This document shows positions 1-64,000 of a stretch of 64,000 nucleotides of DNA, one piece after another. Below the pieces are notes generated by a model. That model made no database searches. It was not told the origin of the DNA and worked only from the letters and a program-made list of their open reading frames with translations. Every line of letters starts with the position of its first letter. Position 1 is the first letter of the stretch. The stretch comes from Schistocephalus solidus (lineage: Eukaryota > Platyhelminthes > Cestoda > Diphyllobothriidea > Diphyllobothriidae), in assembly GCA_017591395.1 (NCBI GenBank), contig WEDG01002122.1, positions 1-64,000 of the forward strand. The letters run 5' to 3'. The position numbers were made by a program, and so were the translations under genes.

Positions 1-2100
1 TATTAATTCATAGTAATTCATGCTAAATTATAGTTGGCCATCGCTTTTTTTCTGCATTTACAGCTGTAAATATATCATTTGTGGAACAACCGTAATGTCT
101 TAGTGTGTGAGGGCTGTTCGTTTTTGGTGAAAATTCTCCAGGTCGCCAAAGGAATCTACGAACTCATAAATCAAACCAAGCCGAATAAATAAAATAGAGT
201 AATTGGCTAGCGTATAGTAAACCCTGATGGTTTATACAATCTATCTTTACTCATTGGCTAAACGAAGGTGAGGAGATTAACCCATAATAACGCCGTCTAT
301 TGATTTGCATTGGTCGGAGTCAAAAATTAATTTCCCGTTTAATTGTTAACTTACCAATCGGGCCCTGAGTGCATTTTTCGGTGTTTATAGCTCCTATTTG
401 TTGACCTGAAGGGATCCGCAGATGAAATCATCTGTTTCTCCGATCGGTGAGTTTTTAAGGATGGATGAAACGTCTTTCGAGTATATCATTCCGTTTAGTT
501 CGAGGTCTTTGATGCCATCAACGAATTAGGTGTTATATTCATGGCCATTTTGCGCTAGTTTCAAGGTATGGCTCTTGGCTTTCTGTTTAACATCTCACAT
601 TGGCATGGCGTAGGGCGTTTTTGCATATCTAAAATCGAACGAACCAACAAGCCGCCCTTGTGAATCTTCAGGAAACCAGTCAAGAAATATGCCTGGTAGT
701 GGGGCTAAGATTTTCAATGTCGGTCTCATTTATGAAACCACTAGCATGGAGTCATATTAGACAGTATGCCAGTTCTATCTCGAAATCCTTGACATAATCT
801 TTTTATATTATCCAGTTTACTATGTTTTTATCTAGTTTAACATTATACATTCTTCCAGAAGAGGAAGATGTGATCGCTGAGGGGCATGGCGCTTATTGAC
901 CTAAAGTTTGAAATCCCTATCGAACCTTTAATCTGAGACAATTGCAGATAAGGGGAATGAGGGCAACTTCGTTTACAGTTCCATGCACAACCAAGGTGAG
1001 AGACCGAACTCCCCTGGTAACAAATTTAGGATTAAGCCTGTGGCTGAATTGCAAATGTGCCCTATAAGTATTACACCAATGGCGCCCTCATCGCTTTTAT
1101 CTGCTGCCGTCGCTGATTTAAGGTTCAAACGAGAATACGAAATGCCATGTTCCAGCGAACGCATCTTCTTCTTCTAAACTTCTTTCTCAAACTCGCATGT
1201 TTGCGTCTATCAACAGTACGATTTGTGTCGTGTGAGGTTAGCAGAAATTAAGGGGGCCAATAAAATGGCCGGGATCGTCCAGCTCTCCAAGAAAATAGGG
1301 TAACTTCATAGCACATGGTGACATACGACAGAAAATAGAACAATGATACAAATTCAAAAGTCAGGTGAAATTCAATTCAGCCTTGTGTGGTGGCAATTTT
1401 AAAACTGGATAAGTGATCCAGTTGTTTATATCTTCAGTTCAGTTCAGTTTTATTGAGGGAAAGGAAGGCGTTGCCTTTTAACTTCTGTGGCCGACAACCA
1501 CTTCAGTTGTTGTTCACACGACGTCCCCACCCCAGATGCTAGATTTTCAGTAAGCGTACTTGACAGTAATGTCCAATCCCCATACTCAACCCTACTTACC
1601 GTCCTTCCCACAGTCCCAGTGACGTATGCACGTTGACCTCGCTATGTTTGCGGCGTGCAAACGATGAATAATAACAATTAAAAGTTTTTAAACACTTTTA
1701 ACACTCGTAGTTTCATTTCCTTGTAGTTGTACTGGCCCAATGATGAATTACCGAAAACATATTTCTGCCGATTTGAATTTTTATGTTTAATATGGAAATT
1801 CCTATTGATTTCAATGACATTGCAAATCAAAAAACGCCGACGCATAACGAACTCTGGATAAAGGTTTATGTCTGCGTCGCTCTACAGGGCGCCTCGATTA
1901 ATGAATAAGAGAGACTAATATAGATGGACTTTTGCTACGTGATGAGAGGCATTTGGCTTCCGCTGTTTTGTAGTTGAAGCCGCACGAGTACAGGAAGTCT
2001 ACGGCATCGTCAATAGGTCGTCTGTCTCAAGGAACATTTTTTAAAAGAAAATTATCATTTCTTTTCTGTCGGTTTAATGTTTCACTGGCAACCAAATGGA
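1..2100. other. No gene recognised
   Basis: AT-rich DNA with only short open frames (up to about 64 codons) on both strands, none resembling a known family. No splice-linked coding pattern, RNA gene or clear repeat was recognised. Confidence 0.6.
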
Positions 2101-2109
2101 TGAGAGAGT

Positions 2110-2356
2110 CCAGACGCTGACATTACTGAAAGGAAATAGCAGAGATGTCACCGTCGAATAATATCCCCAGTATAGACAGAATTGATCCAAACTTTAACAT
2201 TAAATCATTACAATTTTGTAAAGCAGAGAGATCAAGCTTCTTAGCTTTAACAACTGGTTGCATATACAAAGCAATGTTGTGACTACTAGATGCAACAAAG
2301 CAACGCTTCGGTTCAACGGCTGAGAGCTTGGGATGAGCTGAGATTTTAGTTCTCAT
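2110..2356 (-). pseudogene. LINE D-family ORF1 fragment
   Basis: The minus strand encodes a stretch (LDLSALQNCN, then FGSILSILGILFDGDISAIS) that aligns along its length with the ORF1-like reading frame at 8082-8230 (LDLDALENFN, then YGSLFTILGIIFDRKLSSLN). After the in-frame stop near 2123 the similarity continues (CQRLDSLIHL against CEKLDPFISL). It is therefore a broken, inverted copy of the first protein of the LINE family called D here. No function is known for this domain; it is assumed to be an RNA-binding ORF1 protein. It stops short of the Gypsy LTR at 2673. Confidence 0.5.
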
Positions 2357-2672
2357 TTTTGCTAGAAGGAGGCTTTAATTTTTCACACTTAGGAAAAATC
2401 AGGCAAATGATTTTCTGCGACAAATGTGTTTTTCCAAAATTTAAACTAAGGACCTTTATACGTGCTTGAGAAAACTTCTTAGTATAACAGATGCACCTGA
2501 TTAATAATGAGGCGATGTCGTGGGCAAAGTTGACTCTCAAGGTTCCCGCCTGTATGAGACGAGCACCACTGGTATAAGCAGGTAATAGAGTGTTGAAAAT
2601 GCAAAGGTTTATCCAAAATGTTACGGAGACGGGATCCACAGTTGAGTCGTGGCCCAAGGCAGAAATGGCACG

Positions 2673-3052
2673 TGTTGACGCACGCCGAAATAGGCCAAGC
2701 CGACTGAGAAAAATTCACAGGCAACCAGGCAACCAATCGGTATGCGCCGCTGCACCGAGCACGCGTCAAGCCCTCAAGTCACGCGTGCGGCCCAAAATCC
2801 GAGAAGTTTCCGCCAGGGGTTTTTCCAGCGTGAGAAGCGACTAATCAATGCGAGCCACGTTGCAGGGCAGAAATGTTCCAGAACGCTCTCCGTCACGATT
2901 GGTCGGAATGTTCGAGAACCCCGAGAACTCAAATAAATAGACGAGGGTTGATGAGCTTGAGGTCTGCTGTTTTCTGTCGGCCCAGAATAAAGTGTTTTGT
3001 TCCAGAAACCGGCTTTTACCTTCTCCTCTATCACATCCGTCGGGATATAACA
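2673..3052 (+). repeat. 5' LTR of Ty3/Gypsy element 1
   Basis: A 380-bp block starts TGTTGACG and ends ATATAACA, so it has the TG...CA ends and short inverted termini (TGTT/AACA) of an LTR. It holds a CCAAT-type box (GATTGG, near 2897), a TATA-like AAATAAATAG near 2930 and AATAAA near 2989, in the order expected for U3-R-U5. A TGG primer site follows after 3 bases and gag after that. No second copy was found, so the boundaries rest on structure and context only. Confidence 0.6.
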
Positions 3053-3055
3053 AAC

Positions 3056-3073
3056 TGGCGACGCAGATGTCCC
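3056..3073 (+). other. Primer-binding site of Gypsy element 1
   Basis: TGGCGACGCAGATGTCCC begins three bases after the LTR end. The leading TGG pairs with the CCA end of a tRNA, which is where minus-strand priming starts in LTR elements. The tRNA was not identified. Confidence 0.45.
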
Positions 3074-3099
3074 GAACTTATGATTACAACAGAACAAAT

Positions 3100-3982
3100 G
3101 CAGCAGTAACTCGACGCACAACGTGCTAGTTTTACGGCTCTGTTTTCAGAAATTCAAAAATTTGGACTCCGGCTGGGAAGAACAAACGAAAAGAACTTGA
3201 AGTACCGGCTTACAGAATTTAATTACGATCCCGACGGCGGTGTCAACTTTGAAGTTTGGTACCGAAAAATATGCACTTCTATTTGAAGAGGGAGGCTCAA
3301 ACTTTGGAGGACAAAGAGAAGGAGGAAGTTTCTGCCTTTTGAAGCTAGGCCAGCGTGAACATGAGCGGTACGTAAAGTTCATTTTGCCAAAGAAGCCGGT
3401 AGATATTTCATTTGAGGAAACGGTTAAGAATTTGAAATCGTTGTTTAGTTTCTCAAAATCCATATTTAATCGACGTTACCAGTGTTTTTAACATTGAACG
3501 GCAGCCTCACGAAGACTTTTTTTTACCTAGCTGGCCGATTGAATGATGCCTATCATCAAGCAGACCTAGAACAAGCCCCTAGTCCGCAGATAAAGGCACT
3601 CCTTTTTATTAAATCACTAACTCTGCCGGAGGATGCTGATGTCCTCACACGATTGCTCGCTCAGCTAGATCAGAAAGCCGAGATGACGGTGCAACAACTA
3701 GCAGAGGAGTGGGTCCGGATCATGAATATCAAAAACGACACTAGGCTGATTGGTGACGTAAACAGCCAACCTATGCTTGTTTTTGAAACGAAAAGCGAGC
3801 AGACCGAAAGGAGAACACTAGTTTTGCAAAGGAAACCAACAATGGATTGCTGGCAGTGTGACGGGTGGCAATTTGTGTCAAATTGTCCATATCGCACGAG
3901 AAGGTGTTACAAGTGTTCACGGGTTGGTCACAAAGCGACACAATGTCGCGCAAAACAATCGAGTCCAGGAAAAGAGGTTTAA
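3100..3982 (+). pseudogene. Gag of Gypsy element 1, frameshifted
   Basis: Gag remnant in at least two frames. The capsid part at 3340-3490 contains EHERYVKFILPKKP and a following SKSIFNRRYQC, typical of Mag-like Gypsy gag proteins. After a frameshift near 3485 it continues as LAGRLNDAYHQADLEQ and a helical region to 3830. Two zinc knuckles end the protein. The first reads CWQCDGWQFVSNC and has Gln where the metal-binding His is expected; the second, CYKCSRVGHKATQC, is intact CX2CX4HX4C. The frameshift means no functional Gag. Confidence 0.75.
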
Positions 3983-4049
3983 TGTTATTGCGCAGCACGA
4001 TTCCCAGGGTGCTTAGTTGTGAAGACTTAGAAAATACCTGACGGCTAGT

Positions 4050-5097
4050 ATTGACGGACAACCCGCTAGGCTGCATGTCGACACGGCTTCAGACATCAAG
4101 ATAATCAGCATAGACAGGTGGGAGGCTCTTGGGTCACCTAAACTGAAACCAACAACCATTTCTGTGCCTGTGCATCAAATAACACACAAATGCAGTTTGA
4201 GGGATATTTTTCCAGGCCACTATAATTTTTGAGGACAAGGCCTGTCTCACAAACATTTACGTCTCGAAGTCCGAAAACGATCGGCTTGGCAACAAGACCA
4301 TCTCACATTCCAGGAGATATGCTGTGCTGTAAACATTACGGGAAGATGACCTGAAGAAAAAAGTATGCCGAACGCATGGCGATGTCAGTCGGAACGTTCA
4401 CAAAAACTACAGTTCGTTTGAGGGTGAAGCCTGGGAAGAAGCCAGTATTCAGACAGAGTCGACGCGTTCCATTTGCAGTATAATCATCGGATGAGGAAGA
4501 ACTGGAACGTTTCCGGCAGAATGGAATTATCTGCCCCGCCAACGTGGGCAGCCCCGGTAGTGGTGGTAAGGAAGCTTAACGGGAGAATAAGGTTTTGCGT
4601 CGATTATTCAACTGGGCTGGAAAAGTTTTCGCAAGTATTGATCTTTCTGAGGCATATCTACAGCTACCGGTTGATGAGGCTGCGCAGGAGATGTTGACAG
4701 TAAATACACATAAGGGTCTATTCAAATATGGCGTCAAAATGGCACCCAGTATATTCCAGCAGCTTATGGACACCATGCTTACAAATATCCCTGGGAATGA
4801 TGCTTTCTTGGATGACATTTTGGTAGTCGGTCGTACCGACGAGGAGGTGCTTCAGAGACTCGATAAGGTCATGGAAAATCTTATTGATTGTGGCCTGAAA
4901 ATAAACTTGGAGAAGAGCGAGTTCCTTCGAAAAAAAAATCCACTACTTGGGATTTTTGGTAAGCGAGGCATGACGCTCACCAGATTCAGAGAGAGTTACA
5001 GCATTCAAGAATTTGAAGGTACTAAAGAATGTGCGCGAGCTAAAATCTTTTATGGAGTCTAGGCTGACAGGCTGATAATTGTTGACATTAGATCGAG
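4050..5097 (+). pseudogene. Protease-reverse transcriptase remnant of Gypsy element 1
   Basis: Degraded pol following gag. VDTASDIKIIS near 4078 matches the DTGADI active site of a retropepsin with Gly changed to Ser. Reverse transcriptase follows: WAAPVVVVRKLNGRIRFC near 4546, FASIDLSEAYLQLPVDEAA at 4628-4684, FKYGVKMAPSIFQQLMDTM and the catalytic FLDDILVVGR near 4806. The order fits a Mag-like Ty3/Gypsy pol. Several frame changes and stops interrupt it. Similarity ends near 5097, where LINE C2 begins on the other strand, so RNase H, integrase and the 3' LTR are missing. Confidence 0.8.
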
Positions 5098-7710
5098 CTC
5101 CACTCTTGTACATGGGGTATATATTTGCTGGCTTCCATCTGGATGTCAGTTTCCCTGATTCAAATGACGAATTGAATATATGCGCTAGTGGTTCAGAGTT
5201 CGCCGGCCAGTTCTTTTAAGAAATTTGCCAGTAAATCGTCCAAACCAGATGACTTTGCGTCTTTCAGATTTTGCAGTTCTCTTTCCACGAGAGGCTCCGG
5301 GAAGAGTATATATTCAAGCACTGGATCGGCCTCTACAACAGCACTGTAGACATTTTCAAGCTGAAGTTCTGGTTCTCTAGTGAATAACGATCCAAAGAAC
5401 CGACCCAAATGCTCGGCTTTGTCGCAATTTGCAACGACTTCAACGCCATTCCATTCCATAAGTACTGCGACTGGGCCCTTATTTTTGAATCGATTATTGA
5501 TATAATGGAAATAAATTTTAGGTTCAATTACAGCCTGCTGGATAATTCTTGATTCATAGTTCTTCCTTGCCTGACGGATCATTTTTCGACAGCATTTCGT
5601 TGTTGACGAAATTCCTCGAGATGTTCTGCTGACCCTGTTTCCCTGGATACCTTCTTTTTTTATTTTTCTTCTTTAAATGCCTGATAAGTTGTTTCATTAA
5701 CCAGGCAGGGCGACTAGTCTTCTTTTGCACCTTCACTGGACAAACGTTTTCAATCAGATCGATTGAAATCGTCTTAAATGATTGCCAGTCATTCTCCAGA
5801 TTCCCTTTGAGCAAAACATCCCATTTCACGGACATCAGTTCTTTCTTCATCGCGTTAAAATCGGCCTTCCATATATGTCGCTTGCATTGCGTTTTCTTTT
5901 GGCACTGAGAATACAGGGAGTAATCCCACAGCAGCGTATTATGGTCACTCTTAGTGATAGGTGCAGTAGAATACACTCCATCAATGTTAGAGAAGTCCTA
6001 TGTCAATATTAGGTTCAGGCAATTGGCTCTCTGTTTCTCTCTTAATCTCGTTGGTAGGTTAACCTTCTGTGCCAGAAATTGGTCGAGAGTGAGATCCATT
6101 AGCCTGCTACCAAAGGAAGTTGGCGCACCGTCAACTTTCAGATTTACCCAGTAGGTGCATTGAACTCTCCAGCAATAAGCACCGCCTTGTGACTTGCTTC
6201 TTCCTTGACCAAATGAAGGAGTGACTCATCAGCTGCACTTGGAATGTTAAGTCGTCTGTAGATCGTCAAGAATTGTAGGTTTCGTGATCAATCCTTTTTA
6301 ATCTTTATCCAGAGAAATTCATATTTGAAAGAGTTGGCGTGCGCTCGTTCGACTGCCGAGATTCCTGTCCTAACGTATACGGCCACTCCAACTCCCTGTC
6401 TATTTTCTCGATCTCTTCGAAAAAAACTGATATTCATCTATCGAAACCTCGCTCTCTGCGATTTCGGCTTTGATCCACGATTCATTACTTTTATTTTGCC
6501 ATCCTTTATTTGGACCCATTGTTCCCCCTGTTCGGTTCTCCTTTTCAGTTCGGCTTTCAGCATCCTCATTTTTGCCTTTCCGTGGGTTCGTAATTCGACT
6601 GAAAAAAAACATCCCTGTGTGAACTACGGAGAGCCATTCTGCCTTCCAGGAGGGGTGAAGCCTGAACATCATTTTCAAGAATGATTTTAAGAGGCCTTGG
6701 TGATGACAGTTCATGTGAAACGTCCGCTTTCCCTCAACGGAATGTTTTGTGCACGGTAACGCATTCGCCATCTTGAAGAATTGAATTTGAGTATGCTCGG
6801 AACAGACCGATGTCATGTTCTATCTTTTTCTTTGCAACCAGAGTAGTGGATTCGGGAACCCCTTTAATAACGAGATGGCGTTTTCGGTCAAAATGTCTGT
6901 TTGGTGACTTTGAGTTCTGATTTGTTGATAGAGCATCAGTATCAGGAAGAATTCTTCTCTGGCAAACGATGTTATTTGCATCAGTACGAGCAACAATTCC
7001 TAAAGTTAATGGCGAACCCCTTTTAAGAACATTGCTAATTTGTCCTACACTTGCTCCTGTATCACCAACAGAGGATTACGCTTGTGCATCTATCGGTAAG
7101 AACGAGCTTTTTTCGAAGTTCGAACCTATTTTTTGTAAAGGCGTCTTGACCCTTTTTGACATCGAATTCTTCATCTTTGGTCCTTCAAATTCGACGAGCT
7201 TTCCAACTTCTCCCTTTTTGTATCATCCAGCAAGGATGTCGCATATGTTTGTGCATCCAGAACATTACTGCTTCTGTCTGAGCTTGATGACAGTAGTACG
7301 GCGCATGATCTGGTTTGATCTCCCTTTCGAAGGAAGGAAATGTCTACTGATTTACTGAGCTCTGTAGACGCAATGTCTTTAAGCTATATATTAGGTATTC
7401 TCGACGAAGCTATATTTGCATACGTACTTACTTTGGTTGGAATTCTCGTTGTTACGGGTGATGTTTTCCGGGTGAACAATGAACCTTCTCCGGGTGAACA
7501 ATGAACCTTCGGCCATTTCTTGTTTCAAGTTACTTATCTCTTTCTCCATCAATAGGAGTTTCAGCAAGAGATTTAAACACTCCATGCAATTTCGTCCTCG
7601 AAGTTGACATTCATTAGTGTTATTAGGCTTTTTGCCCGCTTGGCAGGAGGAGAAGTAGTAACAGAATATCTGTTCATGCCATTCTTTTCTGTGTGTATAC
7701 AATTTTTTTT
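5098..7710 (-). mobile_element. LINE C2, CR1/Jockey-like, degenerate
   Basis: Minus-strand non-LTR retrotransposon, the sister of C1 at 25690-28640. From its 5' end: ORF1 with an AKRAKS motif, CMEC near 7588 and a coiled coil; the ORF1 C-terminal part (about 6840-6500); the endonuclease (KAEIAESEVSIDEY near 6430); and the start of reverse transcriptase (about 5582-5098, SSGLDDLLANFLKELA). Compared with C1, about 370 bp between the end of ORF1 and the endonuclease TETW motif are missing, so ORF1 runs into the endonuclease. The rest of RT and the 3' UTR are absent at the junction with Gypsy element 1. Many stops; not functional. Confidence 0.8.
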
Positions 7711-7730
7711 GCCCAATACCCGTGAGAATG

Positions 7731-7805
7731 TGGCGCAGTGGTTATATGCGTCACCATATGTATCTGCGACGAGGGTTCGATACTCGCCCGGGTGCCAATT
7801 TTTTT
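7731..7805 (+). promoter_or_regulatory. tRNA-like module T1 (A box, B box, T-run), antisense to LINE C2
   Basis: TGGCGCAGTGG at 7731-7741 matches the Pol III A box and GGTTCGATAC at 7774-7783 matches the B box, 33 nt apart. A run of seven T follows at 7799-7805. The folds do not make a complete tRNA. It lies 143 nt upstream of the CxxC of C2 ORF1 and points the other way. See T2-T5. Confidence 0.55.
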
Positions 7806-8038
7806 CTAAGTGCAGATGAATCCTGACTGTCTGTATTTTCCATACTCCTTAGGATTGTATGCGAATGCATTTAATTTATAAATCTTCCTAAATAAATGGG
7901 CTAGGGTGCAATAGTATTCAGCAGTCAGACTTCTTATAAACATGCAACGACGCAGCCATTTTTGTGACTTCTCCTTCCCCGATTGAAAGCAGATTAAAGC
8001 AGCACACCGCTGGCGTGAATTTTGGAAGCAGGTAAACT

Positions 8039-11000
8039 TTGAAGCTAAGCGTAAAATTTCCACAAGAGCATCACTCCGTAAACATGAAGAATTTAGACCT
8101 TGACGCCCTGGAAAATTTTAATATTTTTATGTCTCAATATGGTTCTTTGTTCACGATCCTCGGTATCATTTTTGATAGAAAGTTGTCTTCACTCAATTCT
8201 CAAGAATGCGAGAAACTTGACCCGTTTATAAGTTTAAGTTTAACAAATTGGTTAATACTGATTCATATGACCGACATAAGAGACGTTTCAACATCCTTTT
8301 TAAAAACTTCCCTAAGAGTAAGATCCCTTGGACGTCACATTTTCTGTCCTTTACTAATGCGGCTTTAAGGTTAATGTCACAGAAGATTAAAGGCTGTCTT
8401 CTCGTAATAAAAACTCGCCAAAATGGTCAAACATTTTTCGGCGCTTGAAGTGGACATTATTTCCTCTAAGTATGAGCATTCAGCTCAATATTTGAAGAAA
8501 ACAAAAATCTGTTTATCTGTAGCGATAAAACCCCAATGTAACGTCTACATCTACAATACCAAACGTTATCTCAGAGGTCGGCCCTATAGCTAATGCAAGC
8601 CCATGTCCCTCCAGATCAACAGGAATTTCGATTTTACTTGAATCTTCACCCGTTCACCTTGTTCCTGGTTCGAGTGAAATCGTGTCAACTTCACTTCTTT
8701 CCTCTCCCAAGCAAACTATGCCTGCTTCAGTTGTTAAATCTAGTAAACATAAGAAAACCCCCAGTATATCTGAATAATTTTCTAACTCAGGCATCAAAAT
8801 CAGTAATTTCATTACCAATGGGAATTCCCATTCCACTGAAACGCAGTTAAGGTTTAAACGTTATTAACTTAGTGATATTTATTTTAATCCTGAATTTGTG
8901 ATTTATAACATTTTTTTATAATGTTCACAACAGTAACCAACATATTTCTTTATTTTAGGAACCACCATCGTATAACAGCAGCCATGTGGACAACCAATGA
9001 CAAATTTATCCTGCGCATATACAGTGTTATTTAACTATTTTTACAATAAAAAAACTTTGCAAATTTCATCTTCACATATCCTATTTCATGTGTGAGTGTG
9101 TATATCGCAGGAATGGCTTGAATGGATCCAAACGTAAGCCATATTAATTGTATAAAATTTGGCCGTTTATAGAATAATAATTAGGGGTATATCAGTAGTG
9201 GCCGATTAGGATGAAGAAGGCTATGTGCGGTAGACGTTCGATATAAAGGAAAAGGGGCCGCTAATGCGAGAAAATCGTGGGGTCCCACTGCGCAAATTAT
9301 TCTAGTGAGGGGGTTAGGCTGGGCTGGTGCTCGTAGGGAAACTTACTAACACCTCAGCATCAAAAACATATGGGAACGATCACGTTACCATTTTTTCTGA
9401 CCCAAAAATTGTCTGAAATCCCACATAATTAAGTCTTCTACTGATGTTAACAGTTTTTCGAACTCATTTATTCATTTTTAAAATGCACGCTTTTCGCCAA
9501 TTTATGCTAATTTCCCTCAAAATCAAATTTCTATGCTACCACCTCTCTTTCCCATGCCACAATAGAGCCTTTCCTTCAATCGTTTCATCCAAATATGCCG
9601 TTGTACAATAATCTCAGTTCTTTTAACAGTAACATTTCGACAAATCGTAGACCAGAGCAATTTTGTTTTCCACCTTTTGTTTCTTCTGTCAAGTTTTCCT
9701 CCCCGCCGCCAAATCTTCCTCTTCTATAAATACTGATGAGCGTAACCTGCAGCTAAGGAATATGCTCGGGTTAGTTTCACTCAATACGAGATCAGTTGTA
9801 AATAAGATGACAGTGCTTTTAACAGTAGCTTTTGAGCTGGATCCAGATATGCTGTGCATAACTGAATCCTGGGCTCACTCTCTTATTTCCGATTTGACGC
9901 TTGCTATAGCTTATTTCAATTTGTACCGACAAGACCGCGCTAAAAAACATGGTGGTGGTTGCTTTCTTTATATTAAGTCATCCTTTGTACATTTCCCTTG
10001 TCAGCTGAGCATTTCGTCTTTTTCTTGAAATGTATGCTTTGCTTCAGTCATCCACCCGTACAATATAAAAGTGGTAATTGGTTGTGCATATAATCCTCCG
10101 TTTTATTCTGGCAATGAAAGCGAGCTCTGTAAACTATTTTAAAATGTTTCAGAGACTCAATTTGATGTCAAAGTAATCGTAGGTAATTTTAATCTGCCAA
10201 AACTTCAGAAATTGTTCGATACTATTAATTTTTCAAACATGTCCAAACTGGTCAGTTCAGTGATTAGAAATGACAACATTTTAGATTGAATGTTTACAAA
10301 TCGTGTCCACCCTCTCTTTATGAATTTTCATCGTGATCTATTTATAAGTGAGCAGGCACTAATTCCCTGCTGTTTTCCAGTCTCCCTTCTTACAAAGCCT
10401 GAGGTTAAATGTAATAACCTCAACTTTGCTAACGCAAACCATGAATTAAAAAATAATTTCGTTAGCACTCTAGATTGGCAGAACATAATTCCAAGCAACG
10501 ATCCAAACTTTTCCCATGAGCTCTTGCATATACTCACAGAAAATATCCAGGCTTTTATCCCGTTTAAGATTTTTAATTCAATACAGCTTCTTCTACTGTT
10601 CCACAATGTTTCCAAAACAGACCCATTGTAGCAATAGATATCTAGTAGATGTACGTGAATGGCTATTTATCGAGATAACTGTCTCTTTAACCTCATTGGT
10701 TAGTCAAGTTATGTAAGCAGACATTTCATTGGTTGCCGTTCTTTAAGCGCATTGCGACACTTTTTGCGCGCGTACGTGCCACTATTGGCGTGAACGGCGT
10801 CGTAAACGTTATCTGACCTATCTATTAACCTTTTATTTTCCCCATCTTTTCCCAGTTACTTTCCCCATGACTCGGAGAAAGGACCATCGGGAATTTAAGT
10901 GACCCTCTTGAAACTATATTTTTGCTACCTCCGGTCGCCCATGAACTATGATATCTCCTTATATCACCAGTCATCCAAACGATGACGTCATTCGGACGTA

Positions 11001-11504
11001 CACATTCGATGGTCTAGTCTAAAATGCTACCGTTTCTATGGATACTAACCATCATCAGAATTCAATTCTGGATCCTAAGATGCTGATGACTGAAGTTCAT
11101 TGACACATTTTCGTGAGATTTTGTTTCATACGCCTAAGTGATCAAGAACGAATCGCCTCGACGTTTCATTATCTCATTCTGAAATGCTACTACCGTATTA
11201 CCCTACTCTACCACCTGACCATTTTTTCCTAAGCAGTTCTTTTCTCCTACCTTCTTTAAAAAATGAAGGCTTATTGAACTCTGACTCCATTTTTATGGAA
11301 GGAGTTTTTTTCACTGCCTATTTTTCTAGCTCGCCATTAATTTTAAAACATCGCTAACTGTTGACATAGCAGGACAAGTTATGTATTTGTACATTTTATC
11401 TGCATACATTGTCCTAACTTTATTTCGTTACTAATGTTTGCTTAGACAGTGCCTTGCCGGTGCTAACCAAATATAAATTCTAAATAAATAAATAAATAAA
11501 TAAA
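8039..11504 (+). mobile_element. LINE D1, CR1-like, internally deleted
   Basis: Plus-strand LINE. ORF1-like frames at 8039-8450 and about 8650-8850 carry LDLDALENFN and ILGIIFDRKLSSLN. ORF2 starts near 9740 with the endonuclease: VSLNTRSVVNKM at 9772, CITESWAHS near 9858 and HGGGCFLYIKSS. It continues to about 10630. Nearly all reverse transcriptase is then missing, and the family's 3' UTR follows (10840-11480, shared with D2 and D3). The copy ends in a (TAAA)n tail at 11481-11504. The 5' limit is uncertain, and 8850-9640 has no recognised coding sequence. Confidence 0.75.
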
Positions 11505-11561
11505 CTGCCCCTCCACTACCTTGCCTTTATCCATTTATATCTGTTTATTTATGTTTTACTA

Positions 11562-14500
11562 TTGTTAACAATGGTTATGCAGGAATCAGACAGAACAGGA
11601 AGACGCCGAATTAGAAGGTATGGGGAAGAGGAATTTTGTGAAATTGCGGAGACCATTAAGAGAAGACGTAGAGTGGAAGAGCTGGAGCTAAAAGCGTCAC
11701 ATAAGGACGTTATTGTTTCTCTATCGAGGGAAAATGAAGAAAATAGGTCGCCCGCGGTAAGTCTAGTGGAATATAATCCTATAGGAGCATCGGACGAAAA
11801 AGAAACTCATAGGAACATTAACTCTAAATAGGATACGTTAACGATTCCGAAGTTACGCGAATGGGCTTTGCGAAACAATATTTCACATGCACAAATACGT
11901 GAAATTTTGGGGATACTTAAGCCGTCCATACCCGAACCGCCTGCTGACCCTAGAATGCTCCTAGGGGCTACGTATAAGTTATAGGTAGCCCCTATGTGCA
12001 TGGGGGACTACGTCCACGTTGGTTTGGAAAAACAACTTCGTATACGCATGCTTAAGAATATGGTGCCTGTAGCCCGTGATTTGGAAATACAGTTGACCAT
12101 TGATGGCCTCCCGTTTATAGAAAATCAAAGACCGAAATGTGGCCTATTTTAGAAAGAGTAATCCGGCCCTTCCTCAGTAATGTTTTTCCTGTTTCCATTT
12201 ATTGTAGAGGTGGGAAGCCTTCCGATGTGCACGCTTTCTGTAAGCTAATTGTTAAGGCGATTACACACTTGCAAGATAAAGGCATCCCGAGGGAGGACAG
12301 TAGTCTTACTAATCGCGTTCGTGTGGGTGCCGTAATATGTGACGCGCCGGCCAGGGCTTTTGTCAAGCAAATTAGGAATGTTAATGCTTACCACGGTTGC
12401 GAACGTTGCACAGTCACCGGAGTATATATTGGAAAGGTCGTATAACTTGAGGAAGGGCAGAGAGACAGGAAAGACGAGGTCTTCTTGCAGTCCATTGACG
12501 AAGATCCCATAGTTGGCGTACCTCCATTTGTGTCATGCAATCTTGGGCTTATTTCAAAGTTTCCCCTTGATCCACTACATTTAGTGTAAGTTGGCCTGGT
12601 TAAGAGGGTACTAAGTTTATGGGTTAAGAGTCATCGTTCAAAAGCAAGTGGTCGCTTAGCACCTTCGGTACTTAAGATAGCGGAGTTTGAGGCTATAGAC
12701 GATAGATTGCGTTCTATAGGTAGAAATCTACCGACTGAGTTTTCACAGTGAGCTAGGTGTTTAAGTGACTTCGACTCGTGGAAGGCAACCGAGCTCAGGC
12801 AGTTCATATTGTACATCGGCGTTGTTGTTCTGCATGGTTTCCTGCCTCTTAATCATTTTAAACTATTCTCATTACTTTTTACTGCGTTAAAATTGCTAGC
12901 ATCTCCTCAAACTTTCAAAAGTAATATTGGTTATTGTAAACAGTTGTTAAAACATTTTACTCGCAAATTTTCTTTACTGTTTGGCATGGAGCACGTGGTA
13001 TACAATAAGACAGCTTGATGCACATCGCAGATGACGTAGAACGACATGGTCCCCTTGACACTTTTTCCAGCTTTCCTTTTGAAAGCTACTTAGGTAGATT
13101 AAAGAAAATGCTTAGAAGTCCTTCACGACCTTTAAAGCAGATTGCTAGACCTTTAAGTGAGTTTGAGGTTAACACACGCCGTTTGGAGACTTCTTTAACG
13201 AGGTTCCGTCGTGGGCATAAGGGTGGTCCGGTTCCAGCTGGATACGACCTCAGTCAGCAGTATGAATGCATACTAACAGAACGTTTTCGCATAGATATCA
13301 CAGCAGCCAACAGATGCATTGGCTTCGACAATAAAATATTGTGCGTGGAAAACATACTTGTTGATCAAGAGGGATGTGTACGCTTGGTATTTAGTGAATT
13401 TATTAACTTATCAGATTACTTCGACTGTCCAAAAAAGTCCTCATTTATGAGCGTATATAAAGCAGACCTTGACGACACTGTTAGATGTGCTCCTTTGCCA
13501 TCTACTTTCAGTAAGTTCCTATGCCTAACTCATGAACAGTATTTCATATTAATTGAGGTCATCAACAGCTTTTAGGATGCCACTTACTATCATTTTGCTT
13601 TTGCGAACAATGCTTGCGAACCCTACAAACGCACAGTCCATATAGTGAGTGGTTTGCCAGCATTGCAGGGAAGAAGTGGTCCTAGTAATAGGATGATCAT
13701 TCGTCTGCTAACTTATTTCATTCCCCTTTTTCCTGTGTGTTTGTAGATCTTAGCATAAGTGACCAGCCCTTACGTAGGCTTTCCCAGCGCCAACGCCGCT
13801 TGGCGATTGATTAGGCTATTTACCTTCTTGGAGGTGAACCCATTTCGTCGCCCATAAGTTACTTTAAAATAATTTTTTTCTCCTCAGGAACCACAAGACG
13901 ATCTAAATTATTCTTTTGAAACTATTCCAGCGGGCGAATCACCGCATAATGAAGGTAACATAGTTTTCCGTTTAATTACTATAGAAGAATCGAATTCACA
14001 AAATCTACAGAGGGCCATATTACTTATGTGCCAACAAATAGCTGACATATTAGCTAAAGTAGATTATGTTGTAGAGGCCCAACGAGAAACGCTGGGTTAT
14101 CTTCGGCATTTGGAGGCATTGCATCGGCAAACACCATGCATATCGGGCCCGGCAGCTCCCCAGCTGCCCAAAAATCCTATACCACATCAGTTGCATTCAG
14201 CAACTGAATTTCGACAGCTGAATAACCAGCTAATGAATCAAGAATTTGGTACTCAGTTGGTAAGCTGTCTATTAATTCTATAACTCTTATGTTAGACCTC
14301 CTATCTTACATGCCTCGGCGGGCAAACAATCGAAGATTTTGTGAAGATAATATTTTTTGCTGTCTTTGACGATAAAATTAGCCAACACGTAAATTTTAAA
14401 GGACGTTAGGCTAAAGACAATTTGTAAAAATCAAAAATATATGACGTTTTGCTGAGTAAGTCCATCAAAAACCATCTCACTGCCACTAAATAGAGACGTT

Positions 14501-14721
14501 TGCAGCCTGGAATGCAAACGGCTTGTATAAATTATCCGATTTTGAGTCTGCCATTGCCAGGCGACTTAAACGATCACTTGAAAGCCATTTTCAGAGGCTG
14601 CAAAAACAAATTGGCCGTCCAGCAGACGGTAAATCAATATCCAATTTTTTTAAAATACTGCTTGCTTGCAGGCAACAATGCTGGACCATCGTCGGTTAAC
14701 CTACCGCCCTCAACACAATGA
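11562..14721 (+). pseudogene. DNA transposase, DUF4218-like with DUF4806-like tail, decayed
   Basis: Remnant of a large transposase on the plus strand. A charged N-terminus (11562-11828) is followed by PKLREWALRNNISHAQIREI, then ENQRPK and, after a one-base deletion near 12137, MWPILERVIRPF and SIYCRGGKPSDVHAFC. A zinc-type segment YHGCERCTVTG is at about 12390. The next blocks are DFDSWKATELRQFILY (12770) and HIADDVERHGPLDTFSSFPF (13021), reached by another one-base shift. This order resembles the DUF4218-type transposases of CACTA/EnSpm-like elements. LHSATEFRQLNNQLMNQEFG at 14190 resembles DUF4806, often found with them. In-frame stops at 11829, 11982 and 12588 confirm decay. No terminal inverted repeats were identified. 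Confidence 0.6.
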
Positions 14722-14919
14722 CGACGGAGGAAAAAGAAACCGCACACCTTTGTACATATTCCTTTGAATTTCTAAATAAATTATTCAGTAAATACTGTCT
14801 TCACCAAGCTTTATACTTAAAAATACAGGTGCAAGGGGCATTATAAGCGTAGTAGGTTAGTAAAAAGCACCAACCGGAAGGCGTAGGTACCGTTTTCGCC
14901 GGTTGCCGAATATCTTGAT

Positions 14920-15025
14920 AAATCGATATCTAATAGATATATATATAAAGCGGCCAAAATAGATATACAAAAGATATATATATCTCGATTAATAGATATC
15001 TAATAGACATCTTGTAGATATTGCT
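14920..15025. repeat. AT-rich palindromic tract
   Basis: Repeated TCTAATAGATA units and (TA)n runs in direct and inverted arrangement between the decayed transposase and LINE D2. It might be the edge of the DNA transposon, but no matching end was seen at the left side. Confidence 0.4.
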
Positions 15026-15299
15026 TGCTACTAGGGACTTAAAAAATTACCAAAGCAACTTAATTATCAAGCTAAAAGCTCTTTGTCAGTTCATTTACGG
15101 CTGGCACAAATATTTGAATTAGTCATGAAAATCAGGCTCGCGCAAGATAGGCATAGGGAGTCTCGGGCACAAAGTGATGCCAATTCATCCAAATCTGTTG
15201 CTCAAATCTTCCACGTTCGGTCATCGGCTAAGCGTCTGGATGTAACTCCGCCTTTACTTACCTGTAAATAAATTTTGTTACAGGAGATTTTGGCAAGGC

Positions 15300-16794
15300 A
15301 GCATCGTTAAATTATTTTTTTGCCAACCACTTTACCATTAAAACTAGCCTCATTCCCTAAATTCCTCTGCTTGCAAATTCAAATTCACTTCTAATAACCG
15401 TTAATTTCTGGCATTCAAGTATTCAAAAAGAAATAGCTCGCCTAAATATACACATGCGGTAAGAACTGATAACATTCCAAACTCGCTTATCAAACGGTTA
15501 AGAGACTTTCTACCTTTACTGAGCAAATTATTCTAAGTATTACTCGATTATTGGAAAACTTCTATCATAATTCCACTTTTTCAATCTGGTTCCCGCTATG
15601 ACATTCATGAATATCGTGGTGTTCATAAAACGCCCTCTCTTGCTTAACACTTTGAAAAAATAATTGCGAAACAAATTAAGGATCTTTGAATAAGTAATCA
15701 AATTTTAAACTCCTCCAGATATGGCTTTTTATCGGACTCTCTCGTGAAACCTGCGACATTTTTTCTAAATCGACTTACCTCTTCTCGTAAGGATAATCTA
15801 TCTGTAGTAGTTTTCTACTTGTATCTTTGTAAGGCATTCGATAAAGTGCCTCAAAGATGACTTCAAGCTAAATTAAAGGCTACAGGATTTCGTAGTCCCC
15901 TTACTGAATTTATAACATCATACTTACCTGATTGAAAACAAAACGTTTTAGTGGGATCCTCATACCCAAGTGCTACCCTGATTGAAAGTGGTGTCCTTTA
16001 TTGTTCTTACTGTACATAAATTATATTTCATCGATAGTAAAACATTCTTAATTAAATTAGGTCGTTAATTAATCTATCTACATTCAAGCAAAGAATGCAC
16101 ATTTATCCTAACACTCATTTTATTAAGCTTTTATTTATCTCGTCTTTTCGAGCAGCTTTCTCCATGACTCGGAGAAAGGACCGTCTGGAATTTAAGTGAC
16201 TTTCTTGAAATTATTTTTCTCTACCTCCAGTCTCTCAGAAAACATGATGTTTCCTTATAACATCAGTCATTTAAACGAGGAAGTCATTTGGACGTACACA
16301 GTCTAAAATTCTCCCGTTTCGTTTGATACATACCATCATCAGAATTTAATTCTGGAACCTAAGGTGCTGAGGCCTCAAGTTCACTGATGCCTTTTCGCAA
16401 GATTTATTTAATGCGCCTTTGTGATCAAGAACGAACCATATCGACGTTTCATTATCTCATTCTGAAAGGTTACTGCAGTATTAGCCGACTCTACCCCATT
16501 AACTTATTTTCCTAAGTAGTTTTTTTTCTCATAGCCTCTATTCGAAAATGGAGGCCTATTGAACTCTGCCTCCATTTTAAAGGTTGGAGTATTTTCACCG
16601 CCTTTTTTCTAGTTCACAATTAATTTCAAAACATCTCTAACTATTGCCCGAACAGGACAAGTTCTGCTTACATTATTAAATATTTGAACATTTAACTACA
16701 CACATTGTCATTATTTTATTTTGGTACTAATGGTTGTTTAGACAGTGCTTTCCCGGCGCTTATCAAATATAAATTCTTAAAATTTTAAAAAATA
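15300..16794 (+). mobile_element. LINE D2, CR1-like fragment with internal deletion
   Basis: 5'-truncated LINE of family D. Reverse transcriptase remains at 15600-16000 include a segment equivalent to NYRGVHKTPSLAQHFEKII, a fingers block YGFLSDSLVKPATFFL and the palm segment CKAFDKVPQR. RT then breaks off and the sequence jumps to the extreme C-terminus (RRKDRLEFK near 16170). The 3' UTR at 16200-16770 matches that of D1 and D3. The A-rich end is at 16771-16794. Multiple stops. Confidence 0.75.
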
Positions 16795-16862
16795 GGAATC
16801 GAGGTGCCATAAGCGACCTGGAAATAACGAGGTATATACAAGGGTTCCGTACAGCTGAACAG

Positions 16863-17096
16863 ATGCTGTGGAAGATTAAGGGGAGTAGTGAGAGAAACCT
16901 TTACTCTGATATCTATGAGTTTGTGTACATTGTGGTTGCCGAGGAGCACGGGAACGGTAAATGCAGGCCCAAGAGTAGTTTTTTTAAAGGAGTAAACTTA
17001 ATGAACGGCGACTTTAAAGGAGGTGTCTGCCGGAAGTGGCGTGCTCGGTGGACAAACGCCGCGCAATATTGGCAGGCTGTATTGGGGTGTGGGTAA
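16863..17096 (+). other. Unrecognised open frame between two LINEs
   Basis: A 77-codon frame beginning MLWKIKGSSERNLYSDIYEF. The open frame extends upstream to about 16797, immediately after the D2 tail. It has four cysteines and a basic middle but no family I recognise. It sits between D2 and B2 and ends before the B2 homology begins near 17130. It may be a remnant of an older gene or repeat. Confidence 0.2.
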
Positions 17097-17129
17097 ACTT
17101 CCTGACAAGGGTTTCTTCTGATTTAGAGC

Positions 17130-17985
17130 TTTTAGGGCTGCCTTTATAAAATGGATGTCAGACCTAGTCTTGAATACTGCTCGTTTCTATTTAGCCTTCT
17201 GCTCGCTAGTGGACGGAAGAAGCTATAATCAGTCCAGCACTTCTTTACTAAAATAGTTTTTTCTTCAGAACACAGAAGTCTGTACTACCAACAACGCTGT
17301 GAGCCTACAAGCCTTGACCCTTTGTGGCTTTGCAGATTACAGAAGGGAATAATATTACTGTTTAAACTTTTAAACAGTTGTATCTTTAACCCCTTTACAT
17401 CTCTGAGGCAACTCGACCACTTTCGAGGCACCAGTAATCGCGATGTATTCTTATTTCATTCTCTGACACGCATCATTAGATACCGTCAGTTTATTTTCGG
17501 TAAACGCTATAGCAAACTGGAATAAGCTACCCAGAAGTATCAAAATTCAGCAAAGCTAGCCTTTGTTTACGAGAGCTGTCACTAGTTTTCTACATTCAAA
17601 ACACCTTCCAAAAATTTGGGTGCTGGCTCAGTTGAAGTTCTTTTCCGTTCTGATAGCGTTCACGGACTCTGAATCTTGTGCCAGACTTCATGCTGAGGGC
17701 AATATTGCTGGCTCTGCAGACCTTAATCGGCTTTTTACTCATTCCACAGCGAACAGCCTTTCGCCAACGTACTTGCTGGTGCGGAATACCATGAACACCG
17801 AATTCACCGTGAACTTGTGTCAACGTTTCCCTGTCCTGAACTTTAATCCCTCAAGAAGCTGCAGTTTTTTCTTCTGAAAACACCTGAAAGAACGATCAGG
17901 AGTTTTCTTTCACTGTCAGCTCGACCCTCTACTGTATATCTCTTTTGACCTTGCCTGTCAACTGGCAAAAAAATAATAAATAAAA
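17130..17985 (+). mobile_element. LINE B2, 3' fragment
   Basis: 5'-truncated copy of the B family, matching 37040-37900 of B1 through the end of ORF2 (RPSLEYCSFLFSLLLAS near 17160, then LDPLWLCRLQKG) and through the 3' UTR. The end keeps the hairpin TTGCC...GGCAA followed by an A-rich tail (17967-17985). Several stops interrupt the frame. Confidence 0.8.
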
Positions 17986-17999
17986 CAGGGATAAATCCG

Positions 18000-20090
18000 A
18001 GTACGTTTCACAGTTCTACCGCTCAGTTTACACAAACGACACAAGCTTCCTTAGTTCCTCAGTGGATTAGCTGCTGACTGAAAGCATTAGTCACATACTA
18101 TTCTCATAAGTTCTGATTCGAAGGGAATTAAAGGAACTAAAAGAGTCGAAATATCCAGGACCGGATGAGCTTCCACCCAAGCTTCTGAAAGAACTCATCA
18201 ATGAACTTTCTGCACATCTGCCAGTGCTCTTTAAAAATTCATTTGACTCTGGACCACTTCCTATCAATTGGAAGCTCGCACATATAATTCCCTTATAATA
18301 AAGTGGTAGCTGGGTGTCAGTTACAAATAACAGGCCCATACGCTTGATATGGATCCTCAGCAAGGTTATGAAAAGGAGCAACAAGAGCATATTGACGAAA
18401 TTCCTAGAGACATAATTTATTATCAGAATGTCAACACGCATTCCGAAAAGGAAGATGATGCATGATAAATTTACTGCAATGTCTCCAGAGCTGGACCCAA
18501 GCACTTGAAGGTAGACATGTGGTTTTCATCGCCTTCATTGACTTTCAAAAGGCCTTAGACACTGTGCCGCACCAGAGACTGTTTTACAAGCTCGAAAAAA
18601 AGTCGAATCAGAGGTTACCTCCTCAAATGGATCGAAAACTTCCTCGTGGGTCGGCCCCAGGTTGTGTGCATCAGCCAAGAGAGATCGCGTTCTGCTGCGG
18701 TTGAGAGTGGTGTTCCTCAGGGTTCAGGACAAGGGCCAGTACTGTTCCTTATTTAGCGTCTGGCCGATTCGGAGATAGCGATCGGGCCAAATTATAGGGT
18801 CGTGGATATAAATTGGTGTTCTTCTTCACGGGAGTGTCTCTTGACGTTGTTTCTTCAAAATTATTCATCATGGGATTATATACTAACTGGCATGAGGTAA
18901 ATGAATTGAGCAATGTATTTATCGATATTTTTGTACCAAGCAAGTTTATACGATAAGTACAGTATATGTGAAATAGTAGGAATGTGATATAATAATTGTT
19001 ATCGTAATGCTAAACGGCGATATGTCACACACGATACTGATATACAAAATTCAGATACGATTGAAACGAATGAGAAGCGATGCCCGGAGAAGACTTATAG
19101 ATGTGGCGACGGCGTGTACGATTTCCAATGCGCGCGGAATTATGATCTGTTTACAAAACGGGAGAAGTCCCTGTTAAAACAAAAAGGGTGGTTCAGGTTT
19201 GGGTCCGTTACACTAATATACGTTGACGATTGTATCAGGGATCTGGCCTGTGAAGCAGCAATATTTGCCGATGACCTGAAAATGTGGAATGTAATCCAGA
19301 GCCCTACCGACAAAGATAAACTACAGATCAACTTAACTCGGTTGGAGGAGTGGTCGAATCATTGGCCTTTGTGGATCAACGTCGATAAGTATACAATACT
19401 TCGCTTAGGCAGCCCCTCCGGATCTGCCGACAGTTAAAACTTATTTCTCATCGATGAAGCCTGACAACACTAGGAAACCCAAAAGGACCTTAGTGTGACG
19501 CAGACCACCACCTTAAAACCGTCCGCTCACTGCTCGAAATTGGTGAAGAGCGCAATGGCTGTGTTGCATGCCATCAGACGAGCCTTTTTTGGATTTCAAT
19601 GATGATCTAGTCGGTAACATTTTTGGAACATTTGTTACACCACATTTGCAATATACTGTACGAGCCTTGAGACCTTTAACATTTCAAGATCAGAACTGTC
19701 TCGACAGAGTACAAAGGAGAGCCACCAAAATGGTTAGAAGTCAAAGCTACTTGCCATCTGTAACCCGCTTAACGGCTCTTACTCTGTTCCCTTTGGGTTT
19801 AAGTCAAATGCGCTGGGATCTCCTGCAGCCCTTCCACATTGTTAAGGGATTGGTTTGCTGCCTGGAATTCTCGGACTTCTTTGAATTTGCTGCCACGACC
19901 TATTTCTGGGGTTATCCATTGTAACTGCGTATGCAGCAGGTGAGACTGGATGTGCGCAAGTTCTTTTTTGTGTCAGGGTGGTCAAAACGTGGAATGCCTT
20001 CCGTGTAGAGGTTGTGATTTCACTATCACTAGAAAGCTTTAAACGGAACCTTGACAGTTTCATGATCCAAAATGAGCTGGAACGATTAAG
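18000..20090 (+). pseudogene. LINE E reverse transcriptase, interrupted
   Basis: 5'-truncated CR1/Jockey-like RT starting right after the B2 tail. The fingers block reads KYPGPDELPPKLLKELINEL (18151), followed by GVPQGSGQGPVLFLI (18700-18750). A foreign piece then interrupts it. RT resumes at 19211 with LIYVDDCIRDLACEAA and the catalytic IFADDLKMW. The thumb and C-terminal region follow: VQRRATKMVRSQSYLPSVTR near 19710, then a homologue of the LLQPFHIVKG block. Stops and frameshifts are frequent. Similarity to LINE A is close. Confidence 0.75.
18751..19211. other. Insertion of about 460 bp inside LINE E
   Basis: This piece separates VLFLI from YVDDC, two RT blocks that are normally about 1 residue apart, so it is an insertion. 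It is AT-rich on its left side. No open frame, terminal repeat or clear target duplication was recognised. Confidence 0.5.
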
Positions 20091-20229
20091 GATTTAACTT
20101 AACTTTTGAGACACACGCACCACTTGTCATATTTTATGATAACCTTTCCGCTTTTGCAACCCACATGGATTCTCTGTAAACTGGACTTAATTTTACTTTA
20201 CAAATAGGGTACCCAAAATCACATGCCTA

Positions 20230-22400
20230 TTTCCCTCAATTAATGGAAAAAAACGAATTTAATTTACTTGAATTGGATTCCAAGCTTAGGAATATACATT
20301 TGGGTATATTAAACGTTAGAATCCACTTGCTGGACTAGACAGCCAATTTGCCAAGATTTTCTTGTAGTTTCTGTGCATCGTCAACAGAGCTGATTGTTGT
20401 CTAGATTTTTATTTCATCTGCAAAGATAATGGCATCACAGTCAAGATGATCATGCTGTCGTTTATATAAATGAGAAACAGAAGAAGACCTAAGATTGAAC
20501 CCTGCGGAACACCAATTTCTAATGTTACTCACTTGGATTCAGTGGTGTCCAATAATACTTTTTGCAGACTACGTGGCAGGAAACTTTGCTCCATTTAAAA
20601 ACGTTACCCTGGATAACACATTGCCGAATCTAATGTAACCGTCACCGATGACGTACCCCATCAAACGCCTTCTGTAAGTCGAAGAAAATGACATCAACTG
20701 AGCGGCCTTGGTCTATGGCTTTTTACCGTTTTTTCTGTGCGTAAAAACAACTCGTAAGACATAAGTGACCGAGGTGAAAGCTATGCTGGGCAGTACATAA
20801 TATGCTCTTCTGCTCTAGATACTTCATTATATGTCTCTTTATACGTTTTGCCGTGGCCTAGCACAAAATGCAGGTTAGAATAATGGGACGGTAATTTTCC
20901 GATTCCATTTTGCACCCTCCGTTGTGGATTGAGGAGATAAGGACAGTTTTCCATTTCTGTGGTAGTTTGCCCTCTTCCATGAACTTTTAGAATATCATAA
21001 AAACCGGCTCACACGGTACATCGGCCAATTCTTGAAGAGCATGTGGCTGAGTTCTGTCAAGACACTGCAACTTGGCAGGCTTCAGGCGGAGTAATTAAAT
21101 CCTTAAATATGTGGGTGAGAAGTTAAGATTATTTTCTAGTGCAAACGTTTCCGAATGTTGTATATGCCCTGAGTAGGGGATGGCGGAAAAGTTTTTCATG
21201 TGTGAATACCGAGTGAAATAAGCTAGAGGTAATTGAGGCTTTTATTTCGTCATCTGTTGCCAGTACTCCGTTTTGGGACCACAGCGATGGAATCGGGCTA
21301 CGATTTCTTTGGTTATTGCGTATGTAAACGTATAGGATCTTGGGATGCTCCATATAGTTCTGTAGTATGATTAGCTCATAGTTCCTTTGGAGTCAGTTTG
21401 CTTCACGCTTAGAGACACCCGTTGTATTTTTTATTTCTGCAAGCGTTTGACACTCCCGGTTAGTCAAAACCACTTCCATATCTTATTTCTTCATTTTTAG
21501 GGGATCTGAAGTTCGCTGTTTATCCACCACGCACGATTGTTTGTTTTCATTCGTACAATTTAGATTAATAATTCTTTCAACCAACGAACTTATCGTTTTT
21601 CAGCATTCGTCCACAGTTCCCCGTAATGTGCTTGTCCACAGTATTGCTGAGATTTGCGTGCACATTATGGAAAAATCGCCCTTCCAGATTTTTGTTTCCA
21701 GTTTCTTCAGTGAGTCAGGCTGTGGGAACATGGAATACTCAACGAGCAGAAAAATGTGGTCACTAGCGCCTATTGGCGCTAGATCTTGTAAATCCAGCAC
21801 ATTGTCCTCGTCTCGGGTGAACTCTAGGTGTAGACAATTTGAACTCTGTCCTTCCCTGATGCGTGTCCCCATCGATACATTCTGGACGAGAACGTTTTTG
21901 CCTCCCATTTCAAGCAAACGCTGAGTAAATAAATCCGTTGGACCCGAAACAGTCCAAGTTTCCCAGTGCATATTAGGAGCGTTAAAGTCTCCAACGATTA
22001 TAAGATCTTTGTTTAAGCACGTCTTGGTCAGCTCCGTTAGGAGAATTACATCGCGTTCGACATTCTGGTTTCGGGGACGGTATGTAATTGTGAATGCCAG
22101 CGGCCGTGCGTGCTTAGTTGTAAGAGTTAAGGATAACTCTTCACTTAATGCTCTCATGGGATGGGGCTTGGAATTCGCAGTTATATTAGAGCTAACATAA
22201 AAAGTGATTCCAACTCCGCGGTTTCTCCTGTCTCTTCTTAAGTGTTGGGAACCATGGAAGGATACTTCATATTCTCGAATATCTTCTGAGAGCCACATTT
22301 TGGTAAGGGCAATTATATCTGGCGCTTGTTTCTCAACAAACGTCCGAGGCTCTTTCATTATATTGAAAAGTCTCTATACATTTAAGTACATAACCTTCAT
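20230..22400 (-). pseudogene. LINE G ORF2: endonuclease and partial reverse transcriptase
   Basis: A long open stretch from 22358 to 21600 encodes most of an APE-type endonuclease: PDIIALTKMWLSEDIREYEV, RRDRRNRGVGITFYV, IIVGDFNAPNMHWETW, CLHLEFTRDEDNVLD and PIGASDHIFLLVEYSMF. One departure from the usual motif is TETW changed to TKMW, which removes the catalytic Glu. RT follows in broken frames. Its catalytic box reads FADE instead of FADD (20430, on the minus strand). The homology ends near 20230. Confidence 0.8.
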
Positions 22401-22439
22401 ATCAAGGGCCCTAGAAACTGTTGCTTGGAGGGCTACCAA

Positions 22440-23570
22440 TCTGACGCGTTCACCAGACCACGCCATCGTCCTAGTGTATGTGTTCTGTGTGTTGATTGTC
22501 TGAACAGTGGACTGGGAGTCAGACGGCGATGGCTCCTCCATAATTCTGGTGTGTGCGTTATGGAGGCCAGGTCGCGCTGTGGCGCCCGAAGACGGGTACG
22601 CTGACCCGTCAGCCAATGCACCCACTCCCAGAAAACTGACTGGCTCGGACGGTGGTCTGATTGTAGGGGTCGTGTAGTGAGTGAGGTCGATGGCTCAATG
22701 CATTTTCCTCCGTATATAAAGTCTGACGCGCTTGTAACTATCACGGTGCACTAATAGCCGTGGCTTAGAAGGTTGACAACTGACGGGATAACTCGAACCG
22801 CATGGTCGACCCAGTGCGTGCGTTTGTGCGTCATGGACGAGTGGTGGACTGAGAGTCAGGTTGCAACGGCGTTTTCTCTATGTGGCCTTTATGGCACTCT
22901 CGCTCAGTTGAGATCCGAACCGCCACTCACTTCTGTTGTTTTGTTCTTTATTAATTAATTATTTTTCTTTTTTGGAGTAGAACCGCAGAGCTTGGGCCTA
23001 CGCAATCTCCCATCTCCGGTCTTCTTGATTCCGTCGTGACACCGGGACCAGGTGCGGAATCAGAACAGAGAGTGGGGGAGATGAAGGCCAAGTCTATTCT
23101 CACTATAATCCGGCGCAAGTCACCGTCCCTGCACAGCGTACAGTAGACATCGTCGAGCACGAAAGTAAAACTAGCACATGAACTATATTGTCCATCTTCT
23201 CGGCAAGAACCAGCTCTGAGCATATGACAGTTCGACAGTCGATTTCGACGAGGTCAACCGTATGCTCCACACCAGGTGGTACAGGGACGGGGACTTGCGC
23301 GTGAATTAGTTTTAAGTGGAAGTAGCCCTGCGCTGTAGCTACCGCACTATCTCCTCCTCCCCCACTTGAGCCCGGTGTCAAGACAGAGTCAAGAAGACCG
23401 GAGATGGGAGAGGGCGCAAGTGGCTGGCGTGGCCGGAGCCACCCCTTGGTGTACCACGAAACCTGACTCGGATCCCACGGAGTGAAAGTGCAATAAAGGC
23501 CACATGAAGAAGAAGACATTACAGCCTGACTCTCAGTCTGCCAGTCAGCCACTCCACACAAAACACACAA
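22440..23570. repeat. R1 repeat cluster inside LINE G
   Basis: Contains an R1 copy on the plus strand (about 22636-23200) and another on the minus strand (about 23220-23570), head to head, plus a fragment at 22460-22640. The plus copy has TATATAAA at 22713-22720. The minus copy encodes LDSVLTPGSSGGGGDSAVAT and QGYFHLKLIHAQ, shared with the R1 copies at 49.5, 53.4 and 63.5 kb. LINE G ORF1 stops and ORF2 starts at the two edges, so this is a later insertion. Confidence 0.7.
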
Positions 23571-23574
23571 GAAG

Positions 23575-24721
23575 TACCTCTTCATCAATATGCTTTCCTT
23601 GTCCAATATTTGGAGCAATTTTTCCCCATTTGGGTCCTCCTCTTCAGTTCGGTTGTCAGCTCCCACATTTTGTGTCTTTCTACCGGTTCGTAATCCGACT
23701 GAAAAAAATATCTCTGCATGAACTATGGAGAGACATTCTCCGTTCTATAAGGTACGAGGCCTGCACTTCATTTTCCTGAATTATTTTCAGAGGCTGTGGT
23801 GATTACAGGTAATAAGAAGCATTTGCTTTCCCTAGACGGAAGGCTTTGTGCACGGTAACGTATTCTCCACGTTGAAGGACGGCATTGTAATATGTTTGGA
23901 ACTGATTCAGGTCATTTTCTTCTCTTTCTTTTGCAATCGAGAAGTTGACACAGAAGCCCTTTTTATGACAACATTTCATTTGCGGTCAAGATGCTTGTTT
24001 TGGTTACTTGATGCTATGATTTTCTGATGGAGCTTAGACATCAGGAGGAATTATATTCTGCGTTAGTGCTAACATTTATGGATGACATACTGGCTTCCGT
24101 CTGAGAATCTTTACAGCCTGCTGGCGTATTCGCTGCCATAAACTGGCTGCTGTGTGACCCCCCCCCCTTTTTGAGGTGGCCTTGTGATGGAATGGAGTGA
24201 TAGCGTCCCCTTCCAGAATTAATGGCTTGCCCTTCTTGTGGTTTCTTTTAGGTTTTTGAGGTTCGTCCTAGCCTTTCCTTCTTTAGTGCTCAGTGATTTG
24301 GTAGGTTAAGTTGCCATACCAGGTAATAAAACGTCGATCATCATTGTTGAATTAACTTCAACTGCCTCGTTATTTAACGGAAATTTTTTTTTGTCTGGAG
24401 TTCCCCCTGGATATGAAACTCAATTCCTCTTCCTGAATAGTTTTGAGTTTCCAACAACTATGCCTTTTTACGAGGGTAGTCATTGCTTGTCGGTTGGGGA
24501 GTTGACGGTATACGAAGGGATTTCCTTTTGCTGTCCTCTAGAATAGCTAAAATGATTTCAGTCAGTAGGCCTTGCTTCTCTTCAAGTATATGGACTCGCT
24601 GATTAAGGTCCTCAAAACCAATACAACGATGTACTGCTCTGCAATCTATCTCATTTATTGTATGATATCCGTTTTTTAGTCCTATTTTCCTTTGGTGTTT
24701 CCTAGAGTCCACTGTGTACAA
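23575..24721 (-). pseudogene. LINE G ORF1
   Basis: Minus-strand ORF1, broken into several frames. The N-terminal part has HRCIGFEDLNQRVHILEEKQ, a Cys-containing segment leading into a coiled coil like that of ORF1 in A, B and C2. The C-terminal part (23960-23580) matches the RRM-like region of ORF1 in C1 and C2 at the nucleotide level. Its 3' end is cut by the R1 cluster. ORF1 proteins of CR1/Jockey LINEs bind their own RNA; this copy cannot make an intact one. Confidence 0.65.
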
Positions 24722-24837
24722 TCACCCTGGAATCTAATGATTTCATCGGTATTTTTACACAAGACACTCTTGAAAAATTAAAAATTAATGTCAGTTTATG
24801 CTCCGCATTTAAACAATTACTTTGATTACTGATGAGT

Positions 24838-24918
24838 CGTGCGCTCGTGGTGCTGTGTTGAATGCATTGATCTTCATTACGGAAGGTTGCAAGATCGAAT
24901 CCTTTTGGTGCGGTTTTT
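24838..24918 (+). promoter_or_regulatory. tRNA-like module T3, antisense to LINE G
   Basis: A-box-like TGCGCTCGTGG (24840-24850) and B-box-like AGATCGAATCC (24892-24902), with TTTT at 24903 and TTTTT at 24914. The A box is weaker than in T1 and T2. Confidence 0.4.
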
Positions 24919-25124
24919 GGACGCGTCCTTTTTGACTGTGACTGATGCCAGTAAATGGGTACTGGTTTCCTGTTGTGTCCCCTTGAGTCCACTACGTTAA
25001 ATCACCACTTGGCCTAATGTACCTGCGGGTATTTTTCGTAAGACACCGTTAATTGATTAAAAAAATCATTCTCAGTTGCTGTTCCGTAGCTGAAAAATTA
25101 ATTTGTTTGATCCCGGGCTGTGCA

Positions 25125-25200
25125 CTCATAACACAGTCTGAAGCGTGGTGGTCTTGGTTGGGAGAGGCCACGGGTTTGACCCCGGGGTTTATGATTTTTT
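25125..25200 (+). promoter_or_regulatory. tRNA-like module T4, antisense to LINE G
   Basis: A-box-like TAACACAGTCTG (25129-25140), B-box-like GGGTTTGACCCC (25172-25183) and six T at 25195-25200. The A-to-B spacing is 31 nt. The T-arm can pair CGGG with CCCG. Confidence 0.45.
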
Positions 25201-25240
25201 ATACGCATGCTCTATTTTTTGAATGGCTTATACAGTACGG

Positions 25241-25690
25241 CACATATCGTATACCTAAGGGGCCAATAAAGGGCTAGGTGTAGTCGATGTCGTTGGTCGA
25301 GAAGAATGGAAACGGAAAGGTGTGCTAGTGAACGGGACCGGCGGTGAACCGGCTGACACCAACGAAACGACCGAATGGGGGAGGGGAGGTCCAGCACAGC
25401 GTGCGTCTACTTCGAGCGCATTGGGTTTGGTCACTTTAGGAAAGGAAGCAGTAGCAGCTTCATTTAAAAGTCCAGCTGAGTCAATACGCACAGAATCGAG
25501 GATTTTGGGATCGTGCGACATCTTAAAAAGGCTATTAATGGTCAGAGGGTTAGGTATTTATTATACAACTACCAATGTCAGAAAACAACTGAAAAAGTGT
25601 AAATAAGCGTCGGAAATCGTGCACGAGTGTAAAAACGATCGAAACAGAACTTATCGAGACGTTCATTCGAGTGTAAGGAAGTGGAGCAAG
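25241..25690. other. No gene recognised
   Basis: Between the 5' end of LINE G and the truncated 5' end of LINE C1. There is an 88-codon Pro/Ser-rich open frame on the minus strand (25521-25258) without recognisable relatives. It could be more of the LINE G leader. Confidence 0.4.
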
Positions 25691-28640
25691 TCATCTCAAA
25701 ATCATTCTTGAATATCATGTTCAGGCTTCAAACCTCAAAGAATGGAGAATGGCTCTCCGTAGCTTACCTCGGAATGTGTTTTTTTCAGCTGAGAATGCTA
25801 AGATCCGAACTGAAGAGGATAACCGAAAAGGGGGAAAATGGTTCCAAATAAAGGATGGCGAATAAACATTTTGTAGAGGTCTTTCTTGTAGCCGACCCCG
25901 AAAATCATAAAGGCGGGTCCTCACCAAGATGGAGGACGCTAAATACGAAGAACCTTAATGTACAGAGCTCGTATAACAAAAGGAACGCGTTCCAGAACTT
26001 GATTGAAAACCACTCATCCGACCTCAGCCTGGGCAGGATGCACGCCTGTTCGTCTTGGGAAGTACTGAGAGATTCTAGCATTCAATGAGCAGAAGTCTAT
26101 ATCGAGGAATAACCCAGCCTAAATTGAGATGCTTGTTTACCAATGCTCAGATTCTCCTTTCAAAAATAGACGAACTCAAGGGACTAGTCTCAGACCGAAC
26201 CCGTGATGTCGTTACCATTACGGAAACGTGGCTCAAAGCCGAAATCGCAGAGAGCGAGGTTTCGATAGATGAATATTAGTTCTTTCAAAGAGACCGAGAA
26301 AAACGACAGGGAGGTGGAGTGGCCGTATACGTTAGGACAGGAATCTCGGCAGTCGAACGAGCGCACGCCATCTCCTTTAAATATGAATTTCTTTGGATAA
26401 AGATTAAAAAGGATTGATTACAAAACCGACAAATCTTGACGATCTACAGACGACTAAACATTCCAAGTGCAGTTGATGAGTCACTCCTTCATTTGGTCAA
26501 GGAAGTAGCAAGTCACAAGGAGGTGCTTATTGCTGGAGATTTCAATGCACCTACAATAGACTGGGTAAATCTGACAGTCAACGGTGCACCAACTTCATTT
26601 GGCTGCAAGTTAATGGATCTCACTCTTGACCGACCTCTTGTATAGACGGTTAACTTACCATGTCGATTTAGAGAGAACCAGAGAGTCAATTGCCTGAAAC
26701 CTAGTATGTACGAAGGACTTCTCTTACATTGATGAAGTGTATTCTACTGCACCTACCACTAAGAGTGACCATAATACGCTGCTGTGGGATTTCTCACTTT
26801 ATTCTTAGCGCCAGAAGAGAACGGATGGCAAGCGAAATATGTGAAAGACTGAGTTCAACGCGATGAAGAAAGAACTGAACAGGCAGTTAAAAGAAGGTAT
26901 TCAGGAAAGCAAAATATCTTAGGGAATTTCGTCGCCAAGGAAATGCTGTCAAAAAATGATCCGTTAGACAAACAAGAACTACGAATCAAGAATTATCCAG
27001 CAGGCTGAAAATAAGCATAAAATGTTAGTTCATTATATCAATAGTCGATTAAAAAACAAGGACCTAGTCACAGTACCTACGGATGCGAATGGTATGGAAG
27101 TCATTGAAATGGCAATAAAGCCGAGCACTTTGGTCGCTTCTTTGCCTCGGTATTCACTAGGGAAACTGAACTTCAGCTTGACAATGTGCTGTTGTAAACG
27201 CTGGTCCAGTGCTTGAGTGTATACTCTTGCCGGAACATCTTGTGGAACGCGAACTGAACAATCTTAAAGAAGCAATGTCATCTGGTCCGGACGACATACC
27301 GGCAAAATTATTGAAAGAATTGGTAATCTATTTCTCCAAACCACTAGCGCATATATTAAGTTCATCATTTGAATCAAGGAGACTTTCATCCGAATGGAAG
27401 GCATCAAATACATGCCCGATATACAAGACTGAGGCTCAATCTTATGTCAAAAATTATCGGCCTGTCAGCCTTACCTACATGTTCTGCAAAATAATGGAAT
27501 GAATATTTAAGAAGGCGGTCATAAAGTTCCTGGAAGAAAGTCGTTTGCTATCAGAGCTCCAGCATGGCTTCAGACAGAATCACTCTTATCTTTCCCGTTT
27601 ATTGCTCTCGACAGAGAAGTGGACTAGCGCAGTGGACGAAGATGTTAGGGTTGACATCATTTACACTTTTTCAAGAAGGCGTTTGACAGTGTCCCACACA
27701 AACGTTTAATCTATTAATTATTTGAAATTGGAATAACAGGAATGCTGCTGACATGGATCGCAGATTTTCTTACAGGAAGATGGCAAACTGTGTGCATTGA
27801 TACCTCAAATTCAACACCTACTCCGGTTCTTAGTGGTGTCCACCAAGACTATGTCTTAGGGCCATTACTCTTCTTAGTGAACATCAATGACTTTGTTGGT
27901 GACATGGGTTGCAGCCTCATCATGTTTGCAGACGATGTTAAATTGCGGAGGGCCATCAGATCTGATGCCGATAAGAACGCTCTTCGAGAGGATCTCAACC
28001 GTCTCAGCAATTGGTCGGCTCGTTGGCTCTTAAATTTTAACGTTCGGAAGTGTGTGGTCCTAAGAATGGGTAACAAAAGGACTAGTGAGAAGGATAATTC
28101 CTTCCAATACATTCTCCATGGGCAGTCCCTTTCAATTGTCGAGGAATATAAGGACCTCGGTTTTCTAATAAACTCCTCACTCAAACCATCTTCATTGTAT
28201 TTAAAGGCCGCCTAACGCGCGACACAGTTCTTATTTGCTCTCAGACATGGATTTGTGCAGATTGATAAAGAACTATTCTGAAAAACGTACGAGGAATTTG
28301 TTCGATCTTACTTGGAGTATGCCGTCCAGGCCTGGCATCCGTCGTTTAAAAGGGATTATCTACAGCTGGAACGAACGCAGGTGAGGGCTACGATCATGGT
28401 CAAGAATCTAAGTCATCTGTCTTATAAAGTCAGAATGGAGAAACTTGATTTGTATCTTCTCAATTACAGGCAAATACGTGGTGACCTCATCCAAACCTAC
28501 CAGATTGTCAGTGGCCATGAGTTCGCCTTAGAATTTGCTGACTTCTTTGAATTGGCTGCATGCATCCGTTCCACCACGTTGTCCACCATTGAACGTGGTA
28601 GCACAACACGCTTTGGATATTCGTCGCTGTAATGGTAGAA
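25690..28640 (+). mobile_element. LINE C1, CR1/Jockey-like, 5'-truncated
   Basis: Plus-strand LINE, sister of C2. It starts inside the end of ORF1 (SAENAKIRTEEDNRKGGKW near 25787). ORF2 endonuclease follows: CLFTNAQILLSKIDELKGL at 26131, TITETWLKAEIAESEVSIDE, GGGVAVYVRTGISAV and VLIAGDFNAPTIDW. RT includes SSGPDDIPAKLLKELV (27279), YRPVSLTYMFCKIME, LGPLLFLVNINDFVGDMG and the intact catalytic MFADDVKL (27923). The C-terminal block is VRATIMVKNLSHLSYKVR. The usual GVPQGS is changed to GVHQDY. Stops and frameshifts occur throughout, especially at 26643-26960. No clear A-rich tail was found. Confidence 0.85.
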
Positions 28641-28814
28641 AAGGACACCGTTTTAATTAACAGTTTGCCCCAGAGGCTGGGGAGATATCGGGTTTAGTAA
28701 CTATATCCCGCTAGTCCCGACTTGCTGAGGGGCTTGGCATTGCTTAACTGGTCACTTTGTAAAGCGACGGCGGATATGGTGACTTCATTGCACGATGGGC
28801 ATGCACCGTGAGGG

Positions 28815-29630
28815 CGATGCGGTTTCCTTGAGAGGGCCACAGCATTTCCGTGTTGGCGACCCAGCTGGAACACGCAATCGAACCTGTATTCCGCCAGTTT
28901 TTCCTGCGACCGAGCAACCTGTTACGGATTCTTAAAATTCCGCAACCACGTCAAAGAACTTTGATCCGTGCGTACGATGGACGGCCGATACTGAAGGTAT
29001 TGCCGACATTCTTCAACAAACTACGTTAAGGCTATCATATCTTTGCGAGTATCGCAGTAAAGGCGTTCTGCCTTAGTCAATGATCGACTGAGGTAATGGA
29101 TGACGCGCTCGGTACCTGCACGTTGCTGCTGGGAGATGACAACGCCTATTCTGTTAACACTAGCGTCAGCATCTAAGACAAATTTCTAGCGTCAGGGCTG
29201 AGGTTATCTAACACTAAACTCGGAGAAGAGCAAAGCTTATTCTTCAGCGCCTGGAATCTGGTTGCAGTCAACAGACCACATGAATTTGACATCTTTCTGT
29301 GTCAGCTCATTGAGGGGGACTTTAAATATGGACAAACTCCTTGATAAAACGGTGAATGTTCGAGACAAGTCTTAAAAAACTTTAAACAGCGAAAACATAT
29401 GTGGGAGTTAGCCAGTCATGAATTTGCCTTATGATTTCATCCTCGGCCTCCATGTCGGTGGCAGAAACGACGTGGCCTAAATATTTGACTCTTGGTTTGA
29501 TAAGACACACTTGCTAGGTCATAAAATGAGACCAACTTATCTGAGGCTGACGAGATCAGCCTGAATTTTGTCATGGTGGTAATTAAAATCCTTACCGAGG
29601 ATGATAATATCTTCCATTCATACAAGACAC
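28815..29630 (-). pseudogene. Gypsy element 2: end of reverse transcriptase and RNase H
   Basis: From the D3 junction, the minus strand reads EDIIILGKDFNYHHDKIQAD, the aspartate box and following helix of Gypsy RT (first Asp changed to Glu), then the ATDMEAEDEI-type segment. RNase H follows: LDADASVNRIGVVISQQQ at about 29180, RVIHYLSRSLTKAERLY, TRKDMIAL, VRTDQSSLTWLRNFKNP, and EYRFDCVFQLGRQHGNAVAL ending near 28830 (the usual HGNADALSR with Asp changed to Val). Stops and frame changes make it non-functional. Confidence 0.8.
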
Positions 29631-30916
29631 GAGTTTGGGATCAACTGGGACTTGGGCTTAAGCTACAGAATCTTTCGCCTCATGCCGATAGAAGAGTGGC
29701 CAAAGCTACTCAGATTTGCTGCTTTTTTCTTATAATTTCTACCTTCCTGAGATTAAATTAAGACTTTATCGTATGTTTGTGCTACCCATTCGAGATTTTT
29801 GCTGTCCTTTCTTCGATTTAATGAACGAATCTAGCCGTTCAAAAATTGAAAATGTTCAAAGACATTTCACAAAAAAACTCCTGTTTCTGACTCTTTCAAC
29901 TACTTCTTCTCAACTAGATGTCAGCTAACGAAGCTAAAATTTCTTTGGGTCAGAAGAATGGAAGCAGGCTCTTGTATCCTTTTCCAAAAAAATAGCTCAA
30001 TTCTCCCCAAGCTTTCTGTCATTACCCCGTTCGTCTTCCTTATAAACTAAGAAATTCTGCACTAATTATACCTCTCCTTGCATCATCCATGTGTAAACGC
30101 TCTCTGTTCTTTGCTTCTAGGTATGGCTTTCTTTGGAATAACTTGCCAATTGAAATAAGGTCGTTAACTTGTCTATCTGCATTCAAGCGAAGACTGCATA
30201 TTTATCATAAAACTGATTATATTAGCCTTTTATTTTCCTCATCTTTTCCCAGTAACTTTCCCCTGAATCGGAGAAAGGACCATCGGGAATTTAAGTGACC
30301 CTCTTGAAACTATATTTTCGCTACCTCAAGTCGCCCATGAACCATGATGTCTCCTTCTATCAACAGTCATCCAAACGAGGAAGTAATTCGGACGTACACA
30401 TTGGGGGGTCCAGAGTCTAAAATCATACCGTTTCGTTGAATACTAACCATTATCAGAATTGAATTCTGGATCCTTAGATGCTGAGGCCTCCAGTTCTTTG
30501 AAACATTTTCGTGAGATTTCGTTTCATACGCCTAAGTGATCAAGCACGAGGCATCTCGACGTTTCATTATCTCATTCTGAAATGCTACTGCAGTATTACC
30601 CTACTCTACAACCTGACCTTATTTTCCTAAGCAGTTTTTTCTCCTACCTTCTATTAGAAAATGAAGACCTATTGAACTCTGCCTGCATTTTTAAGTTAGG
30701 AGTTTGATTTCACTGCCTATCTTTCTAGTTCACTATTAATTTCAAAACATCGCTACTGTTGACCTGGCAGGACAAGTTCTGTCTCTACTATTAAGTATTT
30801 GTACATTTTATCTGCATAAATTTTCATAACTTTATTTCGTTAGTAATGTTTGTTTAGACAGTGTATTGCCGGTGCTATACAAATATAAATTCTAACAAAT
30901 TCTAAAATAAAGAGTT
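29631..30916 (+). mobile_element. LINE D3, 3' fragment with 5-bp target duplication
   Basis: 5'-truncated copy of family D at 29636-30911. It encodes the C-terminal part of ORF2 (LHADRRVAKAT-like block, then EIKLRLYRMFVLPIRDFCCP at 29752, IENVQRHFTKKLL, YGFLWNNLPIEIRSL and FKRRLHIYHKTDY). The 3' UTR is shared with D1 and D2 and the end is A-rich. GAGTT flanks it on both sides (29631-29635 and 30912-30916). Removing the LINE and one GAGTT puts the two halves of the Gypsy RT back in one frame, which supports these borders. Confidence 0.8.
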
Positions 30917-31330
30917 GGAAAATTCTAGTTGCATTTGCCAGCCAAAAGGCATTGTCTCGAATTCGTAAAGGCTTGAAGGGACAACAAAAGCCGTCTTTTC
31001 TCTGTCAGCGGGCCTCACTTCAACCTGCCAGTTGCCTGAAAATAAATCATATGTTCAAAGCATGATATTGCCGATGAGTATTTTCAGCGTCGCGTAAATT
31101 CGCGGAAGTGGAAAGGAATCTTTCTTAGTCAAGGCGTTGGGTTTCCTAATGCCAATGCATAATTGCATTGAGCCATCCTTTCTCCTTACAAGCACTATCG
31201 GTGACGACCAGGGAGAATTAGATAGCTTAATAACATTACGGCTGAGCATATTGCTAATAAGGGCATGCGATGGGTCGTGCGTCCCCCGTGTCAATGCAAT
31301 GCTCCGTCACATTCGTCCCACCCGTAGACT
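30917..31330 (-). pseudogene. Gypsy element 2: start of reverse transcriptase
   Basis: Minus strand: THDPSHALISNMLSRNVIKL, SPWSSPIVLVRRKDGSMQLC, IRKPNALTKKDSFPLPRIYA, then SGNWQVEVRPADREKTAFVV and YEFETMPFG, which are Gypsy RT fingers and palm blocks in order. A short segment before the aspartate box (the usual QRLM...GL region) is already missing at the D3 insertion point. Confidence 0.85.
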
Positions 31331-31679
31331 CCCGTCCAAGTCAAAGATGTCTTTAAATTATTCGAATAAATCACCTAGCCTCTGGTCACTATTCTTGTCA
31401 AGATGCGTCAGAGTGAGTCTCTTAACATTAAAGGCATCTGTGCACACAGGTAACTTGGACGTCTATGAACACGGTGAAGATATGAAACCTTAACAGGGGC
31501 TGTCTGCAGGAGGCGCCTACCGAAGTCTAAGGAACATTTAAAATTATTCAAAAAATAAACGCCAATAACACACCGCAAGTTATATCTGGGGAGACAATTA
31601 ATTGGTGAAAAAAACTAACTCCAGCAAAATCTAGGGAAAATTCTGCCAGACCAGTGTGCCTGAGCTTTGCACCGTTAGC

Positions 31680-32520
31680 CGTGTGAAGGGTATCGTTAGG
31701 CCCATCACTTTACCGAACCTTAGTCTGGAATTCTAGGAAAGGCTGTTGGCGTACTATTAACCAGCGCCGGAAGCTACTTAACGTGAAAGATTAGTGTTGC
31801 CTACGGTACCTCAGACAAATAGGCAATACTAGAGCCTAAAAATGAAATGACTGTATCAGTAACGAGATAGTACTCAACGTCAATGGGTCCTGGGCCTAGG
31901 TCAATGGCCTGAATGGTGTGGCGGGCTTTGGGCCTGTTTGGTCATCGGGTCTGGGGTCGATGCCAGTTGGTACGGTGGAGACAGGAGCCACATGAGCAGG
32001 GCTGACAATGAGTTAAGGTGGTTGCGTCGCGGGAGAAGTGGGGCTGGACGGCTGTGACACCAAACAGCGACCGCGGTGGTTGTTCGCAAGTGGCCTGAAG
32101 AACTTCCTATTCACGAGCCAGGGCGAGAGCCTTGTTGAAGGCTGACGGCCGATCCCCACAGAAGTGCCTTGCAGATTTAAGGGTCGCGGAATCCATTGAA
32201 TAACTTTTTCAGCACCCCTGTGTTCAGGGCTGTTGCGTTCATGTCGGGGAAAGCCCTCCGACCGAGAAGTCCAAGGGCCAGCTGGAAGTCATTGATTGAA
32301 TCCCAGGCTGTTGGTCACAACGTTCGAAGTCCGATTGCAAGACCCAAGGGTTTTCAGAGCTCCCAAGGATTTCGTGGAGGCCGCTGAGGACAACCGAAGT
32401 GGTTGAGGCCGCTGAGATATTTGCTGAACGGGTGAACTCATAGACTTCGTCGTCCAGTAGAGCCAGGATAGCCCCACTCTGCGTCGGCACCTTGAGGTTA
32501 GTCTTTAAAACGGGCATCCC
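31680..32520 (-). pseudogene. Gypsy element 2: gag and possible protease
   Basis: An open stretch from 32517 to 32239 carries LLDDEVYEFTRSANIS and SSENPWVLQSDFER, followed by RHFCGDRPSAFNKALALARE (about 32165-32105), a gag-type helical region of flatworm Gypsy elements. A Cys-rich piece near 32000 could be the knuckle region. The protease position (about 31880-31790) is too degraded to name residues. Confidence 0.6.
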
Positions 32521-32819
32521 AACGATCGAAATCTGTGAAACGTGTTAGGTTCTCCGGTTGGGGGGGGGAGGGTTGGCGGCTGCAGAGTATATTTGTATAT
32601 TTGTATATTTTTGAAGGGTTACAGGCATTTCCCTTGATGGCCCTATTAATGTCAAGTTATCATTTCATGTGTACAGTCAATATAAAATGGTGTACATTTA
32701 AAAATGTTTGAGTCAAAGCATAACATAATATCAAATGCTTTTTCACAGCCATAGGCGTAACATTGTGGAACAAAATCAGAGCCCGAAAGATTTTAAAAGG
32801 CTGGCTTTAAGTAATCATG

Positions 32820-33163
32820 TTATGAAAGTCGTCTTTTGTCAAATATAATGCCATCAAGCCTTCTTTTAAAATCAGTTATGCTGTCAGAGGTAACCGTCTC
32901 GCTTGGTAACGAGTTCCAAGGTCGTACCACTCGTTGGCTGAAACAAAACTTTCTGAGGTTCAATCGCGTGCGTTCGCTATTAACCTTGTAAGGATGACCA
33001 CGCAGATGAGTTGTGCAGGCAAAGACGAAGAAATCCTCCGATCTCAGGAAGGAATCATGGCCCCGGATAATCCGGAATGTCCAGAGCAGGCTACACCGTA
33101 AGTGCCTGTAGGAAAGAGAAAATAAGTCAAGCATTTTCAATCTGTCTTGTTTCGGTGAAGTCG
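32820..33163 (-). pseudogene. LINE A ORF2, C-terminal part beyond the B1 insertion
   Basis: Minus-strand frame with LKMLDLFSLSYRHLRCSLLW, FRIIRGHDSFLRSEDFF and FCFSQRVVRPWNSLPSETV, the conserved end of CR1/Jockey RT proteins. It follows on from the block VQRRATKMVDSL at about 37915-37950, on the far side of LINE B1. About ten residues join these blocks in LINE E and C1. Confidence 0.85.
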
Positions 33164-33471
33164 GCGCGTCGTTTGAAATTGGTTTCGAATTTCAAGTCCC
33201 TCGAGCCTACGAGTTTTTAGTTTCTACCTCAGTGTAGAAGACACGGTGCTGGAAAATTATTAAAGAATTGTCTTTATATTCCTCTGAGTTTGTAAATTGC
33301 GACTTGGACCCTCGATCTTTGCTGCTTTCTGAAACTCACGCCGGCTGTTTGCTCCCTGCATCTGCTCTCAATCGCGGAAGGGACTCAAACCAAAGGCTAA
33401 GTCCTTATATTTTCATATTCTTATTGTTGAAAACTCAGCTGACTCTCTGTTAATTTTGTGGCAATTATAAC

Positions 33472-34718
33472 ATGCAAAACTCAAGTCCCATAAGTTTATT
33501 GTCACAAAAAATTGGTCCACGACCAAGCTGCTTGGGACCGTCTATCGGCGCCTCTACCCATTCGGCCATATTGGCAGGGGATCTTGTCAAGCAAGTTAAT
33601 GTACAAGCAGAAAACAATTTTAATTATCGTTATTCTGCTCTTTGTTCACCTCTCGCTAAACGGGGTAAAAGTTCAGTAAGCTTAACTTATGTAGCTTACG
33701 AAGACAAAACATGTATGGGGTGTTTCCGCCTCCAGCAGAAATTCTCAGGGATGGAGCAGGAAATAAGGAATCTAAGACAAGAAATAGATAACTTAACAAA
33801 ATCTTTATCTTGCCCAACTGCTAAAAAGCTCCTGTTCGTAATAAACCTACTACAAAGCAAAATTCGTATTCATTTATAGCTTCTTCAAGCTTACATAAAA
33901 GTCAACTTAAACATATCGCGACTGCTGGACCCGGTAAACCAGAGGAATTTTCGCTACTTCCGAAGGGAGCCCCATCTAGTCCTTGCGCCACTCCACCGGT
34001 ACTTAGTTCGGGTAGCATCAGCACTAATCTGGCTTTACCGCCCATCGCTACATCACTGGTAGACGTTGCACCAACATGCGATGTTGAAGAGGTTGGCGAG
34101 TTTGTAAAGCCAAAGAAGAAAAGGTCTAAGAAGAACAAGTCGTGCACAGACTTGGCTCTAGCCTGCCCAAAATCCGGCTCATCTGGACCTATCAGGCAAA
34201 GTGAGCTGGTTACCAGTACTCACTCAGCTGAAAGATCTGAGTTACAAACGGGCCCTAGATTGAGTCAAAAACAGAATGTAATCATTAAAGGTGTCCCGGA
34301 GTCAGCTTCAATTATTCCAAAGGAGCGAGTTAAACATGACTTGGAACTCCTTAAATTGTATGCAAAAACGCTGCTGACGGACGGCGAGTCCATTCATATT
34401 CTCAAGGCATATAGAATAGGGAAGGTTCTGTCTACACCCGATTCAAATCCTCGACCAAGACCTCTTAAAATCATCTTGGAAAACGAAGCGCAGGCACAGC
34501 TCCTGCTACAGAGAAAATCAACCCTGCGGGGTCCGCATTCTGAAGTGTTTTTTCAACTGGAATATGGGTTGAAAGAGCGAATGAAAATGCGACAGCTAAT
34601 AATCGAACTGAAAACACGAAAGACCAATGGCGAGGCAAATCTCAAAATAAGGGATGGACAGATAGTTCAAGTGAAAAGAGCATTTCTCTGGCCGAAGGCA
34701 GTCACCCTGACAGCCTAA
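33472..34718 (+). pseudogene. LINE B1 ORF1 (CxxC, coiled coil, RRM-like)
   Basis: ORF1 in two open pieces (33472-33876 and about 34150-34718) joined by a frame-disturbed stretch. The first piece has SPLAKRGKSS, then CMGCFRLQQKFSGMEQEIRN, a CxxC followed by heptads of a coiled coil. The linker is Pro/Ser-rich with a basic KPKKKRSKKNK-like patch near 34110. The second piece has NVIIKGVPESASIIPKERVK and LRPRPLKIILENEAQAQLLL-like blocks of the RRM-containing ORF1 proteins of CR1/Jockey LINEs. Such proteins bind LINE RNA. The start at 33472 is the first ATG, but a downstream start is possible. Confidence 0.7.
33506..33568 (-). promoter_or_regulatory. tRNA-like module T5, antisense to LINE B1
   Basis: On the minus strand TGGCCGAATGGG (33568-33557) is a good A box of the leucine/serine tRNA type. 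About 31 nt later TTGGTCGTGGACCAA (33526-33512) takes the place of the T arm and pairs TTGGTC with GACCAA. Six T follow (33511-33506). It overlaps codons 13-33 of the annotated ORF1 frame and lies 144 nt before the CMGC motif. Confidence 0.5.
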
Positions 34719-34755
34719 CTGTCCCGTTTCAGAAACCAAAAACGTGCCCGCTTAA

Positions 34756-37571
34756 ACTAATCGTCCTCAATGCCAGATATCTGCTTAATAAGATGCCTTT
34801 GCTCCAGACTCTGGTTTTCATCCACCGCCCGGACATTGTAATAGTTACAGAGACATGGGCAACACCCTGTGTATCCGACTCGGAACTCTCTATTCTAGGC
34901 TACGCTTACATTCGGAATGATCGACACGAGGGCCGTGGCGGAGGAAGCTGTATCTATGTTAGGCAACCACTTACATTTTTCCATTGGACTATCGCCAATT
35001 TACCGCGGTAGAGGAGAGCTGTTGGCTCCCAGTAGATCTAAAAGATAACTACTGTTTACTCGTTGGTAGTGTCTATCGCCCACCCAATGCCAGCGAGGAT
35101 TACGATCTTTGTCTCTCGCTGGCATTTCACGCTGCAGCTGACTTAAATCTGAAGTACTGCTTGATTGCAGGTGACTTCAATCTTCCTGAAATTCACTGGT
35201 TTCCAACTTCCGGTCCTGCAAAGTTCGAAGACCTACTTGAGGCCATAGATATAGGCATGTGGATTTTCCCACTCGAGGATCAAACATACTTGATCTTATT
35301 TTTTGTAGAGGTTGTCAGCCATCGTCAGTGTCACCTTTAGATCCACTTCGGAATTCTGATCACACTATAGTTCTTTCTACACTAGAACTAGAGGCTGCCG
35401 AAACGTTTTCCAAAAAATATAGCTTTTCCGTGATTTCAGATCAGCAAATATGAGGGAATTGCTAACACACCTTAAATTCCCACGACTGGACTAACTTCTT
35501 TGTATGTTCGGATGTGAATGTTTGTACTGATACTTTTTACAAACTTCTATGTCCACTCATCTCTCGTTTTATTCCCGTAAGAAAATAATTAATGTCAAGG
35601 ATGAAGTCTACCTCCCTTTATCATTCCGCCGTAGACTGCGTAGACTCTCCGTCGTTTTCATCTACAAAACGACACCTCCATCCTGCCCTTGATCCAGCAA
35701 ATCTTTGAAGAGGCTAAGAGGCTGTCTGACGAAAAACGACAAGCCGATGAGGTTACCTTTGCCGAAAACCCTTCGTTAAATGTTGCGAAGCTCTTTTCGC
35801 GCACAGTAAAAGCGCAGAGAAAAACGCAGCACCCCGTACTTCGAGACGCCTTAGGAAACCCAATAGCTGACGCTAAGTTGACAGCTGATAGCTTCAATGC
35901 TTTCTTGTCTAGAACGTTTAGTGAACATACTGTCGCCCCCTTTCCTAACATCCGGGTTTGGACAGGTAACGTCCTCGAAACCATAACTTTTACCCTCTGG
36001 GACGTGACCGTAGCCATTCGGCGTTTTCGTCAATCTTACAGTCCAGGACCAGATGGCGTCCCGGTCAGCGTTCTAAAAGGTGGATGCAAACGATATATTT
36101 CCGTCCCTTCTGTATAAGATATTTAATCTTGCTCTTGAAAGTGAAACTTTCCCTTTTTTATTGAAGAAATCGCACATACTGCCTATTCCCAAACACGGCC
36201 GACCTACGTCATTTGACGACTTAAGGCCAATAAATACACTACCAGCAGTCTCGAAGATCTTAGAGACCTTAATAAAAGACAAGATGATGCGTCACCTAAG
36301 AGAGAATAACCTACTTAATGCTGCTCAGCATGGTTTTCTCGAAAAAAGGTCTTGTGACACTTGCCAGCTCTCTTTCTTCGATCATGTGCTACAATCTAGA
36401 GACAGCGGTTTTGCAATTTACACCGTTTACTTCGATTTCACTAAGGCTTTTGATCGTGTTGACCATGATCTCCTACTGCTGAAACTTGCCTCCTTCGGCA
36501 TAGGTAACAAGCTTCTGAACTTAATATTTTTCCTATTTGAATGCTCGCGCACAACGGGTTAAAATTTCTGATGTTATCTCCAACCCCACGCATGTGAGGA
36601 GCGGAGTTATTCAGGGCAGCGTGCTCGGCCCGCTTCTATTTTGCCTCTTTGTCAACGATGTTCCTGATTGTTTTCAGTATGGTAGGCCCTTTCTGTACGC
36701 TGACGATTTAAAAGTTGCCTATCAATATAAACCGATTGATCGCAACATCGTGCTTTAGCTCTTAAAAACGGATCTTCAGGTCTTCGCTCAGTGGTGTCGC
36801 ACATGGCGCCTCTCATTTTCTTGGCAAAAGTGCTCCGTTATGGTTATTGGCGACAACCATCAGCCCCACCTAAGCATAGACGGTCACGATCTAAACGTGC
36901 CCGGAGTTATAAAGGATCTGGGCATATCATACTCTAGTAGTCTTAATCTGTCAGAGCACTGCGCCCTGATTGTCTCGAAAGCACGCCAAACTACTGGGTT
37001 TATTCTCAGAAATTTTAAAACCGTCAAAATTAGAATCAGCCTCTATAAAATGTATGTCAGGCCTAGTCTGGAATACTGCTCGTTTCTATTTAGTCTTCTG
37101 CACGCTAGTGAACGAAAGAAGATAGAATCAGTCCAGCACTTCTTTACAAAAAGAGTTTTCTATTCAGATCACCGAAACCTGTCCTACCAACAACGCTGTG
37201 AGCTTACAAGCCTTGACCCGCTATGGCTTCGTAGATTACAGAAGGGACTATTTTTACTGTTTAAACTACTAAACAGTCGTACATTTAACCCCCTTACATC
37301 TCTGAGGCACCTCGACCACTCTCGGCGCACCAGTCATCGAGATGTATTTTTATTTCTTCCTTTGGCACGCACAGTTAGATACCGACAGTTTTTTTCGGTA
37401 AACGCTATAGCAATCTGGAATAAGCTACCTAGAAGTATCAAAATTCAGCAAAGCTATCCCTTGTTTACGCGAACTGTCACTAGTTTTCTACATTCAGGAC
37501 ACCTTCCAAAACTTTTGGGTGCTGACTCTGTTGAAGCTCTCTTCGGTTCTGCTGGCGTTCACGGACTCTGA
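34756..37571 (+). pseudogene. LINE B1 ORF2 (endonuclease and reverse transcriptase)
   Basis: Endonuclease: LIVLNARYLLNKMPLLQTL, IVIVTETWATPCVSDSELSI, GGGSCIYVRQ, CLIAGDFNLPEIHW and RNSDHTIVLS. RT: SYSPGPDGVPVSVLKG (36032), FDDLRPINTLPAVSKILETL, AAQHGFLEKRSCDTCQLSFF, YFDFTKAFDRVDHDLLLLKL, GVIQGSVLGPLLFCLF and the catalytic FLYADDLKV (36689). The C-terminal region from 36840 stays open to 37571. Frameshifts near 35010, 35340, 36100, 36550 and a stop at 36756 inactivate it. Full RT order is retained. Confidence 0.85.
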
Positions 37572-37907
37572 ATCCTGTGCCGGTCTTCATGCTGAGGGAA
37601 AAATTACTGGCTCTGCAGACCTCAATCGGCTTATTTCTCAGTCGACAGTGAACAGCCGCTCGCCGACATACCTGCTGGTGCAGAATACCGGATCCGTAAC
37701 ACTGAATGGAGAGGTTCTTCACCGGTCATCTGTGTTAACGCGTCCCTGTCCAGAACTTTAATTACTCAATAAGCTGCAGTTTTTCTCCTGAAAACACATG
37801 AAACAACGATCAGGAGTTTTTTTCACTGTCAGCTTGACCCTCTACTGTATATATTTTTTTGACCTTGCCTGTAAACTGGCAATAAATAAATAAAATAAAA
37901 TAAAATA

Positions 37908-40459
37908 TATTAAGACTGTCAACCATCTTCGTTGCTCTCCGTTGCACGTGTTCTAGGAGGTCAACATCTTTATTCATCCATGGTATCCAGGCTGGTATTC
38001 CGTAGTATAAATGCGGTCTCACAAAGACGCCATAGACTTTTCCGAAGAGATCCTTGGGGAATATTTTAAACGCACGTCTGATCCAATGTAGTGTACATGT
38101 TGCCTTCTGGACTGCTTTATTACAGTGTTCTGAGGGCATCAAATTTGCAGTTGTCCACATGCCCAGATCTTTTTATGTTTCTACCTCTTTAATGCACTGC
38201 CATTAATAAAGTACTGGTATCTCAGAGATACTTTCAACCGGCGCTTATGTGTAGGATCACGCACTTGGATACATTAAACTTACGAAGCCACCTAGCCGAC
38301 CAGGCACTTAGTTTGTCGATATTCGATTGTAGCCCTTTTGCGTCATCAGCGCAGCTGACTTCGGTCCATATTTTAATGTCAGCTGCAAACATGACAGCTT
38401 CACAATCTAGGTCATTGAGACAGTCGTTCACGTAGATTAGGAAGAGTAGGGGGCCCAAAACCGAACCCTGTGGAACACCACTTTCTACTTTTGCCCATTC
38501 TGAGCTAGAATTTCCAACAACAACTCTCTGTACTCTGAAAGACAAGAAACTCTTGATCCAATTGAAAAGTTTTTGAATTCCTACGTTCCAAATCTTCTGT
38601 AAAAAGAAGCCCGTGTGGTACACTATCAAAGTTCTTTTTGAAGTCAAAAATACAACATCTACTGCATGACCCTTATCTGTTGCCTTTGTCCATTTCTCGT
38701 GCGACTGAAGGGCACTCGTGAGACAGGAACGTCCTGGACGGAAGCCGTGTTGGGCATCGCATAGGATTTGGTTTTTTCCAGATAGCGCATTAAATGCCTC
38801 TTGATAATACGCTCCATTATTTTACACGATATGCAAGTTAAACTGACAGGGCGGTAATTTTCGCAGTCGAGTCGTGAACCTCCTTTATAGATCGGGGCGA
38901 TGAATGCGCACTTCCATTCTTCCGGGAGTTTGCTGTCTTCAAAGGACTTTTGGAGTATGATGGACAGTGGTACACGCAGTTCGTTAGCAAGTTCTCTAAG
39001 TGCTAATGCAGGAATTCTATCCGGCCCAGGCGACTTGGCAGGCTTTATACGGAGTAATTTGGTTTTAACTACGGTCGGTGAAAAGTCTAGGTCTAGGTCC
39101 TCTGTTGTGGATGAGGAGGAGGTGGAGGAGTAAGGGAAAGGGGGGGGTACACATTGTTTGACAAACTGGTTGAATAGCAGCAAAATTATTAGGCTCTCTG
39201 GTGAAGACTGTCTGGAAGAATTTGGAAAGAAGGGATGCTTTAACCTGGTCTTCAGTCTCCAGTTTTCCGTCTGCAGACCTAAGGGCAGGAATCATTTCCT
39301 GAATTCTCTTTGTACTCCGTATGTAGCCATATAGCATTTTGGGGTGTTCCAACGATTTTTGCAGTTTGTTAAGTTCAAACTTCCTCCGCAGCTTAGCAGC
39401 CTCACATTTACAAACGTTGCGTTGCTGCTTATATTCCCGTAAGTGAGCATCGGAGCCAGTTTGTCTGTAACGCTTCCAGAAGCGATTTCTTTTTTTGAAA
39501 GAGGCCTGCAAGTTTGAGTTTATCCACTTTGGGCGGTTTGTGGTTGTCTTTTTCCTGAGAGGACAGTTGAGGTAAACAATCCTTTTCAATAACGAACTCA
39601 ATGTCGTCCAATCTTTATTGGTTTCACCATGTAGTTCTGTTTCCCAGGATATCTCTGACAGTTGTCTTCTCATAAGTGAGTAGTCCCCCTTCCAAATGTT
39701 TCTTACCCAAGTATCGGGTAAATTTGGTTTGGAAAACAGTGAGTACTCGAAGCACAGCGTAATGTGATCACTTGACCCTAATGGCGGTTGATCCTGTAGG
39801 TCTAGCACATTTTCCTCATCTCGGGTAAAAATCAGGTCAAGACAGTTTGACTGTTGTCCTTCTCTCGTCCGTGTTCCAAAGGTGACGTACTGAGAGAGAA
39901 GTTTGTCTGTTGCCCATTGTAGTAGTTTGTGGTTGAAGTTATCTGGCATTCCCTGCGCAGTCCATGTTTTCCAGTAAATATCAGGAGCGTTAAAATCCCC
40001 AAAAATGAGGACCTCTTTCTTCTCGCTGGCTTTGTAGAGTTCCGTTGCGAGAATGAGATCCTGATCGGAAGTCTGATAAGGCGAACGGTACACAACCGAT
40101 ATCGTCAGTGGTCTGGAATACTTAGCAGATATAGTAATGCTTAAGAATTCCACATCGCGTAATGGAATATGTATGTCAGCCATTGCGGTCAGCTTGCGAG
40201 TGACATAAACTATGACTCCTGCTCCTCGACTTGGTCTATCTCTCCTGAAGTGCTGATATCCTCTGAGTGATATTTCGGAATCTGTAATTTTTGCAGTAAG
40301 CCACGTTTCAGTGAAAGCCATAACGTCTGGTTTAATTTCGTCAACAACGTTTCTAAGTTCGTCCAGCTTGTTGAACAGGCTTTGTACATTTGCGGAGATC
40401 ACTTTCAATGATCGATTCATCGAGAAGACCCAGCCTTCATTGTTACAGGTTTTAGCCAC
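37908..40459 (-). pseudogene. LINE A ORF2 (endonuclease and most of reverse transcriptase)
   Basis: A 464-codon frame (40459-39065) covers the whole APE-type endonuclease: VISANVQSLFNKLDELRNVV, VMAFTETWLTAKITDSEISL, GAGVIVYVTRKL, VLIFGDFNAPDIYW, CLDLIFTRDEENVLD and PLGSSDHITLCFEYSLF. It then runs through the basic linker into RT. RT continues after a shift near 39150: KSPGPDRIPALALRELANEL, IAPIYKGGSRLDCENYRPVS, VESGVPQGSVLGPLLFLIYV, then the catalytic box as MFAADIKIW, with Ala in place of the first Asp. VQRRATKMVDSL ends this part at the B1 junction. A stop region lies near 38650. Confidence 0.9.
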
Positions 40460-40752
40460 AGGAAGGACACATTTATCTGGACTATTTGACCGTCTTTGAT
40501 TTTCAGCCGTTTCTCTCCTCTGCCAATTCTCTCCATCAATTCTTTCCGCAGTTCCTCATTTTCAGCCGTTCCCTCGGCTCGTAGTCCGGCTGAAAAACAC
40601 TTGTTTGTGCGATTCCCGTAAAGTCCTTCTTCCTTCTAACAGAAGTGCTGCCTGGGTTTCATTTTCTAAAATAATTTTTAGAGGCCTTGGGGATATTCTC
40701 ATGTCACGGCTGGGGTCTGCTTTGCCTAGTCGGAAAGCTTTTTGCACGGTGT

Positions 40753-41177
40753 AAATTTCCCCTTTCTTCAGGACAGCACTAGCATATTCATGAAGAAGAT
40801 TAAGACCGTGTGTCACTCGTTCCTTCGGAATGCAGGACGTGGATTCTGGGACACCCGTATTACGAAATTTCGTTTACGATTTATGGGCGAGGTCCTAATT
40901 TGCCCGCCCACTCTAGGTGGGGAGTTCACAGAGGTGGCGTTACTCGTGGATGCTGGCGCGGTTTAAATTTCCCATTTCTTCAGGACTGCACTAGCATGTT
41001 CATGTAGAAGATCTAGATCGTGTGTCACTCGCTCCTTCGAAATGCAGGACGTGGATTCTGGGACACCCCTTATTACAATATTTCGTTTACGATTTGTGGG
41101 CGAGATCCTAATTTGCCCGCCCTCGCTAGGGTGGGAGTTCACAGAGGTGGCGTTACTCGTGGATGCTGGCACTTCAA
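40753..41177. repeat. Tandem duplication of about 212 bp in LINE A ORF1
   Basis: Copy 1 (40753-40964) and copy 2 (40965-41177) share AAATTTCCC, GTGTGTCACTCG, GGACGTGGATTCTGGG and CAGAGGTGGCG at a constant step of 212-213 bp. The period is not a multiple of three, so it breaks the ORF1 frame. Confidence 0.85.
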
Positions 41178-41708
41178 CATGAGAGTGATTTTTGTCCGAT
41201 GCTGGGATTCTGGGACTTACATTTTTGGATGATATATTACCTTTGTCTTCTGAAACTCGTTTCTTTATTTTCTGGGATCCCTGCCGGTTGCCTTCTTTCC
41301 TTACGGGATACTGTTTAACAGCTACATCGAGCTCCATAGACGTAGCGTCATCTTCCTTGTTGGATGTGATGCCTACGGAAGCTGTGCCTGCGTATGTGCA
41401 TTTGTCCCCCTCATGTTCCATCGTTAGGGACTGCTTCTTTTCGGGCAAATTGTGAGGAAGTTTTTTTTTAACTTCTCTATCTCCATCTTCAGCCCCTGCA
41501 TATCCTTTTCAATCTCTGAAATTTTTTGAAGAAGTTTAAAGCATGTCGCACACGCTTCATCCTCGTTATTGACATCCAAAAAACGTACTAAACTCTTGGC
41601 CCGTTTGGCGGAAGGTGATTTTAAGGAAAGATTTCTGGAAATGAGGTCCTTCGTATTAGGATTTATGTTTATTCCATCATTAAAAATTAGGTCAGCGAGT
41701 TTGTCGTG

Positions 41709-41788
41709 CGGCGATAGCTCAGTGGTATCACCGTCGTTCCCCGCACGCTGGTGCCCCTGTTCGATTCTCGGCAGTGCCACATATTTTG
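41709..41788 (+). promoter_or_regulatory. tRNA-like module T2, antisense to LINE A
   Basis: TAGCTCAGTGG (41715-41725) is an A box and GTTCGATTC (41759-41767) a B box, 34 nt apart, with TTTT at 41784-41787. It overlaps the N-terminal codons of ORF1 on the opposite strand and begins 163 nt from its CATC motif. The arms do not pair well enough for an intact tRNA. Confidence 0.55.
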
Positions 41789-42064
41789 CACGCTTCCCGA
41801 AGGGTATATTTTTGACTTCCATGATAGATCGCAAAAACGATAAAGGGTGTTAAAAATATGGGACGAAGGTTTTAGCGGGAGCAACTTTATGAATAAAATA
41901 TCGAAATGACTCAGCCCTCTGTTGACTGGAAGATCTCGTGGAGTTGCTGGCGAGAAGTGCACAGGAGGAGGATATCGGGTGTATCCGCTGTTTTGCTGCA
42001 GTAGTCTTGTGAGGATGAAGAGTATGTCGAATAGAATCCAACGCTTGATAAATAAATTTCGCAA

Positions 42065-43151
42065 GAAAGACTAGTAGACTGAAATCCCGAAAGTAAAAAA
42101 TTCCTCGGAGGTCGAAAATTTTAAACCGAATTCGAAGGGCGCGGTTGATTTAGAGTACTTGGACACACTGAGATTCTGCAGCTCCTTGATGAGTTTCCCA
42201 ATAGTTTGTCGCCCATGTGGAAAAGACACAACTGCCAAAAATCAGTAATGTGCCCAGAATACGTTAGCTGTGACCCAGGAAGGGAAAGGAAGTCATTAGT
42301 GAATACAATATACTAATAACCTAAGTAAAAGAAGATAATATGGAAAGGGGGGAAACATAGGTACAAAGATAATCTAAAGCCAAGGAAAAATTTTCCAACA
42401 ATGATTAAGAAAGAACGAATGACAAGCAGAAATGAGGAATCCTGATCGTTGGGCTCGGCTGAAAATGGGGTTCCTGGATTTCGTTCCTCGCCCGTATTTA
42501 TAACTTCTCCATTGTCAATGTTAGATCCCATCGGTGATGATTGATTGAGATGTATTGAGGACAAGAGATTGAACAAACTGTAGCTAGGCCTATTTTTCCT
42601 TAATATATATTAAAATTATAATTTTATGTCGAAAAACTTTATAGAAACCTAAATGGTGTTTAAGTGTTAGTCTTATAAATGTGATTAAGAATCGCGCGCG
42701 CCCCGTAAGGAGCGCCTATTTCAGATTTTTCTGCGGACGCTAGTGTTCTAGATCTTCCTACCAGGGACACGTGGTTAGAACTTTCTACAGTAGCCAGGCG
42801 TTTGTTACTGAATAGGGCGATTGATGTGGTAACCACTTGGTGATCATGTAAGATCATAGCAGAGTGTGGTGCTGATTGCTACATTGCGATCCGGCCACCT
42901 AGTAGTCACAAACTGGTCTACATACCTCCCCTGGCGTCTTTCCTTTTAATTTTTCGATGTCTTAGGTCATTAATTTGGAAGTTATTATCATCATTGGAAT
43001 ACGATTTACTTCTATTACCCTGCATATTTTCTTACAAAATCGACATCTTATACAACACTCTTCTCACATAGGTATCGGGTACCTGGTTGCCTAACCATAC
43101 CTTTTTCGCATGGGATACTATCGGACCGTTTCCTCTTACATCTAAAATTGG
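42065..43151. other. Region between LINE A and the RBSN start codon; no gene recognised
   Basis: On the minus strand, 42857-42313 holds two short open frames and a TTTATAAG box. This could be a leader of LINE A or an LTR-like remnant, but no matching copy was found. The promoter and 5' UTR of the RBSN gene should lie in the right part; no clear TATA box was seen there. Confidence 0.4.
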
Positions 43152-43329
43152 ATGACCTCCGAGGGTTGCAATGTGGAGGAGGCGATTATCGAGGGTTTCA
43201 TCTGTCCGTCATGTCTTAATTCGTATGGAAGGGCTGATTTGCTCGAAGAACACTTCAGAACTCAGCACATTCGTCCAGCATATATCAAGCGAGATCATGA
43301 CTTACAGCCTTTCAAGCGTGCGGCCGTAG
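43152..43329 (+). CDS. RBSN: RBSN exon 1 (C2H2 finger)
   Basis: Starts at the ATG of MTSEGCNVEEAIIEGFICPSC and ends in phase 1 before GTAATG. EGFICPSCL matches EGFLCPLCL at the N-terminus of human Rabenosyn-5. The phase fits exon 2. An alternative donor 4 nt upstream would not fit. Confidence 0.75.
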
Positions 43330-46300
43330 GTAATGTTTTAATCTTTTACATTTTGCAGTTCCATCACTATGTCTGAAACAGTTGACCATGTGAAGTGTTC
43401 CTTTTTATATGCAGTTAAATTTAATCGAGCTTAGGCCCGATAGTTCTGCCGTCATGATTGACGACGGCCAACTTCCCACGTTAGGTGTTGTGCTGTGATG
43501 TTCCAGTGATTGCTGTGGCTTGGATGTGTGGATAGGTGTATGTCGAAACGTTACTGGTTTTTACTCGCCTTCTGTGCCTGTATGACTCTGAACATCCTAA
43601 CTTTTCCTTCGTCGCTCATTTTCATGTGTTTCGAATTACGTTGACAAGACGCTAGTTATGGACAGTGTATATGTGCTAGATGTACTTTAATGCTGGCCCT
43701 TATTAATGTTTGACTACTGTTTTCGTATTGCTAGTTTGAAGTGGATGCATCCGAAAGCGAGATGGCTGTCTTCAAGTTGGTTGCTGCAAGTTGTCTTCCG
43801 TTTTTGTGTCCATTGTTTGCTCTTCGACAGTTATGGCATGTATCCTAGACTGAGAAACTTAATTTGCTGCTGGCTCCCTGGCGTAACTTCAACTAGTTGA
43901 ACTCCTTTTCCTATTGAATCCTTGCGTCGCAGGTGCCTAAACCTCACGGCTATGCAACACAGTGATGCCGATTCGTATTTTGCCCTTCACTAAGGATATG
44001 GTTTGGGCGCACGCCCGCAGCTTGTGTTTACGCAGCAAAAATAGCTGGCTCGCGACTTGGTGAAAAAACTTCTGCCCTTGACTCATGAGCTTTTTTTCAC
44101 TCCTCCCTCTAGATTGATTTTGTTTTCGGAAAACATCGACCATCGCTGAATCTTAAGCAACTTTCACTCGACCCGTTACTTGCTTCCAATTCTTGATAAC
44201 TCCCTTTTTGTAAGCATCTAACATCATTCGAGATAGCATGAAAGCGAAAGAGGTTGGGGCGCGTAAGGATTAGCTTTAGCTCTCTGCCACTGCTACCGAA
44301 TTTGGCAGGCGACGTTTTTTTAGGCCTTTGGTTCTGGTGTAACGTAAGTCAATGCAGAATAATGGGAAGCTGATGCTGTCAATATAGAAAAGACAAAAAA
44401 GCTTGGAGATTATCGTAGTTTTCTCGTTTTTTTTTTCTAGTGACGAGATGACCGACATTGTCATCTGTGGAGTCCTGTGGGTTTCGTTCTTATCGCTTAG
44501 CTTCCTAAAAAAACATGGTTTATTATTCCACACGTTGGGGATCACTGCATTTTTGAATTGCGCTGGAACTGAATCAACCCTTTTTAGCTTTCCTAGTAGT
44601 TCTTCTGCAATACCCGATTGTCTTTTCTGGGTGGAGATGTGGTGAGGGCAACCGATCAAGTACAATGTTACGGAAGTATGCCAAGTTCCTTTTCGCTGAC
44701 TGATGATGAATAATTAGGGACACTTAAAGTGTTCTGTCCGTAACCCCAGTTTTCATTTTTTTGATAGAGATGGTGTTCTGTCTGAATGGAGCGGTGTCAC
44801 ATTTATCGTTCGCTGCAAGCCGCCAACTGCCGTGATTGCCGCAAGTGTTTTAGCTAAACTGCGACCAGTGCATCGCTATTTTCCCTCTATCTTGTGGGTC
44901 AGCTGGTGTTGTATCTCCCTCGTTTGACCGCTGGTGGCCAGCCACCGCGTGCACGGCTGATGGACAGCGGAACAGCCTTCAATGAGGGCGGGCCCTGACA
45001 TTGGAAATTCATGATCAGGAAACTAAAAGGTCGCGATAATACGGTGATAGGACGTTGAGAACTGAGTTATGGCATACTAAATGTCTTATAAAATGCCAAA
45101 GTTCAGGAACGGTCCTTTTTGTGCTGCTCGTAAAATGTCATCCAACAAGTTGCCTCGGCCTTGCGGTCGGGTTCATTACCTAAAACGGCGGTAATAACTT
45201 CGAAAGGCAGTCCACGTGGCTGTTAGAGGCCACATTTTACTCAAAATTCCCCAGAAAGCATATATAATGTTTGAAAACGGTAGTCATACTTATATTATGA
45301 TGTCTATGAGAACTGGTGTCCCTCCCCCCCCAAAAAAAACCTCTGTATAGGTACTGGTAAGCAATGTTAAAACTGAACTACTCATACGTGAATAGACCCT
45401 TGGTATTAGAGACTGAAATATGCAGACATTTCTTGATCTTTCCACCCAAGTTCTGACAATTCGCGACCTGACGCATCGTGTGGGACTGCTTTGTGATTCA
45501 AGTCCTAACCTTGGGCTGTTCGGGCAATCGTAAAATAAAGTCTCATTTAATCCAGTGTCCCACGTAACTTCCCAAGCGGGCACAATGTAGCGATTGTCAT
45601 CTCGGATCTCGCAAACTATACGTTGCGTGAGTGTGAATCACTTTAGCTTATATACGTATGTTTGTTTACTTCGTTGCATCATTTAATTCTATTCGTGGTG
45701 AATACCTGCGGGGAATAATAGAGTTGGATGTTTGACAGCAAAATCACTTTATTCAGGTCCCGGTGCCAGGCCTTAATATGATTTTTCAACTAATCGGTTT
45801 ATCGATTGACCCTGCAACTATTAACGCATCTTCGAACAGCATTCCTAATCGAGAGGAGCAATTTCTCGCAATTAGTATCTGCCGGCTTAAAGAAGTGAAG
45901 GGTTTAACATATTTTGGGGTTGGATTACTATCACATGATCAGAGAAAGGTCGATATTTCCATCTTAATCATTGTATGTTTTTTAGTTCTTCTGCAAGTCT
46001 TTGTAGTTATCTGTGTACCCCTTCGCGACATCATCTACACAAAGATCTGCGTGTTTAAAACATCCAATCAGTCCACGTGTGACTTTGAATTCTAAACTGT
46101 ACGCGTTGAGTTTTAGTGAATGTTTAAGACCCTGGGTCGCCGTTGTTTGGACGCGGTTATCGAGGGGAAGTGCAGCGTCTTCGTCTCGAATGAGGCAGGT
46201 TACACTCGCTGCAGCAAGATCGCGTGCCAAGGTGGTTTGGGCACACTCTTCTCTTTTCACCCTATGAATCCAGTGGTGTTGCTTTCGATTCTGCGTTGCC

Positions 46301-49300
46301 ACCTAACAAGTAGCAGTGAATATGTCAGCACGAAACTGGTTCGGTACTGTTTAGATTGACTTAGAAAGTTTTTTTGCCCTTAGCCTTTGATTTTCCTTGT
46401 CGGCAAAGAAAGTAAATGAAGGAATTCAGATTTACTACCGTTGTTCGTGTAGCCTGGGGAGTCCCGCTGCGCCATCTAAGCATGACGGATCAGGTATAAC
46501 CACAACCACACCGGATGTTGGCCATTTTCCAAAACCTATTTTACAATTGACAATGACATCGGGCAAATGCAGATTTATTTTCTCTTGTCCTGTTATTTCT
46601 ATAAGTCCTGCAAAACTTAATCCACCTCAATGGAGAGGCGCTGCATTTCTTTGACTGTTTTGTTAAATTTCTACGCATTCCGGTTCAACATCTTCTGCGA
46701 GTGCCCCGCATGACGCCATGTCTCACTTCTTATAAATATCGTCCTCCAGGAATTTTATTCGTTTCAGATTGATTACTATTTTAGCTCTTTAATACTGCAG
46801 CTTTCATAGTCTGCTCTTCTCCCCAGGTGTTTCCCGTGATTGGAGGTGAATCTGATTCCTCAAGATGCTTAGGCCTTGATCGATCCATAATTAGGCGCCA
46901 CGCGTCCCCATTGTCAGCATAACACACTGCTCACGCAGCCTGACGAGTACATTTTTGAACGATGCCAGTAACGTGAGCGAGTGCTGCCGGCTTGTCTTCT
47001 TCCGATCGGGAAAGCAGTAGGTAGTGTTGGTGATGAGGATACCGTGTTCCGTTCAGGTTTTGTTTGAGAAATCTGGTGCTTTTGCAGTTCTCTTCTGCGT
47101 GACGGACCTCCATGCCCTTTGGCATAACGGGATATTTACTGACCCCTGCACCGTAGTTTCTGAGGATAGACTGTCCGCCCTCGGCGCAGACACGAAGATG
47201 GGCTCCAAGTTGCCTTATAAAATGCCCTTTATACCGTAGCAATTTGTCCCCGTTGAAGTATTGACGCCATCACCATTTGAGAGTTACTGCCAAGTGGGAG
47301 TCACATTGTGGTTTCTCGGTTGCTGATTCCACGCAAGAAGGAAGGCAAGCTCCTGAGATTATAGCCCCTTATAATGAAGGTGATTCTTGTATATGTTGTT
47401 TTTCCCTGCGATATCCCCCTCCGAAATTGATTGTGTCCGAATCCAAATTCGTTTACCTATCCTTTTTCAGAGCCGGTTCTTGGATGACGAGAGCTGTTAG
47501 CCATTAGATTATCCGTGATTCACCGGACATTTTAGTCTTTCGGAAGGATTGAAATAACTCTGGTGGTGAGAAGGGGGAGGGAAAGAGAGATGGAGATTGA
47601 ATTACTATTTTGCCTATTTTTACCACATTTTCTGTTTTTACTATCTACCGCCAGTTCTTCGGATGGCTTGATAACTAGTATTTCAGTGAACCTTTCTTAG
47701 TCTCTTCCCCCACGAGGGAGTAAGCAGTGTATCCTCAATTAAAGCACCTCCGATATCTAGACGACTGCCAAATTCCCCTATGGATCACTACTTTATTTTA
47801 GTGATAACGAGCCTTGAATTAGCTAGGACAATTTACGGCATTACGTTCCACCTTCTTCTGGGTATTGTTAGGGGTGTTAGATAGAAATTGAGGTGTAGGG
47901 GGTACTAGTTAGGGGTTGCACCACACAGATAGCATTTGGTCGCCCCTGCCTCAGACCCCACGAACATCCCAACTGATAACAACTTCATCGATGCCCCGCC
48001 GCCAACGATCACCGAAAACCTCCTCCCTTTACCTCCTGCACCGATCACGGCGACAAACACCATTTGCCCCACTCCCACCACCTCTGTATCCACCTTCGAC
48101 TACCTGCTCCCTATAACACCACCACCCCCCAAGTACCAGCGATGGGGTATCGATACTAACCTATCCTCATTGCGATCGCACATTCACCTCACACAGCGGC
48201 CTGGTCGGTCACTTGCAAATCCATCGCACAGAGACTGGCGAACTAGTGCCTGGAACACTAACACAGTATAGACCGCCGCCTCCAGTGCCCTCACCACCCA
48301 CGCACATTAACTCATCGCATGGGCCTGATCGGTCACATGCGCACCCACGAAAGCGGAATCCACCACGATGCTAGCACATCTTGCGCACCCATATTCCTCC
48401 CATGAGTTCGACTACCAGCACCGGAGCCCCCGCAGAATCAACACCTCCCAACCCATCTTGTCCTCATTGTCACCGCACATTCATATCATGCATCGGCCTG
48501 GTCGGTCACTTGTGAATTCATCGCACAGAGTCCGGTGAACCAGTGCCTGGAGCACCAACCTACACCCGCTGCACTTGACTCAACTGTCCGCACTGCCCAC
48601 GCACATTCACACATCGCATGGGCCTATTAGGTCACATGCGTTTCCATGAAAACCTGCAGTAGAACACCGCCAGCTATACCTCAACACTACATCTCTCCTC
48701 ATCAGCATATGCACCTCACATGATCACACGCAACACCACAAAAGCATGCTCTCAGTCTGCATAGCTGATTGAGAGGCAAGTATGATCCTCGGCTCCTCCA
48801 TGTGGCTCCTCTGTTGAATGTGTGATCTGAGCTTGAGAATATCATGGGGTGATTAGCGCAGTGAGTTGGAATGTTGCCAACTGACAATTACGCTCAGACC
48901 TCGCAGTCAGTCCAGTGTGTATTGTGTGGACTGGCTGATCGTTAGTCTGAGAGTCAGGCTGCAATGGCTCCTTCTTAACGTGACCTCTGGCTTTCTCACA
49001 CATGTGAGATGTGAGCCTTCCAACCACCTGTTGTTTGAAATCCTGTTGCTTGTGTTTGGGGGGCCATGTCTTGTACGTAGTACACGTAGACAAAGTCACT
49101 AGCAGCTGCACCCACTTCCTCATCAGACCACTGACCGGCTCGGATATTGGTTTGATTGTGGGGGTGGGGTTCAGAGTGAGGTCGACGGCTCAGCGCATTT
49201 TCCTCACTATAAACAATCTGATGCGTTTGAAACTATCATGGTGCGCTAAAAGCCGTGGCTTGGAAGTTTGCCAACTGACGGGAATACTCGGACCGCATGG

Positions 49301-52300
49301 TCAGCCCAGTGTGTGTTTTGTGTGGAGTGGCTCACTGGCGAACTGAGCTGCAATGGCTCCTTAATGTGGCCTTTTTGGTACTCTCACTCCGCGCGATCCG
49401 AGCCAGGGGTTGTTTCACGCCCAAAGGCGGCTCCGGCCACGCCAGCCACCTGCGCTTTCTCCCATTGACTTTGTCCTGACACCGAGCTAAGTTGGAGGAG
49501 GAGAGAGTGTGGTAGCCGCAGCGCAAGGCTGCTATCACTTAAAACTATCCACGCGCAAGTCACCGTCCCTGCCTCACCGTGGTGTGGAGCATACGGTGGA
49601 CATCGTCGGACTTCGACGGTCGAACTGTCGAATACAAATTAACATAGTGGATAAAAAGGACTGGTACATAAATCGGATTTTAGTGAGGAAGTCGTGCGCA
49701 ACATTGACCAAACTGTCTCCTTCCAGTCAAATCATGATCCGCTGACGAGATCACACCAACACTGGCTTTGCTCAGCCCATCATAGAACCGCGGAATAGCA
49801 TGTCACAACATGGCCGTCCTCATATTTACCGAATTCTAATATACACAACTTTGCCGTGTGTGATTCCAGGATGATATTCCACATCTAGTTGAGCTCGTCA
49901 GCCGAGTAGAAGTCGTTGTTAGGGTATGGCCTCTGCGATTAGGGTCGATGGGTGCAGAGCAGAATAGGCACCTGCACCGAAGTGCTAGACGCGACCGTCG
50001 ATTCAGCGGAATTTCTTATCCCTCCAGGGTACCTCCTGCAACTTCCTTCGGTCACAGACGGTGCATTAATAGCGTCCTCATGCTGTTTTAGATGGTTTGC
50101 TCCATGAAAAATCCCTCGTGTCTTCCTACCGATATTGTTTGTCTACAACTTAGCCGCTTTCATAAAATTTTGCCTTGTGATCTTACATTCTTATGCATGT
50201 TTGTCTCTAAACCCTTCCTAACCTACTTGGGTAAGGAGCGGAGAGCAGTTCGAGTAAACTGGTTTTACGCCAGCTTTCTGGTATACTTTAACTTAGAGGA
50301 ATAAAGGTTTCCAACTGCTTATTTGATTTTTATTACTAATGGAATGAAATTGAAAATTAAACTTATATGTGACCTTTCGTAAATTGCATAATATTATCTC
50401 TAATTACTCTCCAAGTCATACTGAAATTGATTTCAAAAAGCAGCCCTTGTGCTTTTGAGTCAGAGGCTTAGTTTTTTTTAGTTTCATTTAGAATATCTTC
50501 GTCTATCTAAAACCCAAACAGTACATTTAATTCAACAAATCAATCCTTCAATTCACACACCGAGCACGTGAATGATGTTTGGCAGCTTTTCTATCCTTTT
50601 GGCTCAACTCATTGCCCATTTTATACTCTCAGGCCTCGTTCGTGACAGAACAGCCGAGTTTTTTCGGTTTCGACGGATTCACGTTGACAACACAGCTCTC
50701 GAAACCAACCTTCTTCTAATTCGACTTCAAAAACTTACTGCGATTCGAGAGACAGTCGACTCGGCTCAGCGCCTTGGTAAGTGTTTGTCTACACATCTAA
50801 TAAGTCAGCCCAGGAACAAGCTGTCGTCCCCTGGATTGAAGCCGACATCAATCTGTGCCCGCGTTGCGGGTCGGCCTTTGGTCTTAGCTGGCCAACTGAT
50901 GAGGCCGACAGCACTGCTCCGCTCACGGGCCTCTGTCGCTCACCGCCCGTGCGTACGCGGATGAAACAGGGCTTCAAATCCGCGGCCCGCCTCGCAACAG
51001 CTCTTATCGATTCGAACCCAGTTTTTCGCCGCAAACACCACTGTCGTCTATGTGGCCACATAATATGTGCAGACTGCTCACTGTTCCTGTCTAGCAGCGC
51101 ATCAGCACGCCTCCTTGCTGCCACCTCCCACCTGGCATCGTCGCCTGGCTTCAAGGCTCCCCGCCTGCCCGATCTCTTGGGCCTCACCCAGCCTGGTGAA
51201 GCTGATCCAGATTCCAAGTCGTTGTCCTCTCAACCGGCAGGCCGTCTCACAGTCCTCTCTCATTCCTCTAGCGTAACCAGTCTGAACGGCAGTTCGGTCA
51301 AAAGTAACAAGGGTGAGTAAATGGGAACGCAGGTGCAACGCTCTGGCTTCCCACTGGCAGGGAGAAGTGAGCCTGAACATGTCACTATCGGAAGAATTAC
51401 TATAAGGGGCGTTATCTGTAAATACCAACTTTGTAATCTGGTCGTGCACTGTAAAAGACATTTAAACTTTGCAGGCGATTGTTCGATTATATGTACCGAG
51501 TTCCTTTTGAGGACTTTGGGTGTGGGGAAGTTTACAGTGGCAAAATACAGTGAGCTGAAGTTAAAAACCACCGTTTTTTATTTTTGGATTTGAGAATTAA
51601 ATATAGGGGGCGGGGGGTTCGCCAGTAGGAAGGAATGGTTATTTACTTTGCCCTTGTGGTATCTACGGTCCCTAAAAAACTGCGGTCCATTAGTTGACGT
51701 GAATCCCGTTTAATTCCTTGCACGAACTAAGAATGGACTGTTATGTGCTTTTGATGTTACATTGCTCGTAGTTTTCTTAATTCATGCGGTAATATAGACT
51801 GAATCTGTACGACAGTGTACCGACTGGCGATCAGCAGTACACTGACGGCGATTAACTGGGTATTCTGATAGTTTAGATCTGTTGTTCCTGGCCGTTCACC
51901 AGCGACAGTTGTGGCGGTAATTCCAGCATCAAAAATTCTGGATTACACATTTTTCTCCTGTTCTCAAACCATAAACGCTGAAGGAAGTTGGAACTCTATC
52001 TTTAAACAGAACATTTGTCAACTCTAACAGAGAAGTGATTAAATTACGCGTGTGCAAACTAACACATCTTAGAATACTACAATGCACTTGCCCAGGTAGT
52101 CAATAGACTTCGGCGGATTTCTTTATTATTATAAGGCGCACCATCACCGGTTGAACTGCCATGTCTGATCCACAGCCTACATTACTGATGGGAATACTGT
52201 GGCTTGACTTCATGAGGCTTACCTCAGGTGTGTACGTGCATTTTTTGCCTGGCTAGGCGGAGTCCAGTACTGCCCACACACACACACACACACACAGACA

Positions 52301-55300
52301 TCCTGTTGTAGCCCTAAATTTTCCCATTATGCGCAACTGAACACCCTGACGACAAAAACCTAGTATTTGGAGAAAGCCGTATAGGACACTGCGACGTATT
52401 GCTTTGCCGCCGAAGGCCTGTTCCGTTGACGTGCATTTGTAGGATGATCTTGCTTCCCTTTTTTAACCTATTTAAAGACATTTAAGTGTAATAGAGATGT
52501 TATCTTTGTTGACATCGATTATTTCGACCCGCAGTATTAAGGATAATAATGATTCCAGTACTTTTTTTAGGTTACAGTCTACGCATATGCGAAGTTTGCA
52601 AATCCCTATTGGAATTGAAACTTCAGCAAATGGAGGAGTACTACTCAATCCCGCCTATCGTCAGGCTTTATCAGGTAGGGGTCGCTTATGAACACAGTAA
52701 CTTTCACCCTTAAATTTGACGGTCAAACCGTTAGAACTGGGCAACTTACGCACACACTAAGACCACTCGAAAAAATCTTGGTCTAACTTGATGCTTATTT
52801 CGTTGGTTTTGTAGCAGCGTAGAGTAAGTGTGCAATTTGTACTGACTGGGATAGTTAAAATAGACTTCATTTCTGTAATAAGCGCTTTTCTTTGGTAGTT
52901 AAACTTACGCCGCGTTTTGGTTGTTGAATCGAATTTCAGTCGCTTAAAATGGAGATGAACAAAGTCGAGGAGAAAATGCCACTATACAATTCCATGGCCG
53001 ACAGTCTAAAGTAAGTTTTATGCAGTTGCCAATAGAACTTTTGGCTTCGTTTACGTTCAGTAACTTATTTTCGATTTTTGTGCAACAGCTCCCGTGAAAG
53101 CTATGTATCTGCAAAACTAACAGAAGTTGATTCCACGAAAACGTCCATCGTCGTGTATTTCATAGATACCCTTGCGTGTGTGTTTGCAGTGGCGTGGGAG
53201 CAGACTTCTGCTCCCCCTTCTGCTGTGCCCCCTTTACGGGCCACGCGGTAGATGCGTTGTGGACCAACACGGGGGCCACATCAGAGCACGGCATGCTTTA
53301 TTCGGTTTGCGCTCCGCTAACAAATGCCGAACATGGGAGGTGTGATGGCACGCCTAGGGGGCGGCTAGGACTTAGGGACCCGGCCGCACCAGCCACCTGC
53401 GTTTTCTCCCGCCTCCGGTTTTCTTGACTCTGTCTTGACACCGGGCTCAGGTGAGGGAGGAGGAGAGAGTGCAGTAACTGCAGCGCAAGGCTACTATCAC
53501 TTAAAACTAATTCACGCGCAAGTCACCGTCCATGCTCCACCCTTCCAGGGAGCATACGGTGGACATCGTCGGACTACCGCCGTTCATCATGCGCCCAAAA
53601 GCACGGCAGGTGCAGGACGGTGACTTGCACGTTAAGTAGACTTTAGTGATATCATACTTTCTTAGCATTTTTTGAACTCTCTCGTCTCTCATTCATCTCG
53701 GCCCGGTGTTACGACAGAGTCGGGACGGTTGAAAACAGGCTCGGGCGTAGTAACTGACCGAGATTAACGACACGTCCACGCTTGCATCACACGATCTGGT
53801 CTTTGTATAATGGGCCAGGGTTTCATAAAACAGAAAAGACGGCTCGGGTTCCAGCTGGGTAGGAGTGCCATAGAGGCCACATTAAGAAGGAGTCCTTCAA
53901 CCCGACACAGTCCACTAGACATAACGCTTACTGTGGGGACCGAGTTACCCCGTCAGTCGGCGGCCTTCCAAGTCATGACGTTAAGCGTATCGCGGTAATT
54001 TCAAAGCATGTAAACTGTGGCATAATGAGGAATGCGCTTAAGTGTCTTTGGGGCTGGAGTCCCTAAAGTCAACCTTTCTCCCCCCTCCCTCACCCGTGGA
54101 CCATTGCATTGTCCGAGCCGGTAAGTCATCCAATACTGGAATTGGACGCAGTGGCTGGCTGAACGCACCATCCCGTCTACTTGACCCCCCGCATGATGTA
54201 TCAGGCATATTTAGACAGGATTTTTCTGAGACTGATTTTACTGTTCCTTGGTATATAGTATTCCTGTGATTTCCTGAGTATACTTTCTCATGCTACACTT
54301 GCCCACGAGTTGCGCATTGCTGTCAAACTGAGCTTTTACGACCCCATTATCACGGTATTCCGTAATGCTCCAAGAAACAAGCAAAATACAAGGTCCTGCA
54401 ATGGATTTTTTCATCAATTTGATGTCTGCAGATTTTTTGACTGCCTCAATGCCCACTAAAGGTCGTAATTGCCGTTTCTCCTTAATGAACCTATCCAAAA
54501 TTGCTTAACGCCCACGCCTTCTCATAGATAACCATTCGTACATGGTGCTCTTACTCTCTACGCCCATACTTCTGACCCCAGTCTGTCTTCCCCTTAGTAT
54601 TCAGTCAACTTTTCTCTAATGGGCAAACGTCATGGGCTCAATCTGTGTCCATTTAAGTAAACATAATGGCCTTATGAATATTTAACGAAAACAGTTGTTT
54701 GCCAGCTCGCTTTCTATTAAGCTGCTAAAAACGAATTTTTACCGTTACACAACTTTGTCGGGCAGCAGTGCATTACTTGCGAAACCGTAACTCATTATCC
54801 GACTATGTAAGTCTACAATAAAATGGGTTGCCTTGGAGACAACATGGAAAGAGCTGGTATGTGTCATTTGAATTTTCCTTGTTAGTTTTTTGCATTGAAA
54901 TTCAAATGTGTAGGTGCGTGTGTTGGGAAGTTCGGACGTGTTATTGCGTTTTACACACTACTTGTGTGATTTTACGACTGTTCCAGAGAATCTGAACGTA
55001 TCAACCACTACCGCAAATGACGAGGATGTTTATATGCATTCCTGCCACCAAACAAAGAAGTACTTTTATTAAACATCCCACTACTGCATACCGACTCGTA
55101 AATAATTTATTTTGACTGATCGCAACCCTTGTTATCAAATGTCGTGATGTACTTAATTGTTTGGTTATATTAATGTTGTATTTTTTGACTACGGATTTGT
55201 TTGCTGTTCTCTTATGCTCCGGAAGCGCACCAACAACCTTAGGTCCTGGTAGTTCAATCTATCGTCTATCAGTCAGAGGTGAATATCGTCTTCACTAATC

Positions 55301-58300
55301 TCGAGCTTGGTACCGAATTTGATGTGACTATTTCGGTTGAAGTTCATCAGCTGCAATAGAATAACCACCTAGTATACGATTTCGGCCAAATGTTGATTGA
55401 TTCACCATACTTCCGGCATTAATCGGAGCCCGTTCGGCTTGCAGTTGAAGTAAAGCGCCTAGTGATCGTGAATCAACCGGATTTAGTCATTCCAGTTCAT
55501 ATTTTTCGGAATTATTCACTATCCTGTTTTATGACGTTGCGATTCTGAAGCATAATACACGTTGCCAGCAGCAGTCCCTATAGCTAACTTTCAGAGAAGT
55601 ACTTCAGCGTCTGCATCCACGAAATGTATCTTGCTTCCTAACCTCAAAGACACTTTATAAGATTGTTTCAGTCCAGTCCGTCAGACTCGGCTGCTTTAAT
55701 CTTTTAACTTGATGGCAGCCATATCGCTCTTGTTAGCGTCCCTGTTGCTCTTTGTATGTTCTGCCTGTTGCTCAGCCCTGGATTTCAGGCTTTTGCTCTT
55801 TTTTAGTTCCGGCGAAGAAAAATATGTTCTGGAAATGGCCAAGGCTCTGCGTTTTGAACTCTTACAGGGTCTTCAAAGAGTGGACGCATTGGGGTAAGGC
55901 TCAACGCAAAATTTTTTACAACCAGTGATTTCCCCACCAGTGAAGCAACTTCAGAACATCCGTAGTACAATGATTGCAGAAGTCATTTTGAACAGCGAAG
56001 TGTGTACTTCCTGTTGGCGTCCATAACCTGCGGCCACGGGCTTTTCAGTTTTCCCCGCACAGACGTAAATGTGCTGTGTCATGGATTATGCGTGCTATTG
56101 ACTTATTTTTTCATATAGTTCGTTTTCACTTTTGGCTTCGACAGTTTTCGGTTTCAAAGACCTCACCATCCACAAAGTATCTTTCACGAGACGGCGAGCG
56201 ATCCCTGTCAAATCGATCGAAAACTTTGAAATCACACCAAGTCTTGATTTGGGCAATGTACTTCCCACATCCGTATCCGTCTTATTCTAGAACAGTACAG
56301 TTTGTCCGTTAAACAGAATGAGGATCAATATCATCCCGCAGGTGCCGTGTCAACTCAACTTTATCGCAGAAGGCTTGCACAGCATCGACCTATCTTTTCT
56401 CAGGCCCGTCAAGACTGAGCCAAGTGGGTCAGATATAGACTTAATCATAGTGAATGATCTGACCGAAATCAACCTTCTACGTCTCCCACACTTTTAGATC
56501 CCTATATGCTTGCGTTAAGTCCAGGGGCACTTCACATCCTTACTGCACAATAAATCAAACCGCCGTCTAACCTTGCTCTTGTGTATCATCTTTGCAGGAA
56601 GGAAATTGGTGGTCTGGAGATTGGGTCCCAGGTCCAGCATGAAACCTTGACCACTGACACCGCGCAGAGCCCCAAACAGGCTAAACGACGCCTGGCCCAG
56701 TCAGTGGCCAATTTTGCGCGTCGTTTTGTACAGAGTCGTCTCCACCCGCTTCGAGCCCTTCCGACTGAGGAAGAATATCGACGTTTGGTCGAAACTCGAA
56801 GTAGTCGTCTGTCTGAAAACCTCAAAGTCACTGAAAGCGCCAACTCGTTGGCCCAGTCCTATTCTGTGAGCTGCTTCCCATACTCTCTATTATTTATGTG
56901 CTGAGGCTGTAATTTCTACTGTGCGAAAGTACATCGTGGCCCAAGATATTATTAACCTGTCATTTCTAACCTAACTCACCACTTTAGTTGCCGCTCAAAG
57001 TGCCCGATGATATAAATGCATTTAACTTCAACCTTTCCTCTGAAGAATTATTATTAGCTTCTATTTTGTTCTAACGCTCCAAATTTACTGACTTGCTCTC
57101 CGAAATGTCTTTTTTTTTCTAGTACCCGGTAATTGGTTCAAACAAAACTCGATAAAATACGGGAATTAGTACCCCCCCTATTACAGGTGGCTTTACGTCA
57201 AATTCCAGTGGTTAGGGTTATGGTAAGGACACAGGACTGGGTACTTTTTGGAATTTAATTTGAGGTCATATGTAATACGGAGTATTTAATTCCGTGCGCA
57301 ACCCTCAGTTTTACGGAAACTACTCTCATCTAAGGCTGCACGGGACAGAAGTGGCATTTGGGTTTCACAAGTGCCACAACATCCGGCCGTAACCCAAGTT
57401 CAAAATCTTGCTTATTTTCATACAGCAGCACTGAAGCATCTGAGGACATTCCAACTACTCCATAAACCGTCACTTGAATTTTCAGCCACCTACGACCGTT
57501 CTCTATTGTTAAATCAGTACTAACATCTCTTTGCTCATCTTCTGACCTAAGATATTTTTTTGCATAAGCCAGCAGATAAATGATTTTTCTGTATATTGTT
57601 TTGCAATTTACCTCTTCTTGAGCATTACCCTCAAAATGCGTGGTATTTTCCTGTTAGTAAAAGTTGTCAAATTAATAATAAAAATGGTCAAGCACCGAAA
57701 CCCCTGGTCAAATAAACACGTAACTACGACGCTTGCCCGTACTCACACGGGTGTCTAAAACTCAATTACTTGCCTCCATTTCTCATTCCATGTAAGGTCA
57801 TTAAGCAATGCACTTGAGCTTGTACTTATTCCTGTTTATTTAAGTCCAGTCACCTTTAAAGTGCCCACGTAAACTTAAGAAGTGCATGATGTCTGCCCAT
57901 GCGCATAACTGTATAAATAAAACAGCACAAGAAGAAACGACGATTGCAAGTTGTCTTCTAGTGCAATTTGCACTTAGATATCCGCCATGGAGTGTGGAGG
58001 TTAGCTACCAGCTAGATTTCATTCGTTGTTATCCATTTTTGCATTATTTGAGATGGGGTTGTCTAAGCCAACGTAAATTTGGCTACATTTCGCTGATTGA
58101 GACATCACAGAAATAAAAAAAATATCTAAGGTCGTTTGCTGACCGGCCATCATTGTCCGGGAATTTTGAATGGAACTAGCAGATACAATCATAAGCATAC
58201 GATGTTCATAGAAGATCTCTTAAAAGTAATTTATGCTTCCCGGGGTAGGTGTAGTCTGTTAAGTTTCGGTGTCCTTGAAATGTCGGTAAATACATTGCGC

Positions 58301-60004
58301 TTTTCAGCGTTCTTAATCGACTGCCCATAAAAGACGGATCAGTGCTATTTTTTGTCATGCAGATGGCCGTTTGGGTCACATTTGTAGGCTTATCCAACCA
58401 CGAACCCTCATCACTGAGAAAAGTTAACGTCCAGAACAAAATCTGACCGTAAATATGCTGTAGATTAATTTTAAAAAATTCTCTAATCAGTTAATATTTT
58501 AAGAAGGTAGTTCGCTGGTTGCTGTCCATGTACTTTACACTTTTCGAAGGCAAAGTCAAGGAAGAAATTGGAACAGTTGTTAGCCTTTTCGCAAATTTTT
58601 TTGCTACAGATGAAAATACAAAGATTTGCGAATCTGACTCTTTAAATCGATATGACGTGTGGCTTTCTGAGAGTAGCCTGCCTTGTCAAGTCCTGTTTCA
58701 TCTGATTTAAATGACCAAAATAATTAATTTTCAAGTACTTCGAGTTTCGTTTGCGGAAAATTAAGTTTACTTTACTCTCTTATTATACGAAAGTACATAC
58801 CGATATGCGAACTTAGTCTAGGAAAATTATTAACGCTGGTCAAATGCAAGCTAAAGGTGATGTTAGCTCCAATTTATAAACATTTTGACTAATAAGGTTA
58901 TTTATAAACCTCGTCTGCGGGCTAAATACTCTTTCCGGAACGGGCTAGGCGAATAAATAACATGATCATATTAGGGACCTACAATTTATCGTTTGAATAT
59001 CCCTTAGATCGCATACTGTATGCCCTTATGTAGCGGTAGGTCTCCCAGTTTTCCTGTTCTTTTTCTAGTGTACCTAAAAGTAGCGAATGCGCTTTTACTT
59101 TCCCCAGAAATTACTGACCGATGTTAGATTAGGGTAATCGGACGCGGACTTGTCTGTTCCGGCCTCACATTTTATCTAAGTACTTGTCTGAGCTTTGGCT
59201 AGCATCTTTATCAGAACTAAGATGAAAAAGTCAACTATGTACGTAAATACTAGCCGTAACCATAGCACGATAATTCCGCCAAAGCTAATGGCTGAACCCA
59301 ACCAGTACGGAAGGACCCAGCAAATCCTGTTCCAACGGGTTTCGGCTTGCAAAAAGGAAAATGAGGATTGCGGTGGTGGTGATGGTGGTGGTGGTTATTA
59401 TGTTCGTTCGAGCTTTCAGACCCTATGGAAGCCTTGCCTCAGAAACAATAAATTCACTGTAAAGAATGTGAAGCCGGTTCTTGACTAATTACCGCGTACC
59501 GATCGCGTTCTTTTTTTCCTGCAAACAGGACCGCGACACCTGACAGTGACCACATATCCTCCACGTGTTGACGCTAAAACGAATACATTGACTGTGCCTT
59601 TGATCGCATGCTCGTCTTCTTTGCACGAACAATCTGTAACTGATATTCACCTCTATTTCTCGCTAGGAGCTATTCGAAAATTTTTTTCGTGATCTATAAT
59701 TACGCCTCTAACTCGGTTTTTACAGCCACAGCCCTATAGCAGTTCACGACCCGTTCAGAAGCGGGAGGGCTGGGTTCCCTCCGCCTCTGTTGTCGTCTCC
59801 AATGAGCTTGTGAGAGAGGCGGAAATGGCGGCAATTACCGAGGCCAACGAGACACGCCTCGTGCTCATGCGCCAGATTGATCAGGTCGCTGACTACCTGC
59901 TGCAGGCTCGGGCAGCCAAGCGATCGGCCGAGGAGATTAACGGTCTACAACGCAATCTCGAGGACTTGGAAGAGGAATTGTGTCGACTGACTCGCTCCGA
60001 CTAG
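43152..60004 (+). CDS. RBSN: Rabenosyn-5 orthologue, FYVE-finger Rab effector (8 exons)
   Basis: Rabenosyn-5 binds phosphatidylinositol 3-phosphate and Rab GTPases on early endosomes and acts with VPS45 in fusion and recycling. Joining 43152-43329, 50633-50776, 50809-51312, 52571-52674, 52940-53010, 55807-55893, 56598-56865 and 59726-60004 gives 1635 nt and 544 residues, with every junction in phase. Domains: C2H2 finger (C18, C21, H34, H39); basic region with LIRLQKLTAI (about 90); FYVE finger 116-285 with W116, C124/C127, RKHHCRLCG at 182-190, C194/C197 and C282/C285; helical region 286-450 with LPTEEEYRRL; EGWVP at 466; Rab-binding helical hairpin about 502-537. No NPF motif was seen and the protein ends after one hairpin, whereas the human protein (784 residues) has NPF motifs and a second hairpin. 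The long intron 1 could hide an extra exon. Confidence 0.88.
43330..47889. other. First part of RBSN intron 1; nothing recognised
   Basis: Only short open frames without known relatives (for example 45763-46095 plus and 46302-45982 minus). Homopolymer runs at 44430 and 45327. If a further N-terminal exon exists, it is here or at 49750-50632. Confidence 0.5.
47890..48662 (+). pseudogene. RTE-type LINE, C-terminal C2H2-finger fragment
   Basis: 5'-truncated 3' end of the LINE-encoded protein whose tail carries C2H2-like fingers. A Pro/Thr-rich part (47930-48130) leads to HCDRTFTSHSGLVGHLQIHR with the first Cys changed to Tyr (about 48160). A second finger, CPHCHRTFISCIGLVGHL, is followed by a TGA (48450-48530). 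A third, CPHCPRTFTHRMGLLGHMRF, is followed by HENLQ and the stop at 48660-48662. The repeated GLVGHL...HRTE pattern is what I associate with diphyllobothriid genomes. It lies inside intron 1 of RBSN. Confidence 0.75.
48845..49010 (+). repeat. R1 repeat, partial copy
   Basis: Shares GTTGCCAACTGAC and the AGTCAGGCTGCAATGGCTCC block with the R1 copies at 22.8, 49.3 and 62.8 kb. Lies just after the RTE fragment. Confidence 0.7.
49125..49650 (+). repeat. R1 repeat, long copy
   Basis: Starts in the ACTGACCGGCTCGG block, continues through CACTATAAACAATCTGATGCG and GCCGTGGCTTGGAAG, and ends in the GTGGACATCGTCGGACTTCG block. Near the end it encodes AAAQGCYHLKLS and GVEHTVDIVGLR. Confidence 0.75.
49751..50632. 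other. End of RBSN intron 1; nothing recognised
   Basis: No exon with a match to Rabenosyn-5 was seen. The branch and pyrimidine tract before 50633 look ordinary. Confidence 0.45.
50633..50776 (+). CDS. RBSN: RBSN exon 2
   Basis: Begins after the acceptor CTCTCAG and ends before GTAAGT. Encodes LVRDRTAEFFRFRR and TNLLLIRLQKLTAIRETVDS, equivalent to the segment before the FYVE finger in animal Rabenosyn-5. Confidence 0.85.
50777..50808 (+). other. 32-nt intron in RBSN
   Basis: GTAAGT...AAGTCAG, 32 nt. Removal keeps the frame (AQRLAQEQAVVPWI), and reading through it loses the QEQAVVPW match in phase. Very short introns are known in tapeworms. Confidence 0.75.
50809..51312 (+). CDS. RBSN: RBSN exon 3 (main FYVE exon)
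   Basis: Encodes VVPWIEADINLCPRC and FRRKHHCRLCGHIICADCSL, then a Ser/Pro-rich loop. Between the first and second Cys pairs there are 58 residues, roughly 40 more than in the human protein. Ends in phase 1 before GTGAGT. Confidence 0.9.
51313..52570 (+). other. RBSN intron 3
   Basis: GT...AG intron of about 1.26 kb with a (CA)n tract at 52275-52296. No coding segment was recognised. Confidence 0.7.
52275..52296. repeat. (CA)11 microsatellite
   Basis: Eleven CA units without interruption in RBSN intron 3. Confidence 0.95.
52571..52674 (+). CDS. RBSN: RBSN exon 4 (last Cys pair of FYVE)
   Basis: Follows a T-rich tract ending TTTTTTTAG. Encodes LRICEVCKSLLELKLQQMEE and IPPIVRLYQ, the final CxxC of the finger and the following helix. 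Donor GTAGGG. Confidence 0.9.
52940..53010 (+). CDS. RBSN: RBSN exon 5
   Basis: Between TTTCAG and GTAAGT. Encodes SLKMEMNKVEEKMPLYNSMA, matching the KLRLCMEKVDQKAPEYIRMA helix of the human protein. Confidence 0.88.
53089..53150 (+). other. Exon-like sequence in RBSN intron 5
   Basis: After GCAACAG, the frame carried over from exon 5 reads NSRESYVSAKLTEV, which resembles the start of exon 6 (NSGEEKYVLEMAKA). No good donor that would join exon 7 in frame was found. It could be a decayed duplicate exon or coincidence. Confidence 0.25.
53196..53640 (+). repeat. R1 repeat, 3' part
   Basis: Begins near the inverted repeat GGGAGCAGA/TCTGCTCCC (53196-53215). The TGGACCAACACGGGGGCCAC and CCGGTTTTCTTGACTCTGTC blocks are shared, in reverse orientation, with 63380-63750. 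Encodes MTPGSGEGGGESAVTAAQGY and YHLKLIHAQVTV. Confidence 0.8.
53800..54000. repeat. R1-related fragment
   Basis: Carries a degenerate match to the GAGGCCACATTAAGAAGGAG and CCGTCAGT parts of R1, in inverted order relative to 49.3 kb. Confidence 0.45.
54001..55806 (+). other. Rest of RBSN intron 5; nothing recognised
   Basis: Intron sequence with short unconserved frames. An 86-codon minus-strand frame (54498-54238) has no recognised relatives. Confidence 0.5.
55807..55893 (+). CDS. RBSN: RBSN exon 6
   Basis: Between TTTTAG and GTAAGG. Encodes NSGEEKYVLEMAKALRFELL and QRVDALG, matching the conserved helix before the Rab-binding part. Phases 2 in and 2 out agree with exons 5 and 7. Confidence 0.85.
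56598..56865 (+). CDS. RBSN: RBSN exon 7
   Basis: Between TTGCAG and GTGAGC. Encodes KEIGGLEIGSQ, then AKRRLAQSVANFARRFVQSR and LRALPTEEEYRRLVETR, a long helical stretch equivalent to the LPTKEQFEEL region of human Rabenosyn-5. Confidence 0.88.
56866..59725 (+). other. RBSN intron 7; nothing recognised
   Basis: A 2.86-kb intron without recognised exons or known transposons. It includes a GGT-rich tract at 59371-59395. Confidence 0.55.
59371..59395. repeat. GGT-rich simple repeat
   Basis: CGGTGGTGGTGATGGTGGTG and one further GGT, near the end of RBSN intron 7. Confidence 0.8.
59726..60004 (+). CDS. RBSN: RBSN exon 8 (Rab-binding hairpin and stop)
   Basis: After TTTTTACAG. Encodes REGWVP, then QIDQVADYLLQARAAKRSAE and EINGLQRNLEDLEEELCRL, the antiparallel helical hairpin that binds Rab GTPases in this family. 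The stop is TAG at 60002-60004. Confidence 0.9.
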   Translation, partial: PQPYSSSRPVQKREGWVPSASVVVSNELVREAEMAAITEANETRLVLMRQIDQVADYLLQARAAKRSAEEINGLQRNLEDLEEELCRLTRSD

Positions 60005-60144
60005 GACCTCAGAGACAGTTTACCGACTTACCGCCACATATTTTCAGCCCAGCGATCAATCTTTTTGGAAATTATCTTTTGCGCTTTCCTTTCTGACTTT
60101 GGCTTCCTTTAACTAAAAAACCTAAACTAAGATTGCATATTGTA

Positions 60145-60170
60145 AATAAATTTATAAACATTTAAATAAA
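60145..60170 (+). terminator. Polyadenylation signals of RBSN
   Basis: AATAAA at 60145-60150 and 60165-60170, about 140-165 nt after the stop codon. Confidence 0.65.
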
Positions 60171-62570
60171 GATGCCTTCAATCGTAAGGCCAGCAAATCT
60201 TAGCCCCCCTCCCCCTCCCAACCCCTTTCTTGGTTGCGAGAGTTGAGCTAGCAGTTAGCCACAATCAAACGTGAAGGTATCCCTGAAAAATTCGGTGAAA
60301 CATATTTTGATCCGTCGTTTGACTAGACTGGGATCTAGCGAAACTCGGGTCACTGCGGGCTGCAGAGAAGTGTTTCAAAAAATTGGAGGGTGTTTTCCGC
60401 GGCGCATCTGTTTTCTAACTTCTCAAGTAGTGATTACGGCTACCCAACTTCAAAGACTGGAGTCATTCACACATGCGAGGTGCAGGCCGAATGTTCAATG
60501 CGCCTGACACTTAGATTATGCATGGGTGCGGAATGGATCTCTGCCTCGCCATGTTATATGTCGTCCCCGTCCTGGTTGGGCGTTGTAGGAGCCATACTCC
60601 AGAGCTGATGCATTTTAAGTCATAAATGGATGCTTCTCTTTTGGTGGTTGAACTTCTCAATCATGGATAAAGGTATAGCTACTTAACTGTTGTTCGAAAT
60701 AACCATTCAGGAAGGTATGGATGAGGCACCACTCCTAGCCTGTGGTGAAAACGGCGGGTAAATTTGGATTCGCTCAAAGCGTCTGAGACCGTCGGAGAGC
60801 TATGGACGCGATTTTCACGCTGGTGCGGCTTTTTGCGATTGCCTTCGATTTACGTTACCTACAGGAAAATTAGCCCCAAGTTAAGCAAGTGCAAATTAAC
60901 AGCAGCAGTGGTGGTGGGATGCAAAAACGACCACTGCGTAAAGTTCCGTAGAGTACGATGGCGTCACTGATTAGGAATCATGAGCGGCAGCTGGTCTATT
61001 TAATTCAACTGAGACCAAGGAAAGTTTTGTTCGAATTCAGCATGCATGGTGACCAGTCGTAAACACTGGAACAGCCTTATTTGAAGCTGACGGAATAGCT
61101 GTTGCCAAGGCGAAGCGCCGCTGAGACTCGCATGTGACCGATCAATGTCGCAGACATTCATATGTAAAATTGGCGACCGATCCCATGAAATTTTAACCAG
61201 AATTCTGATATACGGTTTCGATTAAGAAGGATTGCCCAAGTAGAGTTGGGATATGGATAATCGTATGGCATATTCTCGGTATATTTCAACTACGAAAGGA
61301 TGTTAACTGTGCACCCTCAAAAATAATAGCACTCGACAAATTATTATTAATTAGTACGAAATAATTGGTTTTCGATGCCCCTATAAATTCAAATATATTT
61401 TCTTAAAAAAGCACAGAAATATTTTTGTACTTATTCGATAAAAACTAATTTTCTACTCAAAACAGGTATATTTAGGTCCTATGAAACATTTTCACTTCCC
61501 GTATAATTTTGAGCCCGATCTACCGTAGCATTTACGTTTAACATTTTCAGGCCAACACTTGTATGATTTCTATGCAAGGAGAAGCAGGCATTCTTCTTTG
61601 CTATTTAGAAAATACCATGTGTATGTGGGTTATGTTGTATGCTTTATGAGGAACATTAATAAAAGGACAGATAGAATACTACTTGGGCGAACTCGGCACT
61701 ATCTTAAACAATGGAATAATTCAAAACTTTTTCAAACCGTAAGGTAGTTTTTTCGAGAATAAAATTTAAAGAAGACTTGATTGGCTATTAAATAAATACA
61801 ATAAAGGATATTTGGAGCATGTTTTCTATACAATAAATTTGGATTTTATAGGGTCATGGAAAATCAATAGAAAAACTGCATACCAATTAACTACTCATTT
61901 TTTACCGAGTGCGCTTATTGATCACGACCGAAAAGATGTGCAGTGGAAAGCCGGTCGCCGAGCATGTCTGAAGTATCATGGGATTATGTCGCACGATGGT
62001 CGATATTACAACCCAACTGATGTCATCCTTCCTGATCGAAAATGGGTTAAGGACAGAATTGGACCGTGGCTACTGAGTTGGTGGTGACGGCGCCGATTGC
62101 AGTGGAATTAGTAGCAGAGTTGTCGGTGTATGCAAGCTGGATCATTCATACGGGAGTAGACTCCAGAATTTGGGTGTCGACATGCTTCTCAACTATCGTA
62201 AGCAGTGCGAAGGTAACGCAGTAGCTTAAGTTCTTAGAGAATATCCAAACCGCTATGGCAACGTCTCAAGTGTGTGATAGTGGCGAGGCCGTCTGTCAGT
62301 CGGTCTTGAAGGTAATTGGCGGGTTTTGAGGGCCGGGATTGGTCGTCACCGATGCGTACGTGCAAGTAGTCACGAGAGATTCAGCACTGCGACGTGCACG
62401 GAGTCCGGTCACTACAAATGCGTACAGGTTTTAGTCAGGAAAAAGTAGTCAGTGACTCGGTTCATTAAATTTTAACCGAGATTCTGCAACGCATTTTCGA
62501 TTAGTATTACGTAAATAGGAATGTAGTATTGATAAACGTGAGACATAATCTCATAATATTGCAGAACTGA
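60171..62570. other. Downstream of RBSN; no gene recognised
   Basis: One 91-codon open frame (61812-62087) contains a Trp/Tyr-rich end but matches nothing I know. No splice-linked pattern or RNA gene was seen. Confidence 0.45.
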
Positions 62571-62579
62571 CAGGATGTT

Positions 62580-62880
62580 AGCTTTTGAACGCATTTCTTT
62601 CCTGCCATCTATAAAAAAACACTCGGTTAGCAGCTGCGCCCGACCTCAGCACTGGTTGGTAGGTCGTCTCAAGCAATCTACTGATCCCTGTGTGAGGAAA
62701 GTGATAGAGATCAACTCCAGGGGCTGCGTCTCATGGCACTCAGGGAATATTCCTTACTACAAACAAGCTGACGCGATTGAATCTATCACAGTTCGCAAAA
62801 TCTGTGGCTTTGAAGGCTGCCAACTGACGGGATAACTCGCTCTTCCACTTAAGACGCAGAGTCAGGCTACAATGACCCCT
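62580..62880 (+). repeat. R1 repeat, 5' part
   Basis: Has CAAACAAGCTGACGCG, CTGTGGCTTTGAAGGCTGCC, AACTGACGGGATAACTCG and the AGTCAGGCTACAATGACCCC block of R1. The TATA-like position reads CTACAAAC here. Confidence 0.7.
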
Positions 62881-63279
62881 TCTTTAGGTGAACTCTATGA
62901 CTGCTGTAGTAGCCCAACTACGGGCGCAAGGTAAAAAGCTTAGCCTCGCGACTACATGCACGTGCGCACCAGTGGCTGTCTGGTCCTCCTCAAACCAGTC
63001 AATTATCTTCAAGGCTGACTCACACGGCCTACCATTCATTTTAGATGGGAACCAACCCGTTTGCTTTTCATTTGAATCCTGATCCATTGTTCGCGGATGA
63101 GGCGCGTGAGGCATGCGGAGAAGAGCTGTTTAGCCACTGCACCGGAGCGTATCGACGGTCGTCTCTATTCTTTCTTGGCACCGTGTCCAGGTTGGTGAGG
63201 GGGGATAGAATGCGGCGGATGCGTTGCAAGTTTCCTAACACTGCTAATTACTTAACGCTAAAGTCGCCTTCCTTGCACC

Positions 63280-63760
63280 TGTCCCTGTGAATTACATGGT
63301 GGACGTTGTCCGTAAGGACAGTCGAAATGCACCATAAGCAGCACCATTCCTAACGTCTCCTATAGTAACAGCAGCTCCAACGCTACCGACAGTTCGACCG
63401 TCGAAGTCCGACGATGTCCACCGTATGCTCCATGGGAAAGTGGAACAGGGACGGTGACTTGCGTGTGATTTGGTTTAAAGTGATAGTAGACTTGCGCTGC
63501 ATCTACCGCACTCTCTCCTCCTCCCTCACCTGAGTCCGGTGTCAAGACAGAGTCAAGAAGACCGGAGGCGGGAGAGGACGCAGGTGGCTGGCGCGGCTGG
63601 GTCCCCTAAGTCCTAGCCACCCCTAGGCGTGCCACCACACCTCCATGTTCGGCATTTGTTATGGGAGCGCAACCCAAATAACGCCTACTATGCCCTAATT
63701 TGGCCCCCGTGTTGGTCCAACGCATCTACTACGTGGCCCGTTTAGGGGGCAACCAACGCT
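63280..63760 (-). repeat. R1 repeat, 3' part, minus strand
   Basis: Reverse-orientation match of the 53.2-53.6 kb copy. The minus strand encodes MTPDSGEGGGESAVDAAQVY and FKPNHTQVTVPVP. Blocks include GTCCGACGATGTCCACCGTA and GGCATTTGTTATGGGAGCGC. Confidence 0.8.
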
Positions 63761-63829
63761 ACCAACGCAATAGACACAGCCCCTAAGCTGTCCTTACTAA
63801 TGACAACGACAGTTCATCCGTCGCGAACG

Positions 63830-64000
63830 ATACTGTCCCCGCACATTTAAATCGCGTATCAGGCTAATATGTCACTTGTCAATCTATCGAACTAACACTG
63901 ACGAACTAGGGTTAGGAGTCAAACCCTATACTCGTTGCTCCTGCGTCACGTGACTGCAGTGTCCTGGACATTTGGTCATCGCATGATTCCATTTGGACAT
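63830..64000 (+). pseudogene. Second RTE LINE finger fragment, degenerate
   Basis: Nucleotide similarity to 48175-48260 and 48590-48640 (CGCACATTTAAATCGCGTAT, then TCACTTGTCAATCTATCG and TTTGGTCATCGCATG). Heavily mutated and cut by the window end. Confidence 0.55.

Follow-up and report, generated by a model that had tools for sequence, protein, structure and literature searches.

The 64,000-nt stretch of Schistocephalus solidus DNA analysed here (from contig WEDG01002122.1; hereafter, the window) raises the question of whether LINEs can carry Pol III-type units of the tRNA kind, on the strand opposite to their own, at the start of ORF1. tRNA-type promoters comprise an A box, TRGCNNARNGG, with 0–2 extra D-loop bases, and a B box, GGTTCRANNCC, and these were the patterns used. 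An earlier note on this DNA had listed five A box/B box pairs, each followed by a T-run, near the ORF1 N-terminus of four LINEs. The four LINEs are as follows:

5196 to 7843, minus strand: LINE C2, frame-broken, comprising ORF1 plus a portion of ORF2, with the ORF1 ATG at 7843.
21195 to 25231, minus strand: LINE G, with a decayed ORF1 and the endonuclease part of ORF2.
33472 to 37568, plus strand: LINE B, ORF1 followed by ORF2 frames, with the ORF1 ATG at 33472.
41400 to 42146, minus strand: 5′ region of LINE A, with the 5′ edge at about 42146 and the ORF1 ATG at 41822.

Pfam matches above cut-off identify the endonuclease (the apurinic-type domain of ORF2) in LINEs A and G; RVT_1 in one other window fragment (27718–28212) scores slightly under the curated cut-off, and the piece of LINE B submitted gave zero Pfam matches to reverse transcriptase. 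The 27 fetched copies of LINE A align over a segment beginning at about 41400 and reaching 42000 or beyond, with 5′ ends at 42132–42148 in 21 of the 26 copies for which flank was fetched, and most matched copies of LINE G end at about 25231. By eye, LINE B ORF1 contains a CxxC motif and a coiled-coil-like stretch; it matches S. solidus protein P0005 at 90% over the full length, and part of it, used as a protein query, gave zero matches. The best 39 other copies of LINE B, of 1658 first-look candidates, are 96–98% identical, and LINE B is seemingly a young, abundant family. A further LINE is present in loci L048/L095, with an unreadable ORF1 N-terminus.

The five modules, all antisense to the start of ORF1, are as follows:

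7731 to 7805, plus strand: T1, in LINE C2, with A box 7731–7741, B box 7774–7784, and a run of seven T at 7799–7805.
24838 to 24918, plus strand: T3, in LINE G, a second, degenerate module belonging to a tandem copy of the T4-bearing unit, about 287 nt away.
25125 to 25200, plus strand: T4, in LINE G, with a decayed A box at 25129–25140, B box at about 25173–25183, and a run of six T at 25195–25200.
33506 to 33568, minus strand: T5, in LINE B, a half module with A box 33558–33568, a run of six T at 33506–33511, and no B box (5/9).
41709 to 41788, plus strand: T2, in LINE A, with A box 41715–41725, B box 41758–41768, and TTTT at 41784–41787.

The module sequences are present at these coordinates, and the T-runs and the orientation opposite to the LINE are confirmed. 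The placement near the ORF1 N-terminus holds and can be refined: the modules lie inside ORF1, after the ATG, with an ATG-to-T-run gap of 30–38 nt in A, B, C2, and G (our own count), and T2 overlies ORF1 codons of the opposite strand. In the consensuses of A, C2, and G, the A-box and B-box starts are 43–44 nt apart, which is the tRNA spacing, and the T-run lies 12–15 nt past the B box, approximately where a tRNA gene ends. The similar distances from A box to CxxC on which the earlier note had remarked were recovered on recounting, at about 162 nt in A, 143 nt in B, and 142 nt in C2. The ORF1 consensus frame is open across its translated part, module included, in A, B, C2, and G. In total, four families have a module at the same place in ORF1, and one of the four, LINE B, lacks the B box.

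Box pairs were scored on 8 A-box letters and 9 B-box letters (maximum 17), with a cut-off of 14 for the list of window pairs. T1 is the top pair of the window, at 16/17, and T2, at 15/17, is joint second with three other pairs, but has a T-run, which those three lack. The window copy of T4 scores 14/17, at a threshold that 25 pairs reach in the window versus 31 in shuffles, and those of T3 and T5 score under 14. Window pairs of at least 15 with a T-run number 2, versus 0.78 expected, and the evidence from the window alone is therefore marginal. Window copies of the modules are partly decayed relative to the consensuses, and it is the family copies, not the window alone, that settle whether the modules are real.

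Consensuses were built from 27 copies plus that of the window for A, from 14 copies for C2, and from 10 copies plus that of the window for G. The consensus of LINE A scores 16/17, its B box surpassing that of the window copy; that of A′ scores 16/17; that of C2 scores 17/17 with a run of eight T, all box letters being intact in both subfamily consensuses (C2a and C2b); and that of T4 in LINE G scores 17/17. For each of A, C2, and G, none of 1500 dinucleotide shuffles reached the consensus score. A run of at least four T within 32 nt past the B box is present in 23/28 rows of A, 18/20 of A′, 33/35 of C2, and 9/10 of the G module T4, or 83/93 when pooled. In contrast, T3 rows score 11–13 (0/11 at 15 or more), and LINE B scores 13/17 in 13/13 rows, with an A box of 8/8 and a B box of 5/9, a score equalled by 221/1500 dinucleotide shuffles; the same T-run criterion is satisfied in 13/13 LINE B rows. 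T3 and T5 were accordingly rejected as complete units, and the count of five pairs was overstated: it stands for T1, T2, and T4, with T3 a degenerate duplicate and T5 an A box plus T-run only. The signal of a conserved antisense Pol III-type unit is thus borne out in the consensuses of A, C2, and G, and fails in LINE B. Chance matches in a long sequence, which would suit the window copies of T3, T4, and T5 and, for T5, the consensus as well, are a very improbable source of T1, T2, and T4, the three family consensuses having each beaten all 1500 shuffles.

The modules are not standard tRNA genes: ARAGORN found no cloverleaf or tRNA in the window or in 25 LINE loci, and Rfam searches likewise returned zero tRNAs. 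Elsewhere, ARAGORN detected two tRNA-Ser in locus L044. Nor do the modules of LINEs A and C2 behave as the separate SINE insertions that, by the earlier note, would refute its reading. Specifically, all 40 scored matches to the C2 module, of 575 first-look candidates, run into LINE flank, with no independent copy seen outside a LINE, and the module region of LINE A is collinear in 27/27 fetched copies, and the 5′ edge lies about 360 nt beyond. LINEs that insert beside tRNA genes are known from Dictyostelium TREs (PMC5911963), and boxes at such a LINE would belong to the target; this is the least probable explanation here, as the module lies about 360–440 nt inside LINE A in 27/27 fetched copies and none of 26 LINE A flanks has a tRNA-like pair of 15 or more within 250 nt of the insertion. 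On these flanks, targeting of tRNA genes by LINE A was rejected.

Separate capture of a tRNA or SINE head by each LINE family, at a similar place and too recently for the boxes to decay, is distinctly unlikely, though several observations point that way. tRNA-like repeats are abundant in the genome, with 16 matches among 63 scored, of 99,172 first-look candidates, and 199 kb of sequence holds 11 pairs of at least 16, mostly tRNA-like by eye. The G module has an inter-box identity of 0.64 to a SINE head, exceeding its identity to A or C2, and no common origin is visible in the inter-box sequence of A, C2, and G. Weighing against it are the 30–38 nt from ATG to T-run in all four families, the similar module-to-CxxC distances in A, B, and C2, and the sampled SINE heads, which lack an early T-run; moreover, 5′-end template switching would be expected to give sense, not antisense, units.

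The inter-box sequences of A, C2, and T4 are 0.42–0.50 identical, which is the level of shuffles, versus 0.73–0.91 for the boxes, a between-family similarity that is partly built in because the modules were first noticed through their boxes. This contrast, together with the T-run, which pairing would not need, makes it hardly credible that the sense LINE RNA pairs with host tRNAs in a primer- or packaging-like role, even though the sense strand does complement sequence of the D-loop and T-loop type. It also speaks against the main rival, that ORF1 long ago took up an inverted tRNA or SINE head as part of its N-terminal coding sequence and that the boxes persist, untranscribed, by ancestry and peptide constraint. 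We consider this unlikely; it owes its rank as main rival to LINE B, seemingly young and abundant, which lacks the B box yet retains the ORF, with P0005 having this N-terminus. It is further favoured by the ORF1 consensus open through the module in all four families and by the duplicated units of LINE G, in which the T3 and T4 consensuses encode similar peptides although the T3 boxes are lost (T3 versus T4 inter-box identity 0.67, above 200/200 shuffles). Synonymous-codon shuffles divide the families: those of G reach 17 in 199/1500 cases, so that the G peptide can account for the G boxes, whereas those of A and C2 reach the observed score in only 2/1500 and 1/1500 cases, so that the peptide alone does not yield their boxes. 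In addition, the N-terminal peptides differ among A, B, and C2, and the B box of C2 lies in a reading frame different from that of A and G (both by eye).

Tests of selection gave mixed results. Across the subfamily pairs A/A′ and C2a/C2b, there are 7+7 module differences, of which zero break a box (P = 0.0063); the A/A′ pair by itself gives P = 0.06–0.11. Among LINE A rows, variation is 6.5% in the B box, 2.9% in the A box, and 1.8–2.2% at codon positions outside them; boxes are no better kept than their neighbours, and hyperconservation within LINE A copies was rejected. In C2, 6 of 14 fixed box sites have a variant common to at least 3 rows. Non-CpG sites, in our own pooling, gave 4/35 for boxes versus 20/92 for the module interior. 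When rows of A, of G, and of A+A′ were clustered to find subfamilies, no second large group emerged. No RNA fold common to the modules was found (z-scores −1.56 to +1.18, six modules), and it therefore seems to be the promoter, rather than the product, that is constrained.

The reading that we favour, at a probability of roughly 0.47, is that the modules descend from a tRNA-derived Pol III (or TFIIIC) unit, captured long ago in inverted orientation, that was kept near the ORF1 start and acts in cis. The ancestor of these two-ORF LINEs would have gained the reversed unit just past the ORF1 ATG; the master lineages of A, A′, C2a, C2b, and G would have retained the A box, B box, and T-run even as the inter-box sequence reached saturating divergence, and their host ORF would have remained open. 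TFIIIC, TFIIIB, and Pol III would assemble on the antisense strand of the LINE, and an antisense RNA of about 85 nt, ending before the ORF1 start codon, may result. In cis, the assembly could act against Pol II elongation, mark chromatin at the 5′ end as open or bounded, or both, and expression of the element would be tempered as the outcome. The absence of the B box indicates that the unit is dispensable in LINE B and argues against an essential function. Possible, but open to considerable doubt, is a reading in which these tapeworm LINEs carry a Pol III gene of their own within the ORF1 start, antisense to it and selected as a promoter, not for its RNA or peptide; Pol III/TFIIIC occupancy would brake or insulate the element's own Pol II transcription, and LINE B, a young, abundant family, would have escaped the brake by losing its B box.

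Mammalian L1 has an antisense promoter at its 5′ end, transcribed by Pol II and located in the 5′ UTR; the modules here share the place at the LINE 5′ end, but are Pol III-type and lie within an ORF. The Dictyostelium element DRE is said to have convergent internal promoters used by Pol II. Like the modules, the tRNA-like SINEs of the same genome (loci L041, L044, and L046) have A and B boxes at 43–44 nt spacing, but the SINE-like copies inspected continue into a body without an early T-run, whereas the LINE modules end in one. Dictyostelium TRE5/TRE3 and DRE are likewise LINE-type elements linked to Pol III, but TREs target tRNA genes (PMC5911963), and no tRNA-like flank is seen at LINE A. 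Helenus, Ajax, and Cassandra are retroelements with tRNA- or 5S-derived Pol III sequence, and conservation in Helenus centres on boxes A and B; they are non-autonomous LTR elements whose LTR contains the unit (PMC10886601), whereas here the unit is antisense in the ORF1 of LINEs. The MIR in the first intron of mammalian Polr3e, a tRNA-derived SINE in an arrangement conserved in mammals, is a tRNA-type Pol III unit antisense within a Pol II unit and reduces expression of its host gene through transcriptional interference (PMC5358760); that case concerns one host gene, is intronic, and was shown by experiment, while the present one concerns a mobile element's own ORF1 and is known from sequence. 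No LINE of this layout was met in the full-text literature searched, a weak negative, since the search covered few subscription papers and no TE database.

A small RNA unit of reverse orientation may thus reside in these LINEs and act to restrain or mark them. If transcribed, it would be an antisense Pol III unit that a LINE brings along itself, giving a selfish element an uncomplicated means of limiting or insulating itself, and LINEs would join the LTR elements known for Pol III boxes. A, C2, and G, with the B box, and LINE B, without it, would then form a natural contrast, and the many genomic copies would provide a model of Pol II/Pol III collision.

The modules, in complete form an A box, a B box and a T-run antisense to a LINE near its ORF1 start, occupy these positions:

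7731-7805, T1, module of LINE C2 (LINE on the minus strand)
24838-24918, T3, module of LINE G (LINE on the minus strand)
25125-25200, T4, module of LINE G (LINE on the minus strand)
33506-33568, T5, half module of LINE B (LINE on the plus strand)
41709-41788, T2, module of LINE A (LINE on the minus strand)

From the window by itself, the case for box pairs is marginal. A plain consensus scan (8 A-box plus 9 B-box letters, maximum 17) ranks the five pairs of the earlier note unevenly: T1 is the top-scoring pair across 64 kb, and T2 is joint second with three other pairs, being the only one of those four with a T-run; the window copy of T4 does not rise above noise, and both T3 and T5 score below the listing cut-off. 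One pair scores at least 16 (0.13 expected), and two score at least 15 and have a T-run (0.78 expected).

To score the families, we searched the assembly (604 Mb in 8,019 contigs; the window is G000:C1765:1-64000) and fetched copies from the listed best matches to each window copy, a non-random sample: LINE A, 27 of 40 other rows (864 first-look candidates, 40 scored); C2, 34 of 39 other copies (1,179 candidates, 40 scored); LINE B, 12 of 39 (1,658 candidates, 40 scored); and LINE G, 10 of 39 (162 candidates, 40 scored). The antisense consensus scores 16 for A, where the B box fits better than that of the window copy, and 17 for both C2 and G-T4, values reached by 0 of 1500 dinucleotide shuffles in each of A, C2 and G; the consensus of B scores only 13, reached by 221 of 1500. 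Among 1500 synonymous-codon shuffles per family, 2 reach the consensus score for A, 1 for C2, 199 for G and 507 for B. Single rows score at least 16 in 15/28 (A), 18/35 (C2), 4/11 (G-T4), 0/11 (G-T3) and 0/13 (B), counts that take in the window copy, and in 7/20 for A', a subfamily paired with A.

On the sense strand, ORF1 runs ATG, 30-38 nt, complement of the T-run, B box, A box, and in A, B and C2 the CxxC part follows. By hand count, the ATG-to-T-run distance is 35 (A), 34 (B), 38 (C2) and 30 nt (G). The T-run starts 15 (A), 15 (C2) and 12 nt (G) downstream of the B box, approximately where a tRNA gene ends. The translated part of the consensus ORF1 is uninterrupted across the module in all four families. 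In LINE G, the first ~290 nt are duplicated, yielding T4, with intact boxes, and T3, which is degenerate; the two units encode similar peptides. Schistocephalus solidus proteins P0001-P0003 match the window's decayed LINE A ORF1 copy at 70-79%, and P0005 matches a LINE B-built query at 90% along the query's entire length; from these matches, the source is probably this tapeworm or a close relative of it. Endonuclease domains were recognised in LINEs A and G; a reverse transcriptase match, in another window fragment, is below cut-off. A 213-bp direct duplication (~90%, 40744-41170) lies in the 3' portion of ORF1 in LINE A. Elsewhere in the window, by eye, an open frame at 50781-51317 has a FYVE-like zinc finger motif, and degenerate repeats D15 and D20 at 48156-48651 encode C2H2-like zinc finger units.

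The module region is present in 27/27 fetched LINE A copies, and the 5' edge lies at 42132-42148 in 21 of the 26 copies with fetched flank; because the ends cluster there, the module sits ~360-440 nt within the element. This internal position, together with box scores in the 26 flanks (mean best 12.1, the same near and far), rejects a target-site tRNA for LINE A. In locus L021 (G000:C7337:8000-10388), two LINE A 5' regions meet head to head, nearly gapless, at ~1687-1689, possibly a twin-priming or palindromic insertion. The C2 module is not a free SINE, and separate SINE insertion of the tRNA-like parts, which the earlier note named as a refuting outcome, does not apply to C2: all 40 scored matches extend into the LINE flank, and one terminates at the B box. 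Two C2-type modules on the same strand, 714 nt apart (G000:C6217:16400-16521 and 17114-17236), are perhaps tandem LINE 5' ends. ARAGORN and Rfam, with E up to 10 included, gave no tRNA match, rejecting a tRNA as such. Folding of six modules was not consistently better than that of shuffles, rejecting a conserved RNA product.

In a 199-kb genome sample, 9 of 11 pairs scoring at least 16 lack a T-run within 40 nt past the B box; the other two are tRNA-Ser genes of locus L044 (G000:C119:150001-160000), inverted at 8116-8200 and 8458-8542, ~260 nt apart and each followed by a T-run. The same locus has a 302-bp unit with a tRNA-like head, repeated 8.7 times head to tail (3417-6039), six copies of which score 16-17. 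Dispersed repeat D17 (window 22753, 48854, 49248 and 62797), with an A-box-like start by eye, is possibly a SINE.

Whether selection retains the boxes has evidence on both sides. For selection, inter-box similarity among A, C2 and G-T4 is no higher than in shuffles and the boxes are alike, a likeness partly built in, as modules were chosen for boxes; at the corresponding site, LINE B has no B box. The C2 rows, one omitted, form two subfamilies (n=21 and n=13) whose consensuses differ at 7/54 module sites, none box-breaking: one is an R-to-R change within the A box and two fall at free B-box positions. A and A' (the latter from 20 of 150 matched places, 10 of which supplied its consensus) likewise differ at 7/54 sites, none box-breaking and two at free positions. 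With 7+7 random changes, P = 0.0063 for none box-breaking; the A/A' pair by itself gives P = 0.06-0.11. The B-box reading frame, by eye, is shifted between A/G and C2. Against selection, LINE A copies vary in the boxes as much as elsewhere, and still more in the B box, partly through CpG; 6/14 fixed box sites in C2 have a variant common to at least three rows; the G boxes, going by the synonymous-codon shuffles, can be derived from the G peptide; and LINE B has no B box.

The evidence best supports reading the module as a tRNA-derived unit, inverted and with retained Pol III signals; every step beyond signal retention we infer. By analogy with an antisense MIR inside Polr3e, which lowers the host gene in cis through transcriptional interference (PMC5358760), the module may act against Pol II crossing ORF1, or may mark the LINE 5' end. 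The state of LINE B is compatible with dispensability of the unit and with escape from it alike. Full-text literature searches listed no LINE whose ORF1 carries an antisense Pol III unit; Pol III boxes occur in non-autonomous LTR retroelements (PMC10886601), and Pol III-tied LINEs among tRNA-targeting Dictyostelium elements (PMC5911963).
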